Part shown: positions 1 through 64,000 of the stretch, in pieces | Numbering within the stretch: the stretch's first letter is position 1 | Layout of the letters: each line of letters begins with the position of its first letter | Origin: Hexactinellida sp. DTS-2022 | Taxonomy: Eukaryota; Porifera; Hexactinellida | DNA length: 64,000 nucleotides | NCBI GenBank assembly: GCA_028753945.1 | Contig: JAPNXP010000015.1 | Span: forward strand, 1,984,001 to 2,048,000 | Direction: 5' to 3' | Notes under the pieces: model-generated | Told to the model about the DNA's origin: nothing | What the model saw: only the letters and a program-made list of their open reading frames with translations | Databases searched by the model: none | Position numbers and translations under genes: made by a program

Positions 1-754
1 CATTTGTTAATTGGTCCGAGTCACAAGGAATGGTAGATAAATTTGAAGTTTGTTTCTATCGTAAACCATCTATAGTTTACTGCCATTCATTCATTATACT
101 ATATCGATAATAAATTATATTATTAGTTATTTATTTTAGCAATGTTATCCACGGTTAAGTTTAATTAAGTCAACAAATTCCTTATATTATAATATTTTAT
201 TTAATCCATTGTATAGTAATACTACAATTAAATAGAAGCCAGCTGGAATTTATAAGTTAAATCAATATAATTATCGCAAGTTGAATCACTAGAGTAGGAT
301 TTAACAAGTTAAATCAATATAATTATTACAAGTTGAAACAATGGAATTAGATTTCACAGTTTTACTGAAATTGAAGTGTGAGTAAACAAAGAAATTTCAA
401 CCCCAATTTATGGCAGAAATTGACCCCTTTATTGAAATATTTTTTTTCCCATCAGACGCAGAATTTTATGGCGAATCCAAATGTGAAATAAAATTTGCGG
501 GTTTAGTAAAACAATTTTTGAGTTATGGACCAGACAAAATTTAAAAGGTGTTAAAGATGTGTCAAAAATTTGTTAATAAAAAATCGTAACCCCAGGTGCA
601 AATTAGACGGTCCCATCGCACCTACATGCCAAGTTTCAGCCCATCAACTCTAAAGCTCTGGCCAGGGCACCGTCTACGGAGAAAAAAATAATAATAATAA
701 TAAAGGCAGTGATTCCAATACTGGGCCACTATACTATAGTATAGTCGGCACAGT
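1..754 (-). repeat. Array monomer in reverse orientation
   Basis: These bases match, in reverse complement, the monomer sequence that runs forward from about 760 to 1640. Shared landmarks include GCCAGCTGGAATTTATAAG and the block around GACGCAGAATTTTATGG. The two halves form a large inverted repeat whose centre is the short palindrome at 719-754. No coding region is seen. The window edge truncates the unit. Confidence 0.8.
719..754. repeat. 37-bp palindromic repeat (TACTGNGCC family)
   Basis: Near-perfect palindrome with arms TACTGTGCCGACTATACTA and TACTGGGCCACTATACTA. The arms differ only by T/G and a one-base indel. This is the first of about 17 copies in the window and marks the point where the array flips orientation. 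Confidence 0.85.
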
Positions 755-1626
755 AAAAAGATGTTTTACTAAACCCCCAAATTTTATTTCATATTTTGAT
801 TCACCATAAAATTCTGCGTCTGATGGGAGAATAAATTTTTCAATAAAGGGGTCAATTTCTGCCATAAATGGGGGTTGAAATTTCTTTGTTTACTCACACT
901 TCAATTGCAGTAAAGTGTTAAATCTAATTCTATTGTTTCAACTTGTAATAATTATATTGATTTAACTTGTTAAATCCTACTCTAGTGATTCAACTTGCGA
1001 TAATTATATTGATTTAACTTGTTAAATCCTACTCTAGTGATTCAACTTGCGATAATTATATTGATTTAATTTATAAATTCCAGCTGGCTTCTATTTAATT
1101 CTACCATTACTATACAATGGATTAAATTAAATTAATTTATATAAGGAATTTGTTGACTTTACTCAACTCACCGTGGATAACATTGCTAAAATAAATAACT
1201 AATAAGTTAATTTATTATCAATAAGTAATGAATGGCATTAAACTAAAGATGGTTTATGATAGAACCGTTAACATTTTACATTCCACAACAACGACAGATT
1301 AAGTGATTATATTTATTTCGCGAGAATATTCTTGCACAATTCTTGTACTGACGTAATTTATTATAATTAATTCCTTTTGTATTGAACTTATAGACGGTTC
1401 CAATTGGATTATTGGGGTTATCGAGTGCGCTGAATTCAAATATGATAGTGAAATTCGATTTAAATTAATAATAAGTGCAAATAATTGAACTTAATTTATT
1501 TTGCTGTACATAATTATGGTGTTAAATTATTAATTTATTAATTAAAAATTTATATTGATTAGCTAAATTTCATTAATCTCAGAGATGATACAAGATAGAA
1601 ACAAACTTTAAATTTATCAATTGGCC

Positions 1627-2068
1627 TGTTGTATGACGGTTTACTTACCATGACAGTTTACTTACCTCTATTACTATAACAATAATTAACCATGGATACT
1701 TTTTATCCATGACGGTTTACTTACCGTCTTTGCAATGGCTTCACACTTTATACTTCCTATTACGCATCTGCACTTATAAGGATTCACATCTCAAATTCTA
1801 ATTGGAAAATGTCATTATGGCCCAAAATATCTATTGCTAATATGGAAATTATTAAATGCTATGTTGATGCATTGTCAAATTATGAAATTTTAATTAGAAT
1901 TTGAGGTGTGAATCCTTATAAGTGCAGATGTGTAATAGGAAGTACAAAGTGCGAAGCCATAGCAAAGACGGTAAGTAAACCGTCATGGATAGAAAGTATC
2001 CATGGTTAATTATTGTTATAGTAATAAAGGTAAGTAAACTGTCATGGTAAGTAAACTGTCATACAACA
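1627..2068. mobile_element. Ginger-like MITE with 4-bp TSD
   Basis: A 442-bp fold-back element with ends TGTTGTATGACGG and CCGTCATACAACA-type arms. The long inverted repeat contains repeated GGTAAGTAAAC motifs. It interrupts the monomer landmark TTGGTCCTTATG. The flanks GGCC (1623-1626) and GGTC (2069-2072) form a 4-bp target duplication with one change. The first ten bases, TGTTGTATGA, are identical to the termini of the autonomous Ginger1 element at 45,211-50,240, which also has a GGCC duplication. I therefore infer that it is mobilised by that transposase. Confidence 0.75.
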
Positions 2069-2381
2069 GGTCCTTATGGCACGTACCACCTATACAAGTG
2101 GGTCTTGACACCTTGAGGTGATGATGACATCGTCAAAAAAATGTATTTTTACAATTTTGTGAATTATATATACCGAATGGGTTGGTTGGAGTTGGGTGAA
2201 TACCCAACACGCACTTTAAAAATGCTGAGTCATCACAGATAATATTCTACTGAAACTTGAATATCTCTCAAATGAAGTGAGCTAAATGGAAACTTCCACC
2301 ACTCTAAGGGTCGTTGCCTACTGAAACACCTTTCTGTAATAATTTAACACCTTCATAGTGATGATGACATGGCAAAAAAAT

Positions 2382-2492
2382 CCAAAATTGCAGCAGTGCT
2401 GACAGCATGTTCCTTTGGAGGCACTATCAATAAACCACCACCAAAATATAGTGCCACCAAAGGAACTTGCGTCGGCACAGCTGCAATTTTGG
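2382..2492. repeat. Monomer hairpin H1 (short-arm type)
   Basis: Foldback of about 111 bp, with stem ends CCAAAATTGCAG and CTGCAATTTTGG and a loop rich in ACCACC. Compared with most copies both arms lack one base near GCAGC/GCTGC, and the left arm has GTGCTG where most have GTGCCG. The stem extends outward through A and T runs. Confidence 0.85.
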
Positions 2493-3808
2493 ATTTTTTG
2501 TTTTCTCCGTAGACGGTGCCCTGGCCAGAGCTTTATAGTTGATGGGCTGAAACTTGGCATGTAGTTGCGGAGGGACCGTCTAATTTGCACCTGGGGTCAC
2601 GATTTTTGATTAAGAAATTTTTGACACATCTTTAACACCTTTCAAATTTTGTCTGGTCCATAACTCAAAAATTGTTTTACTAAACCCCCAAATTTTATTT
2701 CATATTTGGATTCACCATAAAATTTTGCGTTTGATGGGATAAGAAAACTTTTAATAAAGAGTTTTATTTCTGCCATAAATGGGGGTTGAAATTTCTTTGT
2801 TTACTCACACTTCAATTTCAGTAAAACTGTGAAATCTAATTCCATTGTTTCAACTTGTAATAATTATATTGATTTAACTTGTTAAATCTTTCACTATTGT
2901 TTTAACTTGCGATAATTAAATTGATTCAACTTATAAATTCCAGCTGGCTTCTATTTAATTGTAGCATTACTATACAATGGATTAAATTAAATTAATTTAT
3001 ATAAGGAATTTGTTGACTTTACTCAACTCACCGTGGATAACATTGCTAAAATAAATAACTAATAATTTAATTTATTATCAATAAGTAATGAATGAATGGC
3101 ATTAAACTAAAGATGGTTTATGATAGAACCGTTAAAATTTTACATTCCACAACAACGACAGATTAAGTGATTATATTTATTTCGGCGAGAATATTCTTTT
3201 TGCACAATTAATGTACTGACGTAATTTATTATAATTAATTCCTTTTGTATTTAACTTATAGAATTTTCCAATTGGATTATTGGGGTTATCGAGTGCGCTG
3301 AATTCAAATATGATAGTGAAATTCGATTTAAATTAATAATAATTGCAAATAATTGAACTTAATTTATTTTGCTGTACATAATAATGTTGTTAAATTATTA
3401 ATTTATTAATTAAATATTTATACTAATTAGCTAAATTTCATTAATCTCAGAGATGATACAAGATAGAAACAAACTTTCAATTTATCAATTGGTCCTTATG
3501 CCACGTACCACCTATACAAGTGGGTCTTGACACCATGAGGTGATGATGACATCGTCAAAAAAATGTATTTTTACAATTTTGTGAATTAAATAATTCGCAT
3601 GGGTTGGTTGGAGTTGGGTGAATACCCAACACGGACTTTAAAAATGCTGAGTCATCACAGATTATATTCTACTGAAACTTGAATATCTCTCAAATGAAGT
3701 GAGCCAAATGGAAACTTCCACCACTCTAAGGGTCGTTGCCTACTGAAACACCTTTCTGTAATAATTATTTAACACCTTCATAGTGATGATGACTAGGCGA
3801 AAAAAAAT

Positions 3809-3920
3809 CCAAAATTGCAGCTTGTGCCGACAGCATGTTCCTTTGGAGGCACTATCAATAAACCACCACCAAAATATAGTGCCACCTAAGGACATGCGTC
3901 GGCACAGGGTGCATTTTTGG
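3809..3920. repeat. Monomer hairpin H2
   Basis: Same foldback, diverged in its right arm (GGGTGCATTTTTGG). It is followed by a TTA microsatellite and the GTAGCAGGTGCCCTGGCC variant of the next block. Confidence 0.8.
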
Positions 3921-5239
3921 ATTTTATTATTATTATTATTTCTCCGTAGCAGGTGCCCTGGCCACACCTGTATACATAGAGGGCTGAAACTTGGCATGTA
4001 GATTCGGAGTCGACGTCTAATTTGCACCTGGGGTTACGATTTTGTATTAACAAATTTTTGACACATCTTTAACACCTTTCAAACTTTGTCTGGTCCATAA
4101 CTCAAAAAATGTTTTACTAAACCCCAAAATTTTATTTCATCATTTGGATTCGCCATAAAATTCTGCGTCTGATGGGAGAAGAAATTTTTCAATAAAGGGG
4201 TCAATTTCTGCCATAAATGGGGGTTGAAATTTCTTTGTTTACTGACACTTCAATTTCAGTAAAGTGTTAAATCTAATTCTATTGTTTCAACTTGTAATAA
4301 TTATATTGATTTAACTTGTTAAATCCTACTCTAGTGATTCAACTTGCGATAATTATATTGATTTAACTTATAAATTCCAGCTGGCTTCTATTTAATTTTA
4401 GTATTACTATACAATTGATTAAATTAAATAATATAATATAGGGAATTTGTTGACTCAACTCAACCAACCATGGATAACATTGCTAAAATAAATAACTAAT
4501 AATATAATTTATTATCAATACATAATGAATGAATGGCATTAAACTAAAGATGGTTTATGATAGAACCGTTAAGATTTTACATTCCACAACAACGACAGAT
4601 TAAGTGATTATATTTATTTCGGCGAGAATATTCTTGCACAATTAATGACTGACTTAATTAATTATAATCAATTCATTTTGTATTTAACTTATAGACGGTT
4701 CCAAATAGATTATTGGGGTTATCGAGTGCGTGGAATTAAAATATTATAGTGAAATTCAATTTAAATTAATAATAATTGCAAATAATTGAACTTAATCTAT
4801 TTTGCTGTATATAATAATGGTGTTAAATAATAAATAAATAAATTAAATATTTATACTAATTAGATAAATTTCATTAATCTCAGAGATGATACAAGATAGA
4901 AACAAACTTTCAATTTATCAATTGGTCCTTATGCCAGGTACCACCTATACAAGTGGGTCTTGACACCTTGAGGTGATTATGACATCGTCAAAAAAATGTA
5001 TTTTTACAATTTTGTTAATTCGATATTTAAAATGGGTTAGTTGATGTTGGGTGATGACCCAACACACACATAAAAAATGCTGAGTCATCAGCTATTATAT
5101 TCTACTCAAACTTGAATATCTCTAAAATTATATGAACTAAATGGAAACTTCCACCACTCTAAGGGTCGATGCCTTCTGTAACACCTTTTTGAAATAATTT
5201 AACACCTTCATAGTGATGATGACATGGCGAAAAAAAAAT

Positions 5240-5352
5240 GCAAAATTGCAGCCTGCGCCGACAGCATGTTCTTTTGGAGGCACTATAAATAAACAACCAA
5301 CAAAATATAGTGCCTCCAAAGGAACATGCGTCGGCACAGGCTGCAATTTTGG
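5240..5352. repeat. Monomer hairpin H3
   Basis: Long-arm type. The loop is altered to AAACAACCAACAAAATA, and an interrupted TTA/TTG microsatellite follows. Confidence 0.8.
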
Positions 5353-6085
5353 ATTTTATTATTATTGTTATTTCTCCGTAGCAGGTGCCCTGGCCACACC
5401 TGTATACATTGAGGGCTGAAAATTGGCATGTAGTTGCGGAGGGACCGTCTAATTTGCACCTGGGGTTACGAATTTTTGTTAAGAAATTTTTGACACATCT
5501 TTAACACCTTTCAAAATTTGTCTGGTCCATAACTCAAAATATGTTTTAATAACCCCAAAATTTTATTTCATATTTAGATTCATCTTAAAATTCTGCGTCT
5601 GATGGGAGAATAAAATTTTTATATATTGGTTTAATTTCTGCCATAAATGGGAGTTGAAATTCCTTTGTTTACTCAACACTTCAATTTCAATAAAACTGTG
5701 AAATCTAATACCATTGTTTCAACTTGTAATAATTATATTGATTTAACTTGTTAAATCTTTCACTATTGTTTCAACTTGCGATAATTAAATTGATTCAACT
5801 TATAAATTCCACTTGGCTTCTATTTAATTGTAGTATTACTATACAATGGATTAAATAAAATATAATAATATATGGAATTTGTTGACTGAACTCAAATCAC
5901 CGTGGATAACATTGCTAAAATAAATAACTAATAATATAATTTATTATCAATACATATTGAATGAATGGCATTAAACTCAAGATGGTTTATGATAGAAACA
6001 AAATTTATCTACCGTTCCTTGGACTCGGACCAAATAACATATGGTTCTTCACACCTTGGGCGTTGATGACTTGGCGAAAAAAAAT

Positions 6086-6198
6086 CCAAAATTGCAGCCT
6101 GTGCCGACAGCATGTTCCTTTGGAGGCACTATCAATAAACCACCACAAAAATATAGTGCCACCAAAGGAACATGCGTCGGCACAGGCTGCAATTTTGG
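6086..6198. repeat. Monomer hairpin H4
   Basis: Long-arm type in a monomer shortened on its left. The usual microsatellite position is occupied by three tandem copies of the 37-bp palindrome. Confidence 0.8.
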
Positions 6199-6207
6199 AT
6201 TTTTTTT

Positions 6208-6386
6208 TACTGTGCCGACTATACTATAGTATAGTGGCCCAGTATTGGTCTTAGTGCTTTGGTTGGTAATTATTATTATTACTGTGCCGACTATACTATA
6301 GTATAGTGGCCCAGTTCTAATCTCAGTGCCTTGGTTAGTTATTATTATTACTGTGCCGACTATACTATAGTATAGTGGCCCAGTTC
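6208..6386 (+). repeat. Three tandem 37-bp palindromes
   Basis: Copies at about 6208-6244, 6280-6316 and 6350-6386, spaced about 70 bp apart by short linkers containing GCCTTGGTTA or GCTTTGGTTGG. All three are in the same orientation and sit exactly where other monomers have a TTA microsatellite. Confidence 0.85.
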
Positions 6387-6775
6387 TTATCTTACTGCCT
6401 TGGTTATTATTATTATTTTCCTTCCGTATCCCCTCCACAGAACAGAGTTATATAACTAAGAGCCCAAATTTTCAGGATATGTGTCTCATAGGTCACAAAT
6501 GTGCACCTGCGGTCACGTTTTTTTAATCACATTTTTTGGCAACATTTTTGCACCTGTTTAATGCTAGAAAAAGAACAATAAATAGTCCGCGAATAACAAA
6601 TTTATATGCATTCGATAGATAATTAAATTCTACACCTTTTCACAGTGCACGAATTTTTAATTTGGGTTTCGTTAGTGCCAGAATAGAGTTGCAAATTTCC
6701 TTTGTTTACTAACACTTCAGTTCAATTGAAAGTGTTAAAGCTAATTCTATTGTTTCAACTTGTGATTATTGTATT

Positions 6776-7166
6776 TAGGGCTGAAACGAATATTCGAAAT
6801 GTAACGAACGAACCTTTTTCTAAACGAACGAATATTCGAATATTCGTTCGTTTGGATGACTAAGCATTAAATCAATTTCTAGAGACAAAATACATTGGAA
6901 AATAGGTTTTTGATAATGTTACAATGGTATAATAATAGTTACGAAGTGTATTATACACAAGTTAACTAATAATCAGCTAGTTTAAGTGGGAATTTATATT
7001 TACGATATCTCTAAGCTATACAAAAGTCTTGTTGTTGTCCAAAATTAGTCAACGAATATCCGTTTCAATCTAGTATTCGTCCAAACGAATATTCGTTTCG
7101 TAACGAATATTCGTTCAATCATTTCGAACGAATATTCGAATATTCGGTATATTCGTTTCAGCCCTA
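6776..7166. mobile_element. hAT-type MITE, TAGGGCTGAAACGAATA ends
   Basis: A 391-bp element with inverted termini TAGGGCTGAAACG and CGTTTCAGCCCTA. Its subterminal regions are saturated with GAATATTCG. It is flanked by an exact 8-bp duplication ATTGTATT (6768-6775 and 7167-7174). The related empty site GATTATTGTATTGATTC survives in another monomer near 14,135-14,152. A second copy in opposite orientation lies at 58,752-59,122. Confidence 0.9.
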
Positions 7167-7895
7167 ATTGTATTGATTCAACTTGTGAGATCGAGTAGGC
7201 TTCTATTTTCTAATTGAAAACTAAGATTCTACATTCCATAACAACGACAGATTATGTGATTATATTTATTTCTGCTTCGAATATTCGTGCACAATGGATA
7301 CATGACAAATTTAATTCTAATTAATTCGCTCTGTGTTTAACTTATAGAGATGGTTCCAAATAGATTAGTGGGGTTATCGAGTACGCTGAATTCAAATATG
7401 ATAGTGAAATTCAATTTAGATTAATAATACTTACAAATAATTGAACTTAATTTATTTTGATGACCATAATATTGGTGTTAAATTATTAATAGATTAATTA
7501 AATATTATACTAATTATCTAAATTTCATTAATCTCAGAAATGATATAAGATGGGAACAAACTTCCAATTTATCAATTGATCCTTATGCCACGTAACACCT
7601 CTACCAATGGGTCTTGACACCTTGAAGTGATGATGACATCGTCAAAAAAATGTGTTTTTACAATTTTGTTAATTCGATATTTAAAATGGGTTAGTTGATG
7701 TTGAGTGATGACCCAACACTCACATAAAAAATGCTGAGTCATCAGCTATTATATTCTACTCAAACTTGAATATCTCTAAAATGAAGTGAGCTAAATGGAA
7801 ACTTCCACCACTCTAAGGGTCGATGCCTTCTGAAACACCTTTTTGGAATAATTTAACACATTCATAGTGATGATGACATGGCGAAAAAAAATAAT

Positions 7896-8008
7896 CCAAA
7901 ATTGCAGCCAGTGCCGACAGCATGTTCCTTTGGAGGCACTATCAATAAACCACCACCAAAATATAGTGCCACCAAAGGAACATGCGTCGGCACAGGCTGC
8001 AATTTTGG
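7896..8008. repeat. Monomer hairpin H5
   Basis: Long-arm type (left arm GCAGCCAGTGCCGAC). It is followed directly by the CTCCCCAGTACAGAG variant of the right-hand block with almost no microsatellite. Confidence 0.8.
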
Positions 8009-9088
8009 ATTTTATTAGTCCGTAGCCTCTCCCCAGTACAGAGTATAATTAACTAAGAGCCCAAATTTTCAGGATAGGTGTCTCATGGGTTACAGATGTG
8101 CACCTGGGGTCACGATTTTTTATTACATTTTTTTGGACACATTTTTACACCTGTTTAATATTTGAAAAAGAACAATAAATAGTGCGGGAATATTTAATTT
8201 ATATGCATTCGATAGAGAATTAAATTCTACACCTTTTCACAGTGCACGAATTTTTAAATTGTGTTTCGTTTGTGCCACAATTGAGTTGCAAGTTTCCTTT
8301 GTTTACTAACACTTCAGTTCAATTGAAAGTGTTAAATCTAATTCTATTGTTTCAACTCGTTATTATATATTGATTCAACTTGTGAGATCGAGTAGGCTTC
8401 AATTTTCCAATTGAAAAAAAATGATTAAATATTTCACAACGACAGATTATGTGATTATATTTACTTCTGCGAGAATATTATTGCACTGTTAATATACTGA
8501 CGTAATTAATTATAATTAATTCAGTCAGTATATTACTTATATAGATGCTTATAATTTGTTTATTAGGGGTTATCGAGAGTGCGGAAATGAAATTTGATAA
8601 CCAAATTAATTAATTAATTATTCATGACAAAATAATTTAACTTAATAATTGTAAGTTGACATTGAAATTGGTGTTAAATTATAAATAATATTAATTATTA
8701 TTTATACTAATTAATTAAATATCATAAATCTCAGAGATGATACAAGATAGAAACAAACTTCCAATTTATCAATTGGGCCTTATGTTACGTAACACCTATA
8801 CAAGTGGGTCTTGACACCTTGAGGTGATGATGACATCGTCAAAAAAATGTGTTTTCCAATTTTGTGAATTCTATATTTCGAACGGGTTGGTTGGTGTTAG
8901 GGGATCACACAACAAGCATATAAAAAATGCTGACTCATCACTTATTATATTCTACTGAAATTGAATATCTTTTAAATGAAGTGAGCTAAAACGAAACTTC
9001 CAACTCACTAAGGGTCATTGCATTTTGAAACCCCTTTCTTAAATAATTTAACACCTTCATAGTGATGACGACTTGTCGAAAAAAAAAT

Positions 9089-9201
9089 CCAAAATTGCAG
9101 CCTGTGCCGACAGGATGTTCCCTTGGAGGCACTATCAATAAACCACCACCAAAATATAGTGCCACCAAAGGAACATGCGTCGGCACAGGCTGCAATTTTG
9201 G
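9089..9201. repeat. Monomer hairpin H6
   Basis: Long-arm type. The left arm carries GACAGGATGTTCCC in place of GACAGCATGTTCC. The right-hand block is the ACGGTGCC variant. Confidence 0.8.
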
Positions 9202-9936
9202 ATTTTTTTATTTTTTCTCCGTAGACGGTGCCTTGGCCAGAGCTTTATAGTTGATGGGCTTAAACTTGGCAAGTAGGTGCGATGGGACCGTCTAATTTGC
9301 ACCTGGGGTTACGATTTTTTATTAAGAAATTTTTGACACATCTTTAACACCTTTCAAATTTTGTCTGGTCCATAACTCAAAAATTGTTTTACTAAACCCC
9401 CAATTTTTATTTCACATTTGGATTCACCATAAAATTCTGCGTCTGATGGGAGAAGAAATTTTCCAATAAAGGGGTCAATTTCTGCCATAAATGGGGGTTG
9501 AAACTTCTTTGTTGACTCACACTTCAATTTCAGTAAAGTGTTAAATCTAATTCTATTGTTTCAACTTGTAATAATTATATTGATTTAACTTGTTAAATCC
9601 TACTCTAGTGATTCAACCTGCGATAATTATATTGATTTAACTTATAAATTCCAGCTGGCTTCTATTTAATTGTAGTATTACTATACAATTGATTAAATAA
9701 AATAATATAATATAAGGAATTTGTTGACTCAACTCAACCAACTATGGATAACATTGCTAAAATAAATAACTAATAATATAATTTATTATCAATACATAAT
9801 GAATGAATGGCATTAAACTCTTGATGGTTTATGATAGAAACTAACTTTCAAATTAATCTACCATTCCTTGTGACTCGGACCAATTAACAAATGATTCTTG
9901 AAACCTTGAGGCGTTGATGACTTGGCGAAACAAAAT

Positions 9937-10049
9937 CAAAAATTGCAGCCTGTGCCGACAGCATGAACCTTTTGAGGCACTATCAATAAACCACAAACAA
10001 AATATAGTGCCACCAAAGAAACATGCGTCGGCACAGGCTGCAATTTTGG
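9937..10049. repeat. Monomer hairpin H7
   Basis: Long-arm type in an ~850-bp truncated monomer, the spacing from H6 being about 848 bp. It has a poly-T tract in place of the microsatellite. Confidence 0.8.
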
Positions 10050-10783
10050 ATTATTTTTTTTTTTTCTCCGTAGACGGTGCACTGGCCAGAGCTTTATAGT
10101 TGATGGGCTGAAACTTGGCATGTAGGTGCGATGGGACCGTCTAATTTGCACCTGGGTTACGATTTTTGATTACCAAATTTTTGCCACATCTTTAACACCT
10201 TTCAAAATTTGTCTGGTCCATAACTCAAAAAATATTACTAAACCCCCAAATTTTATTTCACATTTGGATTCACCATAAAATTCTGCGTCTGATGGGAGAA
10301 GAAAACTTTTACAAAGAGTTTTATTTCTGCCATAAATGGGGGTTGAAATTTCTTTGTTTACTCACACTTCAATTTCAGTAAAACTGTGAAATCTAATTCC
10401 ATTGTTTCAACTTGTAATAATTATATTGATTTAACTTGTTAAATCCTACTCTATTGTTTCAACTTTGCTCTAATTATATTGATTTAACTTAGAAATTGCA
10501 GCTGGCTTCTATTTAATTGTAGTATTACTATTTATTGAATTAAAACAAATTAAATTTAATACGAAATTTGTTGACTTAATTCAACTCAACCGTGGATCAC
10601 ATTGCTAAAATAAATAACAAATAATATAATTTATTATCAATACATAATGGATTAATGGCATTAAACTCAAGATGGTTTATGATATAAATAAACTTCAAAT
10701 TTATCTACCGTTCCTTGTGACTCGGACCGATTAACAAATGGTTCTTGACTCCTTGAGGCGTTGATTACTTGGCGAAAAAAAAT

Positions 10784-10896
10784 CCAAAATTGCTGCCTGC
10801 GCCGACAGCATGTACCTTTGGAGGCACTATCAATAAACCACCAACAAAATATAGTGCCACCAAAGGAACATGCCTCGGCACAGGCTGCAATTTTGG
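10784..10896. repeat. Monomer hairpin H8
   Basis: Long-arm type with GCTGCCTGCGCCGAC in the left arm. It is followed by (TTA)n and a GTATACGGTGCCC block. Spacing from H7 is about 847 bp, so the truncated monomer is itself tandemly repeated. Confidence 0.8.
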
Positions 10897-12156
10897 ATTT
10901 TATTATTATTATTATTATTATTTTCTCCGTATACGGTGCCCTGGCCAGAGCTTTATAGTTGATGGGCTTAAACTTGGCATGTAGGTGCGGAGTGCCCTTC
11001 TAATTTGCACCTGGGGTTACGATTTTTGATTAACAAATTTTGGACACATCTTTAACACCTTTCAATATTTGTCTGGTCCATAACTCAAAAGATGTTTTAT
11101 TAAACCCCCAATTTTTATTTCATATTTGGATTCACCATAAAATTCAGCGTCTGATGGGAGAAGAAACTTTTCAATAAAGTGTTTGATTTCTGCCATAAAT
11201 GGTGGTTGAAATTTCTTTGTTTTCTCACACTTCAATTTCAGTAAAACTGTGAGACTTGCGATAATTAAATTGATTCAACTTATAAATTCCAGCTGGCTTC
11301 TATTTAATTGTAGCATTACTATACAATGGATTAAATTAAATTAATTTATATATGGAATTTTGTTGACTTTACTCAACTCACCGTGGATAACATTGCTAAA
11401 ATAAATAACTAATAATTTAATTTTTATCAATTAGTAATGAATGAATGGCATTAAACTAAAGATGGTTTATGATAGAACCGTTAAGATTTTGCATTCCACA
11501 ACAACGACAGATTAAGTGATTATATTTATTTCGGCGAGAATATTCTTGCACAATTAATGTACTGACGTAATTAATTATAATTAATTCCTTTTGTATTTAA
11601 CTTATAGAAGTTTCCAATTGGATTATTGCGGTTATCGAGTGCGCTGAATTCAAATATGATAGTGAAATTCGATTTAAATTAATAATAAGTGCAAATAATT
11701 GAACTTTATTTATTTTGCTGTACATAATAATGGTGTTAAATTATTAATTTATTAATTAAATATTTATACTAATTAGCTAAATTTCATTAATCTCATAGAT
11801 GATAGAAGATAGAAACAAACTTTCAATTTATCAATTGGTCCTTATGCCACGTACCACCTATACAAGTGGGTCTTGACACCTTGAGGTGATGATGACATCG
11901 TCAAAAAAATGTATTTTTACAATTTTGTGAATTCTATATTTCGAACGGGTTGAGTTGGTTGGAGTTGGGTAAACACCCAACACGCACTTAAAAAATGCTG
12001 AGTCATCACAGATTATTTTCCACTGAAACTTGAATATCTCTCAAATGAAGTGAGCTAAATGCAAACTTCCAACTCATTAAGGGTCGTTGCCTTTTGAAAC
12101 ACCTTTCTGAAATAATTCTACACCTTCATAGTGATGATGACTTGGCGAAAAAAAAT

Positions 12157-12268
12157 CCAAAATTGCAGCCTGCGCCGACATCATGTTCCTTTGGAGGCAC
12201 TATCAATAAACCACCAACAAAATATAGTGCCACCAAGGAACATGCGTCGGCACAGGCTGCAATTTTGG
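12157..12268. repeat. Monomer hairpin H9
   Basis: Long-arm type. The left arm reads GACATCATG. It is followed by (TTA)n and the CCACAGAACAGAG variant block, which then passes back into the standard GGGGTTACG region. Confidence 0.8.
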
Positions 12269-13594
12269 ATTTATATTATTATTATTATTATTCTTCCGTA
12301 GCCACTCCACAGAACAGAGTTTAATTAACTAAGAGCCCAAATTTCAGGATATGTGTATCATGGGTTACAGATGTGCACCTGGGGTTACGATATTGTATTA
12401 ACTAATTTTGGACACATCTTTGACACCTTTCAAAATTTGTCTGATCCATAACTCAAAAGATGTTTTACTAAACCCCAAAATTTTATTTCATATTTGGATT
12501 CACCATAAAATTCTGCGTCTGATGGGTGAAGAAAATTTTCAATAAATGGTTTAATTTCTGCCATAAATGGGGGTTGAAATTTCTTTGTTTACTCACACTT
12601 CAATTTCAGTAAAAGTGTTAAATCTAATTCCATTGTTTCAACTTGTAATAATTAATTATATTGATTTAACTTGTTAAATCCTACTCTAGTGATTCAACTT
12701 GCGATAATTAAATTGATTAACTTATAAATTCCAGCTGGCTTCTATTTATTGTAGTATTACGATACAATGGATTAAATAAAATATAATAATACGTGTATAA
12801 GGAATTTGTTGACTCCACTCATTCACCGTGGATAACATTGCGAAAATAAATACCTAATAATTAATTTATTATCAATAAGTATTGAATGAATTGGATTAAA
12901 CTAAAGATTGTTTATGATAGAACCGTTAAGATTTTACATTCCACAACAACGACAGATTAAGTGATTATATATATTTCGGCGAGAATATTCTTGCACAATT
13001 AATGTACTGAAGTAATTAATTATAATTAATACCTTTTGTATTTAACTTATAGAGGTTCCAATTGGATTATTGGGGTTATCGCGTGCGTGGAATTCATAAA
13101 TTATAGTGAAATTCAATTTAAATTACTAATAATTGCAAATAGTTGAACTTAATTTATTTTGCTGGATATAATAATGGAGTATAATAATTAATAAATTAAT
13201 TAAATATTTATACTAATTGGCTAAATTTCATTAATCTCAGAGATGATTCAAGATAGAAACAAACTTTCAATTTATCAATTGGTCCTTATGCCAGGTACCA
13301 CCTATACAAGTGGGTCTTGACACCTTGAGGTGGTTATGACATCGTCAAAAAAATGTATTTTACAATTTTGTGAATTACATAATTCGCATGTGTTGGTTGG
13401 AGTTGGGTGAATACCCAACACGCACCTAAAAAATGCTGACTCAGCACATATTATATTCTACTGAAACTTGAATATCTCTCAAATGAAGTGAGAAAGATGG
13501 AAACTTCTACCACTCTAAGGGTCGTAGCCTTCTGAAACACCTTTCTGAAATAATTTAACACCTTTATAGTGATGATGACTTGGCGAAAAAAAAT

Positions 13595-13706
13595 CCAAAA
13601 TTGCAGCCTGTGCCGACAGCATGTTCCATTGGAGGCACTATCAATAAACCAACAACAAAATATAGTGCCACCAAAGGAACATGCGTCGGCACAGGCTGCA
13701 ATTTTG
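13595..13706. repeat. Monomer hairpin H10
   Basis: Long-arm type. The terminal GG of the right arm is replaced by the start of a (TTG)n tract, which is followed by a 37-bp palindrome at 13,723-13,759. Confidence 0.8.
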
Positions 13707-13722
13707 TTATTGTTGTTGTTGT

Positions 13723-13759
13723 TACTGTGCCGACTATACTATAGTATAGTGGCCCAGTA
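13723..13759 (+). repeat. 37-bp palindromic repeat
   Basis: Single copy at the microsatellite position of the last block I monomer. It is followed by the same GTATTGGTCTTAGTGC linker as the copy at 6208. Confidence 0.85.
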
Positions 13760-15665
13760 TTGGTCTTAGTGCTTTGGTTGGTAATTATTATCCTTCCGTA
13801 TCCTCTCCACAGAACAGAGTTTTATTAACTAAGAGCCCAAATTTTCAGGATATGTGTCTCATGGGTTACAGATGTGCACCTGGGGTCAGGATTTTTGATT
13901 ACATTTTTTTGGCCACATTTTTGCACCTGTTTAATGCTAGAAAAAGAACAATAAATAGTCCGCGAATAAATAATTTATATGCATTCGATAGATAATTAAA
14001 TTCTACACCTTTTCACAGTGCACGAATTTTTTAATTGGGTTTCGTTAGTGCCAGAATAGAGTTACAAATTTCCTTTGTTTACTAACACTGAGTTCAATTG
14101 AAAGTGTTAAAGCTAATTCTATTGTTTCAACTTGTGATTATTGTATTGATTCAACTTGTGAGATCGAGTAGGCTTCTATTTTCTAATTGAAAACTAAGAT
14201 TTTACATTCCATAACAACGACAGATTATGTGATTATATTTACTTCTCCGTGAATATTCTTACACAATGGATACATCACATAATTAATTCTAATTAATTCG
14301 CTCTGTGTTTAACTTATAGAGACGGTTCCAATTAGATTATTGGGGTTATCGAGTGCGCTGAATTCAAATATTATAATGAAATTAAATTAAAATTAATAAT
14401 AATTGCAAATAATTGAACTTCATTTATTTTGTTGTACCATAGATGACTCAATATAAGGATTAACCATTGACCTTGATAACCCAACCAGGGATAAGTTCGA
14501 AGGCCATTTTATTATCAAACCACAAGAAAGTTATGTAATTTATATTTAATATCTACCCATTAGTATTAATAACGCTAGTAGCTTGAAATACTAATACTTA
14601 GAATTGTTTATATTGGATTTAATTTACGTAGTAGAAGTGAAATTGCTAGACATTTATTTGTTTTTATTGAATTAGTGTTACTGATTTATATCTTATCTTC
14701 AATCATCTGTAATTAGCATACTAAATTGGAGCTCTGCCTACTTCTATGCCTAACAAATGTTCAGCTCCTGCCTGTAAAGGGAACTACAGTTCGACTGATG
14801 TGCACGTAACCGTGTTCAAACTCCCCAATGAACCGCCTGAACTGAGACAGAAATGGATTAGTGCGCTATATCTAGAAGATATTCACCCAAACACATTTGT
14901 ATGTGAGAAGCATTTTCGTGATGAAGACATCTGTCGTTATTATTCTGTACCTTCTGGGCCTAGTGGATCCATTCAACAAATTCCTCGAAAAGTACCAGTG
15001 CTTCTTAAAGGCGCCATTCCTTGTATCTTACCTGGATGTCCTAAGTATCTTTCAATACCCTCATCGTCTACGTCGAGTAAACGTTTGAAAATGGACTCGA
15101 AAGAAGCTCAGTTTTTTGTTCAGGCAATTCAAGAGAGCCAGCAAACTGCTGAAGTTGCTCAGGAGAGGTTTAGTATAGATACTTTAGACGTATTAAAGGA
15201 AAAGCTTAATCTCAATTCTCTCAACAACTGGTTACTTTGGTCTACCTGTGATAATTTTGTTCATTTCATACTTCCACATATAGAAAATTCTAAGATCACA
15301 ATCCAAGCCAGCCTAACAATTAATTCTCATTTGGGAACCAAAGCTTTTTGCCATAACCAACCTACCCCCCTATCCATCAAATGCTTGACAGATGTACGCC
15401 AAATTGAAGTCCTTCTCAGTGAATGTTACTCATACCTAAATGATGATCATCACACAGATATAGTGCAACATCACATTGATTCAGCGAAAAGCACATTATC
15501 AAGGCAATGGATAATATTGAGAAATTTAGTCTTGATGACACAGAATCAGAGTTAAAAGAGAAAGTTAGCGTTTCTACTTATCTCCCTCGACTCCAATTTA
15601 TTTTATGTCAGATCGAGAATGCCACAGTCGCAAAGAATAGGCGAAGATACAATTTCCTAACGCAG

Positions 15666-16055
15666 GTATGCCAATTAATTAGTTTTTTTAACGATTTAAT
15701 TGAGCACAAATATATTATAAACACGTGTTTACCGCAAACTTTGAACATTATATAATTGTATATTCACTACTTCCTTATGACATTGTTATTGATTTTTTTT
15801 ACATCTACACTCAACTCCTATTATAACCAAGCCTGATATTCTGAAATACCTGGTTATATCGAAGTTGTCTCGAAGAGCCGAAAACTATTTTTGAATAAAA
15901 TGCTCTCAACCAATTTGGATATACACGTAAATATTGAAATTCTTTTGTATATAATAAAATAATGGGGGGGGGGGTGGGGTCCTTGAGCTTCAGCATAGAG
16001 GAGTTGACTGTTGTAGTGATCATCCAGTTCTGAATTTACTTTATAGTTTATTTTA
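15666..16055 (+). other. P-transposase intron
   Basis: The donor is CAG|GTATGCC and the acceptor TTTTAG|ATATTATCG. Joining them keeps the frame in phase 0. It holds an AT-rich sequence with a G run at about 15,965-15,974 and no other feature. Confidence 0.7.
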
Positions 16056-17183
16056 GATATTATCGCTCAAGGCTCATATTTATTCTCGCGCATGCTATAA
16101 TTATTTACAGTCCCTTGACTGTCTATCTCTTCCACATTTTAACACACTAGAGAGATTATACCATCCTATTGGACTACAGAGCGAATACTTTCTTTTCTTG
16201 AAAAACGTGGCTTGTGAATTCTCAACTCAACAAAAGAATGTAATTATTCAAATAGATGAAGTCCATGTCAAATCCGATATAACTTATAAAGGAGGCAAAA
16301 TTATTGCACCTTCTTTGGACACAGAAGATCCTATACGGACGGTTTTAGCAATTATGGTGTCAAGTCTGCACAAAAAATGGTCATCGATTGTTCGCCTAGT
16401 TCCCCTAGCATCTATCCAAGCAATGAATTTATATCTTACTATCAAATCTGTAATTTGCGACGTTGAAAAATGCGGTCTCTATGTCCATGTACTTTGTTCT
16501 GATAATTATCCTCAAAATGTTAAAATATATAAACAGTTTTCTCCCGATAAAAAACTCTCACTCCTATCGTTCCTCACCCGGTCGACATTACCAGGAACCT
16601 TTTCCTATTCTTTGATCCTGTTCATATTTTGAAAACTATTCGCAATAATTGGATTAATACAAAAGATTTCAACCACACTTTTGTTTTTCCTAATTTTGAA
16701 GAAATTTCTAACATCTCTACGAAATACCCTCTTACGAATTTCAAAGCTTGTTTTGAAGATGTACGATTACTTTGCAGACAAGAGCAACACTCTTTCGCCA
16801 AAATCGCACATCAATTGACAGCGAAAGCATGCTGGCCTTCAACTTTTGAGCGTCAGAATGTAAAACTTGCTCTAAAGATTTTTAGCGAGTCAACTAGCGC
16901 TGGTTTAAAAATTCAGAACAATTCGCGAATTGATAATTTTAAAACGCAATCAGCAGAATTTATCTCTATTAATGTTAACATCTGGAAAATTTTTAATGTT
17001 AGTACACCTCAGAAGGGCATCCGTTTGAAAGATGAAATTTCTAATCCTCTTGTAAATGCAGATCCTCGCTTCTTATTCTTAGAGCGAGTTGTATTTTGGC
17101 TTGAAGCTTGGGAAGCAAATTCAAAATCAAATAAATCATCCTTATCCCGCCAAACATTCACTAGTTTAAAGCATACATGTCAA

Positions 17184-17890
17184 CAGTGCCGGATTAACCC
17201 ATGGGCAACCGGGGCAACTGCCCCGGGGCCTCCACCACCAAAGTTGTACTTCATTTTCACTTGACAACTGTAGTTGTTGGCAGAGTGGATCATGGGTCAA
17301 CATTGGTGACCCATGACCCATCTGACCCATCGCATTTGTGGCCCATGACCCATCGAGTGACCCATTGACCCATCAAGTAACGCATTTACCCAATGTGTTA
17401 TCCATTGACCGTTTTAAATATCTATTTTTAATATCCAAACATTATGTAACACAATATATGTATGATGCTTGTCAATCAATTAATTTTTCTAGATTTATAA
17501 TACTACCAAAGAAATACCCTGTAATATTCCTGGGTAAATTTATTCGTACTATAACTGGAATTCCAAATGGGATCAAAATTCCAAATGGGTCATGGGTCAT
17601 GGGTCATGGGTCAGAGATCCGTGACCCATGACCGGAAGCTCGTGAGAGGTGGGGCGACCTTGTTTATGATGATAATTGTGAGGATTGCAGAGTCAAAAAA
17701 CACGCCCGCGAAATTTCAGAGTATCAAAAAAATTACAGAAAAAGTGGTGCGGCCCAGGCCGCCCCAACCGCCCCTCTTCCGCCAGCCCTGCCCATGACCC
17801 ATCGACCCATGGTCCACTCTGGTCGAAGGAGTTAGGGGCATCCACAACACTGGTTGCCCCAGGGCCTCCACATCTGTTAACCCGGCCCTG
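17184..17890. mobile_element. hAT-like element inside the P-transposase
   Basis: Ends CAGTGCCGGATTAACCC and GGGTTAACCCGGCCCTG-type arms, continuing inward through CCGGGGCAACTGCCCCGGGG. Flanks are CATGTCAA (17,176-17,183) and CATGCAA (17,891-17,897), an 8-bp duplication with one base lost. Removing the insert restores the transposase reading ...KHTC-Q-ALPHIV... exactly. The interior has no transposase gene. Confidence 0.88.
17285..17640. repeat. GGGTCAT minisatellite in both orientations
   Basis: Clusters of GACCCAT (17,295-17,400) and of GGGTCAT (17,577-17,612) are separated by about 170 bp of unique AT-rich DNA. The two clusters face each other, so they could pair. They occupy the core of the hAT-like insert. 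Confidence 0.8.
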
Positions 17891-19309
17891 CATGCAAGCA
17901 CTACCACATATAGTTAACCATCTAACAAATAATTGCGGATTTTCTTACGTATTAACTTCTTTTCTTCAGAATGACCCGTTAGAACATCATTTTGGACTAT
18001 ACAGACAGATGTCAGGTGCTAACTACCATATTTCCTACTGCCAAATTCTAGAGTCAGAGCGTAGACTCAAACTATCCAGTATACTTAAACTTTATCAAAC
18101 TAGTGCAGAACAGATTTCTGTTAGGGACTTCATCAGAAAATTCTCAAATTGTCCTGATAAGTTAGTGTCTTCAACTGTTTCATCTGAAACCATAGAAGAA
18201 TTGCTAAACCAACTTCCAGAATTAGAAACTATCATGTACGACTCCCAAACATTGCAAGCACTAATTTTTATGGCTGGTTATACTGTGCACAAATTTTATA
18301 TGAGATCTACGAAATGTTCCACATGCCTGAATTTCCTCACAATCGACAAGGAATTTCTGTTCGAACAACTACCTGATTCAAAGTATACCTATCTGGAAAT
18401 CGTTGACAGAGGATCACTCAAGTGGCCTTCAGATAGTATTATAGATGCAGTAGTTGTTTTATGGAGAATTTTTGTTACTATTGATGGAAATAACTCACTA
18501 ATGACCGTATTGGTCCAAGGAGCTTCTCGACATATTTTGGTTTCTCTAGGTATTACATATATAGAAAATAATGATAGTGAAACATGGAGAAATACATGTC
18601 CCTCTTGTAGCACTGCTTATTGGGATATTTGAAGCACTTGTATTCCGTCATGGCGAATTGTTTGATATCAAACAAAGTTAAAAATTTCAATTCAGACATA
18701 GCTGCTCGTGGAGATAATTCGCGAAAGGCAAAGAAATTTACGCACAATTAAAATGTTCTATGTTATTTATTTATGTTTTACGCACGTATATATGCACTTA
18801 TATTGGTAACCAATGTTTTAGAGAACCAAAAACAATCAATACGTGTATTTACTTTTACTTTCTTATATTATGAAACAGATTGAATGGCCTTCGCGCTTAT
18901 CCATGGTCTTTTAATGGTTAATCCTTTTATTGAGTCATCTATGGTTGTACATAATAATGGTGTCAAATAATTAATAGATCATTTAAATATTTTAACTAAT
19001 TATCTAAATTTCATTTATCTCCGAGATTATAAAAGATAGAGACAAACTTCCAGTTTATCAATTAATCCTTATGCCACGTAGCACCTCTACAAATGGGTCT
19101 TGACACTTTTAGGTGTTGATGACATCGTAAAAAAAATGTGTTTTCACAATTTTGTGAATTATATAATTCAAATGGGTCGGTTGGTATTGGGTCTGAAATG
19201 AAGTGAGCTAAAACGAAACTTCCACCACTCTAGGGGTCGATGCCTTCTGTAACACCTTTTTGAAATAATTTAACACCTTCATAGTGATGATGACATGGCG
19301 AAAAAAAAT

Positions 19310-19422
19310 CCAAAATTGCAGCCTGTGCCGACAGCATTTTCCTTAGGAGGCACTATCAATAAACCACCACCAAAATATAGTGCCACCAAAGGAACATGCG
19401 TCGGCACAGGCTGCAATTTTGG
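19310..19422. repeat. Monomer hairpin H11
   Basis: Long-arm type. The left arm has CATTTTCCTTAGG in place of CATGTTCCTTTGG. Confidence 0.8.
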
Positions 19423-20162
19423 ATTTTATTATTAATTATTTTTTCTCCGTAGACGGTGCCCTGGCCACACGTGTATACATTGAGGGCTGAAATTTGGCAT
19501 GCTGTTGCGGAGGGACCGTCTAATTTGCACCTGGGGTTACGATTTTCGATTAATAAATTTTGCACACATCTTTAACACCTTTCAATATTTGTCTGGTCCA
19601 TAACTCAAAAGATGTTTTATTAAACCCCCAATTTTTATTACAAATTTGGATTCACCATAAAATTCTGTGTCGAATGGGAGAAGAAATTTTTCAATATAGG
19701 GGTCAATTTCTGCCATAAATGGGGGTTGAAATTTCTTTGTTTACTCACACTTCAATTTCAGTAAAGTGTTAAATCTAATTCTATTGTTTCAACTTGTAAT
19801 AATTATATTGATTTAACTTGCTAAATCCTACTCTAGTGATTCAACTTGCGATAATTATTTTGATTTAACTTATAAATTCCAGCTGGCTTCTATTTAATTG
19901 TAGTATTACTATACAATGGATTTAATACAATAATATAATATAAGGAATTTGTTGACTAAACTCAACCAACCGTTGATAACATTGCTAAAATAAATAACTA
20001 ATAATATAATTAATTATCAATATATAATGAATGAATGGCATTAAACTCTAGATGGTTTATGATAGAAACAAACTCCAAATTTATCTACATTTCCTTGTGA
20101 CTCGGACCAATTAACAAATGGTTCTTGATATCCCGAGGCTTTGGTGACTTGGCGAAAAAAAT

Positions 20163-20275
20163 CCATAATTGCAGCCTGCGCCAACAGCATGTTCCTTTGG
20201 AGGCACTATCAATACAACACCATCAAAATATAGTGCCACCAAAGGAACATGCGTCGGCACAGGCTGCAATTTTGG
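20163..20275. repeat. Monomer hairpin H12
   Basis: Long-arm type with GCAGCCTGCGCCAACAG in the left arm. It lies about 853 bp from H11, so this is again the short monomer. Confidence 0.8.
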
Positions 20276-20571
20276 ATTTTATTTTTTCTCCGTAGACGGT
20301 GCCCTGGGCACACCTTTATGCATAGAGAGCTTAAACTTGGCATGTAGGTGCGGAGTGCCCTTCTAATTTGCACCTGGGGTTACTATTTTTGAATAAAAAA
20401 TTTTGACACATCTTTAATACCTTTCAAAATTTGTCTGGTCCATAACTCAAAAAATGTTTTACTAAACCCCCAAATTTTATTTCACATTTGGATTCACCAT
20501 AAAATTCTGCGTCTTATGGGCGAAGAAACATTTCAATAAAGGGTTTAATTTCTGCCATAAATGCGTGTCCA

Positions 20572-20652
20572 CCCATCTTGCCGAAAGCCATCTTGCCGAA
20601 AGCCATCTTGCCGAAAGGCCATCATGCCGAAAGCCATCTTGCCGAAAGCCAT
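20572..20652. repeat. Left MULE TIR: five CATCTTGCCGAAAG units
   Basis: Five direct copies of a ~15-bp unit (two variants, CATCTTGCC and CATCATGCC; one spacing is GGCC in place of GCC). The right end carries the same series inverted, with the same order of variants in the first three units. Confidence 0.9.
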
Positions 20653-20822
20653 ACTGACGATATTATTTATAATCCCAATGGTCTCAATGGTGTTGATACG
20701 ATAATAAATAGTTTTGAATGGAGTGTAATGATGTAAACATCAGGATTATAGTGTAACTTGTAAACGACAATATAGATACCTCTTATAAATACTAGTTTTT
20801 TCATTTCACAATTAAAGGGAAA

Positions 20823-22020
20823 ATGGAATTTTCATCAACAATATTCAGTGGAAGAAAGTTACTCTATAAAGGATACATCTATATTAAAGATAAAGACTCA
20901 ATTGATTCTACTTACTGGCGCTGTGAGAAACGAGATTTATGCAATGGACGTATAACAACACACAGAGTTAGCGGATGCATAAAAAAGCCACCTTCTACCC
21001 ACACTCATTCTCCTGATTTTGCCGCTATTGAAGCTGTCAAAACTATTGGAGACATAAAATTGCGATCTACTCTTACTGAGGAACCTACATCTTCTGTAAT
21101 TCAGAATTCTACGAAATATATTTCGATTCCTGCAGCAGTCAAACTTCCCTCTAAAAACAGTTTGTCTAAAATCGTGCGGCGTAAGAGGAGAGCTCCAGAT
21201 GATGATTTTTTTCGAGTCGGTGCATACTATATGAGGACAACAATTTTTGATCTCTAACAACCCAGAATTGGATTTGATTGTGCTCGGCACCCAGGAAAAT
21301 ATCCAAATGCTAACCAGGTACCCCAACTGGTTTTGTGATGGTACCTTCGATTCGGCGCCCGTGGGATATCAATTGTATACCATCCATGCTTTTCTTAATG
21401 AAACCGTCACTATTCCATTGGTATTTTGTATTTCCAATCTAAAACTGAGGTAGTGTATAAGGAAATTTTCTCAACTCTTAAGGAGAACTTTCCAATGCTC
21501 AATCCAGCAACAACGGTATCAAAATGACGATGAATTTGCTGTTATAATATAGCAGTTTCAGGCTCTAGCCTTCGTACCAACAGTCATAGGCGTAGGCTCC
21601 GGTAGGGTTGGTGAGGCCATGGCCCTACCAATAATTTGTCAAGAGCCATCATCTTCTATTAAGTATGATGCAAGTTAGCATAAATGGCCCTACCAATCCG
21701 GGCAATCCCCATCCCGAGTATACGCCCCTGCCAACAGTTGATGTTATTCCTTGCTATGATGAATTTTTATCCTCACTCAGTGATGAACTAGTGAATGATT
21801 TAAGCGAATTCCTTGATTATTTCGAAAGAACCTGGATTGATTTGGAGCATCATGGTAGACGCCGCCGCCCTTTATTCTCCATTGGACTGTGGAATGTAAG
21901 AGATAGGGTTGAGTGTGCACTGCCAAGAACCAACAATTCTGTTGAGGGTTGGCATAGAGCCTTTGATATCAGGATAAATATAACGCATCCTTCAATTTCC
22001 AAACTCATCCGTAAATTGTA
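20823..22020 (+). pseudogene. FLYWCH-type MULE transposase, broken
   Basis: The start at 20,823 gives a FLYWCH zinc finger in residues ~5-65 (FSGRKLLYKGYIY, YWRCEKRDLCNGRITTH, HTHSPD). This is a C2H2-type DNA-binding module common in animal MULE transposases. A frame change at about 21,250 leads to the catalytic segment with NPELDLIVLGTQ and NWFCDGTFDSAPVGYQLYTIH, where D in CDGTF matches the first catalytic acid. A second lesion follows near 21,450-21,540. After the nested 146-bp MITE, the C-terminal part contains WIDLEHHGRRRRPLF and TNNSVEGWHRAF, typical of this family, and ends at a stop near 22,020. At least two frameshifts make it a pseudogene. Confidence 0.85.
21585..21730. mobile_element. 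146-bp hAT-type MITE inside MULE gene
   Basis: Flanked by exact CCAACAGT copies (21,577-21,584 and 21,731-21,738). Ends are CATAGGCGTAGGCTCCGG and, on the reverse strand, CAGGGGCGTATACTCGGG. Deleting it rejoins ALAFVPT to VDVIPCYDEF in one frame. Confidence 0.88.
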
Positions 22021-22335
22021 GCGGAACAGAGTGGTAACGAGATAACGTTGGAAAAATTTCGAAGCGGTCACGAACTGGCCAAATCAAAGAAAAAATATAT
22101 TCAGCTAAACAAAAGAATAGAGAAACTTGTTGATGAATATTTGTTTATTCCTCATCTCGAGTTTCTACGTGGCATATGACACATTTATCATACTAACTAT
22201 TTTTTGTTATTTTCTATTTTGTTACTTTATTTATTAAAGATTCACTCATCTCTCTTTAGCTACTAAGTAATATGTATTTAGTTAATAATTACTTAATTAA
22301 GTTTTTCACTAACACAATATCAGTAAATTCGGAAA

Positions 22336-22405
22336 GATGGCTTTCGGCATGATGGCTTTCGGCATGATGGCCTTTCGGCAAGATGGCTTTCGGCAAGATG
22401 GGCTA
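22336..22405. repeat. Right MULE TIR: inverted CATCTTGCCGAAAG units
   Basis: Reads GATGGCTTTCGGCATGATGG and onward, about five units, the reverse complement of the left cluster. The spacing error GGCC occurs between the same two units as on the left. Confidence 0.9.
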
Positions 22406-23275
22406 GCACCCATAAATGGGGGTTGAAATTTCTTTGTTTACTCACACTTCAATTTCTGTAAAACTGTGAAATCTAATTCTATTGTTTCAACTTGTTATAA
22501 ATCCATTGATTTACCTGGTTAAATCTTACACTATTGTTTCAACTTGCTATAATTATATTGATTTAATGTGAATCGAGCTGGCTTCTATTTTCCAATTGAA
22601 AACTAAGATTATATATTTCATAACAACGACAGATTATGTTATTATATTTACTTCTGCGAGAATATTATTGCACTGTTATTATACTGACGTAATTAATTAT
22701 AATTAATTCAGCCATTATATGACTTATAAAAATGCTTCCAAATTGTTTATTAGGGGTTATCGAGTGTGCGGAGTTAAAATTTGATAGCCATATTAATTAA
22801 TTTATTATTTATGTCAAATAATTTAACTTAATAAATGTAAGTTGACATTGAAATTGGTGTTATATTATAAATAATATTTAGAATTATATATACTAATTAA
22901 TTAAATATCATAAATCTCAGCGATTATAGAAGATAGAAACAAACTTTCAATTTATCAATTGGTCCTTATGGCATGTACCACCTATACAAGTGGGACTTGA
23001 TACCTTGAGGTGATGATGACATCGTCAAAAAAATGTGTTTTTACAATTTTGTGAATTCTATATTTCGAACGGGTTGGTTGGTGTTAGGGGATCACACAAC
23101 AAGCACATAAAAAATGCTGACTCATCACTTATTATATTCTACTGAAACTTGAATATCTTTGAAATGAAGTGAGCTAAAACGAAACTTCCAACTCACTAAG
23201 GGTCGTTGCTTTTTGAAACACCTGGCTGAAATAATTTAACACCTTCATAGTGATGATGACATGGCGAAAAAAAAG

Positions 23276-23352
23276 TGGAGGCACTGTCATTAAACCACCA
23301 CCAAAATATAGTGCCACCAAATGAGCATGTGTCGGCACAGCTGCAATTTTGG
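23276..23352. repeat. Monomer hairpin H13, left arm deleted
   Basis: Only the inner left arm (GGAGGCACTGTCA), the loop and the full right arm remain, so it can no longer fold fully. The right arm is the short type (GGCACAGCTGC). Confidence 0.75.
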
Positions 23353-23841
23353 AGTTTTTTTTTTCTCCGTAGCAGGTGCCCTCGCCAGAGCTTTATAGTT
23401 GATGGGCTGAAACTTGGCATGCAGGTGCGGAGTTACCTTCTAGTTTGCACCAGGGGTTACCAATCTTGATCAAATAATTTTAGCACGTATTTAATCTAAT
23501 TATGGGTCATAACATGAAATAATAAATAGTGAGCTTGATTAAATTTGCATATTTGTTTAGTGAATTAAATTCTACACCTTTGGCAAATCGAAAATTTTAA
23601 ATTTGGCTTAGGTTTGTGCCATAATTGGGGTGCCAATCTCCTTTATTTCCACACTTCAGATTCAGTAAAACTGTTAAATCAATCTCCATTGTTTCAACTT
23701 GTAATAATTATGTTGATTTAACTTGTTAAATCTTGCTCTATTGTTTCAACTTGCGATAAATATGGTGATTTATTTAACTTATAAATTCCAACTGGCTTCT
23801 ATTTAATTGTAGTATTACTATACAAATTCAATGGATTAAAT

Positions 23842-24417
23842 CAGTAGTTCTCAAACTTTTCACAGCCCGTACCACTTCATCAAATATTAGGGTGTCCGCG
23901 TACCACCATAATGATCGATATTTAAATAAACCCCTGAAAACGACGTACAGCAAATTGTACTAGAGTACATTTCCATTGTATTTAATAACATCTAAATTTT
24001 GATGCATTTTTAAAGTATAATGATCTACCCCCTCTCAAGGGCGTAGCTAGGAGAAAGTCTCTGCGCGGTCAAATGAACAAGGAGCGAGCGTAGCCTGCGA
24101 CCTAAGGGGTTTGGGAGTATACCCCCAGGATTTTTTGCAGAGTTAATGTTAAATACTAATCTACATGCAGAAAGCAAAATTTGCTAACAAAAACAAAATA
24201 CAATTGATTTAGAATGTGTAGTCTAGCAACATTAGAGAATTGAAGATATTGACGGTGTTGAATAATATCAACAATAAACTGCCAAAAATTCAAATGGCTG
24301 AAAAAAGTATTTCCCAGTTCCCCTGACTCCTCCTCCCTCCGCCTATAGCTCCGCGTACCACTAGAAAGGAGCTCGCGTACCACCAGTGGTACGCGTACCA
24401 CAGTTTGAGAACCACTG
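23842..24417. mobile_element. hAT-type MITE, CAGTRGTTCTCAAACT ends
   Basis: A 576-bp element with exact 8-bp duplication GATTAAAT (23,834-23,841 and 24,418-24,425). Left end CAGTAGTTCTCAAACTTTT; right end, reversed, CAGTGGTTCTCAAACTGTGG. The interior includes GGGCGTAGCTAGGAG and a CTATAGCTCCGCG partner, possibly a second element nested inside. No transposase is visible. Confidence 0.9.
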
Positions 24418-24645
24418 GATTAAATAAAGAAATTTAATATAATAATTTGTTGACTTAACTCAATCACCGTGAATATCATTGCTAAATAATTAACTAATAA
24501 TATAATGTATAATCAATACATTATGAATGAATGACATTTTTGAATACAAACAAACTTCAAACTCAACACTCGTTCCTTTGTCCCGTAACAACTTGTTAAA
24601 TGAGTCTAAACATCATGAGACGTTCATGACATGGCGAAAAATTAA

Positions 24646-24684
24646 AAAATTGCAGCCAGTGTCAACAGCATGTTCCATTGGAGG
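24646..24684. repeat. Hairpin H14, left half
   Basis: Left arm (AAATTGCAGCCAGTGTCAAC) up to GGAGG, where the 3.8-kb element inserted. The right half is at 28,478-28,556. Confidence 0.8.
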
Positions 24685-25423
24685 TGTTGCAGGCCAAATG
24701 CGTTTCCAGCCGATTCCAGGCGAAACGCGTTTCGCCTGAAAAACTACGCGAAACGCGTTCCGCCTAGTCCATGAGCGTTTCCATTTTAATATTATCTTCA
24801 CGGGTGTCTATTATTAGATATTGAAATCACTATATGCTATTTATCGTTGATGTGGTAATATGAGGCTATTATTAAGCAGTTAATTAAGATCATCCAAGCT
24901 CTTACTTTTCATTCATTCATTCACGTATTTAATTAGTATTTATTTATACGAATTAACTTAACCTTCGTTATAGTAGTATAGTATTTTATTATTATTATTC
25001 ATCATTAATTAAGGATCAATACAATTTACACAAATTCTAATACTGAGCAGCGAATTTTTATATCTAAGTGGCCGATTTTGTTATTCGTATCTTATGTGAC
25101 TTATGTAACATTATTTACATACTGACAGTTAAGTTTAACTATTAATGTTAACTATGTTTAATTGACAATTAAAGTCAACTGAAACAATTTGCTATTGAAG
25201 CCAATTACAGAATTTCCATAACCATGGTTAACAATCTGTCATTAGTCTCATTACCCTATGTAGAACAATAGTAATTTTACCTTATCAATCGGGATGTAAC
25301 TACGTATGTGTAGAACCGGTTATTTCCGTAGTTTTATCCCAGTGACCATGATTTTACCGTATCTGAACATTGTTATAAGTATGGTAGGTTCTGGTTATAA
25401 CCATGGTTAGTTCCGGTGTCGGA

Positions 25424-25895
25424 GTTCCAGCGGTCCCCCCAGACATGTGGCTATAGGGTTAGATCTCCCCCTTGGGTCAGATGTACTCGGACTCCTCAAC
25501 ATTAGGATCCCAGAACAGTTAAATTTCACATTGCACATTACTAGTTTTATATTCTTTATTTAAGTGTTGCATATTTTCCCAATACTATACATTTCTATCA
25601 CTTTAGTTTAGTAACTATGTTTCCTCCATCAAAAATGCCACGAAAAATGGGCTTAAAGAGATGGCATAGAATGATGCTAGTGAAATAGATTTCTAAGTAA
25701 TACATGTAGTTATAGTAGCGATTCTATAGTTTTCAACATGAATCTGTGTCAGCTGTCAGGATATGGGATAATTGCTGTCGGGAGAACATCTGGCCCTAGG
25801 GTGAATAGTCCGAGTGGGGAACACCTGGCACTTAGGGGGACAGCTGGCCCTAGTGCAATAGGTCTGGGAGATATTATTTGGGGGGACCGCTGGAA
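25424..25895. mobile_element. TIR element, GTTCCAGCGGTCC ends
   Basis: Inverted ends GTTCCAGCGGTCCCCCC and GGGGGGACCGCTGGAAC, with further inverted matches such as GGTTATAACCATGGTT outside them. Subterminal GCCCTAG/CTAGGG and CAGATGT motifs recur. A related short copy lies at 32,470-32,604. No clear target duplication was found. Confidence 0.65.
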
Positions 25896-26127
25896 CCATT
25901 ATTAATTTATTACCATGGTTGTTATAACCAGAACTAAATTTGCATATAACTAAGGGTAGATCCAATTATAACGATTGTAACTGGGATATAATACAAACTG
26001 CTTAACCGACCCCCTATAATCCGGAATTCGCCATAAATCCGATACAAATTTATTATCCCAACGAGTGTCGAATAGGCAGATTCTACTGTACGGTTATAAC
26101 ATGTTACACACATGAATTTACCTTCAG

Positions 26128-27277
26128 GTGTAGCGGCCCAGATTATACCCCCACCAGAATATACCCCGGTATAAACTAACCTAGCATAGTTTATACCAGG
26201 GGGTTAAACTGAGCTAGCCTAGATTATACCCCCCTAGCCCAGATTATACCCAATTGGTGGTATAATCTGGGCTAGGACAGAATAATGTTTGCACACGGAT
26301 TGTTATACCATACTTGTGTATATACCGTAATGGTGGAAATATCTATGTTATTAAAACTCGATTGTTGTTTGTGTTTGTTGTCCGCATTGTATTAAAACGT
26401 TAGGATAATATAAACCGAATTTATATTGGAGATATAAACTAACTTCCAAAAGTTAGATAAGGTAAGCAAGTACAGTCAGGTTCTTTTATTTTGAACATTC
26501 AAGGGACCAAAATTGTGTTCATAATAGAGACTTCATAATAAACGAACACGACTTAATACAAACCCTATGTAAGTTGTTAAATTGGACCCATTACATAAGA
26601 GAAAGTTTTTCATATTAAAAAATTGTTCACAATAAGCAGACCTCACCTAACTGTATTATCCGCCGCAAAGCGACCGAGACAGAAGGGCTCTCAAAAAGAG
26701 AAACATAGAAATTATTTTGTGGTGATATGTCCAGTTGCAGATCCAAGTTAATTTACAGGGGGGATTGCATGGTTTGCGAGTAATACAAGAGGGATTTGGG
26801 GGCTTGTATACCATAATTATTTTAAACCTCTTACACGACACTTAAAATTAATAGTACTTTCTTGTTAATTAGCAATAAAATTAATCAACCGGTGAACAAA
26901 TTAGAGAGGTATGTTGAATAGTTTTGACCGTGGTATAGAGACTGCTGTTAGGACTGATATACTTTCCTGCCCCCGCCCCATTGATTCGCACATGTTGTCT
27001 ATCTATAAATGTGATACAAATATAAAGAGTAGCTGCTATGGATTTTATTAACTCTGAGGAGGTTTCTTATTTATGAAACAGTCTGTACTCTGTAACTCCT
27101 ACAACATAATGCTATCATAGATTACACTAAATAATCTATATTTTGCACATGCTATTATAAACGAAGACAGGAGGAATATTCTGGGCTAGCCCAGTTTAAC
27201 CCCCGGGGTACAAACTAGGCTAGGCTAGTTATACACCGGGTATATTCTGGTGGGGGGTATAATCTGGGCTGCTACAC
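26128..27277. mobile_element. TIR element with GGCCCAGATTATACC ends
   Basis: Inverted termini GTGTAGCGGCCCAGATTAT and, reversed, GTGTAGCAGCCCAGATTAT. They contain several copies of GATTATACCCCC and GGGCTAG. AGG occurs on both flanks but is too short to prove a duplication. The interior has a TA-flanked MITE and no coding region. Confidence 0.7.
26473..26653. mobile_element. Tc1/pogo-type MITE, CAGTCAGGTTCTTTTATT family
   Basis: Begins TA-CAGTCAGGTTCTTTT, ends near ACCTAACTG-TA, and contains CATAATAAACGAAC and ACAATAAGCAGACC repeats. Relatives are at 42,243-42,421 and 55,108-55,309. TA flanks fit a Tc1/mariner-type target. Confidence 0.7.
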
Positions 27278-28047
27278 AGGGCGATGATCAGCTTTAAATC
27301 ATGGTTACGTTAGTTGTGTATCCAGAACACAGCTATTAGATAAGTCTCAGTGTATCACCCATTAAATGTCATACTGTTGACAAAGAAATTACCCGAGGAG
27401 ACACCCTGCAGTAACTATTCCTACAATTAGTTTTTAACTTACATTCCATTCACTTAAAATTTGTGCCACATGTGGAACATGGTAGGAATATGCAGGCCAC
27501 TTTTGAAATGTCGACGGCCCCAATTGTCCCAAACATTTAGCATAACAAGCAATCAACCAAACTTGGAAAATTCTGTTTTTCAGATTAGTTTGATAAGATA
27601 CACATTAATTTCGCAACTCATTTCCGCCATTTGGAATTTGTGGTACAAATTATTGATTGGTACGAATACTATGGATAGGTATATCTAGAGAGAAATATTA
27701 CTATTACTATTTAGTATTTAGTAATTTACTAATGTATTCAGACTCCGAACTAATAGATTGGCTTCAATAGCAATTGTTTCATGTTGACTTTAAATTGTCA
27801 ATTAAACATAGTTAACATTAATAGTTAAACTTAACTTACAGTATGTAAATAAATTATTGTTACATAAGTCACATAAGATACTAATCACAAAATCGGCCAC
27901 TTAGATATAAAAATTCGCTGCTCAGTATTAGAATTTGTGTAAATTGTATTCATCCTTAATTAATGATGAATTATAATAATAAAATACTATACTATGACGA
28001 AGGTTAAGTTAATTAGTATAAATAAATAATAATTAAATACGTGTATG

Positions 28048-28241
28048 CAGTGTTTTTTTTAATTTTTCCTCGCAGTGGCAGCAACCTACGCCGCATTGGC
28101 ATTGTAATACGTCAAAGCAAATATACTAAATTAAATAATTTCCTACAGTATAAAACAATATTTCATCCAAATATCCGCACCTGCAGAGCAGAAATCGGCA
28201 CCGGAAAATTGCCGGTGCCAAAGGCCTTAAAAAAACCCCTG
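28048..28241. mobile_element. hAT-type MITE in right arm of the 3.8-kb element
   Basis: Exact 8-bp duplication CGTGTATG (28,040-28,047; 28,242-28,249). Ends CAGTGTTTTTTTTAA and, reversed, CAGGGGTTTTTTTAAGG. Inner hairpin CGGCACCGGAAAATTGCCGG. Confidence 0.88.
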
Positions 28242-28477
28242 CGTGTATGAATGATTGAAAAGGAAGAGCTTGGATGATCTTAATTAACTACTTAATAATT
28301 GCCTTTAATTACCACATCAACGATAAATAGCATGGCATATAGTGATTTCAATATCTAATAATAGACACCCATGAAGTTTATATTAAAATGGAAACGCTCA
28401 TGGCCTATGCGAAACCCGTTTGGCGTCTTTTCCCAGGCGAAACGCGTTTCGCCTGGAAACGCATTTGGCCTGCAACA

Positions 28478-29330
28478 GAGGCATTATCAATAAAACACCA
28501 CCAAAATATAGTGCCACCAAAGGAACATGCGTCGGCACAGGCTGCAATTTTGGATTTTAGTTATTAATTTTAGCATGTTATCAACGGTGAGTTTGATTTA
28601 AGCTCACAAATTCCTTATTTAATTTAATTTGCTTTAATCCATTAAATAGTAAAACTACAATTAAATAGAAGCCAGCTCGAATTCAAAAGTTAAATCAATA
28701 TAATTATTGCAAGTTGAATCAATAGAATTAGATTTAACAATTTATTGAATCTGAAGTATCAGGAAATACAGAAGATAGACACCCCAATTATGGCACAAAC
28801 CTACGCCAAATTGAACATTTGTGATTTGCCAAAAGGTGTAGAATTTAATTCTCTATCCACATATCTAAATTTTAGTAAGCTCACTAATATTTATTTATGT
28901 TATGAGCCACAATTAGTTTAAATAGGTGTTGTAATTCTTTGATAAAAAATCGTGACCTCAGGTGCAAATTAGTGCAAATTTCACTCCGCACCTACATGCC
29001 ATGTTTCAGCCCTCAATGTATAAAGGTGTGGCCAGAGCACCGTCTACGGAGAAATATAAATAATAGTAAAAATAAAGGCAATGATTTCAATACCGGGCCA
29101 CTATTATAGTCGGCACAGTAAAAAAAAAAACGCTTTAAGATTAGAACTGGGCCACTATACTATGGTATAGTTAGCTCAGTAAAAATAAAAATAATATTAA
29201 AGGCAGTGATTTCAATACTGAGCCACTATACTAAAGTATAGTCGGCACAGTAATAATTATATACCAAGGTAGTCATTTCAATACTGGGCCACTATACTAT
29301 AGTTTAGTCGGCACAGTAAAAATACTTTCA
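28478..29330 (+). repeat. Array fragment, block III, with palindrome cluster
   Basis: The right half of hairpin H14 (28,478-28,556) is followed by a monomer segment in reverse orientation (28,570-29,060, e.g. GAAGCCAGCTCGAATTC). Four 37-bp palindromes follow at about 29,092-29,120, 29,145-29,181, 29,216-29,252 and 29,283-29,319. The first is shortened at its centre. Confidence 0.8.
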
Positions 29331-29471
29331 AAACATGTCATCACATTATTGTTACTATTTATATAAGCTATCCTAGAGATTGAATGAGAAAATGGTATTT
29401 TTACCAACTTAAATTTAAACCAACAAGTTGATATCATATCTATGACTTCAGTTAGGTGAAATTGGAATGTA

Positions 29472-29655
29472 CAGTCGACTCCGCTTAATAGAGTCACCTC
29501 GGACCAGGTTGCTTTGAACCGATTAAGCGGAGAAATCTATTAACCGGAAATATTTTAAGCCGAAATGTAATTCCGTCCTATAAATCCGGTGGAATTTTGA
29601 CCCGATTAAGCACTGAAATCTATTAACCGGTTGCTCTATTAAGCGGAGTCGACTG
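29472..29655. mobile_element. Tc1/pogo-type MITE, CAGTCGACTCCGCTTAATA
   Basis: A 184-bp element with perfect inverted termini TACAGTCGACTCCGCTTAAT, TA on both flanks, and internal GATTAAGCGGAGAAATC and TATTAACCGG motifs. Confidence 0.85.
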
Positions 29656-29659
29656 TAGT

Positions 29660-29886
29660 ATCTCTAATAATCTCCACTGCTGAAACGTTTTTCTAGGTTT
29701 TCTAATCTTACAGTCTTGTTTTAGCAACCTTAATTTTCTCAATTTTTCTCCTGCTTCCTGCTTTTTCGGATCGTTCTGATGGAGTTCCGGCCAGCCGGCC
29801 TTACGCGATAGCTTGACTAGACCATTGGTGGTAGAGATTTGAGATTTAGACCGGGACATACATTTCCTGGGATGATCAGTGATCAC
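29660..29886 (-). CDS. Unrecognised small basic ORF
   Basis: An open frame of about 75 codons outside the adjacent MITE, with a methionine at 29,863 that gives a polar, lysine- and arginine-rich sequence (LRKLRLLKQDCKIRKPRK). I do not recognise it. The composition (hydrophilic, few hydrophobic runs) is less repeat-like than its surroundings, so it could be a first exon, but no convincing splice donor was found and the frame runs on into the MITE. Treat as possible only. Confidence 0.25.
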
Positions 29887-30105
29887 TCGAAGCCCGAATT
29901 CTCAATTTTGTCTTTGTTCGTCAGTTATATCGAAATTTGTGTTCTGATCTAGTTACTCTTTGATAATTCGAATTAGCAATTGAAAATATACATAGAGGTT
30001 GTATTCTCCTAGGGATGTTCTTTCTATTATTCTATATATCAATTAAAGTGAATAGATCGCTAACCAATTCTACGTTTATTCAAATCTGAAATCAGAATTT
30101 GTATA

Positions 30106-30289
30106 CAGGTAAACCTCCCAAAGCGGCACCTCCGAGTAGCGGCAACCTCCGAGAAGCGGCACAAAACCATTCTCCCGATGAGTGCCGCTTTGGGAGTTTT
30201 ACCTTACGAGCAACCTCCCAAAGCGGCAACCTCCGAGAAGCGGCACAAAATCATTCTCCCGATGGGTGCCGCTTTGGGAGGTTTACCTG
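30106..30289. mobile_element. TA-flanked MITE, CAGGTAAACCTCCCAAAG
   Basis: A 184-bp element with inverted termini CAGGTAAACCTCCCAAAGC and TA flanks. The interior is made of repeated AACCTCCGAGAAGCGGCAC and CATTCTCCCGATG in direct and inverted orientation. Confidence 0.85.
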
Positions 30290-30530
30290 TATTCTAATTT
30301 CCCCATTGTGATTATATATTATATATTTAATTACTTAATTATATAGTAGTTAATGAGTTCTCTAACCAAATGGTGCTGAATATGCCATATTGTTCCAGCA
30401 CATTACAACATACGTATCCATACCTTGAAGAGTATATTCAATTGAGCCTATTCTTTGTTAAGGTCAGCTAAGTTAAACTCAAATCTAGTCACATATCCGT
30501 CCTTCGAGGCAGCAGTTATTGTAGTACATA

Positions 30531-30690
30531 CAGTGAACTCCCGATATAACAAAGTCGGATATAACGAAATTGAGATTTTCCCACAGAGCACTAAATGCAT
30601 TAGTTATTATCCGCTTATAGCGAATATCTGGATATAACGAAGGAATTTACAGGACCCAAGCACTTCGTTATTACGAGAGTTGACTGACTG
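30531..30690. mobile_element. TA-flanked MITE, CAGTGAACTCCCGATATAAC
   Basis: Left end CAGTGAACTCCCGATATAAC. The right end, reversed, is CAGTCAGTCAACTCTCG. TA on both sides. Internal GGATATAACGAA repeats. Other diverged TA-flanked MITEs in this stretch share the CAGT start. Confidence 0.75.
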
Positions 30691-30739
30691 TATATAGTAT
30701 ATTAAACTCGTATCAGACTGTATGTTGAGCTTACTCTAG

Positions 30740-30940
30740 GTACAAGAAGCTATCCGTGAGATCCAACAGGATATCAACGAGACACAAGAGGTCACTAGCG
30801 CATCGACTGAGCGTAAGAGAGCGTACCAGTCTATGCAAGCAGACCCCGTAGCTCCTTCTGAGGAGCAGATGGAAGCTTACCACAGAATAAAGAAGTTAAA
30901 GAATGATCCTATGAGTGAATTCATTGGAAAGGACTATTGA
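30740..30940 (+). CDS. slu7: SLU7-like C-terminal exon
   Basis: The reading begins directly after a 3' splice site (TTACTCTAG), preceded in frame by that TAG, and runs 66 codons to TGA. It reads VQEAIREIQQDINETQEVT, then ERKRAYQSM, EEQMEAYHR and NDPMSEFIG. The pattern KRxYxSM...EExMEAY...DPMxxF matches, as I know it, the C-terminus of SLU7, the zinc-knuckle splicing factor needed for 3' splice-site choice in step two of pre-mRNA splicing. Upstream exons, including the CCHC knuckle, are not recognisable in the 1.5 kb before it, which is filled with MITEs and array DNA. Either a long intron is present or this is an orphan fragment. Confidence 0.7.
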   Translation, partial: VQEAIREIQQDINETQEVTSASTERKRAYQSMQADPVAPSEEQMEAYHRIKKLKNDPMSEFIGKDY

Positions 30941-31395
30941 TTGTATCATTTCATTATATAATTAAAATCTCTATTAATTATGTCATATATAAACAGAAGG
31001 TAAATTTTAAACCTTAGTATTTTAATCAAATAACCAAATATGTGACAGTTCATAGTCTCTTAGATACTCAGTGGCCTTATTCCAGCAAGCATTTGCTACT
31101 CGCTGAAATTAATATTTTTTCTAAGAAATAGATGGAATCTGTGACCATTAGTTTCATTTTAATATTTCAAAATAAGTTCCAACAACAGGGGCGGATCCAG
31201 GATTTATTCAAAGGGGGGGTTGTCATTTTTATAAAACAAAACACCACCAGCTGGAGACTTGGGGGGCGCTGTAAGCTCCCCAGTGGGGTCCAGGGGCGAA
31301 CTCCCTGGAAGCAAGATACGATTTAATAATATTTGCCCAATTTTCAATGGAATACTACATACAATTTGTGACCATTCACAAACGAACAGACATTG
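30941..31395. other. Intergenic, with a GGGGCGGATCCAGG repeat fragment
   Basis: AT-rich sequence follows the SLU7-like stop. At about 31,188-31,320 there is a GC-rich stretch with CAGGGGCGGATCCAGGATTT and a GGGGTCCAGGGGCGAAC partner, a transposon end of a kind I know from many invertebrates. Its other boundary is not clear. Confidence 0.5.
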
Positions 31396-31872
31396 GGTCA
31401 AATACATATGTATTTGTATTTGACAGTACGTATTTAAATACTTTTTAAAAAGTATTTGTACTGTATTTGTATTTTAACTTTTCTAAATGAGAGTATTTGT
31501 ATTTATATTTAAATACTATCAAAAAGTATTTAGAATATTAAAATACTATATAAATACAATCAAATATTAATGATTCACCCATGATAAGTTCATGTTATCA
31601 TATCGAGGTAGATGAATATAAGTTTTTACCCAATGGCAAAGTCCCACTCATTGATATCGATATTAATTATTGTTCTATTATTTAGAGACGGATACGGGGG
31701 GATTAAGAATTTTTATAATATAATAACCATGGCCTGGTCCAGGCGGATCGTATTAGAATATGTTAAATTAGCATCGGTTTTGCGAATTGTATTTGTATTT
31801 GTATTTAAATACATTGTCATTCAGGAGTATTTGTATTTGTAATTAAATACTTCAAAGTATTTGACCCCATGT
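31396..31872. mobile_element. TIR element rich in GTATTTGTATTT
   Basis: Ends TGGGTCAAATACATATG and, reversed, TGGGGTCAAATACTTTG. The body is repeated GTATTTGTATTT and TATTTAAATACTTTTTAAA. It has no convincing target duplication and no transposase. Confidence 0.6.
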
Positions 31873-32469
31873 CTGCAAACGGACATAGGTATTTTCAGCT
31901 ATTATGCCGAAAAGTACGTTAATAATTTCAAGTATGTGTCAATTCGGAGGAAAATTGTTTCACATTATGTTAACTACAGTCAGTTCTATCTAATAGTTAC
32001 CTTAATATTGTTCTTCAATCATTAAAATATTTATGTTATACTTTTTTTACATATAATATTCCGCTCTACTCCACATCTATGATAGGTTATTTCTTATCCT
32101 GTGTATATAAATTTAGATATTGTATATGCGAGATTGTTTCAATTGCACCGATATTATTTAAATTAACGTCCACATGGGGATCCTCTAACTACTACCATAA
32201 GCGTAGAATTCGGGGGGGCGAGGGGGGCGGTCCATACTACCGCCCCCCCACTATTTGTTCTTTTCTCTCCAATTTGTAGTAAAATATTAACACAAATCTT
32301 CAGTATTTGATGGAAACTAAAATAATCAAAAAAAGTAATTGATCCCAACCCATTAAAAATAGCCCAATTAAGTTGAAACCTTTTGAAGGAAGTTGTTTTG
32401 GAACAACCTAACTGGTTCTTTGTGAAATGTGTATTATGATTTATCCGAACATTTTTTAACCGGTCTCAT
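31873..32469. other. Non-coding AT-rich stretch with a G-rich repeat
   Basis: No gene is seen. At 32,206-32,255 a GC-rich pair GGGGGGGCGAGGGGGGCGG / CCGCCCCCC forms a short hairpin, probably a transposon end. The rest is unique AT-rich DNA. Confidence 0.4.
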
Positions 32470-32604
32470 AGTGCCAGCGGTCTCCCCGGACTTATTGCAT
32501 TAGGGCCAGCTGGTCTGGGGGGACATCTGATCCTAGGGTGAGGAGTCCGAGGGGGGGGGGACATCTGACCCCGGGGCCACATTATCGGGGGGACCGCTGG
32601 CACT
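32470..32604. mobile_element. Short TIR element, AGTGCCAGCGGTC ends
   Basis: A 135-bp fold-back with arms AGTGCCAGCGGTCTCCCC and GGGGGGACCGCTGGCACT. It shares CAGCGGTC and GGGACATCTGA motifs with the element at 25,424-25,895. Confidence 0.7.
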
Positions 32605-32730
32605 ACGACACCGGTCCCAACGAAAATCGCGCACCCAAATTAATTTCAATTTCACACACGCTTCCGCATTTTTCCTTAAAATCACGCACCTCTGAGTGCG
32701 CGCCGCGCACCCAGATGAAGGCCTGCAGGT

Positions 32731-32937
32731 AACGAAGTACTGCTCGTAGCATATGTCCGCTTTATTCAGGAAGATAATTTGGTCGAAGAAATATTGTTTG
32801 CTAGACCTCTTATGACATACAAAAGGCGAATCCATCTCACACTTCGACAAGTTATGATGTCATTGTCACATTTCGAGAACCCTGAAAAGTCACTTAATCG
32901 CACAAAATTCGCGCACTCTAAAGAGATAAAAATCTGA
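32731..32937 (+). pseudogene. hAT transposase fragment
   Basis: A 68-codon frame reads NEVLLVAYVRFIQEDNLVEE, then ILFARPLMT, and ends at TGA. The EVLLxAYVRFI...EExLFxxxL pattern is typical of the N-terminal half of hAT transposases of the ZBED5/SCAND3 group. No flanking exons, other motifs or hAT ends were found nearby, so it is an isolated remnant. Confidence 0.6.
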
Positions 32938-33109
32938 AAATTTATTAGAACATGTACATTAATGATGCGGACACGTTGGTCACACCAGATTGTCAATATG
33001 CTTATTCATTATCGCATGATGACGTAATCACTAAATTTCACATTGTTAAATTTGACTATTTTAGGCCTATTTACGCTTTATAATCAATGTTAGATGTATG
33101 TATATAAAC

Positions 33110-33287
33110 CAGATGCAATAAATACGATTATACCTTATACGTTCGGGGAGCGTATAATGGACCTTATATACGTTAAAATCGTTATACGTTATATGATGAT
33201 TATACGTAACGTATGATGGCATTATACGTTCACCTATCGTATAATGGTACCATATATACATTATACGTTACGTATAATGCAACTATG
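33110..33287. mobile_element. hAT-type MITE built of TATACGTT repeats, copy 1
   Basis: Exact 8-bp duplication ATATAAAC (33,102-33,109 and 33,288-33,295). Ends CAGATGCAATAAATACG and, reversed, CATAGTTGCATTATACG. The body alternates ATTATACGTT and AACGTATAAT, so it folds on itself in many registers. Confidence 0.85.
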
Positions 33288-33297
33288 ATATAAACCA

Positions 33298-33385
33298 CAC
33301 ACCAACCGCGAAGCTGTTGGTGTGTGGTTGTGTTCTGCCGCGAAGCGACCTAGCAAGCAAAGCTCGCTAGTTTCCGGGTTGGCAC
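33298..33385. repeat. GC-rich hairpin cluster
   Basis: A 14-bp stem AACCACACACCAAC / GTTGGTGTGTGGTT encloses CGCGAAGCT. It is followed by CCGCGAAGCG and a CTAGCAAG...CTCGCTAG hairpin. The CGCGAAGCG motif links it to repeats at 26,658, 42,897, 44,281 and 63,509. Terminal hairpins followed by CTAGT recall Helitron 3' ends, but this is not proven. Confidence 0.55.
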
Positions 33386-33448
33386 TTAATTAGGTGCCGT
33401 GTGTCTGGCCAGATTTTCTGGTTCTGAAATGCCTGGATAAACCCCTAT

Positions 33449-35717
33449 TTGGGTACCGTCGCCAGTCTACAGGCGAAACACCCGGAACCACATCAAGACA
33501 CCCTTATTCCAACAGCTCCGTCCGAAAATGATGTTTCCTCTTCGATTTTTGTCACGGAGGCCAATGTAGTTCAGGCGATTCAATCATTCCCAAACGGGTC
33601 TGCCGCTGGTTCAGACGGCCTACGTCCCCAACATCTCAAAGACATGACACATGCGTCAGCGGGGGAAGGAGGACTCCAGCTCCTCAAAGCCCTACATCTT
33701 TGACAAACCTAGTCCTAAATGGTTTTACTCCGCATTCAATCCGCCCTTTATTTTTCGGAGCCAACCTCATTGCCCTCGAGAAACCGGAAGGCGGGATAAG
33801 GCCAATTGCTGTTGGCTGTACTATCCGACTCTTATCAGCCAAACTCGCCATAATTTTATTTTATTTCTACCATTGGTCCGCTCCTTGCACCACAACAATT
33901 GGGGTTCGGTACTCCACATGGGGCTGAGGCGGCGGTACGTGCAGCTCGCTGTTACATGAGAGATATGCCAGATACACATATCCTTTTGAAGCTGGACTTC
34001 AAGAATGCCTTCAACAGCATCCGTAGAGACAAAATGCCGGCAGCAGTGAGGGATAAAATCCCAAACATTTTCCCTTCGTACACTTTAACTATCCCACCTA
34101 TTTTGGGAAGATTAATATCTGGAATCGGCCGAGGGAGTGCAACAGGGGGACCCTCTGGGGCCTTTGATGTTCTGTTTATGCATCCACCATATTACATCAA
34201 AACTAAAATCTGAGTTATGCCTAGTAGACTACTTTATTTGGATGACTGGATGCTAGGAGGCGATGCTGAAAACATTGTCTCTGACCTATCAACCATCAAA
34301 GTGGCCGCAAATGAACTCGGATTACACCATAACAGAAAGAAGTCTGAAGCCATCTCTCATGAAAGAAATACGCTTGACTTATTAATCTCTAAAGTTCCAG
34401 AAATATAAATCACCCACCCAGATCAAGCTACACTACTCGGATCGCCCCTAGACAACCTGGGTAGTATTACCTTAGCATTTCAGAAGAAAGTGAGCAAACT
34501 AGAGATAATAGGAGAGTGGCTCAATTATTTCCATTCCCAGGATGCCCTATCTCTCCTCAGGCACTCTTTTGCTCTACATTATTCGGACCTCTCCCTGTTA
34601 TGAATCTGATGACCTTTCTATCTACGACGACCTTTTGAAGTCATTAACCAGCAGGATATTGAATATATCCTTTCGAGATAACGAGTCTGCATGGACTCAG
34701 GCAAATCTTCCGGTTGGCTCTGGCGGGCTAGGAATCCGGAGTGCAGTGCAGCTTGCGCCGTCTGCTTTTATAGCCTCTGCTGCTGCCTCCTCCGAACTAG
34801 TCCAACAGATCTTGCTACCCAGATCACGCCACTTACACAGAGCTTGTCTCGACAATTTATACACCGATGGGAAAATATACATGAACACCCAGCACCGTTA
34901 CCCCACTTAGTGCACATCCAGAAGTCATGGGATACCCTAGTTTCACTCAATAAAATTACTTCATTAATTACCAACGCGCCAGATGATCTCGCACGTGCAC
35001 GTCTAAGGGCTGCATCTGCTAATGAAACTGGTGCATGGTTGAGTGCGCTCCCAATATCAAACCTAGGACTCCGCATGGACGACGAGACCATCAGAATCGC
35101 AACCGGACTACGCTTAGGCACCCCTCTCTGCCGCTCCCACTCATTCCGCCAATGTGGCATAAAGGTTGACCAACATGCCACCCATGGTGTCAGTTGCTGA
35201 CACAGTGAAGGTCGCCATGACGCCACGCTGCAATCGATTCAATTATACATCGGTCTCTGTCAGCAGCCAAAATTTCATCAAGGCTCGAACCCAAAGGGTT
35301 GAGCAGAACGGACGGAAAAAGGCCAGACGGGGTATCTCTCATACCCTGGCAATCCGGGAAAAATCTAGTCTGGGATGCCACATGTCCCGACACATTCGCC
35401 CCCTCCCACAGAGCAGAAGCCATCAGGGGAACCGGGCTAGTGGCAGCTAAAGCTGAAATCATCAAAAGGTCCAAATATAACAACCTCGTATCGAGTCACT
35501 TTTCCGCACTAGTGGCGATTGAAACAACTGGTTGCTTTGGAGCTGAAACTGCGAGCTTTATTCGGGATGTAGGAAGTTAAGACTTGAGACAAAATAGACC
35601 AACTCTTATACATACCTAGTACAGCGACTCTCAGTGGCCATCCAAAGGGAAAATGCCGCGTCAGTGCTAGGCACCATGAGGGTACAGGTAGAGGAGGAGG
35701 ATGACTGTTTCCACTAG
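33449..35717 (+). pseudogene. Non-LTR-type reverse transcriptase with nuclease-like C-terminus
   Basis: Frames shift repeatedly, but the family order is clear. FPNGSAAGSDGLRPQHLKDM opens the palm/fingers, followed by ALEKPEGGIRPIAVG. The core motif LLKLDFKNAFNSIRRDKM contains the first catalytic Asp. The expected QGDPLG region is corrupted near 34,140-34,210. LLYLDDWMLGG (34,229) is the YxDD motif. A thumb region includes GGLGIRSAVQLAPSAF and SALPISNLGLRMDD. The C-terminal part has GKRPDGVSLIPW, LVWDATCPDTFAPSH and ETTGCFGAE, resembling a PD-(D/E)XK nuclease. It ends with RENAASVLGTMRVQ and a stop at 35,717. At least five frame breaks make it inactive. No poly-A tail or duplication was identified. 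Confidence 0.85.
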
Positions 35718-35783
35718 ATCTGGACTGTGGACACCTCTTAACATTAACTTTGAGCTTTTAAACAATACTTATTATTGTATATA

Positions 35784-35957
35784 CAGTAGATGTCGGATAT
35801 AAGCACACCGGTTATAAGAACATATCGGATATAAACACACTATGTTGGAAAACGGTTGCCATATACCCTGTATAATTTATGTCGGTTATAAGAACATGTC
35901 GGTTATGAGCACATTGAGTGCAGTTCCCGACGATGTGCTTATAACCGGCATCCACTG
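35784..35957. mobile_element. TA-flanked MITE, CAGTAGATGTCGGATATAAG
   Basis: Ends CAGTAGATGTCGGATATAAG and, reversed, CAGTGGATGCCGGTTATAAG, with TA flanks and internal CGGTTATAAGAACAT copies. Confidence 0.82.
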
Positions 35958-36020
35958 TATTGAGTAATTCAAAACATTTACTGAAATAATTAATTGCGCT
36001 ATAATTTACCAAAATAAAAT

Positions 36021-36115
36021 CCAAAATTGCAGCCTGTGCCGACGCATGTTCCTTTGGTGGTGGTCTATTGATAGTGCCTCCAATGGAAGATGCTGTCGAC
36101 ACAGGCTGCAATTTT
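36021..36115. repeat. Hairpin H15, reversed and outside the monomer
   Basis: Arms CCAAAATTGCAGCCTGTGCC and GACACAGGCTGCAATTTT. The asymmetric extra A of the left arm lies on the opposite side from other copies, so this one is inverted. It adjoins MULE coding sequence rather than monomer DNA. Confidence 0.85.
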
Positions 36116-36522
36116 ATGTCTCCAATAGTTTTGACAGCTTCAATAGCGGCAAAATCAGGAGAATGAGTGTGGGTAGAAGGTGGCTTTTTTATGCATCCGC
36201 TAACTCTGTGTGTTGTTATACGTCCATTGCATAAATCTCGTTTCTCACAGCGCCAGTAAGTAGAATCAATTGAGTCTTTATCTTTAATATAGATGTATCC
36301 TTTATAGAGTAACTTTCTTCCACTGAATATTGTTGATGAAAATTCCATTTTCCCTTTAATTGTGAAATGAAAAAACTAGTATTTATAAGAGGTATCTATA
36401 TTGTCGTTTACAAGTTACACTATAATCCTGATGTTTACATCATTAGACTCCATTCAAAACTATTTATTATCGTATCACACCAATGACACCATTGGGATTA
36501 TAAATAATATCGTCAGTATGGC
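36108..36522 (-). pseudogene. Truncated MULE copy: FLYWCH N-terminus fused to hairpin
   Basis: Minus strand, start at 36,348. The first ~80 codons encode the same FLYWCH finger as 20,823-21,060 with no visible change. Immediately after the codons for GDIKL the sequence switches into hairpin H15 at a shared AAAATTGC. The 5' flank matches the intact MULE up to AGCCATACTGACG. The TIR sub-repeats are then missing and the DNA passes straight into the monomer landmark GCCATAAA. The site is therefore the same as in the intact copy, and this is a deleted duplicate. Confidence 0.85.
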
Positions 36523-36837
36523 TTTTTATGGCAGAAATTAAACCCTTTATTGAAAATTCTCTTCTCCCATCAGACGCAGAATTTTATGGTGAATCCAAAT
36601 GTGAAATAAAATTTGGGGGTTTAGTAAAACATTTTTTGAGTTATGGACCAGACAAATTTTGAAAGGTGTTAAAGATGTGTCCAAAATTTGTTAATCAAAG
36701 ATCGTAACCCCAGGTGCAAATTAGACGGTCCCATCGCACCTACATGACAAGTTTCAGCCCATCAACTATAAAGCTCTGGCCAGGGCACCGTCTACGGAGA
36801 AAAAAATAATAATAATAAAAATAATAAAGGCAGTGAT

Positions 36838-37056
36838 TCCAATACTGGGCCACTATACTATAGTATAGTCGGCACAGTAAATATAGAATAATATTAAAGG
36901 CAGTAAGATTAGAACTGGGCCACTATACTATAGTATAGTCGGCACAGTAAAAAGAGGAATTGTTACTGTGCCGACTATACTATAGTATAGTGGCCCAGTA
37001 TAGGAATCACTGCCTTTATTACTGTGCCGACTATACTATAGTATAGTGGCCCAGTA
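36838..37056. repeat. Four 37-bp palindromes, two in each orientation
   Basis: Copies at about 36,846-36,881 and 36,916-36,951 read GGGCCACT...CGGCACAG. Those at about 36,963-37,000 and 37,018-37,055 are reversed, with matching GGCAGTGATT / AATCACTGCC linkers. The group is an inverted repeat of about 200 bp centred near 36,957. Confidence 0.85.
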
Positions 37057-38089
37057 TTGGTCTTAGTGCTTTGGTTGGTAATTATCCTTCCGTATCCTCC
37101 CCACAGAACAGAGTTATATTTACTAAGAACTGAAATTTTCAGGACAGGTGTCTCATGGGTTACAGATGTGCACCTTTAATATTTAAACACGTACAATAAA
37201 TAGTACCCGAATATTCAATTTATATGCATTCGATAGAGAATTAAATTCTACACCTTGTTCGTTAGTGCCACAATTGAGTTACAAATTCCCTTTGTTTACT
37301 AACACTTCAATTCAATTGAAACTTTTGAACGTGTTAAATCTAATTCCATTGTTTCAACTTGTAATAATTATATTGATTCAACTTGTGAGATCGAGTAGGC
37401 TTCTATTTAATAATTGAAACCTAAGATTTTACATTCCACAACAACGACAGATTAAGTGATTATATTTATTTCATGCGAGAATATTATTCCAATGTAAATA
37501 TAATGACGTCATTAATTATAATTAATTCAGTCAGTATATGACTTATAAAGATGCTTCCAATGTGTTTATTAGGGGTTATCGAGTGTGCGGAATTGAAATT
37601 TGATAGCCAAATTAATTAATTAATTATTTATGCAAAATAATTTAACTTAATAAATATAAGTTGACATGGTGCTAAATTATATATAATATTAATAATTATT
37701 TATACTAATTAATTAAATATCATAAATCTCAGAGATCATAGAAGATAGAAACAAACTTTCAATTTATCAATTGGTCCTTATGGCACGTACCACCTATACA
37801 AGTGGGTCTTGACACCTTGAGGCGATGATGACTTCGTTAAAAAAATGTGTTTTTACAATTTTGTTAATTCGATATTTAAAATGGGTTAGTTGATGTTGGG
37901 TGATGACCCAACACTCACATAAAAAATGCTGAGTCATCAGCTATTATATTCTACTCAAACTTGAATATCTCTAAAATGAAGTGAACTAAATGGAAACTTC
38001 CACCACTCTAAGGGTCGATGCCTTCTGAAACACCTTTTTGAAATAATTTAACACCTTCATAATGATGATGACATGGCAAAAAAATAAAT

Positions 38090-38202
38090 CCAAAATTGCA
38101 GCCTGTGCCGACAGCATGTTCCTTTGGAGGCACTATCAATAAACCAACAACAAAATATAGTGCCACCAAAGGAACATGCGTCGGCACAGGCTGCAATTTT
38201 GG
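38090..38202. repeat. Monomer hairpin H16
   Basis: Long-arm type. Loop CCAACAACAAAATA. It is followed at once by a 37-bp palindrome (38,210-38,244). Confidence 0.8.
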
Positions 38203-39362
38203 ATTTTTACTGTGCCGACTATACTATAGTATAGTGGCCCAGTTCTAATCTTACTGCCTTGGTTATGATTATTAGTCCGTAGATCGTCCACAGAACAGAG
38301 TTTCATTAACTAAGAGCCCAAATTTTCAGGATATGTGTCTCATGGGTTACAGATGTGCACCTGGGGTCACGATTTTTTATTACATTTTTTTGGACACATT
38401 TTTAAACCTGTTTAATGTTAGAAAAGTAACAATAAATGGTGCCCAAATATTTAATTTATTTGCATTCGATAGAGAATTAAATTTACACCTTTTCACAATG
38501 CAATAATTTTCAAAATGGGTTTCGTTAGTGCCACAATTGAGTTGCAAATTTCCTTTGTTTACTAACACTTTAGTTCAAATTAAAGTGTTAATTATAATTC
38601 TATTGTTTCAACTTGTAATAATTCTAGTGATTCAACTTGTGAGATCGTGTAGGCTTCTATTTTATAATTGAAAACTAGGATTCTACATTCCATAACAACG
38701 ACAGATTATGTGATTATATTTATTTCTGCTTCGAATGTTCTTGCACAATGGATACATGACAAATTTAATTCTAATTAATTCGCTCTGTGTTTAACTCATA
38801 GAGATGGTTCCAAATTGATTAGTGGGGTTATCGAGTGCGCTGAATTCAAATATAATAGTGAAATTCAATTTAGATTAATAATACGTGCTTACAAATAATT
38901 GAACTCAATTTATTTTGATGACCATAATATTGGTGTTAAATTATCAATAGATTAATTAAATATTATACTAATTATCTAAATTTCATTAATCTCAGAAATG
39001 ATATAAGATGGAAACAAACTTTCAATTTATCAATTAGTCCTTATGGCAACGTGCCACCTATACAAGTGGGTCTTGAGACTCTTGACACCTTGAGGTGATG
39101 ATGACATCGTTAAAAAAATGTGTTTTTACAATTTTGTTAATTCGATATTTAAAATGGGTTAGTTGATGTTGGGTGATGACCCAACACTCACATAAAATAT
39201 GCTGAGTCATCAGCTATTATATTCTACTCAAACTTAAATATCTCTGAAATGAAGTGAACTAAATGGAAACTTCCACCACTCTAAGGGTCGATGCCTTCTG
39301 AAACACCTTTTTGAAATAATTTAACACCTTCATAATGATGATGACATGGCAAAAAAATAAAT

Positions 39363-39475
39363 CCAAAATTGCAGCCTGTGCCGACAGCATGTTCCTTTGG
39401 AGGCACTATCAATAAACCAACAACAAAATATAGTGCCACCAAAGGAACATGCGTCGGCACAGGCTGCAATTTTGG
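39363..39475. repeat. Monomer hairpin H17
   Basis: Copy of H16 produced by the 1,273-bp duplication, with its palindrome at 39,483-39,517. Confidence 0.8.
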
Positions 39476-40635
39476 ATTTTTACTGTGCCGACTATACTAT
39501 AGTATAGTGGCCCAGTTCTAATCTTACTGCCTTGGTTATGATTATTAGTCCGTAGATCGTCCACAGAACAGAGTTTCATTAACTAAGAGCCCAAATTTTC
39601 AGGATATGTGTCTCATGGGTTACAGATGTGCACCTGGGGTCACGATTTTTTATTACATTTTTTTGGACACATTTTTAAACCTGTTTAATGTTAGAAAAGT
39701 AACAATAAATGGTGCCCAAATATTTAATTTATTTGCATTCGATAGAGAATTAAATTTACACCTTTTCACAATGCAATAATTTTCAAAATGGGTTTCGTTA
39801 GTGCCACAATTGAGTTGCAAATTTCCTTTGTTTACTAACACTTTAGTTCAAATTAAAGTGTTAATTATAATTCTATTGTTTCAACTTGTAATAATTCTAG
39901 TGATTCAACTTGTGAGATCGTGTAGGCTTCTATTTTATAATTGAAAACTAGGATTCTACATTCCATAACAACGACAGATTATGTGATTATATTTATTTCT
40001 GCTTCGAATGTTCTTGCACAATGGATACATGACAAATTTAATTCTAATTAATTCGCTCTGTGTTTAACTCATAGAGATGGTTCCAAATTGATTAGTGGGG
40101 TTATCGAGTGCGCTGAATTCAAATATAATAGTGAAATTCAATTTAGATTAATAATACGTGCTTACAAATAATTGAACTCAATTTATTTTGATGACCATAA
40201 TATTGGTGTTAAATTATCAATAGATTAATTAAATATTATACTAATTATCTAAATTTCATTAATCTCAGAAATGATATAAGATGGAAACAAACTTTCAATT
40301 TATCAATTAGTCCTTATGGCAACGTGCCACCTATACAAGTGGGTCTTGAGACTCTTGACACCTTGAGGTGATGATGACATCGTTAAAAAAATGTGTTTTT
40401 ACAATTTTGTTAATTCGATATTTAAAATGGGTTAGTTGATGTTGGGTGATGACCCAACACTCACATAAAATATGCTGAGTCATCAGCTATTATATTCTAC
40501 TCAAACTTAAATATCTCTGAAATGAAGTGAACTAAATGGAAACTTCCACCACTCTAAGGGTCGATGCCTTCTGAAACACCTTTTTGAAATAATTTAACAC
40601 CTTCATAGTGATGATGACATGGCGAAAAAAAAAAT

Positions 40636-40748
40636 CCAAAATTACAGCCTGTGCCGACAGCATGTTCCTTTGGAGGCACTATAAATAAACCACCACCGAA
40701 ATATAGTGCCACCAAAGGAACATGCGTCGGCACAGGCTGCAATTTTGG
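40636..40748. repeat. Monomer hairpin H18
   Basis: Long-arm type with ATTACAGCC in the left arm. It is followed by a (TTA)n tract, not a palindrome, marking where the duplicated unit gives way to a different monomer. Confidence 0.8.
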
Positions 40749-41481
40749 ATTTTATTATTATTATTATTATTATTATTTCTCCGTAGACGGTACCCTGCCC
40801 TCACCTTTATACATTAAGGGCTAATATTTGGCATGTAGGTGTGGAGTGACCGTCTAATTTGCACCTGGGGTTACGATTTCCGTTTAAAATTTCTTAACCC
40901 CTATTTAATCTAATTAAACCTCATAACATTAAATAATAAATAGTGAGCTTGATAAAATTTGCATATTTGGATAGATAATTAAATTCTACACCTTTTCACA
41001 GTGCACGAATTTTCAAATTGGGCTTAATTTGTGCCACAATTGAGTTGAAAATTTCTTTTGTTTACTCACTTCAATTTCAGTAAACTGTTAAATCTAATTC
41101 TATTGTTTCAACTTGTAGCAATTATATTGATTTAACTTGTTAAATCTTACTCTATTGATTCAACTCGCGATAATTATATTGATTCAACTTATAAATTCCA
41201 GCTGGCTTCTATTTAATTGTAGTATTACTATACAATGGATTAAATAAAATCTAATAATATAAGGAATTTATTGACTTTACTCAAATCACCGTGGATAACA
41301 TTGCTAAAATAAATAACTAATAATATAATTTATTATCAATACAAAATGAATGAATGACATTAAACTCAAGATGGTTTGTGATATAAACTAACTTCAAATT
41401 AATCTACCATTCCTTGTGGCTCGGATCAATTAACAAATGGATCATGACACCTTGAGGCGTTGATGCCATGGCGAAAAAAAT

Positions 41482-41592
41482 CCAAAATTGCAGATGTGCT
41501 GACAGCATGTTCCTTTGGAGGCACTTTCAATAAAACACCAACAAGATATAGTGCCACCAAAGGAACATGCGTCGGCACAGCTGCAATTTTGG
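41482..41592. repeat. Monomer hairpin H19 (short-arm type)
   Basis: Left arm GCAGATGTGCTGAC, right arm GGCACAGCTGC, both one base shorter than the common type. The tract that follows is (TTTG)n leading into a different repeat family. Confidence 0.8.
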
Positions 41593-41760
41593 ATTTTTTG
41601 TTTGTTTGTGTGTTTGTTTGTTTGTTTGTTTGTTTGTTTGTTTGTCCAGAATTAATTGGAAAGACTACGAGTCCCAGAAAGCTGAAAATTTGTATACAGG
41701 GGTAATTTTGTACTGCGACAACGATCTATTGGTTTTTGAAGAGAAATATTCACATTTGAA
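41593..41760 (+). repeat. (TTTG)n and AGAAAGCTGAAAATT block
   Basis: A TTTG microsatellite at 41,597-41,645 is followed by TCCAGAATTAATTGGAAAG, ACTACGAGTCCCAGAAAGC and TTGTACTGCGACAACG. The same block follows a GTTTG tract at 43,066-43,200. Confidence 0.8.
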
Positions 41761-42242
41761 GGTGACAAAATATGTTAGCCAATTAAATTCGAGGGATGGT
41801 TAGTATGAATTAGCAGATTTCATCAATTAGTATAAATAGATTGTGCATAATAGAAATATTTTCTGAGGCTCCAATTTGATTGATTGAAAATTATTTTATT
41901 TAACCAATCAATCATTTGTCTATTCTATTGCCTGTTTTTCTTTTAGTATTATTTTGATTCGAGCTTTCTTATCGTGCAACTGAAATTTGTTGGCTACTAG
42001 CCGAAAAACCGCCCTCCAGGCGGCATTTTTCTGCTAGTTTACTATGCTTTACTAGGCTTTGTATTTGGTGGTAAGTTTCATTTTCACGTTTTAATCGCTT
42101 TCTCGCTGTATTGGGCGTTTGTTTACAATCATTACCAACACGCGAACGTTTTTTAAGTGGCATACGTATAGTTGATAACAGGTTTGGATTTTGTATGTAA
42201 ATTATGACTGAAGTTGGCAAAATATGTCAACCCGATCTATAT
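41761..42242. other. No clear gene; one small basic reverse-strand ORF
   Basis: A minus-strand frame at 41,969-42,220 contains MPLKKRSRVGNDCKQTPNTA and RKRLKRENE. It is basic and hydrophilic, reminiscent of N-termini of some transposon replication proteins, but I cannot assign it. The rest is AT-rich with CCAATCAATC repeats. Confidence 0.3.
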
Positions 42243-42421
42243 ATTGTCAGGTTCTTTTATGATAAACATTCAAGGGACAAAAATTGTGCATAATAGAGAG
42301 AATTCATAATAAGCGAACTCAACTTAGTACAAACCCTATGTAAGTTGTTAAATTGGGACCATAAGGCTTGTTCATAATAAAGCAGACGAAATCTTGTTCA
42401 TAATAAGCAGACCTGACTGTA
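42243..42421. mobile_element. Tc1/pogo-type MITE, copy 2 of CAGGTTCTTTTAT family
   Basis: Contains GTCAGGTTCTTTTATGA, CATTCAAGGGACAAAAATTG, CATAATAAGCGAACTC and ends GCAGACCTGACTGTA. The middle part GTAAGTTGTTAAATTGG matches the copies at 26,473 and 55,108. Confidence 0.75.
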
Positions 42422-42639
42422 TAGCAATAGGTATGACTATTAAATTGTCCAACAACACAAATGTAAGGTTGAATTTTATTGGTCTATATGTATATTCAAT
42501 TGTTGTTTATATTATGGGAAATCATAATGGAATACTGAACACAAATAACTGATTGGATGAATTAATTTACTCTCGCCCAATTAAATCACAGTCTCCGTTA
42601 GGCATTCTATACTGCACACTTAACAATTGATAGAGACAT

Positions 42640-42895
42640 AAAAATCCTTTTATACTATTTGAATGCTAGATGCTAATCCATACTGGAAACCCCTCGAATT
42701 TAATAGGCTAAAGGTTTTGTCACATTTAAGGAGGGAAGATGTGAATATTTTTCTTAAAAATTCCTTATCTGGAGTGGTCACGTAATTCCTAGATAATATG
42801 CAAAATTTGGTACAGATCGGTTCAGGAATCTCAGAGGAGATGTGAGGACAGACAGACAGACATTGTATTTTATATATATATAGATTAAAACTCAT
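42640..42895 (+). mobile_element. Non-LTR retrotransposon or SINE 3' tail
   Basis: Contains CAAAATTTGGTACAGATCGG, TTCAGGAATCTCAGAGGAG and the run GACAGACAGACAG, then a TATATATATA tail. This arrangement (gentle-slope phrase, CAGACA run, TATA tail) is typical of RTE-type 3' ends as I know them from invertebrates. No coding portion remains. Confidence 0.5.
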
Positions 42896-42896
42896 T

Positions 42897-43050
42897 ATTA
42901 ATGTGATTGCTTTTGGGGAGGGAAAGGCCGCGAAGCGGCCGTTAATTGTATTGCGTAGTGCCTAACACGAACAAACAAAAGTCGCGAAGCGACTTTTGTG
43001 AGAGAGTGATCCGTCGCGAAGCGACCGAGACCGAAGGGCTCGTATATTAA
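42897..43050 (+). repeat. CGCGAAGCG hairpin cluster, copy A
   Basis: Contains GGCCGCGAAGCGGCC, AGTCGCGAAGCGACT and GTCGCGAAGCGACC hairpins and ends CGAAGGGCTCGTAT. The sequence from 43,051 starts a second repeat unit. Confidence 0.8.
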
Positions 43051-44378
43051 AAGAGGAATTGTTGTGTGTTTGTGTGTTTGTTTGTTTGTGTGTTTGTGTG
43101 TTTGTGTGTGTGTTTGTCCAGAATTAATAGGAAAGACTACGAGTCCTAGAAAGCTGAAAATTGGCATGCAGGGGTAACTTTGTACTGCGACAACGTCATA
43201 AACGCACATATTTGGGAATAACTCTTTCAGTTCTTATCCGATTCGGCCACAATTTTAGATAGCAAGACAACATGAAATGAGACACACGTATACCGATTTA
43301 TGGGATTGTGACGTCACGTACGAACTAATTTGGATTCAGCTCTTACATTTTTGATTCAATCGTCAAACAATTTTGTCACGTTATAAAACAGAATGTGTTG
43401 CATGTCTCTAGAAATATTTATAATTTTCGCATTTAATCTGAGCCAGGCAATAACAAAAATGTAACCTACAATTGCTGCCAGTGGCGTCAGGTACTGGGGG
43501 GGCGGGGGGGCTCGCCCCCCCTGTTTTGAAATGAGCCAAAAACCGGGGGGGCCGCCCCCCCAGTTTATTTTCAAAAATTATGCTCACTTTAAAGCTATTT
43601 TGATCGTAGTTTACTCAATGTGCTGTGAATCAATATGCAGTGCGTGATTGCAATACTAGATACTACTGATTATATATTATTTAGTTATGTATTTGAAATG
43701 TATACGTGTAATATAAGCCAATTAACATTATCATAAACAAATTAATGTCATTATCTTATTTTAAGAATTCCTCAAGCTATCTTCACTTAGCTTGAGGAAA
43801 TGCAGACATTGAACGCAGACATGAAGGATTCAAAAGATAATTGATATTTCTATTCATTTTAATTTGTGTATTTGACATATTGAATGAACTAGTACAACGG
43901 CCCGGGTCGGCCCCCCCAGCTTTTTGGTCAACCTGACTCCCCTGATTGCTGCGTCATTGCACATATTGAGGTTTGATGATTTAATCTCACCTACATTATT
44001 TCCGAAATTGCATACTTGATTTAATCCAGTTTGGCTTCCATCAGTTTATTTCTATTCGTGATGTATTTAGCTTACGTCAATCACATAAGCATAATATTAC
44101 TATCAAAGTAATTCAACTATTTACAAACAATTTACTCTATGCTGTTAAAATCCTGGGTTAGTAAATAAGATGAATTAATTAATTAATTACTTGACATACT
44201 GGGGTCCCAAATAGCAGCATACTGAATTGAGTACGTGTAATTTACCAGTCACAGGCTTAACTTATTTAATATGAGTTAGATTTGAGGAGAGTAAGGCCGC
44301 GAAGCGGCCGTTAATTGTTTTGCGTAGTGTCTAATACGAACGAACAAAGGTCGCGAAGCGACCGAGACCGAAGGGCTC
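43051..44378 (+). repeat. Microsatellite-headed repeat unit ending in hairpins
   Basis: Starts after copy A with GTTTG/GTGTTTG tracts (43,066-43,116), then the GCTGAAAATTGGCATG block (43,153), then unique sequence carrying a hAT MITE. It ends in hairpin cluster copy B (44,281-44,378) with the same CGAAGGGCTCGTAT terminus. The right half is repeated in reverse at 63,509-64,000. A head-to-tail arrangement ending in hairpins would suit a Helitron-like element; unproven. Confidence 0.6.
43479..43944. mobile_element. hAT-type MITE, CAGTGGCGTCAGGT ends
   Basis: Exact 8-bp duplication ATTGCTGC (43,471-43,478; 43,945-43,952). Ends CAGTGGCGTCAGGT and, reversed, CAGGGGAGTCAGGT, followed by G- and C-runs. 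The homologous repeat at 63,920-63,945 carries the empty site GCAGCAATTGGAGG. Confidence 0.93.
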
Positions 44379-44404
44379 GTATTAATAAAGGCAGTAAGAT
44401 TAGA

Positions 44405-44440
44405 ACTGGGCCACTATACTATAGTATAGTCGGTACAGTA
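44405..44440 (-). repeat. 37-bp palindromic repeat
   Basis: Single copy with the AAAGGCAGTAAGATTAG linker, lying directly after the terminus of the preceding repeat unit and outside any hairpin monomer. Confidence 0.85.
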
Positions 44441-44555
44441 AAAATAATAATATAGATTAAGCATATTTAATTGTATATACTTTGCAACAAAAAAAACTAC
44501 TACAGTACAAATTATTGGTTAAACATTTCTAAACTTTATGGCTTGGTCCTTTCGT

Positions 44556-45008
44556 TCACGAACACTTATTTCCTTCGATAATCCTTTCAGATATAAGTTT
44601 ATAATACGTAGTTGAATTTACCTGATTTCTACCAGACTGATAATGGTCATTACAAAAGAAGGTGTCATTTTCAATATTCAAGAGTAGATGCATAGATAAG
44701 GTCTTGAAACAGATCTTTGTGATAAGAATATTTTCTTCGAATAACTCTAATACATAAAAGGCAGTTTTAACATATTCGTAAAGAATCTTAAATGGCAATT
44801 TTAGCCCACCTTTGTTCAAACGATTTGTCCATTCGATATATGTTAAGTCTTTTTGAAGTAAGCGAATGCAATCGTGACAATTTGTACGAAGGAGGAGTCG
44901 GTGAGTTATATAGCCAGAAATAACCAACTACGTGTTCTGTATTTTCTGAGATTTCAATATTTTCAAGATTCACATTTTCCATAAAATCTTCGATATGATG
45001 CTCTATAT
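44556..45008 (-). pseudogene. P-element transposase C-terminal fragment
   Basis: Minus strand. SGYITHRLLLRTNCHDCIRL and LNKGGLKLPFKILYEYV correspond to the GYTVHKF...CSTC and RGSLKWPS region of the transposase at 14,746-18,632. It belongs to a different P-element copy, since the residues differ. A frame change lies near 44,925. The N-terminal side stops at 45,008, where the end of a hAT element begins. Confidence 0.7.
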
Positions 45009-45210
45009 CAGTATTTCTCAATCTATTTTAGCACACCGCCCCCTAATCAGGATTTTACTGTCGACACCGCCCCCTCCCCTTCACCTAACCGATTTTTTTT
45101 CAATTTTGTATTAGTTTTAATAATAGAATAAGTGTGCTAATATAGAATGTAAATCTATGCGAAGAGGCACTTGTATGTGATGCTCTTCAATAATCTTTTT
45201 ACGTTTGGCC

Positions 45211-45397
45211 TGTTGTATGAGATTTCTACTACTTTGTATACATGGACCATGGATGATTTATTACTACGAGATTTTTACTACCATGAGATTTCTACTACCA
45301 CTGTTATTCTTTCTCACCTTATTTCTCGAGATATATTGGAACTATGTAATCGTGTTACCCACATATATGTTCATACGCTAATATCAATATTATGACA
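45211..45397 (+). repeat. Ginger1 left TIR
   Basis: Contains GATTTCTACTAC repeats, ATACATGGACCATGGATG and ATATATGTTCATACGC. The right TIR matches it with a few substitutions once the 700-bp insertion is removed. Confidence 0.9.
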
Positions 45398-45465
45398 GTG
45401 CCTCTATAAGTAGGAGAAATATTACACAAGTGAAGAGTTTAATTGGAATGTTGTAATGGAATAAT

Positions 45466-48400
45466 TCAATCGTCATCTATTATAAACACATCACTGAAGC
45501 TGTCGTTAGTAAAATAAGATTGATAGCGACCATTAATCAGATCAGTTACAAGCTCGAAGTGATTATTAAAATTCGCTAGATAGATTGCTGGAGTGGTGAA
45601 ATTTATGTGGTTAGAGTGATACCGATACCATCTAATTTCTCTCCAGGTGTTCTTAGAATTGAAATGATAATTTGTGACAAACAGGTCCACGTCTAACATC
45701 AGTGACACAGCTACCAATTCTACATCTGTTGCCCAAATGTGATCGGCGTCCATTTGAGATCTCAGAAGATACTCTGTTGGTGTCTGTTCATTAAACTTGA
45801 CTTGCAAGTAACGTTAAATAAATCCAGCGCCTTGAATTCCAATGGACCTATATATTTCACCTCTAAGTTTTGCGAAATAACTCTGCGAACCTGTCAATAC
45901 AGCTGATAATGCTCGGAAAAAACAGTTACCATCTGGTTCAATAGGCTCCTGTTCGAGTGGAACAAAACTTGACAATGGTTGTTGGATGTAATATTCTGCA
46001 TGGCTTAATGGTTTCTCAAATGGAAGACCAAGCAAATTGCATTTTGAAATTTGCCACTCCATAGATACTGGTGTGTAGCTAGGGACATTTTCAGAGGTGT
46101 CAACTTGCTGAAGAGTATAAGGAATAGATTTAAGGTCATCTTTGGTCCTTCTAATTATAAGTTGTTCTGCAAGGTAATCAATAACCTATAACATACAAAT
46201 AAATAAAATTTACTCGATTCTAAATCTAAATCATTATGGAATACTTACGGTAGGGCAGGGGAGTAGCTAGGGGGGGCGGGGGGGGCGGACCGCCCCGGGC
46301 GGCACTATTAAGGGGCGGCAATATTGAGGGGCGGCATAAAGCGGCATTAAATGTATCCGCCCCGGGCGGCATAGGTGCAAGCTACGCCTCTGCGGTGGGG
46401 TAAAGAATTTGATAGACATAGTCAAATGTATTCACTGATCGCGGTGGGTCTATCTCGGAAAAAGCTATTTCAGTCCATGAGACAGTTGACCAATTATTTC
46501 CTCTCTCTAAAATTTTAAGTAAACTCTAGAGTACCTATCTTTTAAGATAGTATTTAATACCTATGTACAATACTACCTATAAGTTATCAAAATATAGCAG
46601 AAAAAGTAGGATCTCGCAGTAATTACCATATCAAATGAACTTGCATCCTTCATGACAGTTAGTAAAATTGAGTTGGGCTGGTTAATAGTCTTCTTCGTGG
46701 AGTTGGACAACTCTTCGTGTAATGGCGATAAATAAGTATTCTTCTTAATATGCCCAATATTCTCCTCCTAAAATGCAAAGGGACGACATAAACGAATTGT
46801 ATAGTTAGGCACGAATATCTACCTCTGCGCATTTTAACTAAACAGGAATACGTTGTATTCTCACCAATTAATCAAAAACCAATTCAAATTAAACAAGGAG
46901 GAAGTGGGCATACCTTTAGACAATAGAAGGAGCCTAAGATTACTCTGCTAGGAATTCCATATGTAAAATTTGAGCTGACAGCATTTTTTTTCCCCTAGAA
47001 ATAAGCATTTGAAGTAACGTTCTGACAAATGTCATTTGTTGTCTCTCCACTGGTATCCGGGATACGCATTATACTATCGCATTTTACATTACCTCAACAT
47101 TCTTTATTCCAGTTGATGGATATGAACTTTGAGGCTGTTCGATTGATTTGTCCACGTGGCTACTATCGACATCCTAATATCAGATAAATAAATAAACTCA
47201 CTATCGTAAGGTAAATTATTAGTTATGGTCACTCACTTCTCCTAATCAGGGAAAGTATTTTCTACTTAGATGGATAGGATACTTCGTCACTTTTTCTCCC
47301 TTGTTTGTTAGTAAGTGGCTGTCTGTTATGCTCGAAATGACAAAAGGCCCCTTGTAAATAGGTTTATTCTTTGTCCCAGGCATTTTCTTTTGTTTAGCCA
47401 TATCGAGAACCAAGAAAAGTTCTCCTACCTCCATTTTTTGTCTAGACATGCGTTTATGATCAATTTAGTTTTTAGGTAATAAAAACTTAAGCCATAAACA
47501 ACCTTTTGGTTTCCACTTTGAGGTTATACAACCTTTTCTGTTTTGCCTGCTCAAAGTGGATGTTACATCTAGCATTGTCACGATCTTTAGCTCTACTCTG
47601 TTCCAATTCAACTGTCCATGAATTGCTATCTTCTACTAATTGGTCTGCATCTTTTTCATCTACGGACATAGTTGTAGTGTCATTCGAGTTTAAATATCGA
47701 AGGAGTGGGAGGTGGTTAAATTCACGTCCGAACATCAGGTAAAATGAACTAAAACCAGTAACACGTTTTCGATTACTATTTGCTGATAAAACAGCAGATT
47801 GCAACATTGTAGGCCACTCTACACCAGCTTCAGCTATCATTTTAGCAAGTTTCCTATATAATAGAGATGAATTGTCTTACTTATAATAATCTCCTAAAAT
47901 GTTCATTACTCACGTCTTAATAATCTTGTTGTGTGCCTCTACAAGGCCATTCCCTTGAGGTCGGTAAGCAGTCGTTGCACGATTGTCAACTTCAAGATTT
48001 TCGTGAAAATGTTTGAATTCCTACATGTAGAGAGAATAAATATTATTGCATAATGTCAGTGTATTGTTTATCATAAGCTTATGAGAGACTCACTTTGCTT
48101 GTAAATTATTTACCCTGGTCATGTTGAATAATGTCCGGAACACCATAAATTAAGTATATTTGAGATAGTGCTTCGATTACTGACTTAGTTGTCTTTGAAA
48201 TAATTTTAATAAGTGCCCGAGCTGCAACAAATTTGCTAAGATAGCAAACCACTACCAAGATATGTTTATAGCCCTCAGAATTGTTAGGTAAATCTGTTAC
48301 TAAGTCAATACCCACATGAGGGTAGTTTGGGTGGAGGGATGGGTGTCAATTTTCGATTCGGATGTGGAAGGAGGGGAGATGTCATTTGACATAAGTGACA

Positions 48401-49235
48401 TGTTTGAATCTATAAAATAAAGCTATGAATTTTTGAATTGACACCTAATGTTTGCAAAGCAGAATGGTCACGACAATAATTATCCTGGATATAATTATTC
48501 TACAAATATAAACGTGATACAATTTTGCATGAAATTAATGCATTTTGATGCATCATATTGCTTGGTAAAAGTAATTACGTACTTGTACAAGATGCAACTT
48601 CGTGACAGGCAACATTGCAACATTTATGATCTAATGAAGTTGCGCTACTTGTTCAAATAAAATATTCATACAAAATAACAGTTGGATAGAACAAAAGTAT
48701 ATTGTGTATGATGGGCTTGAGCCTAAGTAAAATTCAGAAATTTATACTCGGACCTGCTAAAACAGGTATCCCGTTAAAGCGTTGTCTAACTTACATAGTT
48801 TCGAATGTCATTATGCATTCCTTCCATCTATATTTAGCCTGGATAATTTCGGTGGTCTGATTTATACCAGAATGTTCTGTAATATGGTGTAAACGAATGA
48901 TATTTTGCACTTCAGCCTTAGTCGGGTAACGGATGAGTACGCTTTTCTTGTTTTTTTGGTGAATATATCTGAAAAAAATAAAAATAAATGAGGCAAATGA
49001 CAAACATTAATGCTATACATATATTTTACCAAAACTAGGTCACGAATTAAATATTTACCTTGGTACGATTATTGTCTTCTCCCAACTGAAACAATGAAGC
49101 ACCCTTCTTATAATTGAGTCTTGCACATTTCGTAGATGCCAGCAATCGAGGAGGTAGCACTTTTGCTGACAAATACTGAATCAACTCTTCGTAATCTGAT
49201 GTGTCCATTTGTATTTTATTAAACATTTGAAACAA
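45466..49235 (-). pseudogene. Ginger1 transposase: H2C2 integrase, GPF motif, OTU protease
   Basis: Minus strand, spliced, about ten exons. 49,059-49,235 is an N-terminal part with ATG at 49,235. 48,795-48,968 has LHHITEHSG, and 48,114-48,409 begins with TCHLCQ; together they form the H2C2 zinc site. VGIDLVTDLP and IIQHDQG give the two catalytic Asp. 47,914-48,020 has YRPQGNGLVEAHNK with the catalytic Glu. 47,503-47,853 contains GFSSFYLMFGREFN. 47,230-47,441 has YKGPFVISSI, the GPY/F motif. Later exons (about 47,092-47,173; 46,638-46,767; 45,838-46,190) lead to the OTU domain EPDGNCFFRALSAVL with its catalytic Asp/Cys, and NFNNHFELV with the catalytic His. Breaks: a frameshift before VGID (near 48,325), an in-frame TGA after the GPF exon, and a frame change near 45,810. 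Integrases of this type cut and join DNA; OTU proteases cleave ubiquitin chains. Confidence 0.88.
46255..46392. mobile_element. hAT-type MITE in Ginger1 intron
   Basis: A 138-bp element, ends CAGGGGAGTAGCTAGG and, reversed, CAGAGGCGTAGCTTGC. Flanks CGGTAGGG and CGGTGGGG (8 bp, one difference). The interior is CCGCCCCGGGCGGCA repeats. Confidence 0.82.
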
Positions 49236-49402
49236 TACATCTTTATATAAGTACCACAGTAAGCACGACGGTTCTATGTGGTTAATGACAAATTTATGCG
49301 TATACCATTAGAACATTACAACTTACAAGTAACCTTTCACGTCATAATATTGTTATTAGCGTATGAACATATATGTGGTTAACACGATTACATAGTTCCA
49401 AT

Positions 49403-50102
49403 CGTGACCTAAGTTATATAAGGCCTATGCACCAACTTTGTGAAACTGGACCATGGATTAAAGGAAGGCTAATGATAAATAGGTTATTTATCGTTATCTA
49501 AATAACTAGTAGTGATAGACCTCATAAATGTTCTATAACTATATAGGAACATGACATCAAGGTATACATAGCACCCTTCAGAATTGAGCTATGTCATCAT
49601 TTGATTGCGTAATCGCTATTTTTGGTGGGTATTATCGTGTTTTTATAGCCTGCTTTTAACATAGTTAGACGCGTTATAAATGTTCAAAATTTGAACATGA
49701 TGATGCCCATAACTAGTTAGATGAAATTTATCGAAATTATCAATGGGATGTTGACACATTCCTCGGTTGCCAAGGAAATGTATATTTCCTAAAATGAGCC
49801 ATATCTCAATAACTATCTATCTTACGTAAACTAGGCTAGTGCTGTTCTATCCGCAATAGGTAACTTCCTATTCATTGATAATACATTTTCTAGGCCTAAC
49901 TACAATAATCTTTGAGATAATGAGTATATTACCTCCTAAGGAATTAAGTGCTAATTATTTTATATAGTTATAGAACATTTATGAGGTCTATCACTACTAG
50001 TTATTTAGATAACGATAAATAACCTATTTATCATTAGCCTTCCTTTAATCCATGGTCCAGTTTCACAAAGTTGGTGCATAGGCCTTATATAACGTAGGTC
50101 AC
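49403..50102. mobile_element. 700-bp hAT-type element in Ginger1 right TIR
   Basis: Exact 8-bp duplication GTTCCAAT (49,395-49,402; 50,103-50,110). The inverted arms of ~145 bp start GTGACCTAAGTTATATAAGG and GTGACCTACGTTATATAAGG. The left Ginger1 TIR shows the intact site ATTGGAACTATG, which confirms the insertion. No coding region. Confidence 0.92.
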
Positions 50103-50790
50103 GTTCCAATATATTATATATCTCGAGAAATAAGGTGAGAAGAATAACAGTGGTAGTAGAAATCTCATGGTAGTAAAGATCTCATAGTAATAAATCATCC
50201 ATGGTCCATGTATACAAAGTAGTAGAAATCTCATACAACAGGCCTCATATCTGTTAGAAGCAATCGTAAATCACTACTCTTTGGAATATCCAGCCTGTTT
50301 CTATGTTTCGTTAACAGTTGGGTAACGTCGCTAAAACCCCTCTCCACGAAGTATGATGTGGGGAAAGCCAAAGTCCGAAATTTCGCCACCTTCCACATAT
50401 TTGGGAACTTGTTTCGTGTTGACATTTCCTGCCAAAACTGTTCATATCCCATCATTTTAAAAGTAACTTTATTTTCACTTAATTCTTCTTGCAATTCTTG
50501 TGAAATTTCATCAATGTCCACCCTAAATGGGTCAATAATCCAATCAGGTGGTTCAAGTTCCAGCAAATCTGTAAATCTCTTAATCATATCCTCTTTAAGG
50601 ACTTCGAGATGTTCGCAGTATGCTAGTAAGTCATCATCTGTAAGCTTGAGCTCTGCTAAACGAGGGAACTGATAATATTCTCGTCTACCAATGTTTTGTT
50701 AAATAACTTTAGCTTCCCAATAAATGAGCTAACAACGGTTTTGCATGCTTCCCGTCCCAAGGAATTGGCTACAAGACCCCTGACAAAAAA

Positions 50791-51080
50791 AATCTATTTA
50801 ATATTGATTAATCTTATTTAACATATAAGCTATATTTTTGTAACAGACAGCTTGGCTCTAGCTATCCTACTTTTCTTATTTCAGCAGTTATTGTGTAATT
50901 GGAACCAAAATGCTTCAATGAGAAAACAATATTGAACTTCAAATCTGGAGATTTATATAGATCAATACACTATACTTTGAAATGCGTTGATTTGAAGTTG
51001 ATTTGAGCCTATACTAACTTAGTACATACTATTGCACATTCATTGCGATAAACTTCTCATATAAATCAGTCAAGTAAGCG
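50791..51080. other. AT-rich, no gene recognised
   Basis: Upstream of the hAT remnant. It may contain further decayed hAT sequence. No motif or repeat could be assigned. Confidence 0.4.
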
Positions 51081-51863
51081 ATATCAAGATTTTGTTGCTA
51101 GAACAAGCTGCATTAATTAATTATAAAACCGGCAGAGACATTTTCCTTTTGAAAGCCATCTCACTTCGGTGTGTAGAAGCAGACGTTCGAATTAAAACTG
51201 TGGAATCTAATTCTATTGTTTCAACTTGTAAAATTAAATTGATTCAACTTTTTAGATCAAGTAGGCTTCGATTTTCTAATTGAAAATTAAGATTATATAT
51301 TCCATAACAACCAGTGTATTATATAGCCATTTGTAAATGCGCTCCTAATCCAGGTCTAATCCAATTTTCATACGTCTAAAACACAAATTAATGTTACGGT
51401 ATAGGAAAAGATTCCAATTTTTCGCGCTCCTAATTATTTTTTCTCCAAAAATCATTCTCCAAAAGGAGCGTCTCACGCTCCTGGATAATTCCTTGATAAC
51501 AACGATAAATTAAGATTATATTTCCTTCTGCAAGAATACTCTTAAACTATTTTAATTAATTGTAATTAATTCAGTCTTTATTTGACTTATATAGATGCTT
51601 CCAATTTGTTTATTAGGGGTCATCGAGTGTGCGGAATTGAAATTTTGTTCCAAATTAATTTTAATTACTCTTTATAACAAATAATTAAACTTGTAAATTT
51701 AAGTTGACATTGAAATTGGTGTTAAATTATTAATAATATTAATAGGTATTTATACTAATTTGATAAATAGCATTAATCCGAAAGATGATACAAGATATAA
51801 ACAAACTTCCAATTTATCAATTGATCCTTACACCTTTACAAATGGGTCTCTTGTTGTGATGAT
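51081..51863 (+). repeat. Diverged monomer fragment with GCGCTCCTAAT repeat
   Basis: Monomer landmarks TTCTATTGTTTCAACTTG, GTAGGCTTCGATTTTC and GGTCATCGAGTGTGCGG are present but diverged. A ~180-bp insert at 51,318-51,497 contains ATTTGTAAATGCGCTCCTAA and GGAGCGTCTCACGCTCC. Its relatives, in reverse, are at 53,292-53,465 and 54,483-54,620. Confidence 0.7.
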
Positions 51864-52338
51864 CATAGATGCATTATACGTAACGTATAACGTATATATG
51901 GTGCCATTATACGTTAGGTGAACGTATAATGCCATCATACGTTAGAGGATCATATGGTCAAAACGTATAATCATCATACGACGTATAACGTATAATGATT
52001 TTATACGATTTTCATTATACGTTCATTATACGTTCATTATACGTTACCATACGTTCATTATACGTTCATTATACGTTACCATACGTTCATCATACGTTCA
52101 TTATACGTTACCATACGTTATGTATCGAAGAAACCTGTCTTCCTTAGCATCACTAATAGTCACGTTTTAGTTTTTACTAAATTGACTAAATTCAGTTTCA
52201 TCGTATGATGGTATCATACGTTGGCCATTTGTTATACGTTGATTATACGCTCGAACGTATATATGATCCATTATACGTATATATGATCCATTATACGCTC
52301 CCCGAACGTATAACGTATGATCGTATAATGCATCTATG
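51864..52338. mobile_element. hAT-type MITE built of TATACGTT repeats, copy 2
   Basis: Exact 8-bp duplication GTGATGAT (51,856-51,863; 52,339-52,346). Perfect ends CATAGATGCATTATACG on both sides (reversed). The left half has ATTATACGTTC repeated with ~13-24-bp periods around ATTATACGTTACCATACG. A ~100-bp unique centre lies at 52,098-52,195. Confidence 0.92.
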
Positions 52339-52346
52339 GTGATGAT

Positions 52347-52750
52347 GACATCGTCAAAAAAATGTGCTTTCACAATTTTGTAAATTATATAATTCGAATG
52401 GGTTGGTTGGTGTTGGGTGAACACCCAACACGCGCGCGCGCACATAAAAATGCTGATTCATCACCTATTACATTTATCATTCGACTTAAACTTGAATAAC
52501 TCTGAAATGAAGTGAGCTAAAACGAAACTTCCAACTCAATAAGGGTCGTTGCATTCTGAAAAACCTTTCAAATTTTTTTTAACACCTTCATAGTGATGAT
52601 GACATGGCGAAAAAATCCAAAATTGCAGCTGTGCTGACAGCATTTTCCTTTGGAGGCACTATCAATTAACCAATCAGTAGCCACCAAATGATAGTGCCTC
52701 CAAAGGAACATGCGTCGGCACAGCTGCAATTTTGGATTTTTATATTAGTG
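52347..52750 (+). repeat. Monomer fragment with hairpin
   Basis: The monomer resumes at ATGACATCGTCAAAAAAATG. It includes a (CG)n tract at 52,431-52,441 and ends just after hairpin H20. No right-hand block follows. Confidence 0.8.
52617..52735. repeat. Monomer hairpin H20, most complete stem
   Basis: Here the inner right arm reads TGATAGTGCCTCCAAAGG, so the pairing through CCTTTGGAGGCACTATCA is uninterrupted. Other copies have GTGCCACC and one mismatch. It is the short-arm type (GCAGCTGTGC / GCACAGCTGC). The loop ATTAACCAATCAGTAGCC is unlike all others. Confidence 0.85.
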
Positions 52751-52927
52751 TTTAGTGTTTAAATGGCTCATTTAACAGACAAATGAGCGATTAAGTGTAA
52801 CATCAAATTGATATCTTTAAAATTAAAAATTTCACAGGTTCCTGAACCTATGATAGAAATAATCCTAAATTTGAGATTTGTGGATAATTACTAAGTAAGT
52901 TTTATCATAGCATTCTATACTCTAAGG

Positions 52928-53245
52928 CAGGTGTGTGCAACCTCTTTTAACCCTGGCCCGCATTGTGCTTCTCAGATCTGTTCACGGGCCGCGATTCGGA
53001 TAGTTTTCGAATCTTCAGATTTAGATTAGATCATTAGAAGAAAACATTGTTTAAGTTTTGAATAATTACAATAATTAAGTGTTTTGACTAAGAGAAATAA
53101 TGTCACAAAATTATAATAATTGTCACAAGGTCACATATGTGTTCCTTAGTGAAGGATCTGTGATTGTTCAGGATTGCTTCGCGGGCCGCAGCACAGAGCG
53201 TTGCGGGCCGCATATGGCCCGCGGGCCGCAGGTTGCACACCCCTG
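52928..53245. mobile_element. hAT-type MITE, CAGGTGTGTGCAACCT ends
   Basis: Exact 8-bp duplication CTCTAAGG (52,920-52,927; 53,246-53,253). Ends CAGGTGTGTGCAACCT and, reversed, CAGGGGTGTGCAACCTGC. Interior GCGGGCCGCA repeats resemble Charlie-type MITEs. Confidence 0.9.
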
Positions 53246-53253
53246 CTCTAAGG

Positions 53254-54914
53254 TAATGCTGCGGTTGAATGGACTTGGACCATGGACAAGGATTTATCCA
53301 GGAGCGCGAGACGCTCCTTTTGGAGTATGATTCTTTGCAAAATTTTAATTAGGAGCGCTAAAATTTTCAATCTTCTCCTATACCGTAACATTAATTTGTG
53401 ATTTAGGCGTATGCAAATTGCATCAGACCAGGATTAGGAGCGTATTTACAAATGGCTGTATAATACACTGACCATGGATGAACTAGTATAGTCAACTAAA
53501 TATATGCAATGCAATTATTCTTCGAAATAAGTAATCCAGGGTGCTTCTACTTATGTAATTGTTTTATATAAAGGTGTTCATGTACAAGACGCATATTTTT
53601 GAGCTACCACTTGGTCGAAATGACGTCACCGTATTATCTAATAGGCAAAATATGCCAAAACTTTGAACGCATGTAAAATGTTCAATTTCGCTTTTTGATT
53701 ATTGTAATATACATTCAAATGATTATACACATTTTGCATAAAATTGGTTGGAGATAGAGCATCGAAATGTATTATCATTGAATAGGAAGTTAAGGACGGG
53801 GGGGCCTTTAAACCGGCCCCGCCGCATATAGCATTATACATAGCATATTGCCACAAATTAAAGTTTTTCAGACCGTGTGAGGTCAAATTAATTCCCAAGA
53901 GCCTCAAGATTTAGGGGAAAGGTCATTTTTTGTGGGGAGGGTCTTTTCAATAATTTTTTTAAAATCGGCGTAGTTTAACATTTAAATCAGTATCAGGTAT
54001 TTTACATAAGGAATAAATACACCAAATATAATGGAAATCGACAAAATTTGGTGTTTTATCTGATTTCCTAGTAAAGTCACCCCTTAGTAGTTAGTACTAT
54101 ACTCAACCCTTAAAAGAAAATGGAGAATATTCCTCATTAGTTTAGTATCCAGCGATCGGCATTGTTATTGATATATGTATTTGGATTATACGTAGTACGT
54201 ACAGTTGTTATTATGAACAAGGAGGCGGAAATCTGTTAAGGATTAGTAACATGGTTTAATTCCCAAGCCTATAAATAATAACGCATGCAATAATTTCGGT
54301 TAATACAAACGAATATCGACTGTCCCTTGGTTTTGTACTTAGACATAGTACTCTACTTAGAGTCTACTACATTTTTCTATTTTGAGCAGGGAAATTTCCT
54401 CGATTCTGAGGCTGTATAGTGTATACCATACCACTTATGGGAAAAATCACAATTATTCGTATATTACATACACACAAGGAATTTCCAGGAGCACAAAACG
54501 CTCCTGTTGGCGTATGTAGGACATGGGGAATTACATATTTTGAATCTTTGTTATACTATACATTAATTTGTATTAAAATTTGTCGGATCGGTTTAAGGGC
54601 GTATTCTTAAATGGCTGTAGACACTGAGTACCAGAAAATTATGTCTTAATGTAAATTAACAACTGTGCTAGGATAAGTTAAACTATCAAAATGATATATT
54701 CCTATCATTTACAATTCAGTCCAGAAAGATGTGGCAGTTAGAATAAACTAAGGAGAAATGCAAAAAAATGCCAAATTAATTATCTAAAATAATTTTACTG
54801 AATTTACAAATGAATTAGAAAAATAATTATAAATTATGCCATTATAAAGCATAGTGAAAATTCAATATAACTACGAAATATTATACGTAGGACATCATAT
54901 GTCTCGTTAGACGT
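53254..54914. other. Intergenic with two GGAGCG repeats
   Basis: Copies of the GCTCCTAAT family lie at 53,292-53,465 (CCAGGAGCGCGAGACGCTCC) and 54,483-54,620 (CCAGGAGCACAAAACGCTCC). A GGGGGGGCCTTTAAACCGGCC stretch lies near 53,796. The remainder, 53,470-54,480 and 54,620-54,914, is AT-rich with no recognisable gene; its last part is probably the 3' untranslated region of the gene on the minus strand. Confidence 0.6.
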
Positions 54915-55947
54915 TTAGTTGTTAATTGGTATGTGAATATTATTCGAGATTCTGTGTTCTTGTTTGGCTAATACAGCCCATGCAGCAGCACACTGAGCTA
55001 GCTTTATTATTTCAGGGAAATGAGAGAAGAATCCAGTAGGAAGCTTCCACTCCTTCTCATCGGCATATTCATTTATACTCTCTTTCAGTCTATGAGAGAA
55101 TAATATTACAATCAGGTTCTTTTATTATGGACATTTAAGTGGTCAAAAATTGTGTTCATAATAAAGAGACTTCATAATAAGCGAATTCAACTTAACTTAA
55201 TACAAACCCTATGTAAGTTGTTAATTTGGGACCATATGGCTTGTTCATAATAAAAGTTTTTCATATGAATATTAAGCAGACAAAACTGTTCACAATAAGC
55301 TGAATGTAGTTAAACACACATCATAGTATTTAAGTTAGAATTTAAGCCTTTGGCTCATAGGCTACTTACCCATAATCCTTCTCTTCATCTCCTCTCTCTC
55401 GCAGAAAGAAGAGGATGAACTCGTGGAGATACACCAGTACCTTCTCAACTGGAAAGTGATCACAGCTCTGTTCTATCTGTCTTCTCTCCTCCTCACTAAC
55501 AGCTTCCCGAAACTCGTCTCTCAGAGATGAGAATGGAATCTGTAGAATATTAATTACATACCTACAGATGTACAGTAGGGAATACAAAGTACATACCTGA
55601 CCGAGGAGAGAAAGCTTACGAGCTTTCTCAACAGACAGGAAACTCCAGAAGCTGAGTACGTGTTTTAGTCTTAACACACCTTCTGCCTGTAGAACAACAG
55701 TTAACGACAAAATAATACAAATAAGATGAGCACGTACTCTTCTGCTCTGCAGAGGACCAGCTCCCTGGGTACCATGAGGATACCTGAGAACGTCATGTAG
55801 ATAGGAGCAGACTCTCTGCTCCGGGTCTCCTCCTGCTGAGGATAAGAATCCAATCACCACATCCAGCACAAGGAGAACATCACTCACGGACTCAAGAGAC
55901 TCCAAATCTTCTCGTATTGCTCTCCACAGCATTTCCTTCAACTCAGT

Positions 55948-55987
<40 letters not shown>

Positions 55988-58900
55988 AAGTTAACAGATG
56001 AATTAGACCAGCAATGCTATCTGAATAACACAAGTCACTCACCTGCTGGACCTTGTGTCGCACCTGTTCAAACACACCTAGGTTGTAGGCCTCACGAGTG
56101 TACTCGAAGCGCAGATGTTCTGCCAGAATCAGAGGTCTGTTCTGGAACAACTGTTCCATCAGTTGCTTCTCCACTCCCTCAAAGTCGTAACTCACGAGGC
56201 TTCCTTGTCCGAGAGCTAGTGAGTAGTGAGCGTGTGACAGCAGCAGAGGCTGGAGCTGCTCCTCGTACTCAATCACGTGACGACCTTTCAACTCACGGAG
56301 TGGCACCTTGTCGCTGCGGGACCTGATACAATACAAACTAAACACTCAACTGTCTACAGCACACATGTCAGCAGTCACTGATAGGAGTATACCTACCCTT
56401 TCACTCTGTCTCTGTAGGCGTGAACAAATGAGTTGTGCACCAGCACTAGGTAGTCAGTGAGTGAGGTGATCAGCACGCCCTCTCCTGTTGAGGATGCCAG
56501 CAGGTAGGCTAGAGAGGTAGCAGGAGTTATTTGTTGTTCAAGAGCTTCTTCCATTCTGAGACGACCATTCCTCTTCACCTCATCTCCTATCAATCTCCAT
56601 GCTGTAGACATACTCTCCACCAGTCGAGCGAACTCTGCTGATTCTTCTTGATTTTCTACAATAAAACACAGTACGCATTTATATAACATTAACATACTAC
56701 TCTGCAACACAAGTCGTAACGCTCCGACAAAGTTATTGAATTAGTGTATAGAAATAAAAAATTACTGGAGTGGAAATAATCAAAGAGTTCTCGAATATAC
56801 ATTAATGAATTCGGTGAAACTAAATGGATCGTGAATCGATTCATAGAAACAGAAGTGGGCCAAGTTAACATTTTTTGCTGGTAAACGAGTCTAACTTTGG
56901 ACCAGTCAAGTTTATCCGCTAACCATGATATAGACCCCGAAGATTTCATGTTGGCCGGACTAATCAAAAATTATTTCCGCTGTTCCTGCTGACCGTTTAA
57001 ATATTATATATTTATGCGCAAATGAGGACAATACAGCAAATGAAAATTACGTATTACAGAATGATCAACACTCAACAGGGCGTTTTAACATTGAAGTACC
57101 TCTCCTAATTTGTGCTAAGAACTGCTTAATAGTTGTGTTAGCAGCCTCTCTCCTGTTCAGTCTGTATTGGAACCTATCTCCCACTCGTCTCTGCAGCTGT
57201 ACAATATCTGGTAAGTAACGAGTCACAAACAATCGGCTTTCTTCTTTCAAAAACTTGGAGACTAGAGGACAGTTCTCTTTCGTTGTGAGATTAGTTGTAC
57301 TGAAGCTCTGAGAGAAATGCTCCAGACTCACAATAGTCCTGTAGCGCCACAGGTGAGGCAAGGGGTTATCTGGTTCTGGTTCGTCTCTCTCGTACACGAT
57401 TCTAAGTTGAGATATATTAAAGAGATAGTCATTAACGAGTTGTGTTTCTAACAGCAACGTATTAACCTGAGTAGTGGATTGTTAGCAATCCTCTTCTCAC
57501 TCAGCACCTGCTGCATCTGTCTCTGTACATCTGTGTCTAGAGAGGTGAGTATCGGCTGAATGAACTTCTTGTCAAACTCCTTCTCCCACTGCTCTCTCAG
57601 CTCACGCTGTGTCAGCTCAGTAGGAATACCACCTGTAGCATAGCAGTCCGTCACAGCAGCTAATAGCACTAGACTGCTATAGAATGTGTTGGAGAGTTTA
57701 ACTCACATGGCTCTCCTGCTGTCTGCATAAGAGACCTGATGACCAGATGGAGAAGGAATGTAGCTTCTTCAAAGTTCTTTCCTATCAGTCCAGCTAAATC
57801 CCTCACGTCTCTCTCCAGGTGTTGGTAGAAGAAGGTAGGCAGGTCTCTGGGGTCTTCTAATCCTCCTTTCACTAGAGAAGGTAGCGCTTGACTCCTGTCA
57901 GTGGGATGTTTGGAACAAGATGACCAGATGAAGCAGATGTCCATTAGGATACGAATTAGAGATACGGATGCAGGAGAGAGTGATCTAGTTTTAAGTATTG
58001 ATTGTTAATAGTGATTTTAGAACTGGTCCACTACATAGTAGTCGGCACAGTAAAAAACATCAGTAAATGAAAAGATTTTAATTGTAATGCTTGAATAATT
58101 CTACCTTTCAGAACTTGGAATATTCTGTCTCTGATCAACCCTCCCCAGAACATAGCCGGATTTAGTAGCATCAGCAGCAGTGTTGAGTACAGTGCCGACT
58201 TGTGTCACCCTTCCGTCCTGTTTTCCCACCCAGGAACCACAGTCTGGGCATATCTGAGCTTGAGTAGGCTTGCCGCACTATAAAAGTCCCATGATTGAAA
58301 CAGTTTAAGTCTCATTTAGTCTTACTTAAACAGTTAAGAACAGTATATTAGTTACCTCTCCAACGAAGTAGGCGTGTCCTTTATTGCAGTGGTACCATTG
58401 TCCCCTACCCTCTGTCTGCTGCACAACTTGTCTTACATGTAACTGATCATCCATCATTGTAGGAAACAGCTTATTAACAAGGGCGTTAGGATTCTGGTAT
58501 AACAGAGAGATGGGGGAGAACAGCTGAGGGAAAGCATTAGTGGATAGCATTATGGCCATGTGGTATATTGCTCGAGAGAGGGCCAATTGGTTGTTGTTGG
58601 ATTGAGGAAAGAAATGCAAACTTTGGAGAATCCCATCTCCCAAATTATTTGACAACATTTCAAGACCGATTTGTAGTAATTCATTTTGAATATTGCTCAG
58701 ATTTGTATTGAAGAGTTCTCTCAAAGCCAGATACTTCTATTGTAATAAATATAGGGCTGAAACGAATATACCGAATATTCGGATATTCGTTCGAAATGAT
58801 TGAACGAATATTCGTTTGACGAATATTAGATTGAAACGGATATTCGTTGTCTAATTCTGGACAACAACAAGACTTTTGTATAGCTTAGAGATATCGAAAA

Positions 58901-61620
58901 TATAAATTCCCACTTAAACTAGCTGATTATTAGTTAACTTATGTATAATACACTTTGTAACTATTATTATCCATTCTAACATTATCAAAAACCTATTTTC
59001 CAATGTATTTTGTCTCTAGAAATTGATTTAATGCTTAGTCATCCAAACGAACGAATATTCGAATATTCGTTCGTTTAGAAAAAGGTTCGTTCGTTACATT
59101 TCGAATATTCGTTTCAGCCCTAAATAAATATATAATAAATAATTTAACGGACGAGTAGTATCGAATTATATCAATTTATATGTACACGTATAAATAACTT
59201 TACTACATTATACCTCGGTTTGACGGACATCCCCTCTCGTTGCCGACTTAGATACAACTTGGAAGATCGAGTATAGATAATATTCGACGTTAGTATCCAT
59301 TTCCTGTAAAACAAAGTATTAATTGTCAATCAATAAGTCAATTAGTTCTCTTCAGTTTAAACCTACGCACATACCTGTGGACCAACTACGTCACTATCAA
59401 AGTAGTGCTGGAGGGCTTCCTTCCTCTGACTGACATTAGCCTGCTCAGCAGAATACTTCAACTTCGCATAATTGTCTCCATATATTATGAAATAGTCTGG
59501 TGATACGTACTGTGACTAGATGAAGAAAGGTAGATATTCAAACATTACTTAATTAGCTTAAGCATTGATGCTATTTATATGCATGCAAATTGAATTAATA
59601 TTATACCTCGACCATCCTCTCCAAAACTTGTTTTGGTATAACCCATGAGCAGGTACGGTTAGGAGTGATCAGAAGCAGCGTATCACTCCCTAACTGACGG
59701 TATACGTTCTTAAGTAGGAATACATGGAGATCTTCATACCCCTGCATCAAACAAATGTCTTTAAAAATAAAGATTAACCTCTGTCTCTCTCTCAATATAT
59801 GATCAGGTGTATCCGATCGTGTTCTTAGAAGGTCATAGCACTCAATGATCCAGTGAGATATGTGGATACAGATAAATCTCAGAGTAGCTATCTTCTCTAG
59901 TAACTCATAAGATAAAATGGTTCGTTTAGAGATTCCATGTATACCAGTGCATAATATTTTTTCCGTAATAAATATCTTTTCTAATATATTATGTTGTTCT
60001 TCAGAGTTTTGCTGTTTAAAATGCTGGTGATGTGAATCCTAAGTAACATATTTACATTAAGCTTTCAATGTCATCTGAATTCATAAGGTTAATAAGTTCA
60101 TTCATACCTCTATTGATTGTATTATTATCATGTAGAGTTCCTGATTTGTTTCTAAGTTTTCTAAATCTGGAAGAGGTCTGGAGAGGTAGTGAGAAATGAT
60201 CTCTGTGAAGACATCTCTCCTAGAGAACATTAGTGAATAAAATAGGAAATTGGTTATATAAATATGAAATAAAGTGCATACCTATGTTTGATCATAATCT
60301 GTAGTAGAAATGTTTTGAATGAAAGAGAGGGGTTGAGTCCATTCTTCTTAAACATGGTGATAGAACTCCTCTCATTCCTTTCCAGCTCCTTCATATTATT
60401 CTCATCCAGCACTACAAGTCCCACCAGTAGCTCTATAAGGTCTGCACTGGAGTGGCCTTCTGGCAGACATCTGAATGTTAAGCTTGTAAGGATGTCAATG
60501 AAGAATCTCGTTGCGCATTCTCTCATCTTCTGCTTACGCGAAATTTCACTTCTATGTAATACATAATTATTAATTACGTATTTAATTATCTGAGCACAAA
60601 AACAAATATGCCAATAAAGTCGCTCCCGCTTAAATTGATTTACTTTGGTTGAGGATAATTTGACCCAATTAACCGAAAATATTGCAAGCCAAACTGTGCA
60701 GCTGTGATTCTATTCAGTAAATCCTATAAAATGCTGGTCCATTTAATTAACACGCAACAATTTCGCTCAATGAACTAAAATGACGTGATTAATGAATCAG
60801 GACTAAGTTAAATTGTAAAAGTAGAAATCAGACGAACCTTTGACCTCCAGGTATATTTTTCAAACAATTTGATAGGATATCAAGTATGTCTTGAATTGTC
60901 TGAACAGAAGTGAAGTCCGGTGTTTCAGTTAAAATCTAAGAAAATTATAAAGAATGAATATGAATCAGTTATTAATTATAATTGCAATATAGTTACCATA
61001 AATATTCTGTTGATACTACTCTCTGTACAACTTAATCCTACTGACAGGCTACAATGTGATACGAACAGCTGCACTGCGATTATTCTGTTCCATTTAGATC
61101 TATAATATATGTGCATACAGTAAAATAACGCATCTTGGAATAAGTAGTAAACAAAACAAACTAGCCTACGAGTGTACAATAAAACGTACTTAAGTTTATC
61201 GACAGTTGTCTTGTATTCATGGTCATTTCGTCTATTAAAACTCAATCCCTTCTCCACAATTGGTTGCCATTGTCTGATCTCAGTCACATACTTCTCAGCT
61301 AACTCCTCTCCAGCAGTACGCTCTTTCCTATGGTAACACAATGTTATTATCTCTTCTAACAGAACTAGTTCTAAACAAGTCAGCTTTATGTCCTTTATCT
61401 TTCTCATTTCTGTGATACTTTTAAATATTTTGTCCTCCAAAGTGCTCTCCAACAAGAATGCCTCTTGCAAGAGATCCAACAGCTGTTTCGATTCTTCATA
61501 AGCACAGTATATTTTAGGAATTGTAAGCTCTCGTTTTAAACAGTTCTCGCTTCGTTCTCCATCATCCACTTCGTATGTTGGGAAGTATTCAATACACAAC
61601 AGAAGCACAGACTCATATAC
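54915..61620 (-). CDS. RNF213-like E3 ubiquitin ligase, C-terminal part (19 exons)
   Basis: Exons, 5' to 3' on the minus strand: 61,620-61,190; 61,099-60,997; 60,935-60,838; 60,551-60,282; 60,219-60,108; 60,038-59,607; 59,515-59,375; 59,303-59,214; 58,736-58,356; 58,277-58,105; 57,984-57,707; 57,632-57,467; 57,401-57,100; 56,655-56,397; 56,322-56,043; 55,947-55,738; 55,686-55,597; 55,539-55,370; 55,089-54,915 (TAA). All junctions are GT-AG and the joined frame (about 1,386 codons) has no stop. The RZ finger spans exons 9-10: WYHCNKGHAYFVGE / CGKP, CPDCGSWVG. Downstream RYLPDIVQLQRRVGDRFQ and FYQHLERDVRDLAGLIGKN fit the RNF213 C-terminal region. In known RNF213, this finger transfers ubiquitin, including to bacterial lipopolysaccharide. 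No C3HC4 RING is seen in the ~670 residues before the finger. The 5' AAA and upstream parts lie beyond the window or past the repeats at 61.7 kb. An intact frame suggests a functional host gene. Confidence 0.85.
55108..55309. mobile_element. Tc1/pogo-type MITE in last intron of the RNF213-like gene
   Basis: Third copy of the TCAGGTTCTTTTATTATG family, with CATAATAAGCGAATTCAAC and CACAATAAGCTGAATG. It lies in the final intron (55,090-55,369), making it the longest of the nearby introns. Confidence 0.75.
55948..55982. repeat. (GA)n / (CT)n in a splice acceptor tract
   Basis: On the minus strand a run of about 30 bases of CT forms the pyrimidine tract directly before the acceptor of the exon at 55,947. 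Confidence 0.85.
58021..58056 (-). repeat. 37-bp palindrome, shortened, in an intron
   Basis: Reads ACTGGTCCACTACATAGTAG then TCGGCACAGTAA: the central TATAC/GTATA pairs are lost from both arms. It sits in the intron between the RZ-finger exon and the following exon, far from any hairpin array. Confidence 0.8.
58752..59122. mobile_element. hAT-type MITE, copy 2, in RNF213-like intron
   Basis: Same family as 6776-7166, in the opposite orientation. Exact 8-bp duplication AATAAATA (58,744-58,751; 59,123-59,130). On the minus strand its end lies 15 bp before the acceptor of the exon that starts at 58,736. Confidence 0.92.
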
Positions 61621-61629
61621 CTAGCAAAG

Positions 61630-62570
61630 TATAGTATAATTGTTGTAAATTAGTAAGTAAAATATATAGAAATATAATGTCATGTTGTTGATAGAGTAAA
61701 TGTAATAATATAATTACAGTACATATTGGATATAGTGATAATGGTGGGGACATCTGATTTGTGGCCAAATTATCACTATATCCAATATATCACTATATCC
61801 AATATATCACTATATCCAATATATCACTATATCCAATATATCATTATATCCAATATATCATTATATCCAATATATCACTATACCCATTATATCACTATAT
61901 CCACTGTATCACCGCATCTAATATATGACTGTATACATTGTCAATACTTATATTCTGAAAAGAATAATCAAATTCCTTTTCAAATTCAAGTGGTAACGAT
62001 ATTTATACTGTAAAATATGAAATTATGGGGTCCAAGGAAGGTCAAAAATCCAATATTCTTGTGTAATCTGTACACAAATTATCACTATATCCAATAATGA
62101 TATCACTATAACCAATAAAATTTGTATGAGATTTGCTCGGGGACGCACCTAAAGCTGCAAAATTATCACTATATCCAATATATCACTATATCCAATACAG
62201 GGTTTTATCCAGGCGTATGCGACGCGCCTCAGGCGCGTAATTTCAAAAGAAAACTTTTCTAGGCGAGCGAAAATTGAGAGATTCTCCCATAGACGTAATA
62301 CAAATTGAGCATTTTAGACGCGTGTGAGCGAGCTCAATCTTAATCTAGGCGCGGGGGAAATTTTTCCTGTATGAAGCCTGATCCAATATCACTATATCCA
62401 TTATGTACTGTAATAATTAAAGATCATAAAAGAACTACAATGATTTTGATGTGTAAAATTAAAACATTACGTTAGTTATAGATTTTTTACTAAAACTGAT
62501 CTTTTGAGATTACGCATTGAACTAGCTTTGAAATGAAATTAAATTAATTAATAGTTCCACACTTGTTATA
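61630..62570. repeat. CACTATATCCAATATAT minisatellite
   Basis: At least nine near-perfect 17-bp units at 61,772-61,900 and scattered units to 62,200 and 62,388. It lies upstream of the first visible RNF213-like exon, probably in an intron, and is interrupted by a hAT MITE. The remaining ~170 bp to 62,570 is unique AT-rich DNA. Confidence 0.85.
62198..62380. mobile_element. hAT-type MITE in the minisatellite
   Basis: Ends CAGGGTTTTATCCAGGCG and, reversed, CAGGCTTCATACAGGAAA. ATCCAATA occurs at both flanks (62,190-62,197; 62,381-62,388), the expected 8-bp duplication, although it also equals part of the minisatellite unit. Confidence 0.75.
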
Positions 62571-62579
62571 ATGGTAGAA

Positions 62580-63110
62580 GAGAGTGGTTGGAAACGACTA
62601 AATTCAGACGGCGAACTACAAACAAATTGGCAGGTTCGAAAATGGAGACGTCGTTAATTTTTGGATGATTTCGAAATTTGCTGTTTAGCTAAAGAATGGT
62701 TAAACGAAAGAGAATGCTCTGATATTCGGTACTTTCCTTAAGGGCGAAACACTCGAGGTATACAAGTCTCGTAACTGGGTGAGTATAGTATACAATCCTG
62801 TAAAGAAAACGTATATACTAATTATTACTTTCAAATCGGAGGATATCGAATTCACTTTTAAGTGAATTTCTTGAGCGTTCGATTTATCCGGGAGAGACGC
62901 CTTCTAAAATATCTTAATGAACTGTAATGCCATATAAAAGAGCTTTTCCAGGAATGGCTGATGAAGCGAAAACAACTACTTTTTGAACAATATATACGGG
63001 GGCTTCCAAAAGAGTAAACTAAATTATTTGTCCATCGCCTAATGTTAGAACAACAGATGAAGCTATGAAGAGAGCTCAAGTGGTTTTACGCATGCATGAA
63101 TTACAGCAAC
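62580..63110 (+). pseudogene. Ty3/gypsy-type gag fragment, frameshifted
   Basis: Pieces in different frames follow gag order: GELQTNWQV, DDFEICCLAKEW, FLERSIYPGETPSKYLNEL, FPGMADEAK, FEQYIRGLPKE and TDEAMKRAQVVLRMHELQ. The W, RGE(T)xxxY and I-x-GL positions are usual for retrotransposon gag capsid regions. Several frame breaks, no protease or polymerase and no LTR seen. A decayed remnant. Confidence 0.5.
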
Positions 63111-63420
63111 AGCAGACTTCAGAGAACGTGCTACAGTGAAAAAAATAAGTGATAATATTGACTTTGCTAGAGTGATTATTAGACCTACACTTGAGAGAAT
63201 AAAAAAATATCTCCTGACATGGCCTACTTAATATACGGCTATATATGTTCCCGAGTAGGCCAAGAAAGAAGAAGGCCAGTTTCTAATTTTCATTTTAGGA
63301 TAAACTATGCCTCCTATTGTTGTTATTTGGGTTGTATATGTGGTAATCAACCATTGCGAGTCCAATGGAACCACTTTTGAGAATCTCAGATTTGTGGTTA
63401 AGCTGTTTAGGCGCAATTTA

Positions 63421-63507
63421 AGTATTGAGTACCAGATAACATTACGGAATTTACAAATTCCTAGTATTGAGTACCAGATAACATTACGGAATTTACAAAT
63501 TCGAGCC
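63421..63507 (+). repeat. 43-bp tandem duplication
   Basis: AGTATTGAGTACCAGATAAC followed by ATTACGGAATTTACAAATTC occurs twice in direct succession with no difference. Confidence 0.9.
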
Positions 63508-63508
63508 C

Positions 63509-64000
63509 TTCGGTCTCGGTCACTTCGCGACGGATCACCTCTTACAAAAGTCGAGAAGCGACTTTTGTTCGTTCGTGTTAGACACTACGCAACACAATTA
63601 ATTAACGGAAGCTTTGCGGCCTTACTCTCCTCAAATATCACTCATATTAAATAAGTTAAACCTGTGACTTGTAAATTACACTACTCAATTCAGTATGCTG
63701 CTATTTGGGACCCCAGTGTGTCAATATATTAGTTAATTAATAAATTCATGGTATTTACAAGTTCAACCATGATTTACTGCATAGTAAATTGTTTGTAAAT
63801 AGTTGAATTACTTTGATAGTAATATTATGCATGCTTATGGAAGCCAAACTGGATTAATCAAGTATGCAATTTCGAAATAATGTAGCTGAAGATTAAATCA
63901 TCAAACCTCAATATGTGCAATGACGCAGCAATTGGAGGTTACATTTTTGTTATTGCCTGGCTCAAATTTAGGGGCGCCGAGAGGTTTTGCGGGCCCCAGG
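63509..64000 (-). repeat. CGCGAAGCG hairpin repeat, copy C, reverse orientation
   Basis: Matches 43,440-43,478, 43,953-44,050 and 44,100-44,378 in reverse: AGCCCTTCGGTCTCGGTC, AGTCGAGAAGCGACTT, GACACTACGCAACACAATTA, then GTATGCTGCTATTTGGGACC. It shows the empty site of the hAT MITE at 43,479. At about 63,970 a new sequence GGGGCGCCGAGAGG begins, probably another insertion cut by the window edge. Confidence 0.85.

What the first reader, a model, noticed from the sequence alone, without database searches (positions are those of the whole stretch)
2382..52735. Hairpin satellite with linked arm lengths and a fixed bulge
Twenty hairpin copies occur. In most, both arms are long (GCAGCCTGTGCC with GGCACAGGCTGC). 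In H1, H19 and H20 both arms are one base shorter (GCAGCWGTGC-like with GCACAGCTGC) and the left arm has GTGCTG. Almost all copies keep the same one-base bulge (GACAGCATG against CATGCGTC) and the same single mismatch. The hairpin seems better preserved than its flanks. This may be subfamily descent, arm-to-arm correction, or selection on a folded RNA such as a small-RNA precursor.
Basis: partly seen in the sequence, partly recalled or inferred. Interest (0 to 1): 0.7.

Follow-up and report, generated by a model that had tools for sequence, protein, structure and literature searches.

The report
Rolling-circle transposon end forms hairpin satellite
The repeated hairpin is the tail end of an abundant rolling-circle jumping gene (a Helentron and its short derivatives), which piles up in satellite-like arrays, apparently by jumping into itself, and nothing found here makes it a small-RNA gene.

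Summary
In detail: 20 hairpins (18 whole, one without its left arm, one split by a later insertion), a bulge kept in most copies, and linked arm lengths within the window. The hairpin is the 3' terminus of a Helentron-type rolling-circle transposon family. A 9.5-kb copy elsewhere in the genome starts with the same 5' palindrome modules, carries Rep, helicase and endonuclease domains, and ends in the same hairpin. The window's 846-bp unit is that element with its middle deleted (5' 528 bp at 90%, 3' 368 bp at 87%). About 5,000 loop matches exist genome-wide. Arms diverge less than flanks and, in the window, less than the loop. Arm lengths are linked but not strictly (17 SS, 7 SL, 11 LS, 81 LL, 15 unclear). 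Arm-to-arm correction occurs in a minority: 17 complementary double changes against 2.8 expected; 4 of 131 copies have the bulge repaired. Arrays look like nested insertions into each other's (TTA)n tract (84 modules, 96 bodies, 98 hairpins, modules stacked at the front): suggestive, not proven (permutation P 0.058). Unusual: hairpin arms near 50 bp that enclose the 3' subterminal repeat. A small-RNA role could not be tested.

The parts
2379..2495 (+). 3' terminal hairpin H1, short/short arms, GTGCTG left arm
3806..3923 (+). 3' terminal hairpin
5237..5355 (+). 3' terminal hairpin
6083..6201 (+). 3' terminal hairpin, consensus-like; DNA fold -58.1 kcal/mol
7893..8011 (+). 3' terminal hairpin
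9086..9204 (+). 3' terminal hairpin
9934..10052 (+). 3' terminal hairpin
10781..10899 (+). 3' terminal hairpin
12154..12271 (+). 3' terminal hairpin
13592..13711 (+). 3' terminal hairpin
19307..19425 (+). 3' terminal hairpin
20160..20278 (+). 3' terminal hairpin
23276..23353 (+). 3' terminal hairpin without left arm
24646..24687 (+). left half of a hairpin split by a nested insertion
28476..28556 (+). right half of the same split hairpin
36018..36120 (-). 3' terminal hairpin joined to a FLYWCH-element copy at the shared letters GCAATTTT
38087..38205 (+). 3' terminal hairpin
39360..39478 (+). 3' terminal hairpin
40633..40751 (+). 3' terminal hairpin
41479..41595 (+). 3' terminal hairpin H19, short/short; end of the array
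52614..52738 (+). 3' terminal hairpin H20, short/short; followed by sequence outside the family
720..754 (-). 5' terminal palindrome module (subterminal repeat ACTGTGCCGAC)
6209..6243 (+). 5' module, stack of three
6281..6315 (+). 5' module, stack of three
6350..6384 (+). 5' module, stack of three
13724..13758 (+). 5' module
29092..29317 (-). stack of four 5' modules
36844..36878 (-). 5' module
36914..36948 (-). 5' module
36965..36999 (+). 5' module at the start of the complete array
37021..37055 (+). 5' module
38209..38243 (+). 5' module
39482..39516 (+). 5' module
44405..44439 (-). solitary 5' module without body or hairpin
2380..13894 (+). array of non-autonomous elements (10 hairpins, 10 body starts, 4 modules; unit sequence continues at both sides)
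36965..41595 (+). complete array (4 modules, 4 bodies, 4 hairpins) inside a host repeat
43045..43175 (+). uninterrupted paralog of the host repeat (empty-site comparison)
9205..10052 (+). 846-bp-type unit (848 bases here): internal-deletion derivative of the Helentron at C1:5536955-5546478

Best explanation
The hairpin is the 3' terminus of a Helentron (endonuclease-carrying rolling-circle transposon) family; the window's units are its non-autonomous derivatives (HINEs). Each element reads: T-rich flank, 5' palindrome module with ACTGTGCCGAC, (TTA)n tract, body, hairpin whose right arm carries the inverted GTCGGCACAG, T-run. In the likely mechanism, the partner's Rep/helicase nicks and peels one strand from the 5' end, the long hairpin on the displaced strand signals termination, and the strand is inserted at T-rich DNA. 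The (TTA)n tract inside older copies is a preferred target, so elements nest in each other and build same-orientation arrays with stacked modules at the front. Shown: shared ends, the coding partner, the deletion-derivative relation, and conservation. Inferred: the termination role (by analogy with Helraiser), the target preference and the nesting. Conservation of the arms reflects use as a transposition signal; short and long arms are subfamilies blurred by recombination and occasional template-switch copying of one arm from the other.
For: A 9.5-kb copy (C1:5536955-5546478) has three 5' modules, Rep, PIF1/UvrD helicase and endonuclease domains, and the hairpin in the same orientation about 0.8 kb after the stop. 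The 846-bp unit is covered by this copy's 5' 528 bp (90%) and 3' 368 bp (87%). Of 6 Rep-bearing copies examined, 4 run into the unit's 3' sequence in the same orientation. The ends match published HINE features. The complete array sits in a host repeat with an uninterrupted paralog. Diversity in the window is 0.084 and 0.049 in the arms against 0.170 in the loop, and arms lie below flanks. Modules 84, bodies 96, hairpins 98; adjacent module and body classes agree in 35 of 35.
Against: 2 of the 6 Helentron copies (C2 and C7, nearly identical to each other) did not reach the shared sequence within the 701 bases read, and 2 more (C11, C18) reached it but were cut before the hairpin. Bases 5539401-5543000 of the 9.5-kb copy, with the Rep region, were not fetched; Rep there rests on the genome search. 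The OTU match is below its cut-off. Last-in-first-out order fits 20 of 22 pairs, but a within-array permutation gives P 0.058 and first-in-first-out fits 16 of 21. Of six complete chains one has 3 modules for 6 hairpins and one 2 for 1. In the larger sample the loop of flank type 1 is hardly more diverse than its left arm (0.069 against 0.065). No transposition or expression data.
Confidence: 0.92

Rival explanations
1. Conventional satellite: a 0.85-1.4-kb unit spread by unequal crossing-over; the hairpin is incidental.
For: Head-to-tail arrays; two neighbouring 1273-base units (38206-39478 and 39479-40751) read almost letter for letter alike, so some local duplication does occur.
Against: Single elements with one module, body and hairpin exist (L035, L039); units end at the hairpin next to unrelated sequence in several places; a coding partner shares both ends; total module and hairpin counts are close (84 and 98).
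Confidence: 0.04
2. Small-RNA precursor: the hairpin is kept because it is transcribed and diced.
For: Long stable fold; arms less diverse than flanks and, in the window, than the loop; more complementary double changes than shuffles give.
Against: No Rfam match at the curated cut-offs; 251 of 329 changed cells break a pair on one side and 17 compensate; in three of the four bulge-repaired copies a whole stretch of right arm copies the left, as template switching predicts; transposon-end function is sufficient.
Confidence: 0.03
3. The Helentron genes are unrelated insertions that happened to land in older hairpin units, whose real mobilizer is something else.
For: The place where the coding part meets the shared 3' sequence differs among copies; two of six copies did not reach it in the bases read.
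Against: In the 9.5-kb copy shared ends lie outside the gene on both sides in the same orientation, 4 of 6 copies share the 3' part in the same orientation, and the ends have published Helentron features.
Confidence: 0.05

Closest known systems
HINE / DINE-1 (non-autonomous Helentrons; PMC4067079, passages and section 5 seen)
   Same: Palindromic subterminal repeats, palindromes at both ends, microsatellites in some, T-strings at the ends, T-rich target, partner with Rep/helicase/endonuclease.
   Different: Mite HINEs have a 5-10-bp 3' palindrome apart from the subterminal repeat; here the hairpin has arms near 50 bp that include the repeat.
Cg_HINE of the Pacific oyster (PMC7492417, passages and section 7 seen)
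   Same: 5' subterminal repeat with a complementary inverted repeat, then microsatellite; 3' subterminal repeat and palindrome; satellite-like appearance.
   Different: There the tandem repeats lie inside an element and its authors could not relate a partner; here whole elements form the array and a coding partner shares both ends.
Helraiser / canonical Helitron (PMC4778049, passages seen)
   Same: A hairpin near the 3' end; there it acts as a termination signal.
   Different: Canonical ends are 5' TC and 3' CTRR (CTAG in Helraiser) with a 19-bp palindrome and insertion between A and T; these ends are not present here.

Membership tests
Helentron (autonomous) | Rep and helicase in one element | tested here: met
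   PF14214 at C1:5540541 in a 1700-codon frame; PIF1 and UvrD_C_2 in L051 downstream; the stretch between was not read
Helentron (autonomous) | AP-type endonuclease C-terminal to the helicase | tested here: met
   Exo_endo_phos 8.7e-7 and Exo_endo_phos_2 3.5e-7, after the helicase in one frame
Helentron (autonomous) | OTU protease (frequent, not obligatory) | tested here: inconclusive
   OTU E 0.033, 15.1 bits against a cut-off of 23.3
HINE | Inverted subterminal repeats at the two ends | tested here: met
   ACTGTGCCGAC in the 5' module, GTCGGCACAG in the hairpin's right arm
HINE | 3' palindrome near the end | tested here: met
   118-bp hairpin then T-run; far longer than the 5-10 bp of mite HINEs
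HINE | T-rich target, no target duplication | tested here: inconclusive
   Ts at both ends of most copies in the (cut) listings; one paralogous empty site fits, but its exact join lies in a microsatellite
HINE | Shares ends with an autonomous partner | tested here: met
Canonical Helitron | 5' TC and 3' CTRR ends | tested here: not met
   Ends are TTACTGTGCC and GCAATTTTGGATTTT
MITE / TIR transposon | Long terminal inverted repeats at the two outer ends | tested here: not met
   The long inverted repeat lies wholly at one end; the other end is a different, short palindrome
Small-RNA gene | Discrete small RNAs from the arms | not testable with these tools
   No RNA data; no Rfam match at gathering scores

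The most novel reading that the evidence does not exclude
This Helentron makes its own landing pad: new copies insert preferentially into the (TTA)n tract between module and body of older copies, so arrays grow as nested brackets whose module stacks record the order of insertions, while the giant 3' hairpin is kept nearly symmetrical by template-switch copying between its arms. Satellite arrays would then arise by self-targeting transposition rather than unequal crossing-over.
Probability: 0.5. Interest if true: 0.55.

Novelty: new variant of a known kind. Interest (0 to 1): 0.4.

Why it matters
It turns an unexplained satellite into a transposon with a coding partner in the same genome, may give a readable record of insertion order in satellite-like arrays, and offers thousands of copies of one long inverted repeat in which template-switch correction between arms can be counted. 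It also warns against reading hairpin covariation in transposon ends as proof of RNA function.

Tried and rejected
Strand domains over megabases: the first listing showed only + copies at 3-8 Mb of C1; later listings show both strands there, so this was an effect of how places are listed. SINE-like reading in antisense with an (AAT)n tail: dropped when the coding Helentron with the same ends was found. Whole-genome count of bulge-repaired right arms: the patterns also match left arms read backwards; of the 100 rows listed, 4 carry the right-arm letters. The long-long count is likewise strand-ambiguous and not used. Tree of flanks to separate descent from correction: too few supported branches; left length changes at least 8 and 6 times and right 11 and 12 times in the two flank types, so arm length does not follow the flank tree closely. 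misread the orientation of 13 loci (140 copies, 133 whole); corrected (136, of which 130 whole). Organism not identified.
Full report
What is in the sequence. The window is G000:C7:1984001-2048000 of an unnamed 112.4-Mb genome in 18 contigs. Its content looks eukaryotic: transposon genes with THAP and FLYWCH domains, and reverse-transcriptase and RZ-type zinc-finger matches below their cut-offs. Profile searches find 20 hairpins between 2379 and 52738: 18 whole, one without left arm, one split by a 3.8-kb insertion. The consensus is about 118 bases, with arms near 50 and a 20-base loop. The five copies folded as DNA gave -46 to -58 kcal/mol, z -14 to -19. The loop pattern with up to 2 mismatches occurs 2444 + 2544 times in the genome and not once in the reversed control; at about 1.2 kb per unit this would be some 5% of the genome (my estimate).

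The sample. Beyond the window I had 30 loci of 3 kb around exact loop matches and 20 regions of 10 kb on C1, of which 13 were picked because of listed matches and 7 were not; 1 of those 7 holds hairpins (L046). Removing overlaps gives 136 copies, 130 of them whole. The sample therefore leans to copies with the consensus loop; the window's 18 whole copies are free of that bias.

Arms, loop, flanks. In the window alone, gaps counted as a state, diversity is 0.084 (left arm), 0.170 (loop) and 0.049 (right arm). In 122 of 130 copies with 260 bases upstream, two flank types separate (72 and 45; 5 unclear); gaps left out, within types the arms differ by 0.040-0.065, the loop by 0.069-0.087, and the flanks by 0.087-0.299 depending on the block. 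In type 1 of that biased sample the loop is hardly more diverse than the left arm. So the hairpin is better kept than its flanks, and the outer (right) arm best of all: 124 changes against 223 in the left arm.

Linked arm lengths. Among 131 arm pairs (130 plus one from L052) 17 are short/short, 7 short/long, 11 long/short, 81 long/long and 15 unclear; Fisher P 3e-8 on the 116 clear ones. In the window 17 of 18 can be classed and all are like with like. An exact pattern finds 111 short-left/long-right copies genome-wide; the other three cells could not be counted.

Bulge and correction. 118 of 131 pairs keep the bulge; 6 have a changed left base there, 2 are unclear, 1 is classed as lacking it on both sides, and 4 have it repaired on the right. 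In three of the four (C1:1411510, 3810004, 5497376) the right arm also carries the complement of variants of its own left arm: a rare one in two of them, and in the third the common left-arm T-to-C change, which in 38 other cells stands unpaired. So a stretch of right arm was copied from the left. In the fourth (5504923) the right arm fits another left-arm type. Over 48 pairs and 130 copies there are 17 complementary double changes and 1 non-complementary one, against 2.8 complementary expected and a maximum of 9 in 2000 shuffles. Five of the 17 are one and the same variant in five copies, so they are not all independent events. Against this stand 251 one-sided changes that break a pair and 60 that keep a standard pair. 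This is what occasional template switching between arms predicts; that mechanism is published for RNA hairpins in general (PMC8794818, abstract and opening seen). It does not show selection on an RNA.

What the hairpin ends. Nearly all copies visible in the listing (which was cut) end GCAATTTTGGATT followed by Ts, and then either unrelated sequence or a T/(TTA)n tract and the next body; a few have changed end letters. The other end of the element is a 35-base palindrome, ACTGTGCCGACTATACTATAGTATAGTGGCCCAGT, followed by about 15 bases and (TTA)n, with unrelated sequence directly upstream in several places (listing also cut). Its ACTGTGCCGAC is the inverse of GTCGGCACAG in the hairpin's right arm. 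Palindromic inverted subterminal repeats, a microsatellite, a 3' palindrome and strings of Ts are the published marks of HINE/DINE-1 elements (PMC4067079, passages and section 5; PMC7492417, passages and section 7).

The coding partner. The genome has 151 matches to the Helitron Rep family; 20 of the listed rows, scoring 103-105 bits, have open frames of 1652-1709 codons. At C1:5540541 such a gene lies between hairpins of the same orientation. The pieces read show: end of the preceding hairpin, three modules, (TTA)n, the TCTCCGTAGACGG body start and an open frame from base 1153 (L057); then PIF1-like and UvrD-type helicase, endonuclease and a weak OTU match (L051); the stop at 5545526; and the hairpin at C1:5546358-5546475. 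The 3.6 kb between L057 and L051 were not read. The 848-base unit at 9205-10052 aligns to this copy from base 3 to 530 (90%) and from 481 to 848 (87%): it is the element with its middle removed. Of six Rep-bearing copies whose 3' regions were read, four (C1:5.54, C1:9.2, C11, C18) run into the unit's 3' sequence in the same orientation, at 68-93% identity, two of them (C1:5.54, C1:9.2) through the hairpin itself; the two others (C2 and C7, nearly identical to each other) had not reached it within 701 bases, although C1:9.2 is 98-99% identical to them over its first 445 bases. The 3' ends of this gene family are thus not uniform, and I could not read further.

A filled and an empty site. The array 36965-41595 begins after AAAAGAGGAATTGTT and ends before GTTTGTTTGTG...TCCAGAATTAATTGG; an uninterrupted copy of that repeat lies at 43045-43175. 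The tract is a microsatellite, so the exact letters at the join stay uncertain.

How arrays may form. In the window and L031-L050 there are 84 modules, 96 body starts and 98 hairpins (the split hairpin counted twice), but 57 of the 77 joints from a hairpin to the next body lack a module, while modules stack up to nine deep. If new elements insert into the (TTA)n tract between module and body, modules must pile up at the front and bodies with hairpins behind, with equal totals. Module tails and body starts fall into two classes that agree in 35 of 35 adjacent pairs; pairing stacked modules last-in-first-out with later bodies gives 20 of 22 agreements. First-in-first-out gives 16 of 21, and shuffling modules within arrays gives a mean of 16.9 with P 0.058. 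Of six complete chains four have equal counts (1, 1, 2, 4), one 3:6:6 and one 2:1:1. I regard nesting as likely but unproven. That whole Helitrons can stand in tandem, inner copies often cut at the 3' end, is in print (PMC7492417 passage). I saw no description of stacked modules as an insertion record in the listings; those papers were mostly not opened, so this is no proof of absence.

Mechanism. By analogy with Helraiser, where a 19-base 3' palindrome serves as termination signal and its loss gives more read-through (PMC4778049, passages), the hairpin most likely marks the 3' end for the Rep/helicase. Why it is so long here is unknown; a stem of about 50 pairs may terminate more reliably, which would fit end-to-end packing without captured flanks. 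That step is inference.

Noticed in passing
L057:1153-1380: The Helentron's first open frame has GGIEINPGP near its start, which resembles a 2A-like ribosome-skipping motif (motif recalled; one paper listing, did not settle it).
   Followed up: no
window:24688-28475: A 3.8-kb insertion with long inverted ends (TGTTGCAGGCC...) splits a hairpin, with GAGG on both sides (read by eye).
   Followed up: partly
window:14438-18945: P-element-like transposon (THAP and TNP-like RNase H domains) inside a unit, itself holding a GACCCAT-rich insertion.
   Followed up: partly
window:20573-22401 and 35812-36540: Two copies of a FLYWCH-domain element with 15-base tandem repeats at the ends of the first; the second is joined to a hairpin at eight shared letters, as if by microhomology repair.
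   Followed up: partly
window:54-1264: Large inverted arrangement: a minus-strand body and module next to plus-strand unit sequence, forming a 1.2-kb palindrome.
   Followed up: no
window:44405-44439: A solitary 5' module without body or hairpin, possibly a very short or aborted transposition product.
   Followed up: no
window:55366-61620: Minus-strand exon-like frames of a large protein with an RZ-type zinc finger just under the cut-off (RNF213-like from memory).
   Followed up: no
window:51870-52340: ACGTATA/TTCATTATACG repeats inserted in a unit upstream of the hairpin at 52614.
   Followed up: no
genome: A second, higher-scoring group of Helitron Rep matches with frames up to 1930 codons; its ends were not looked at.
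   Followed up: no
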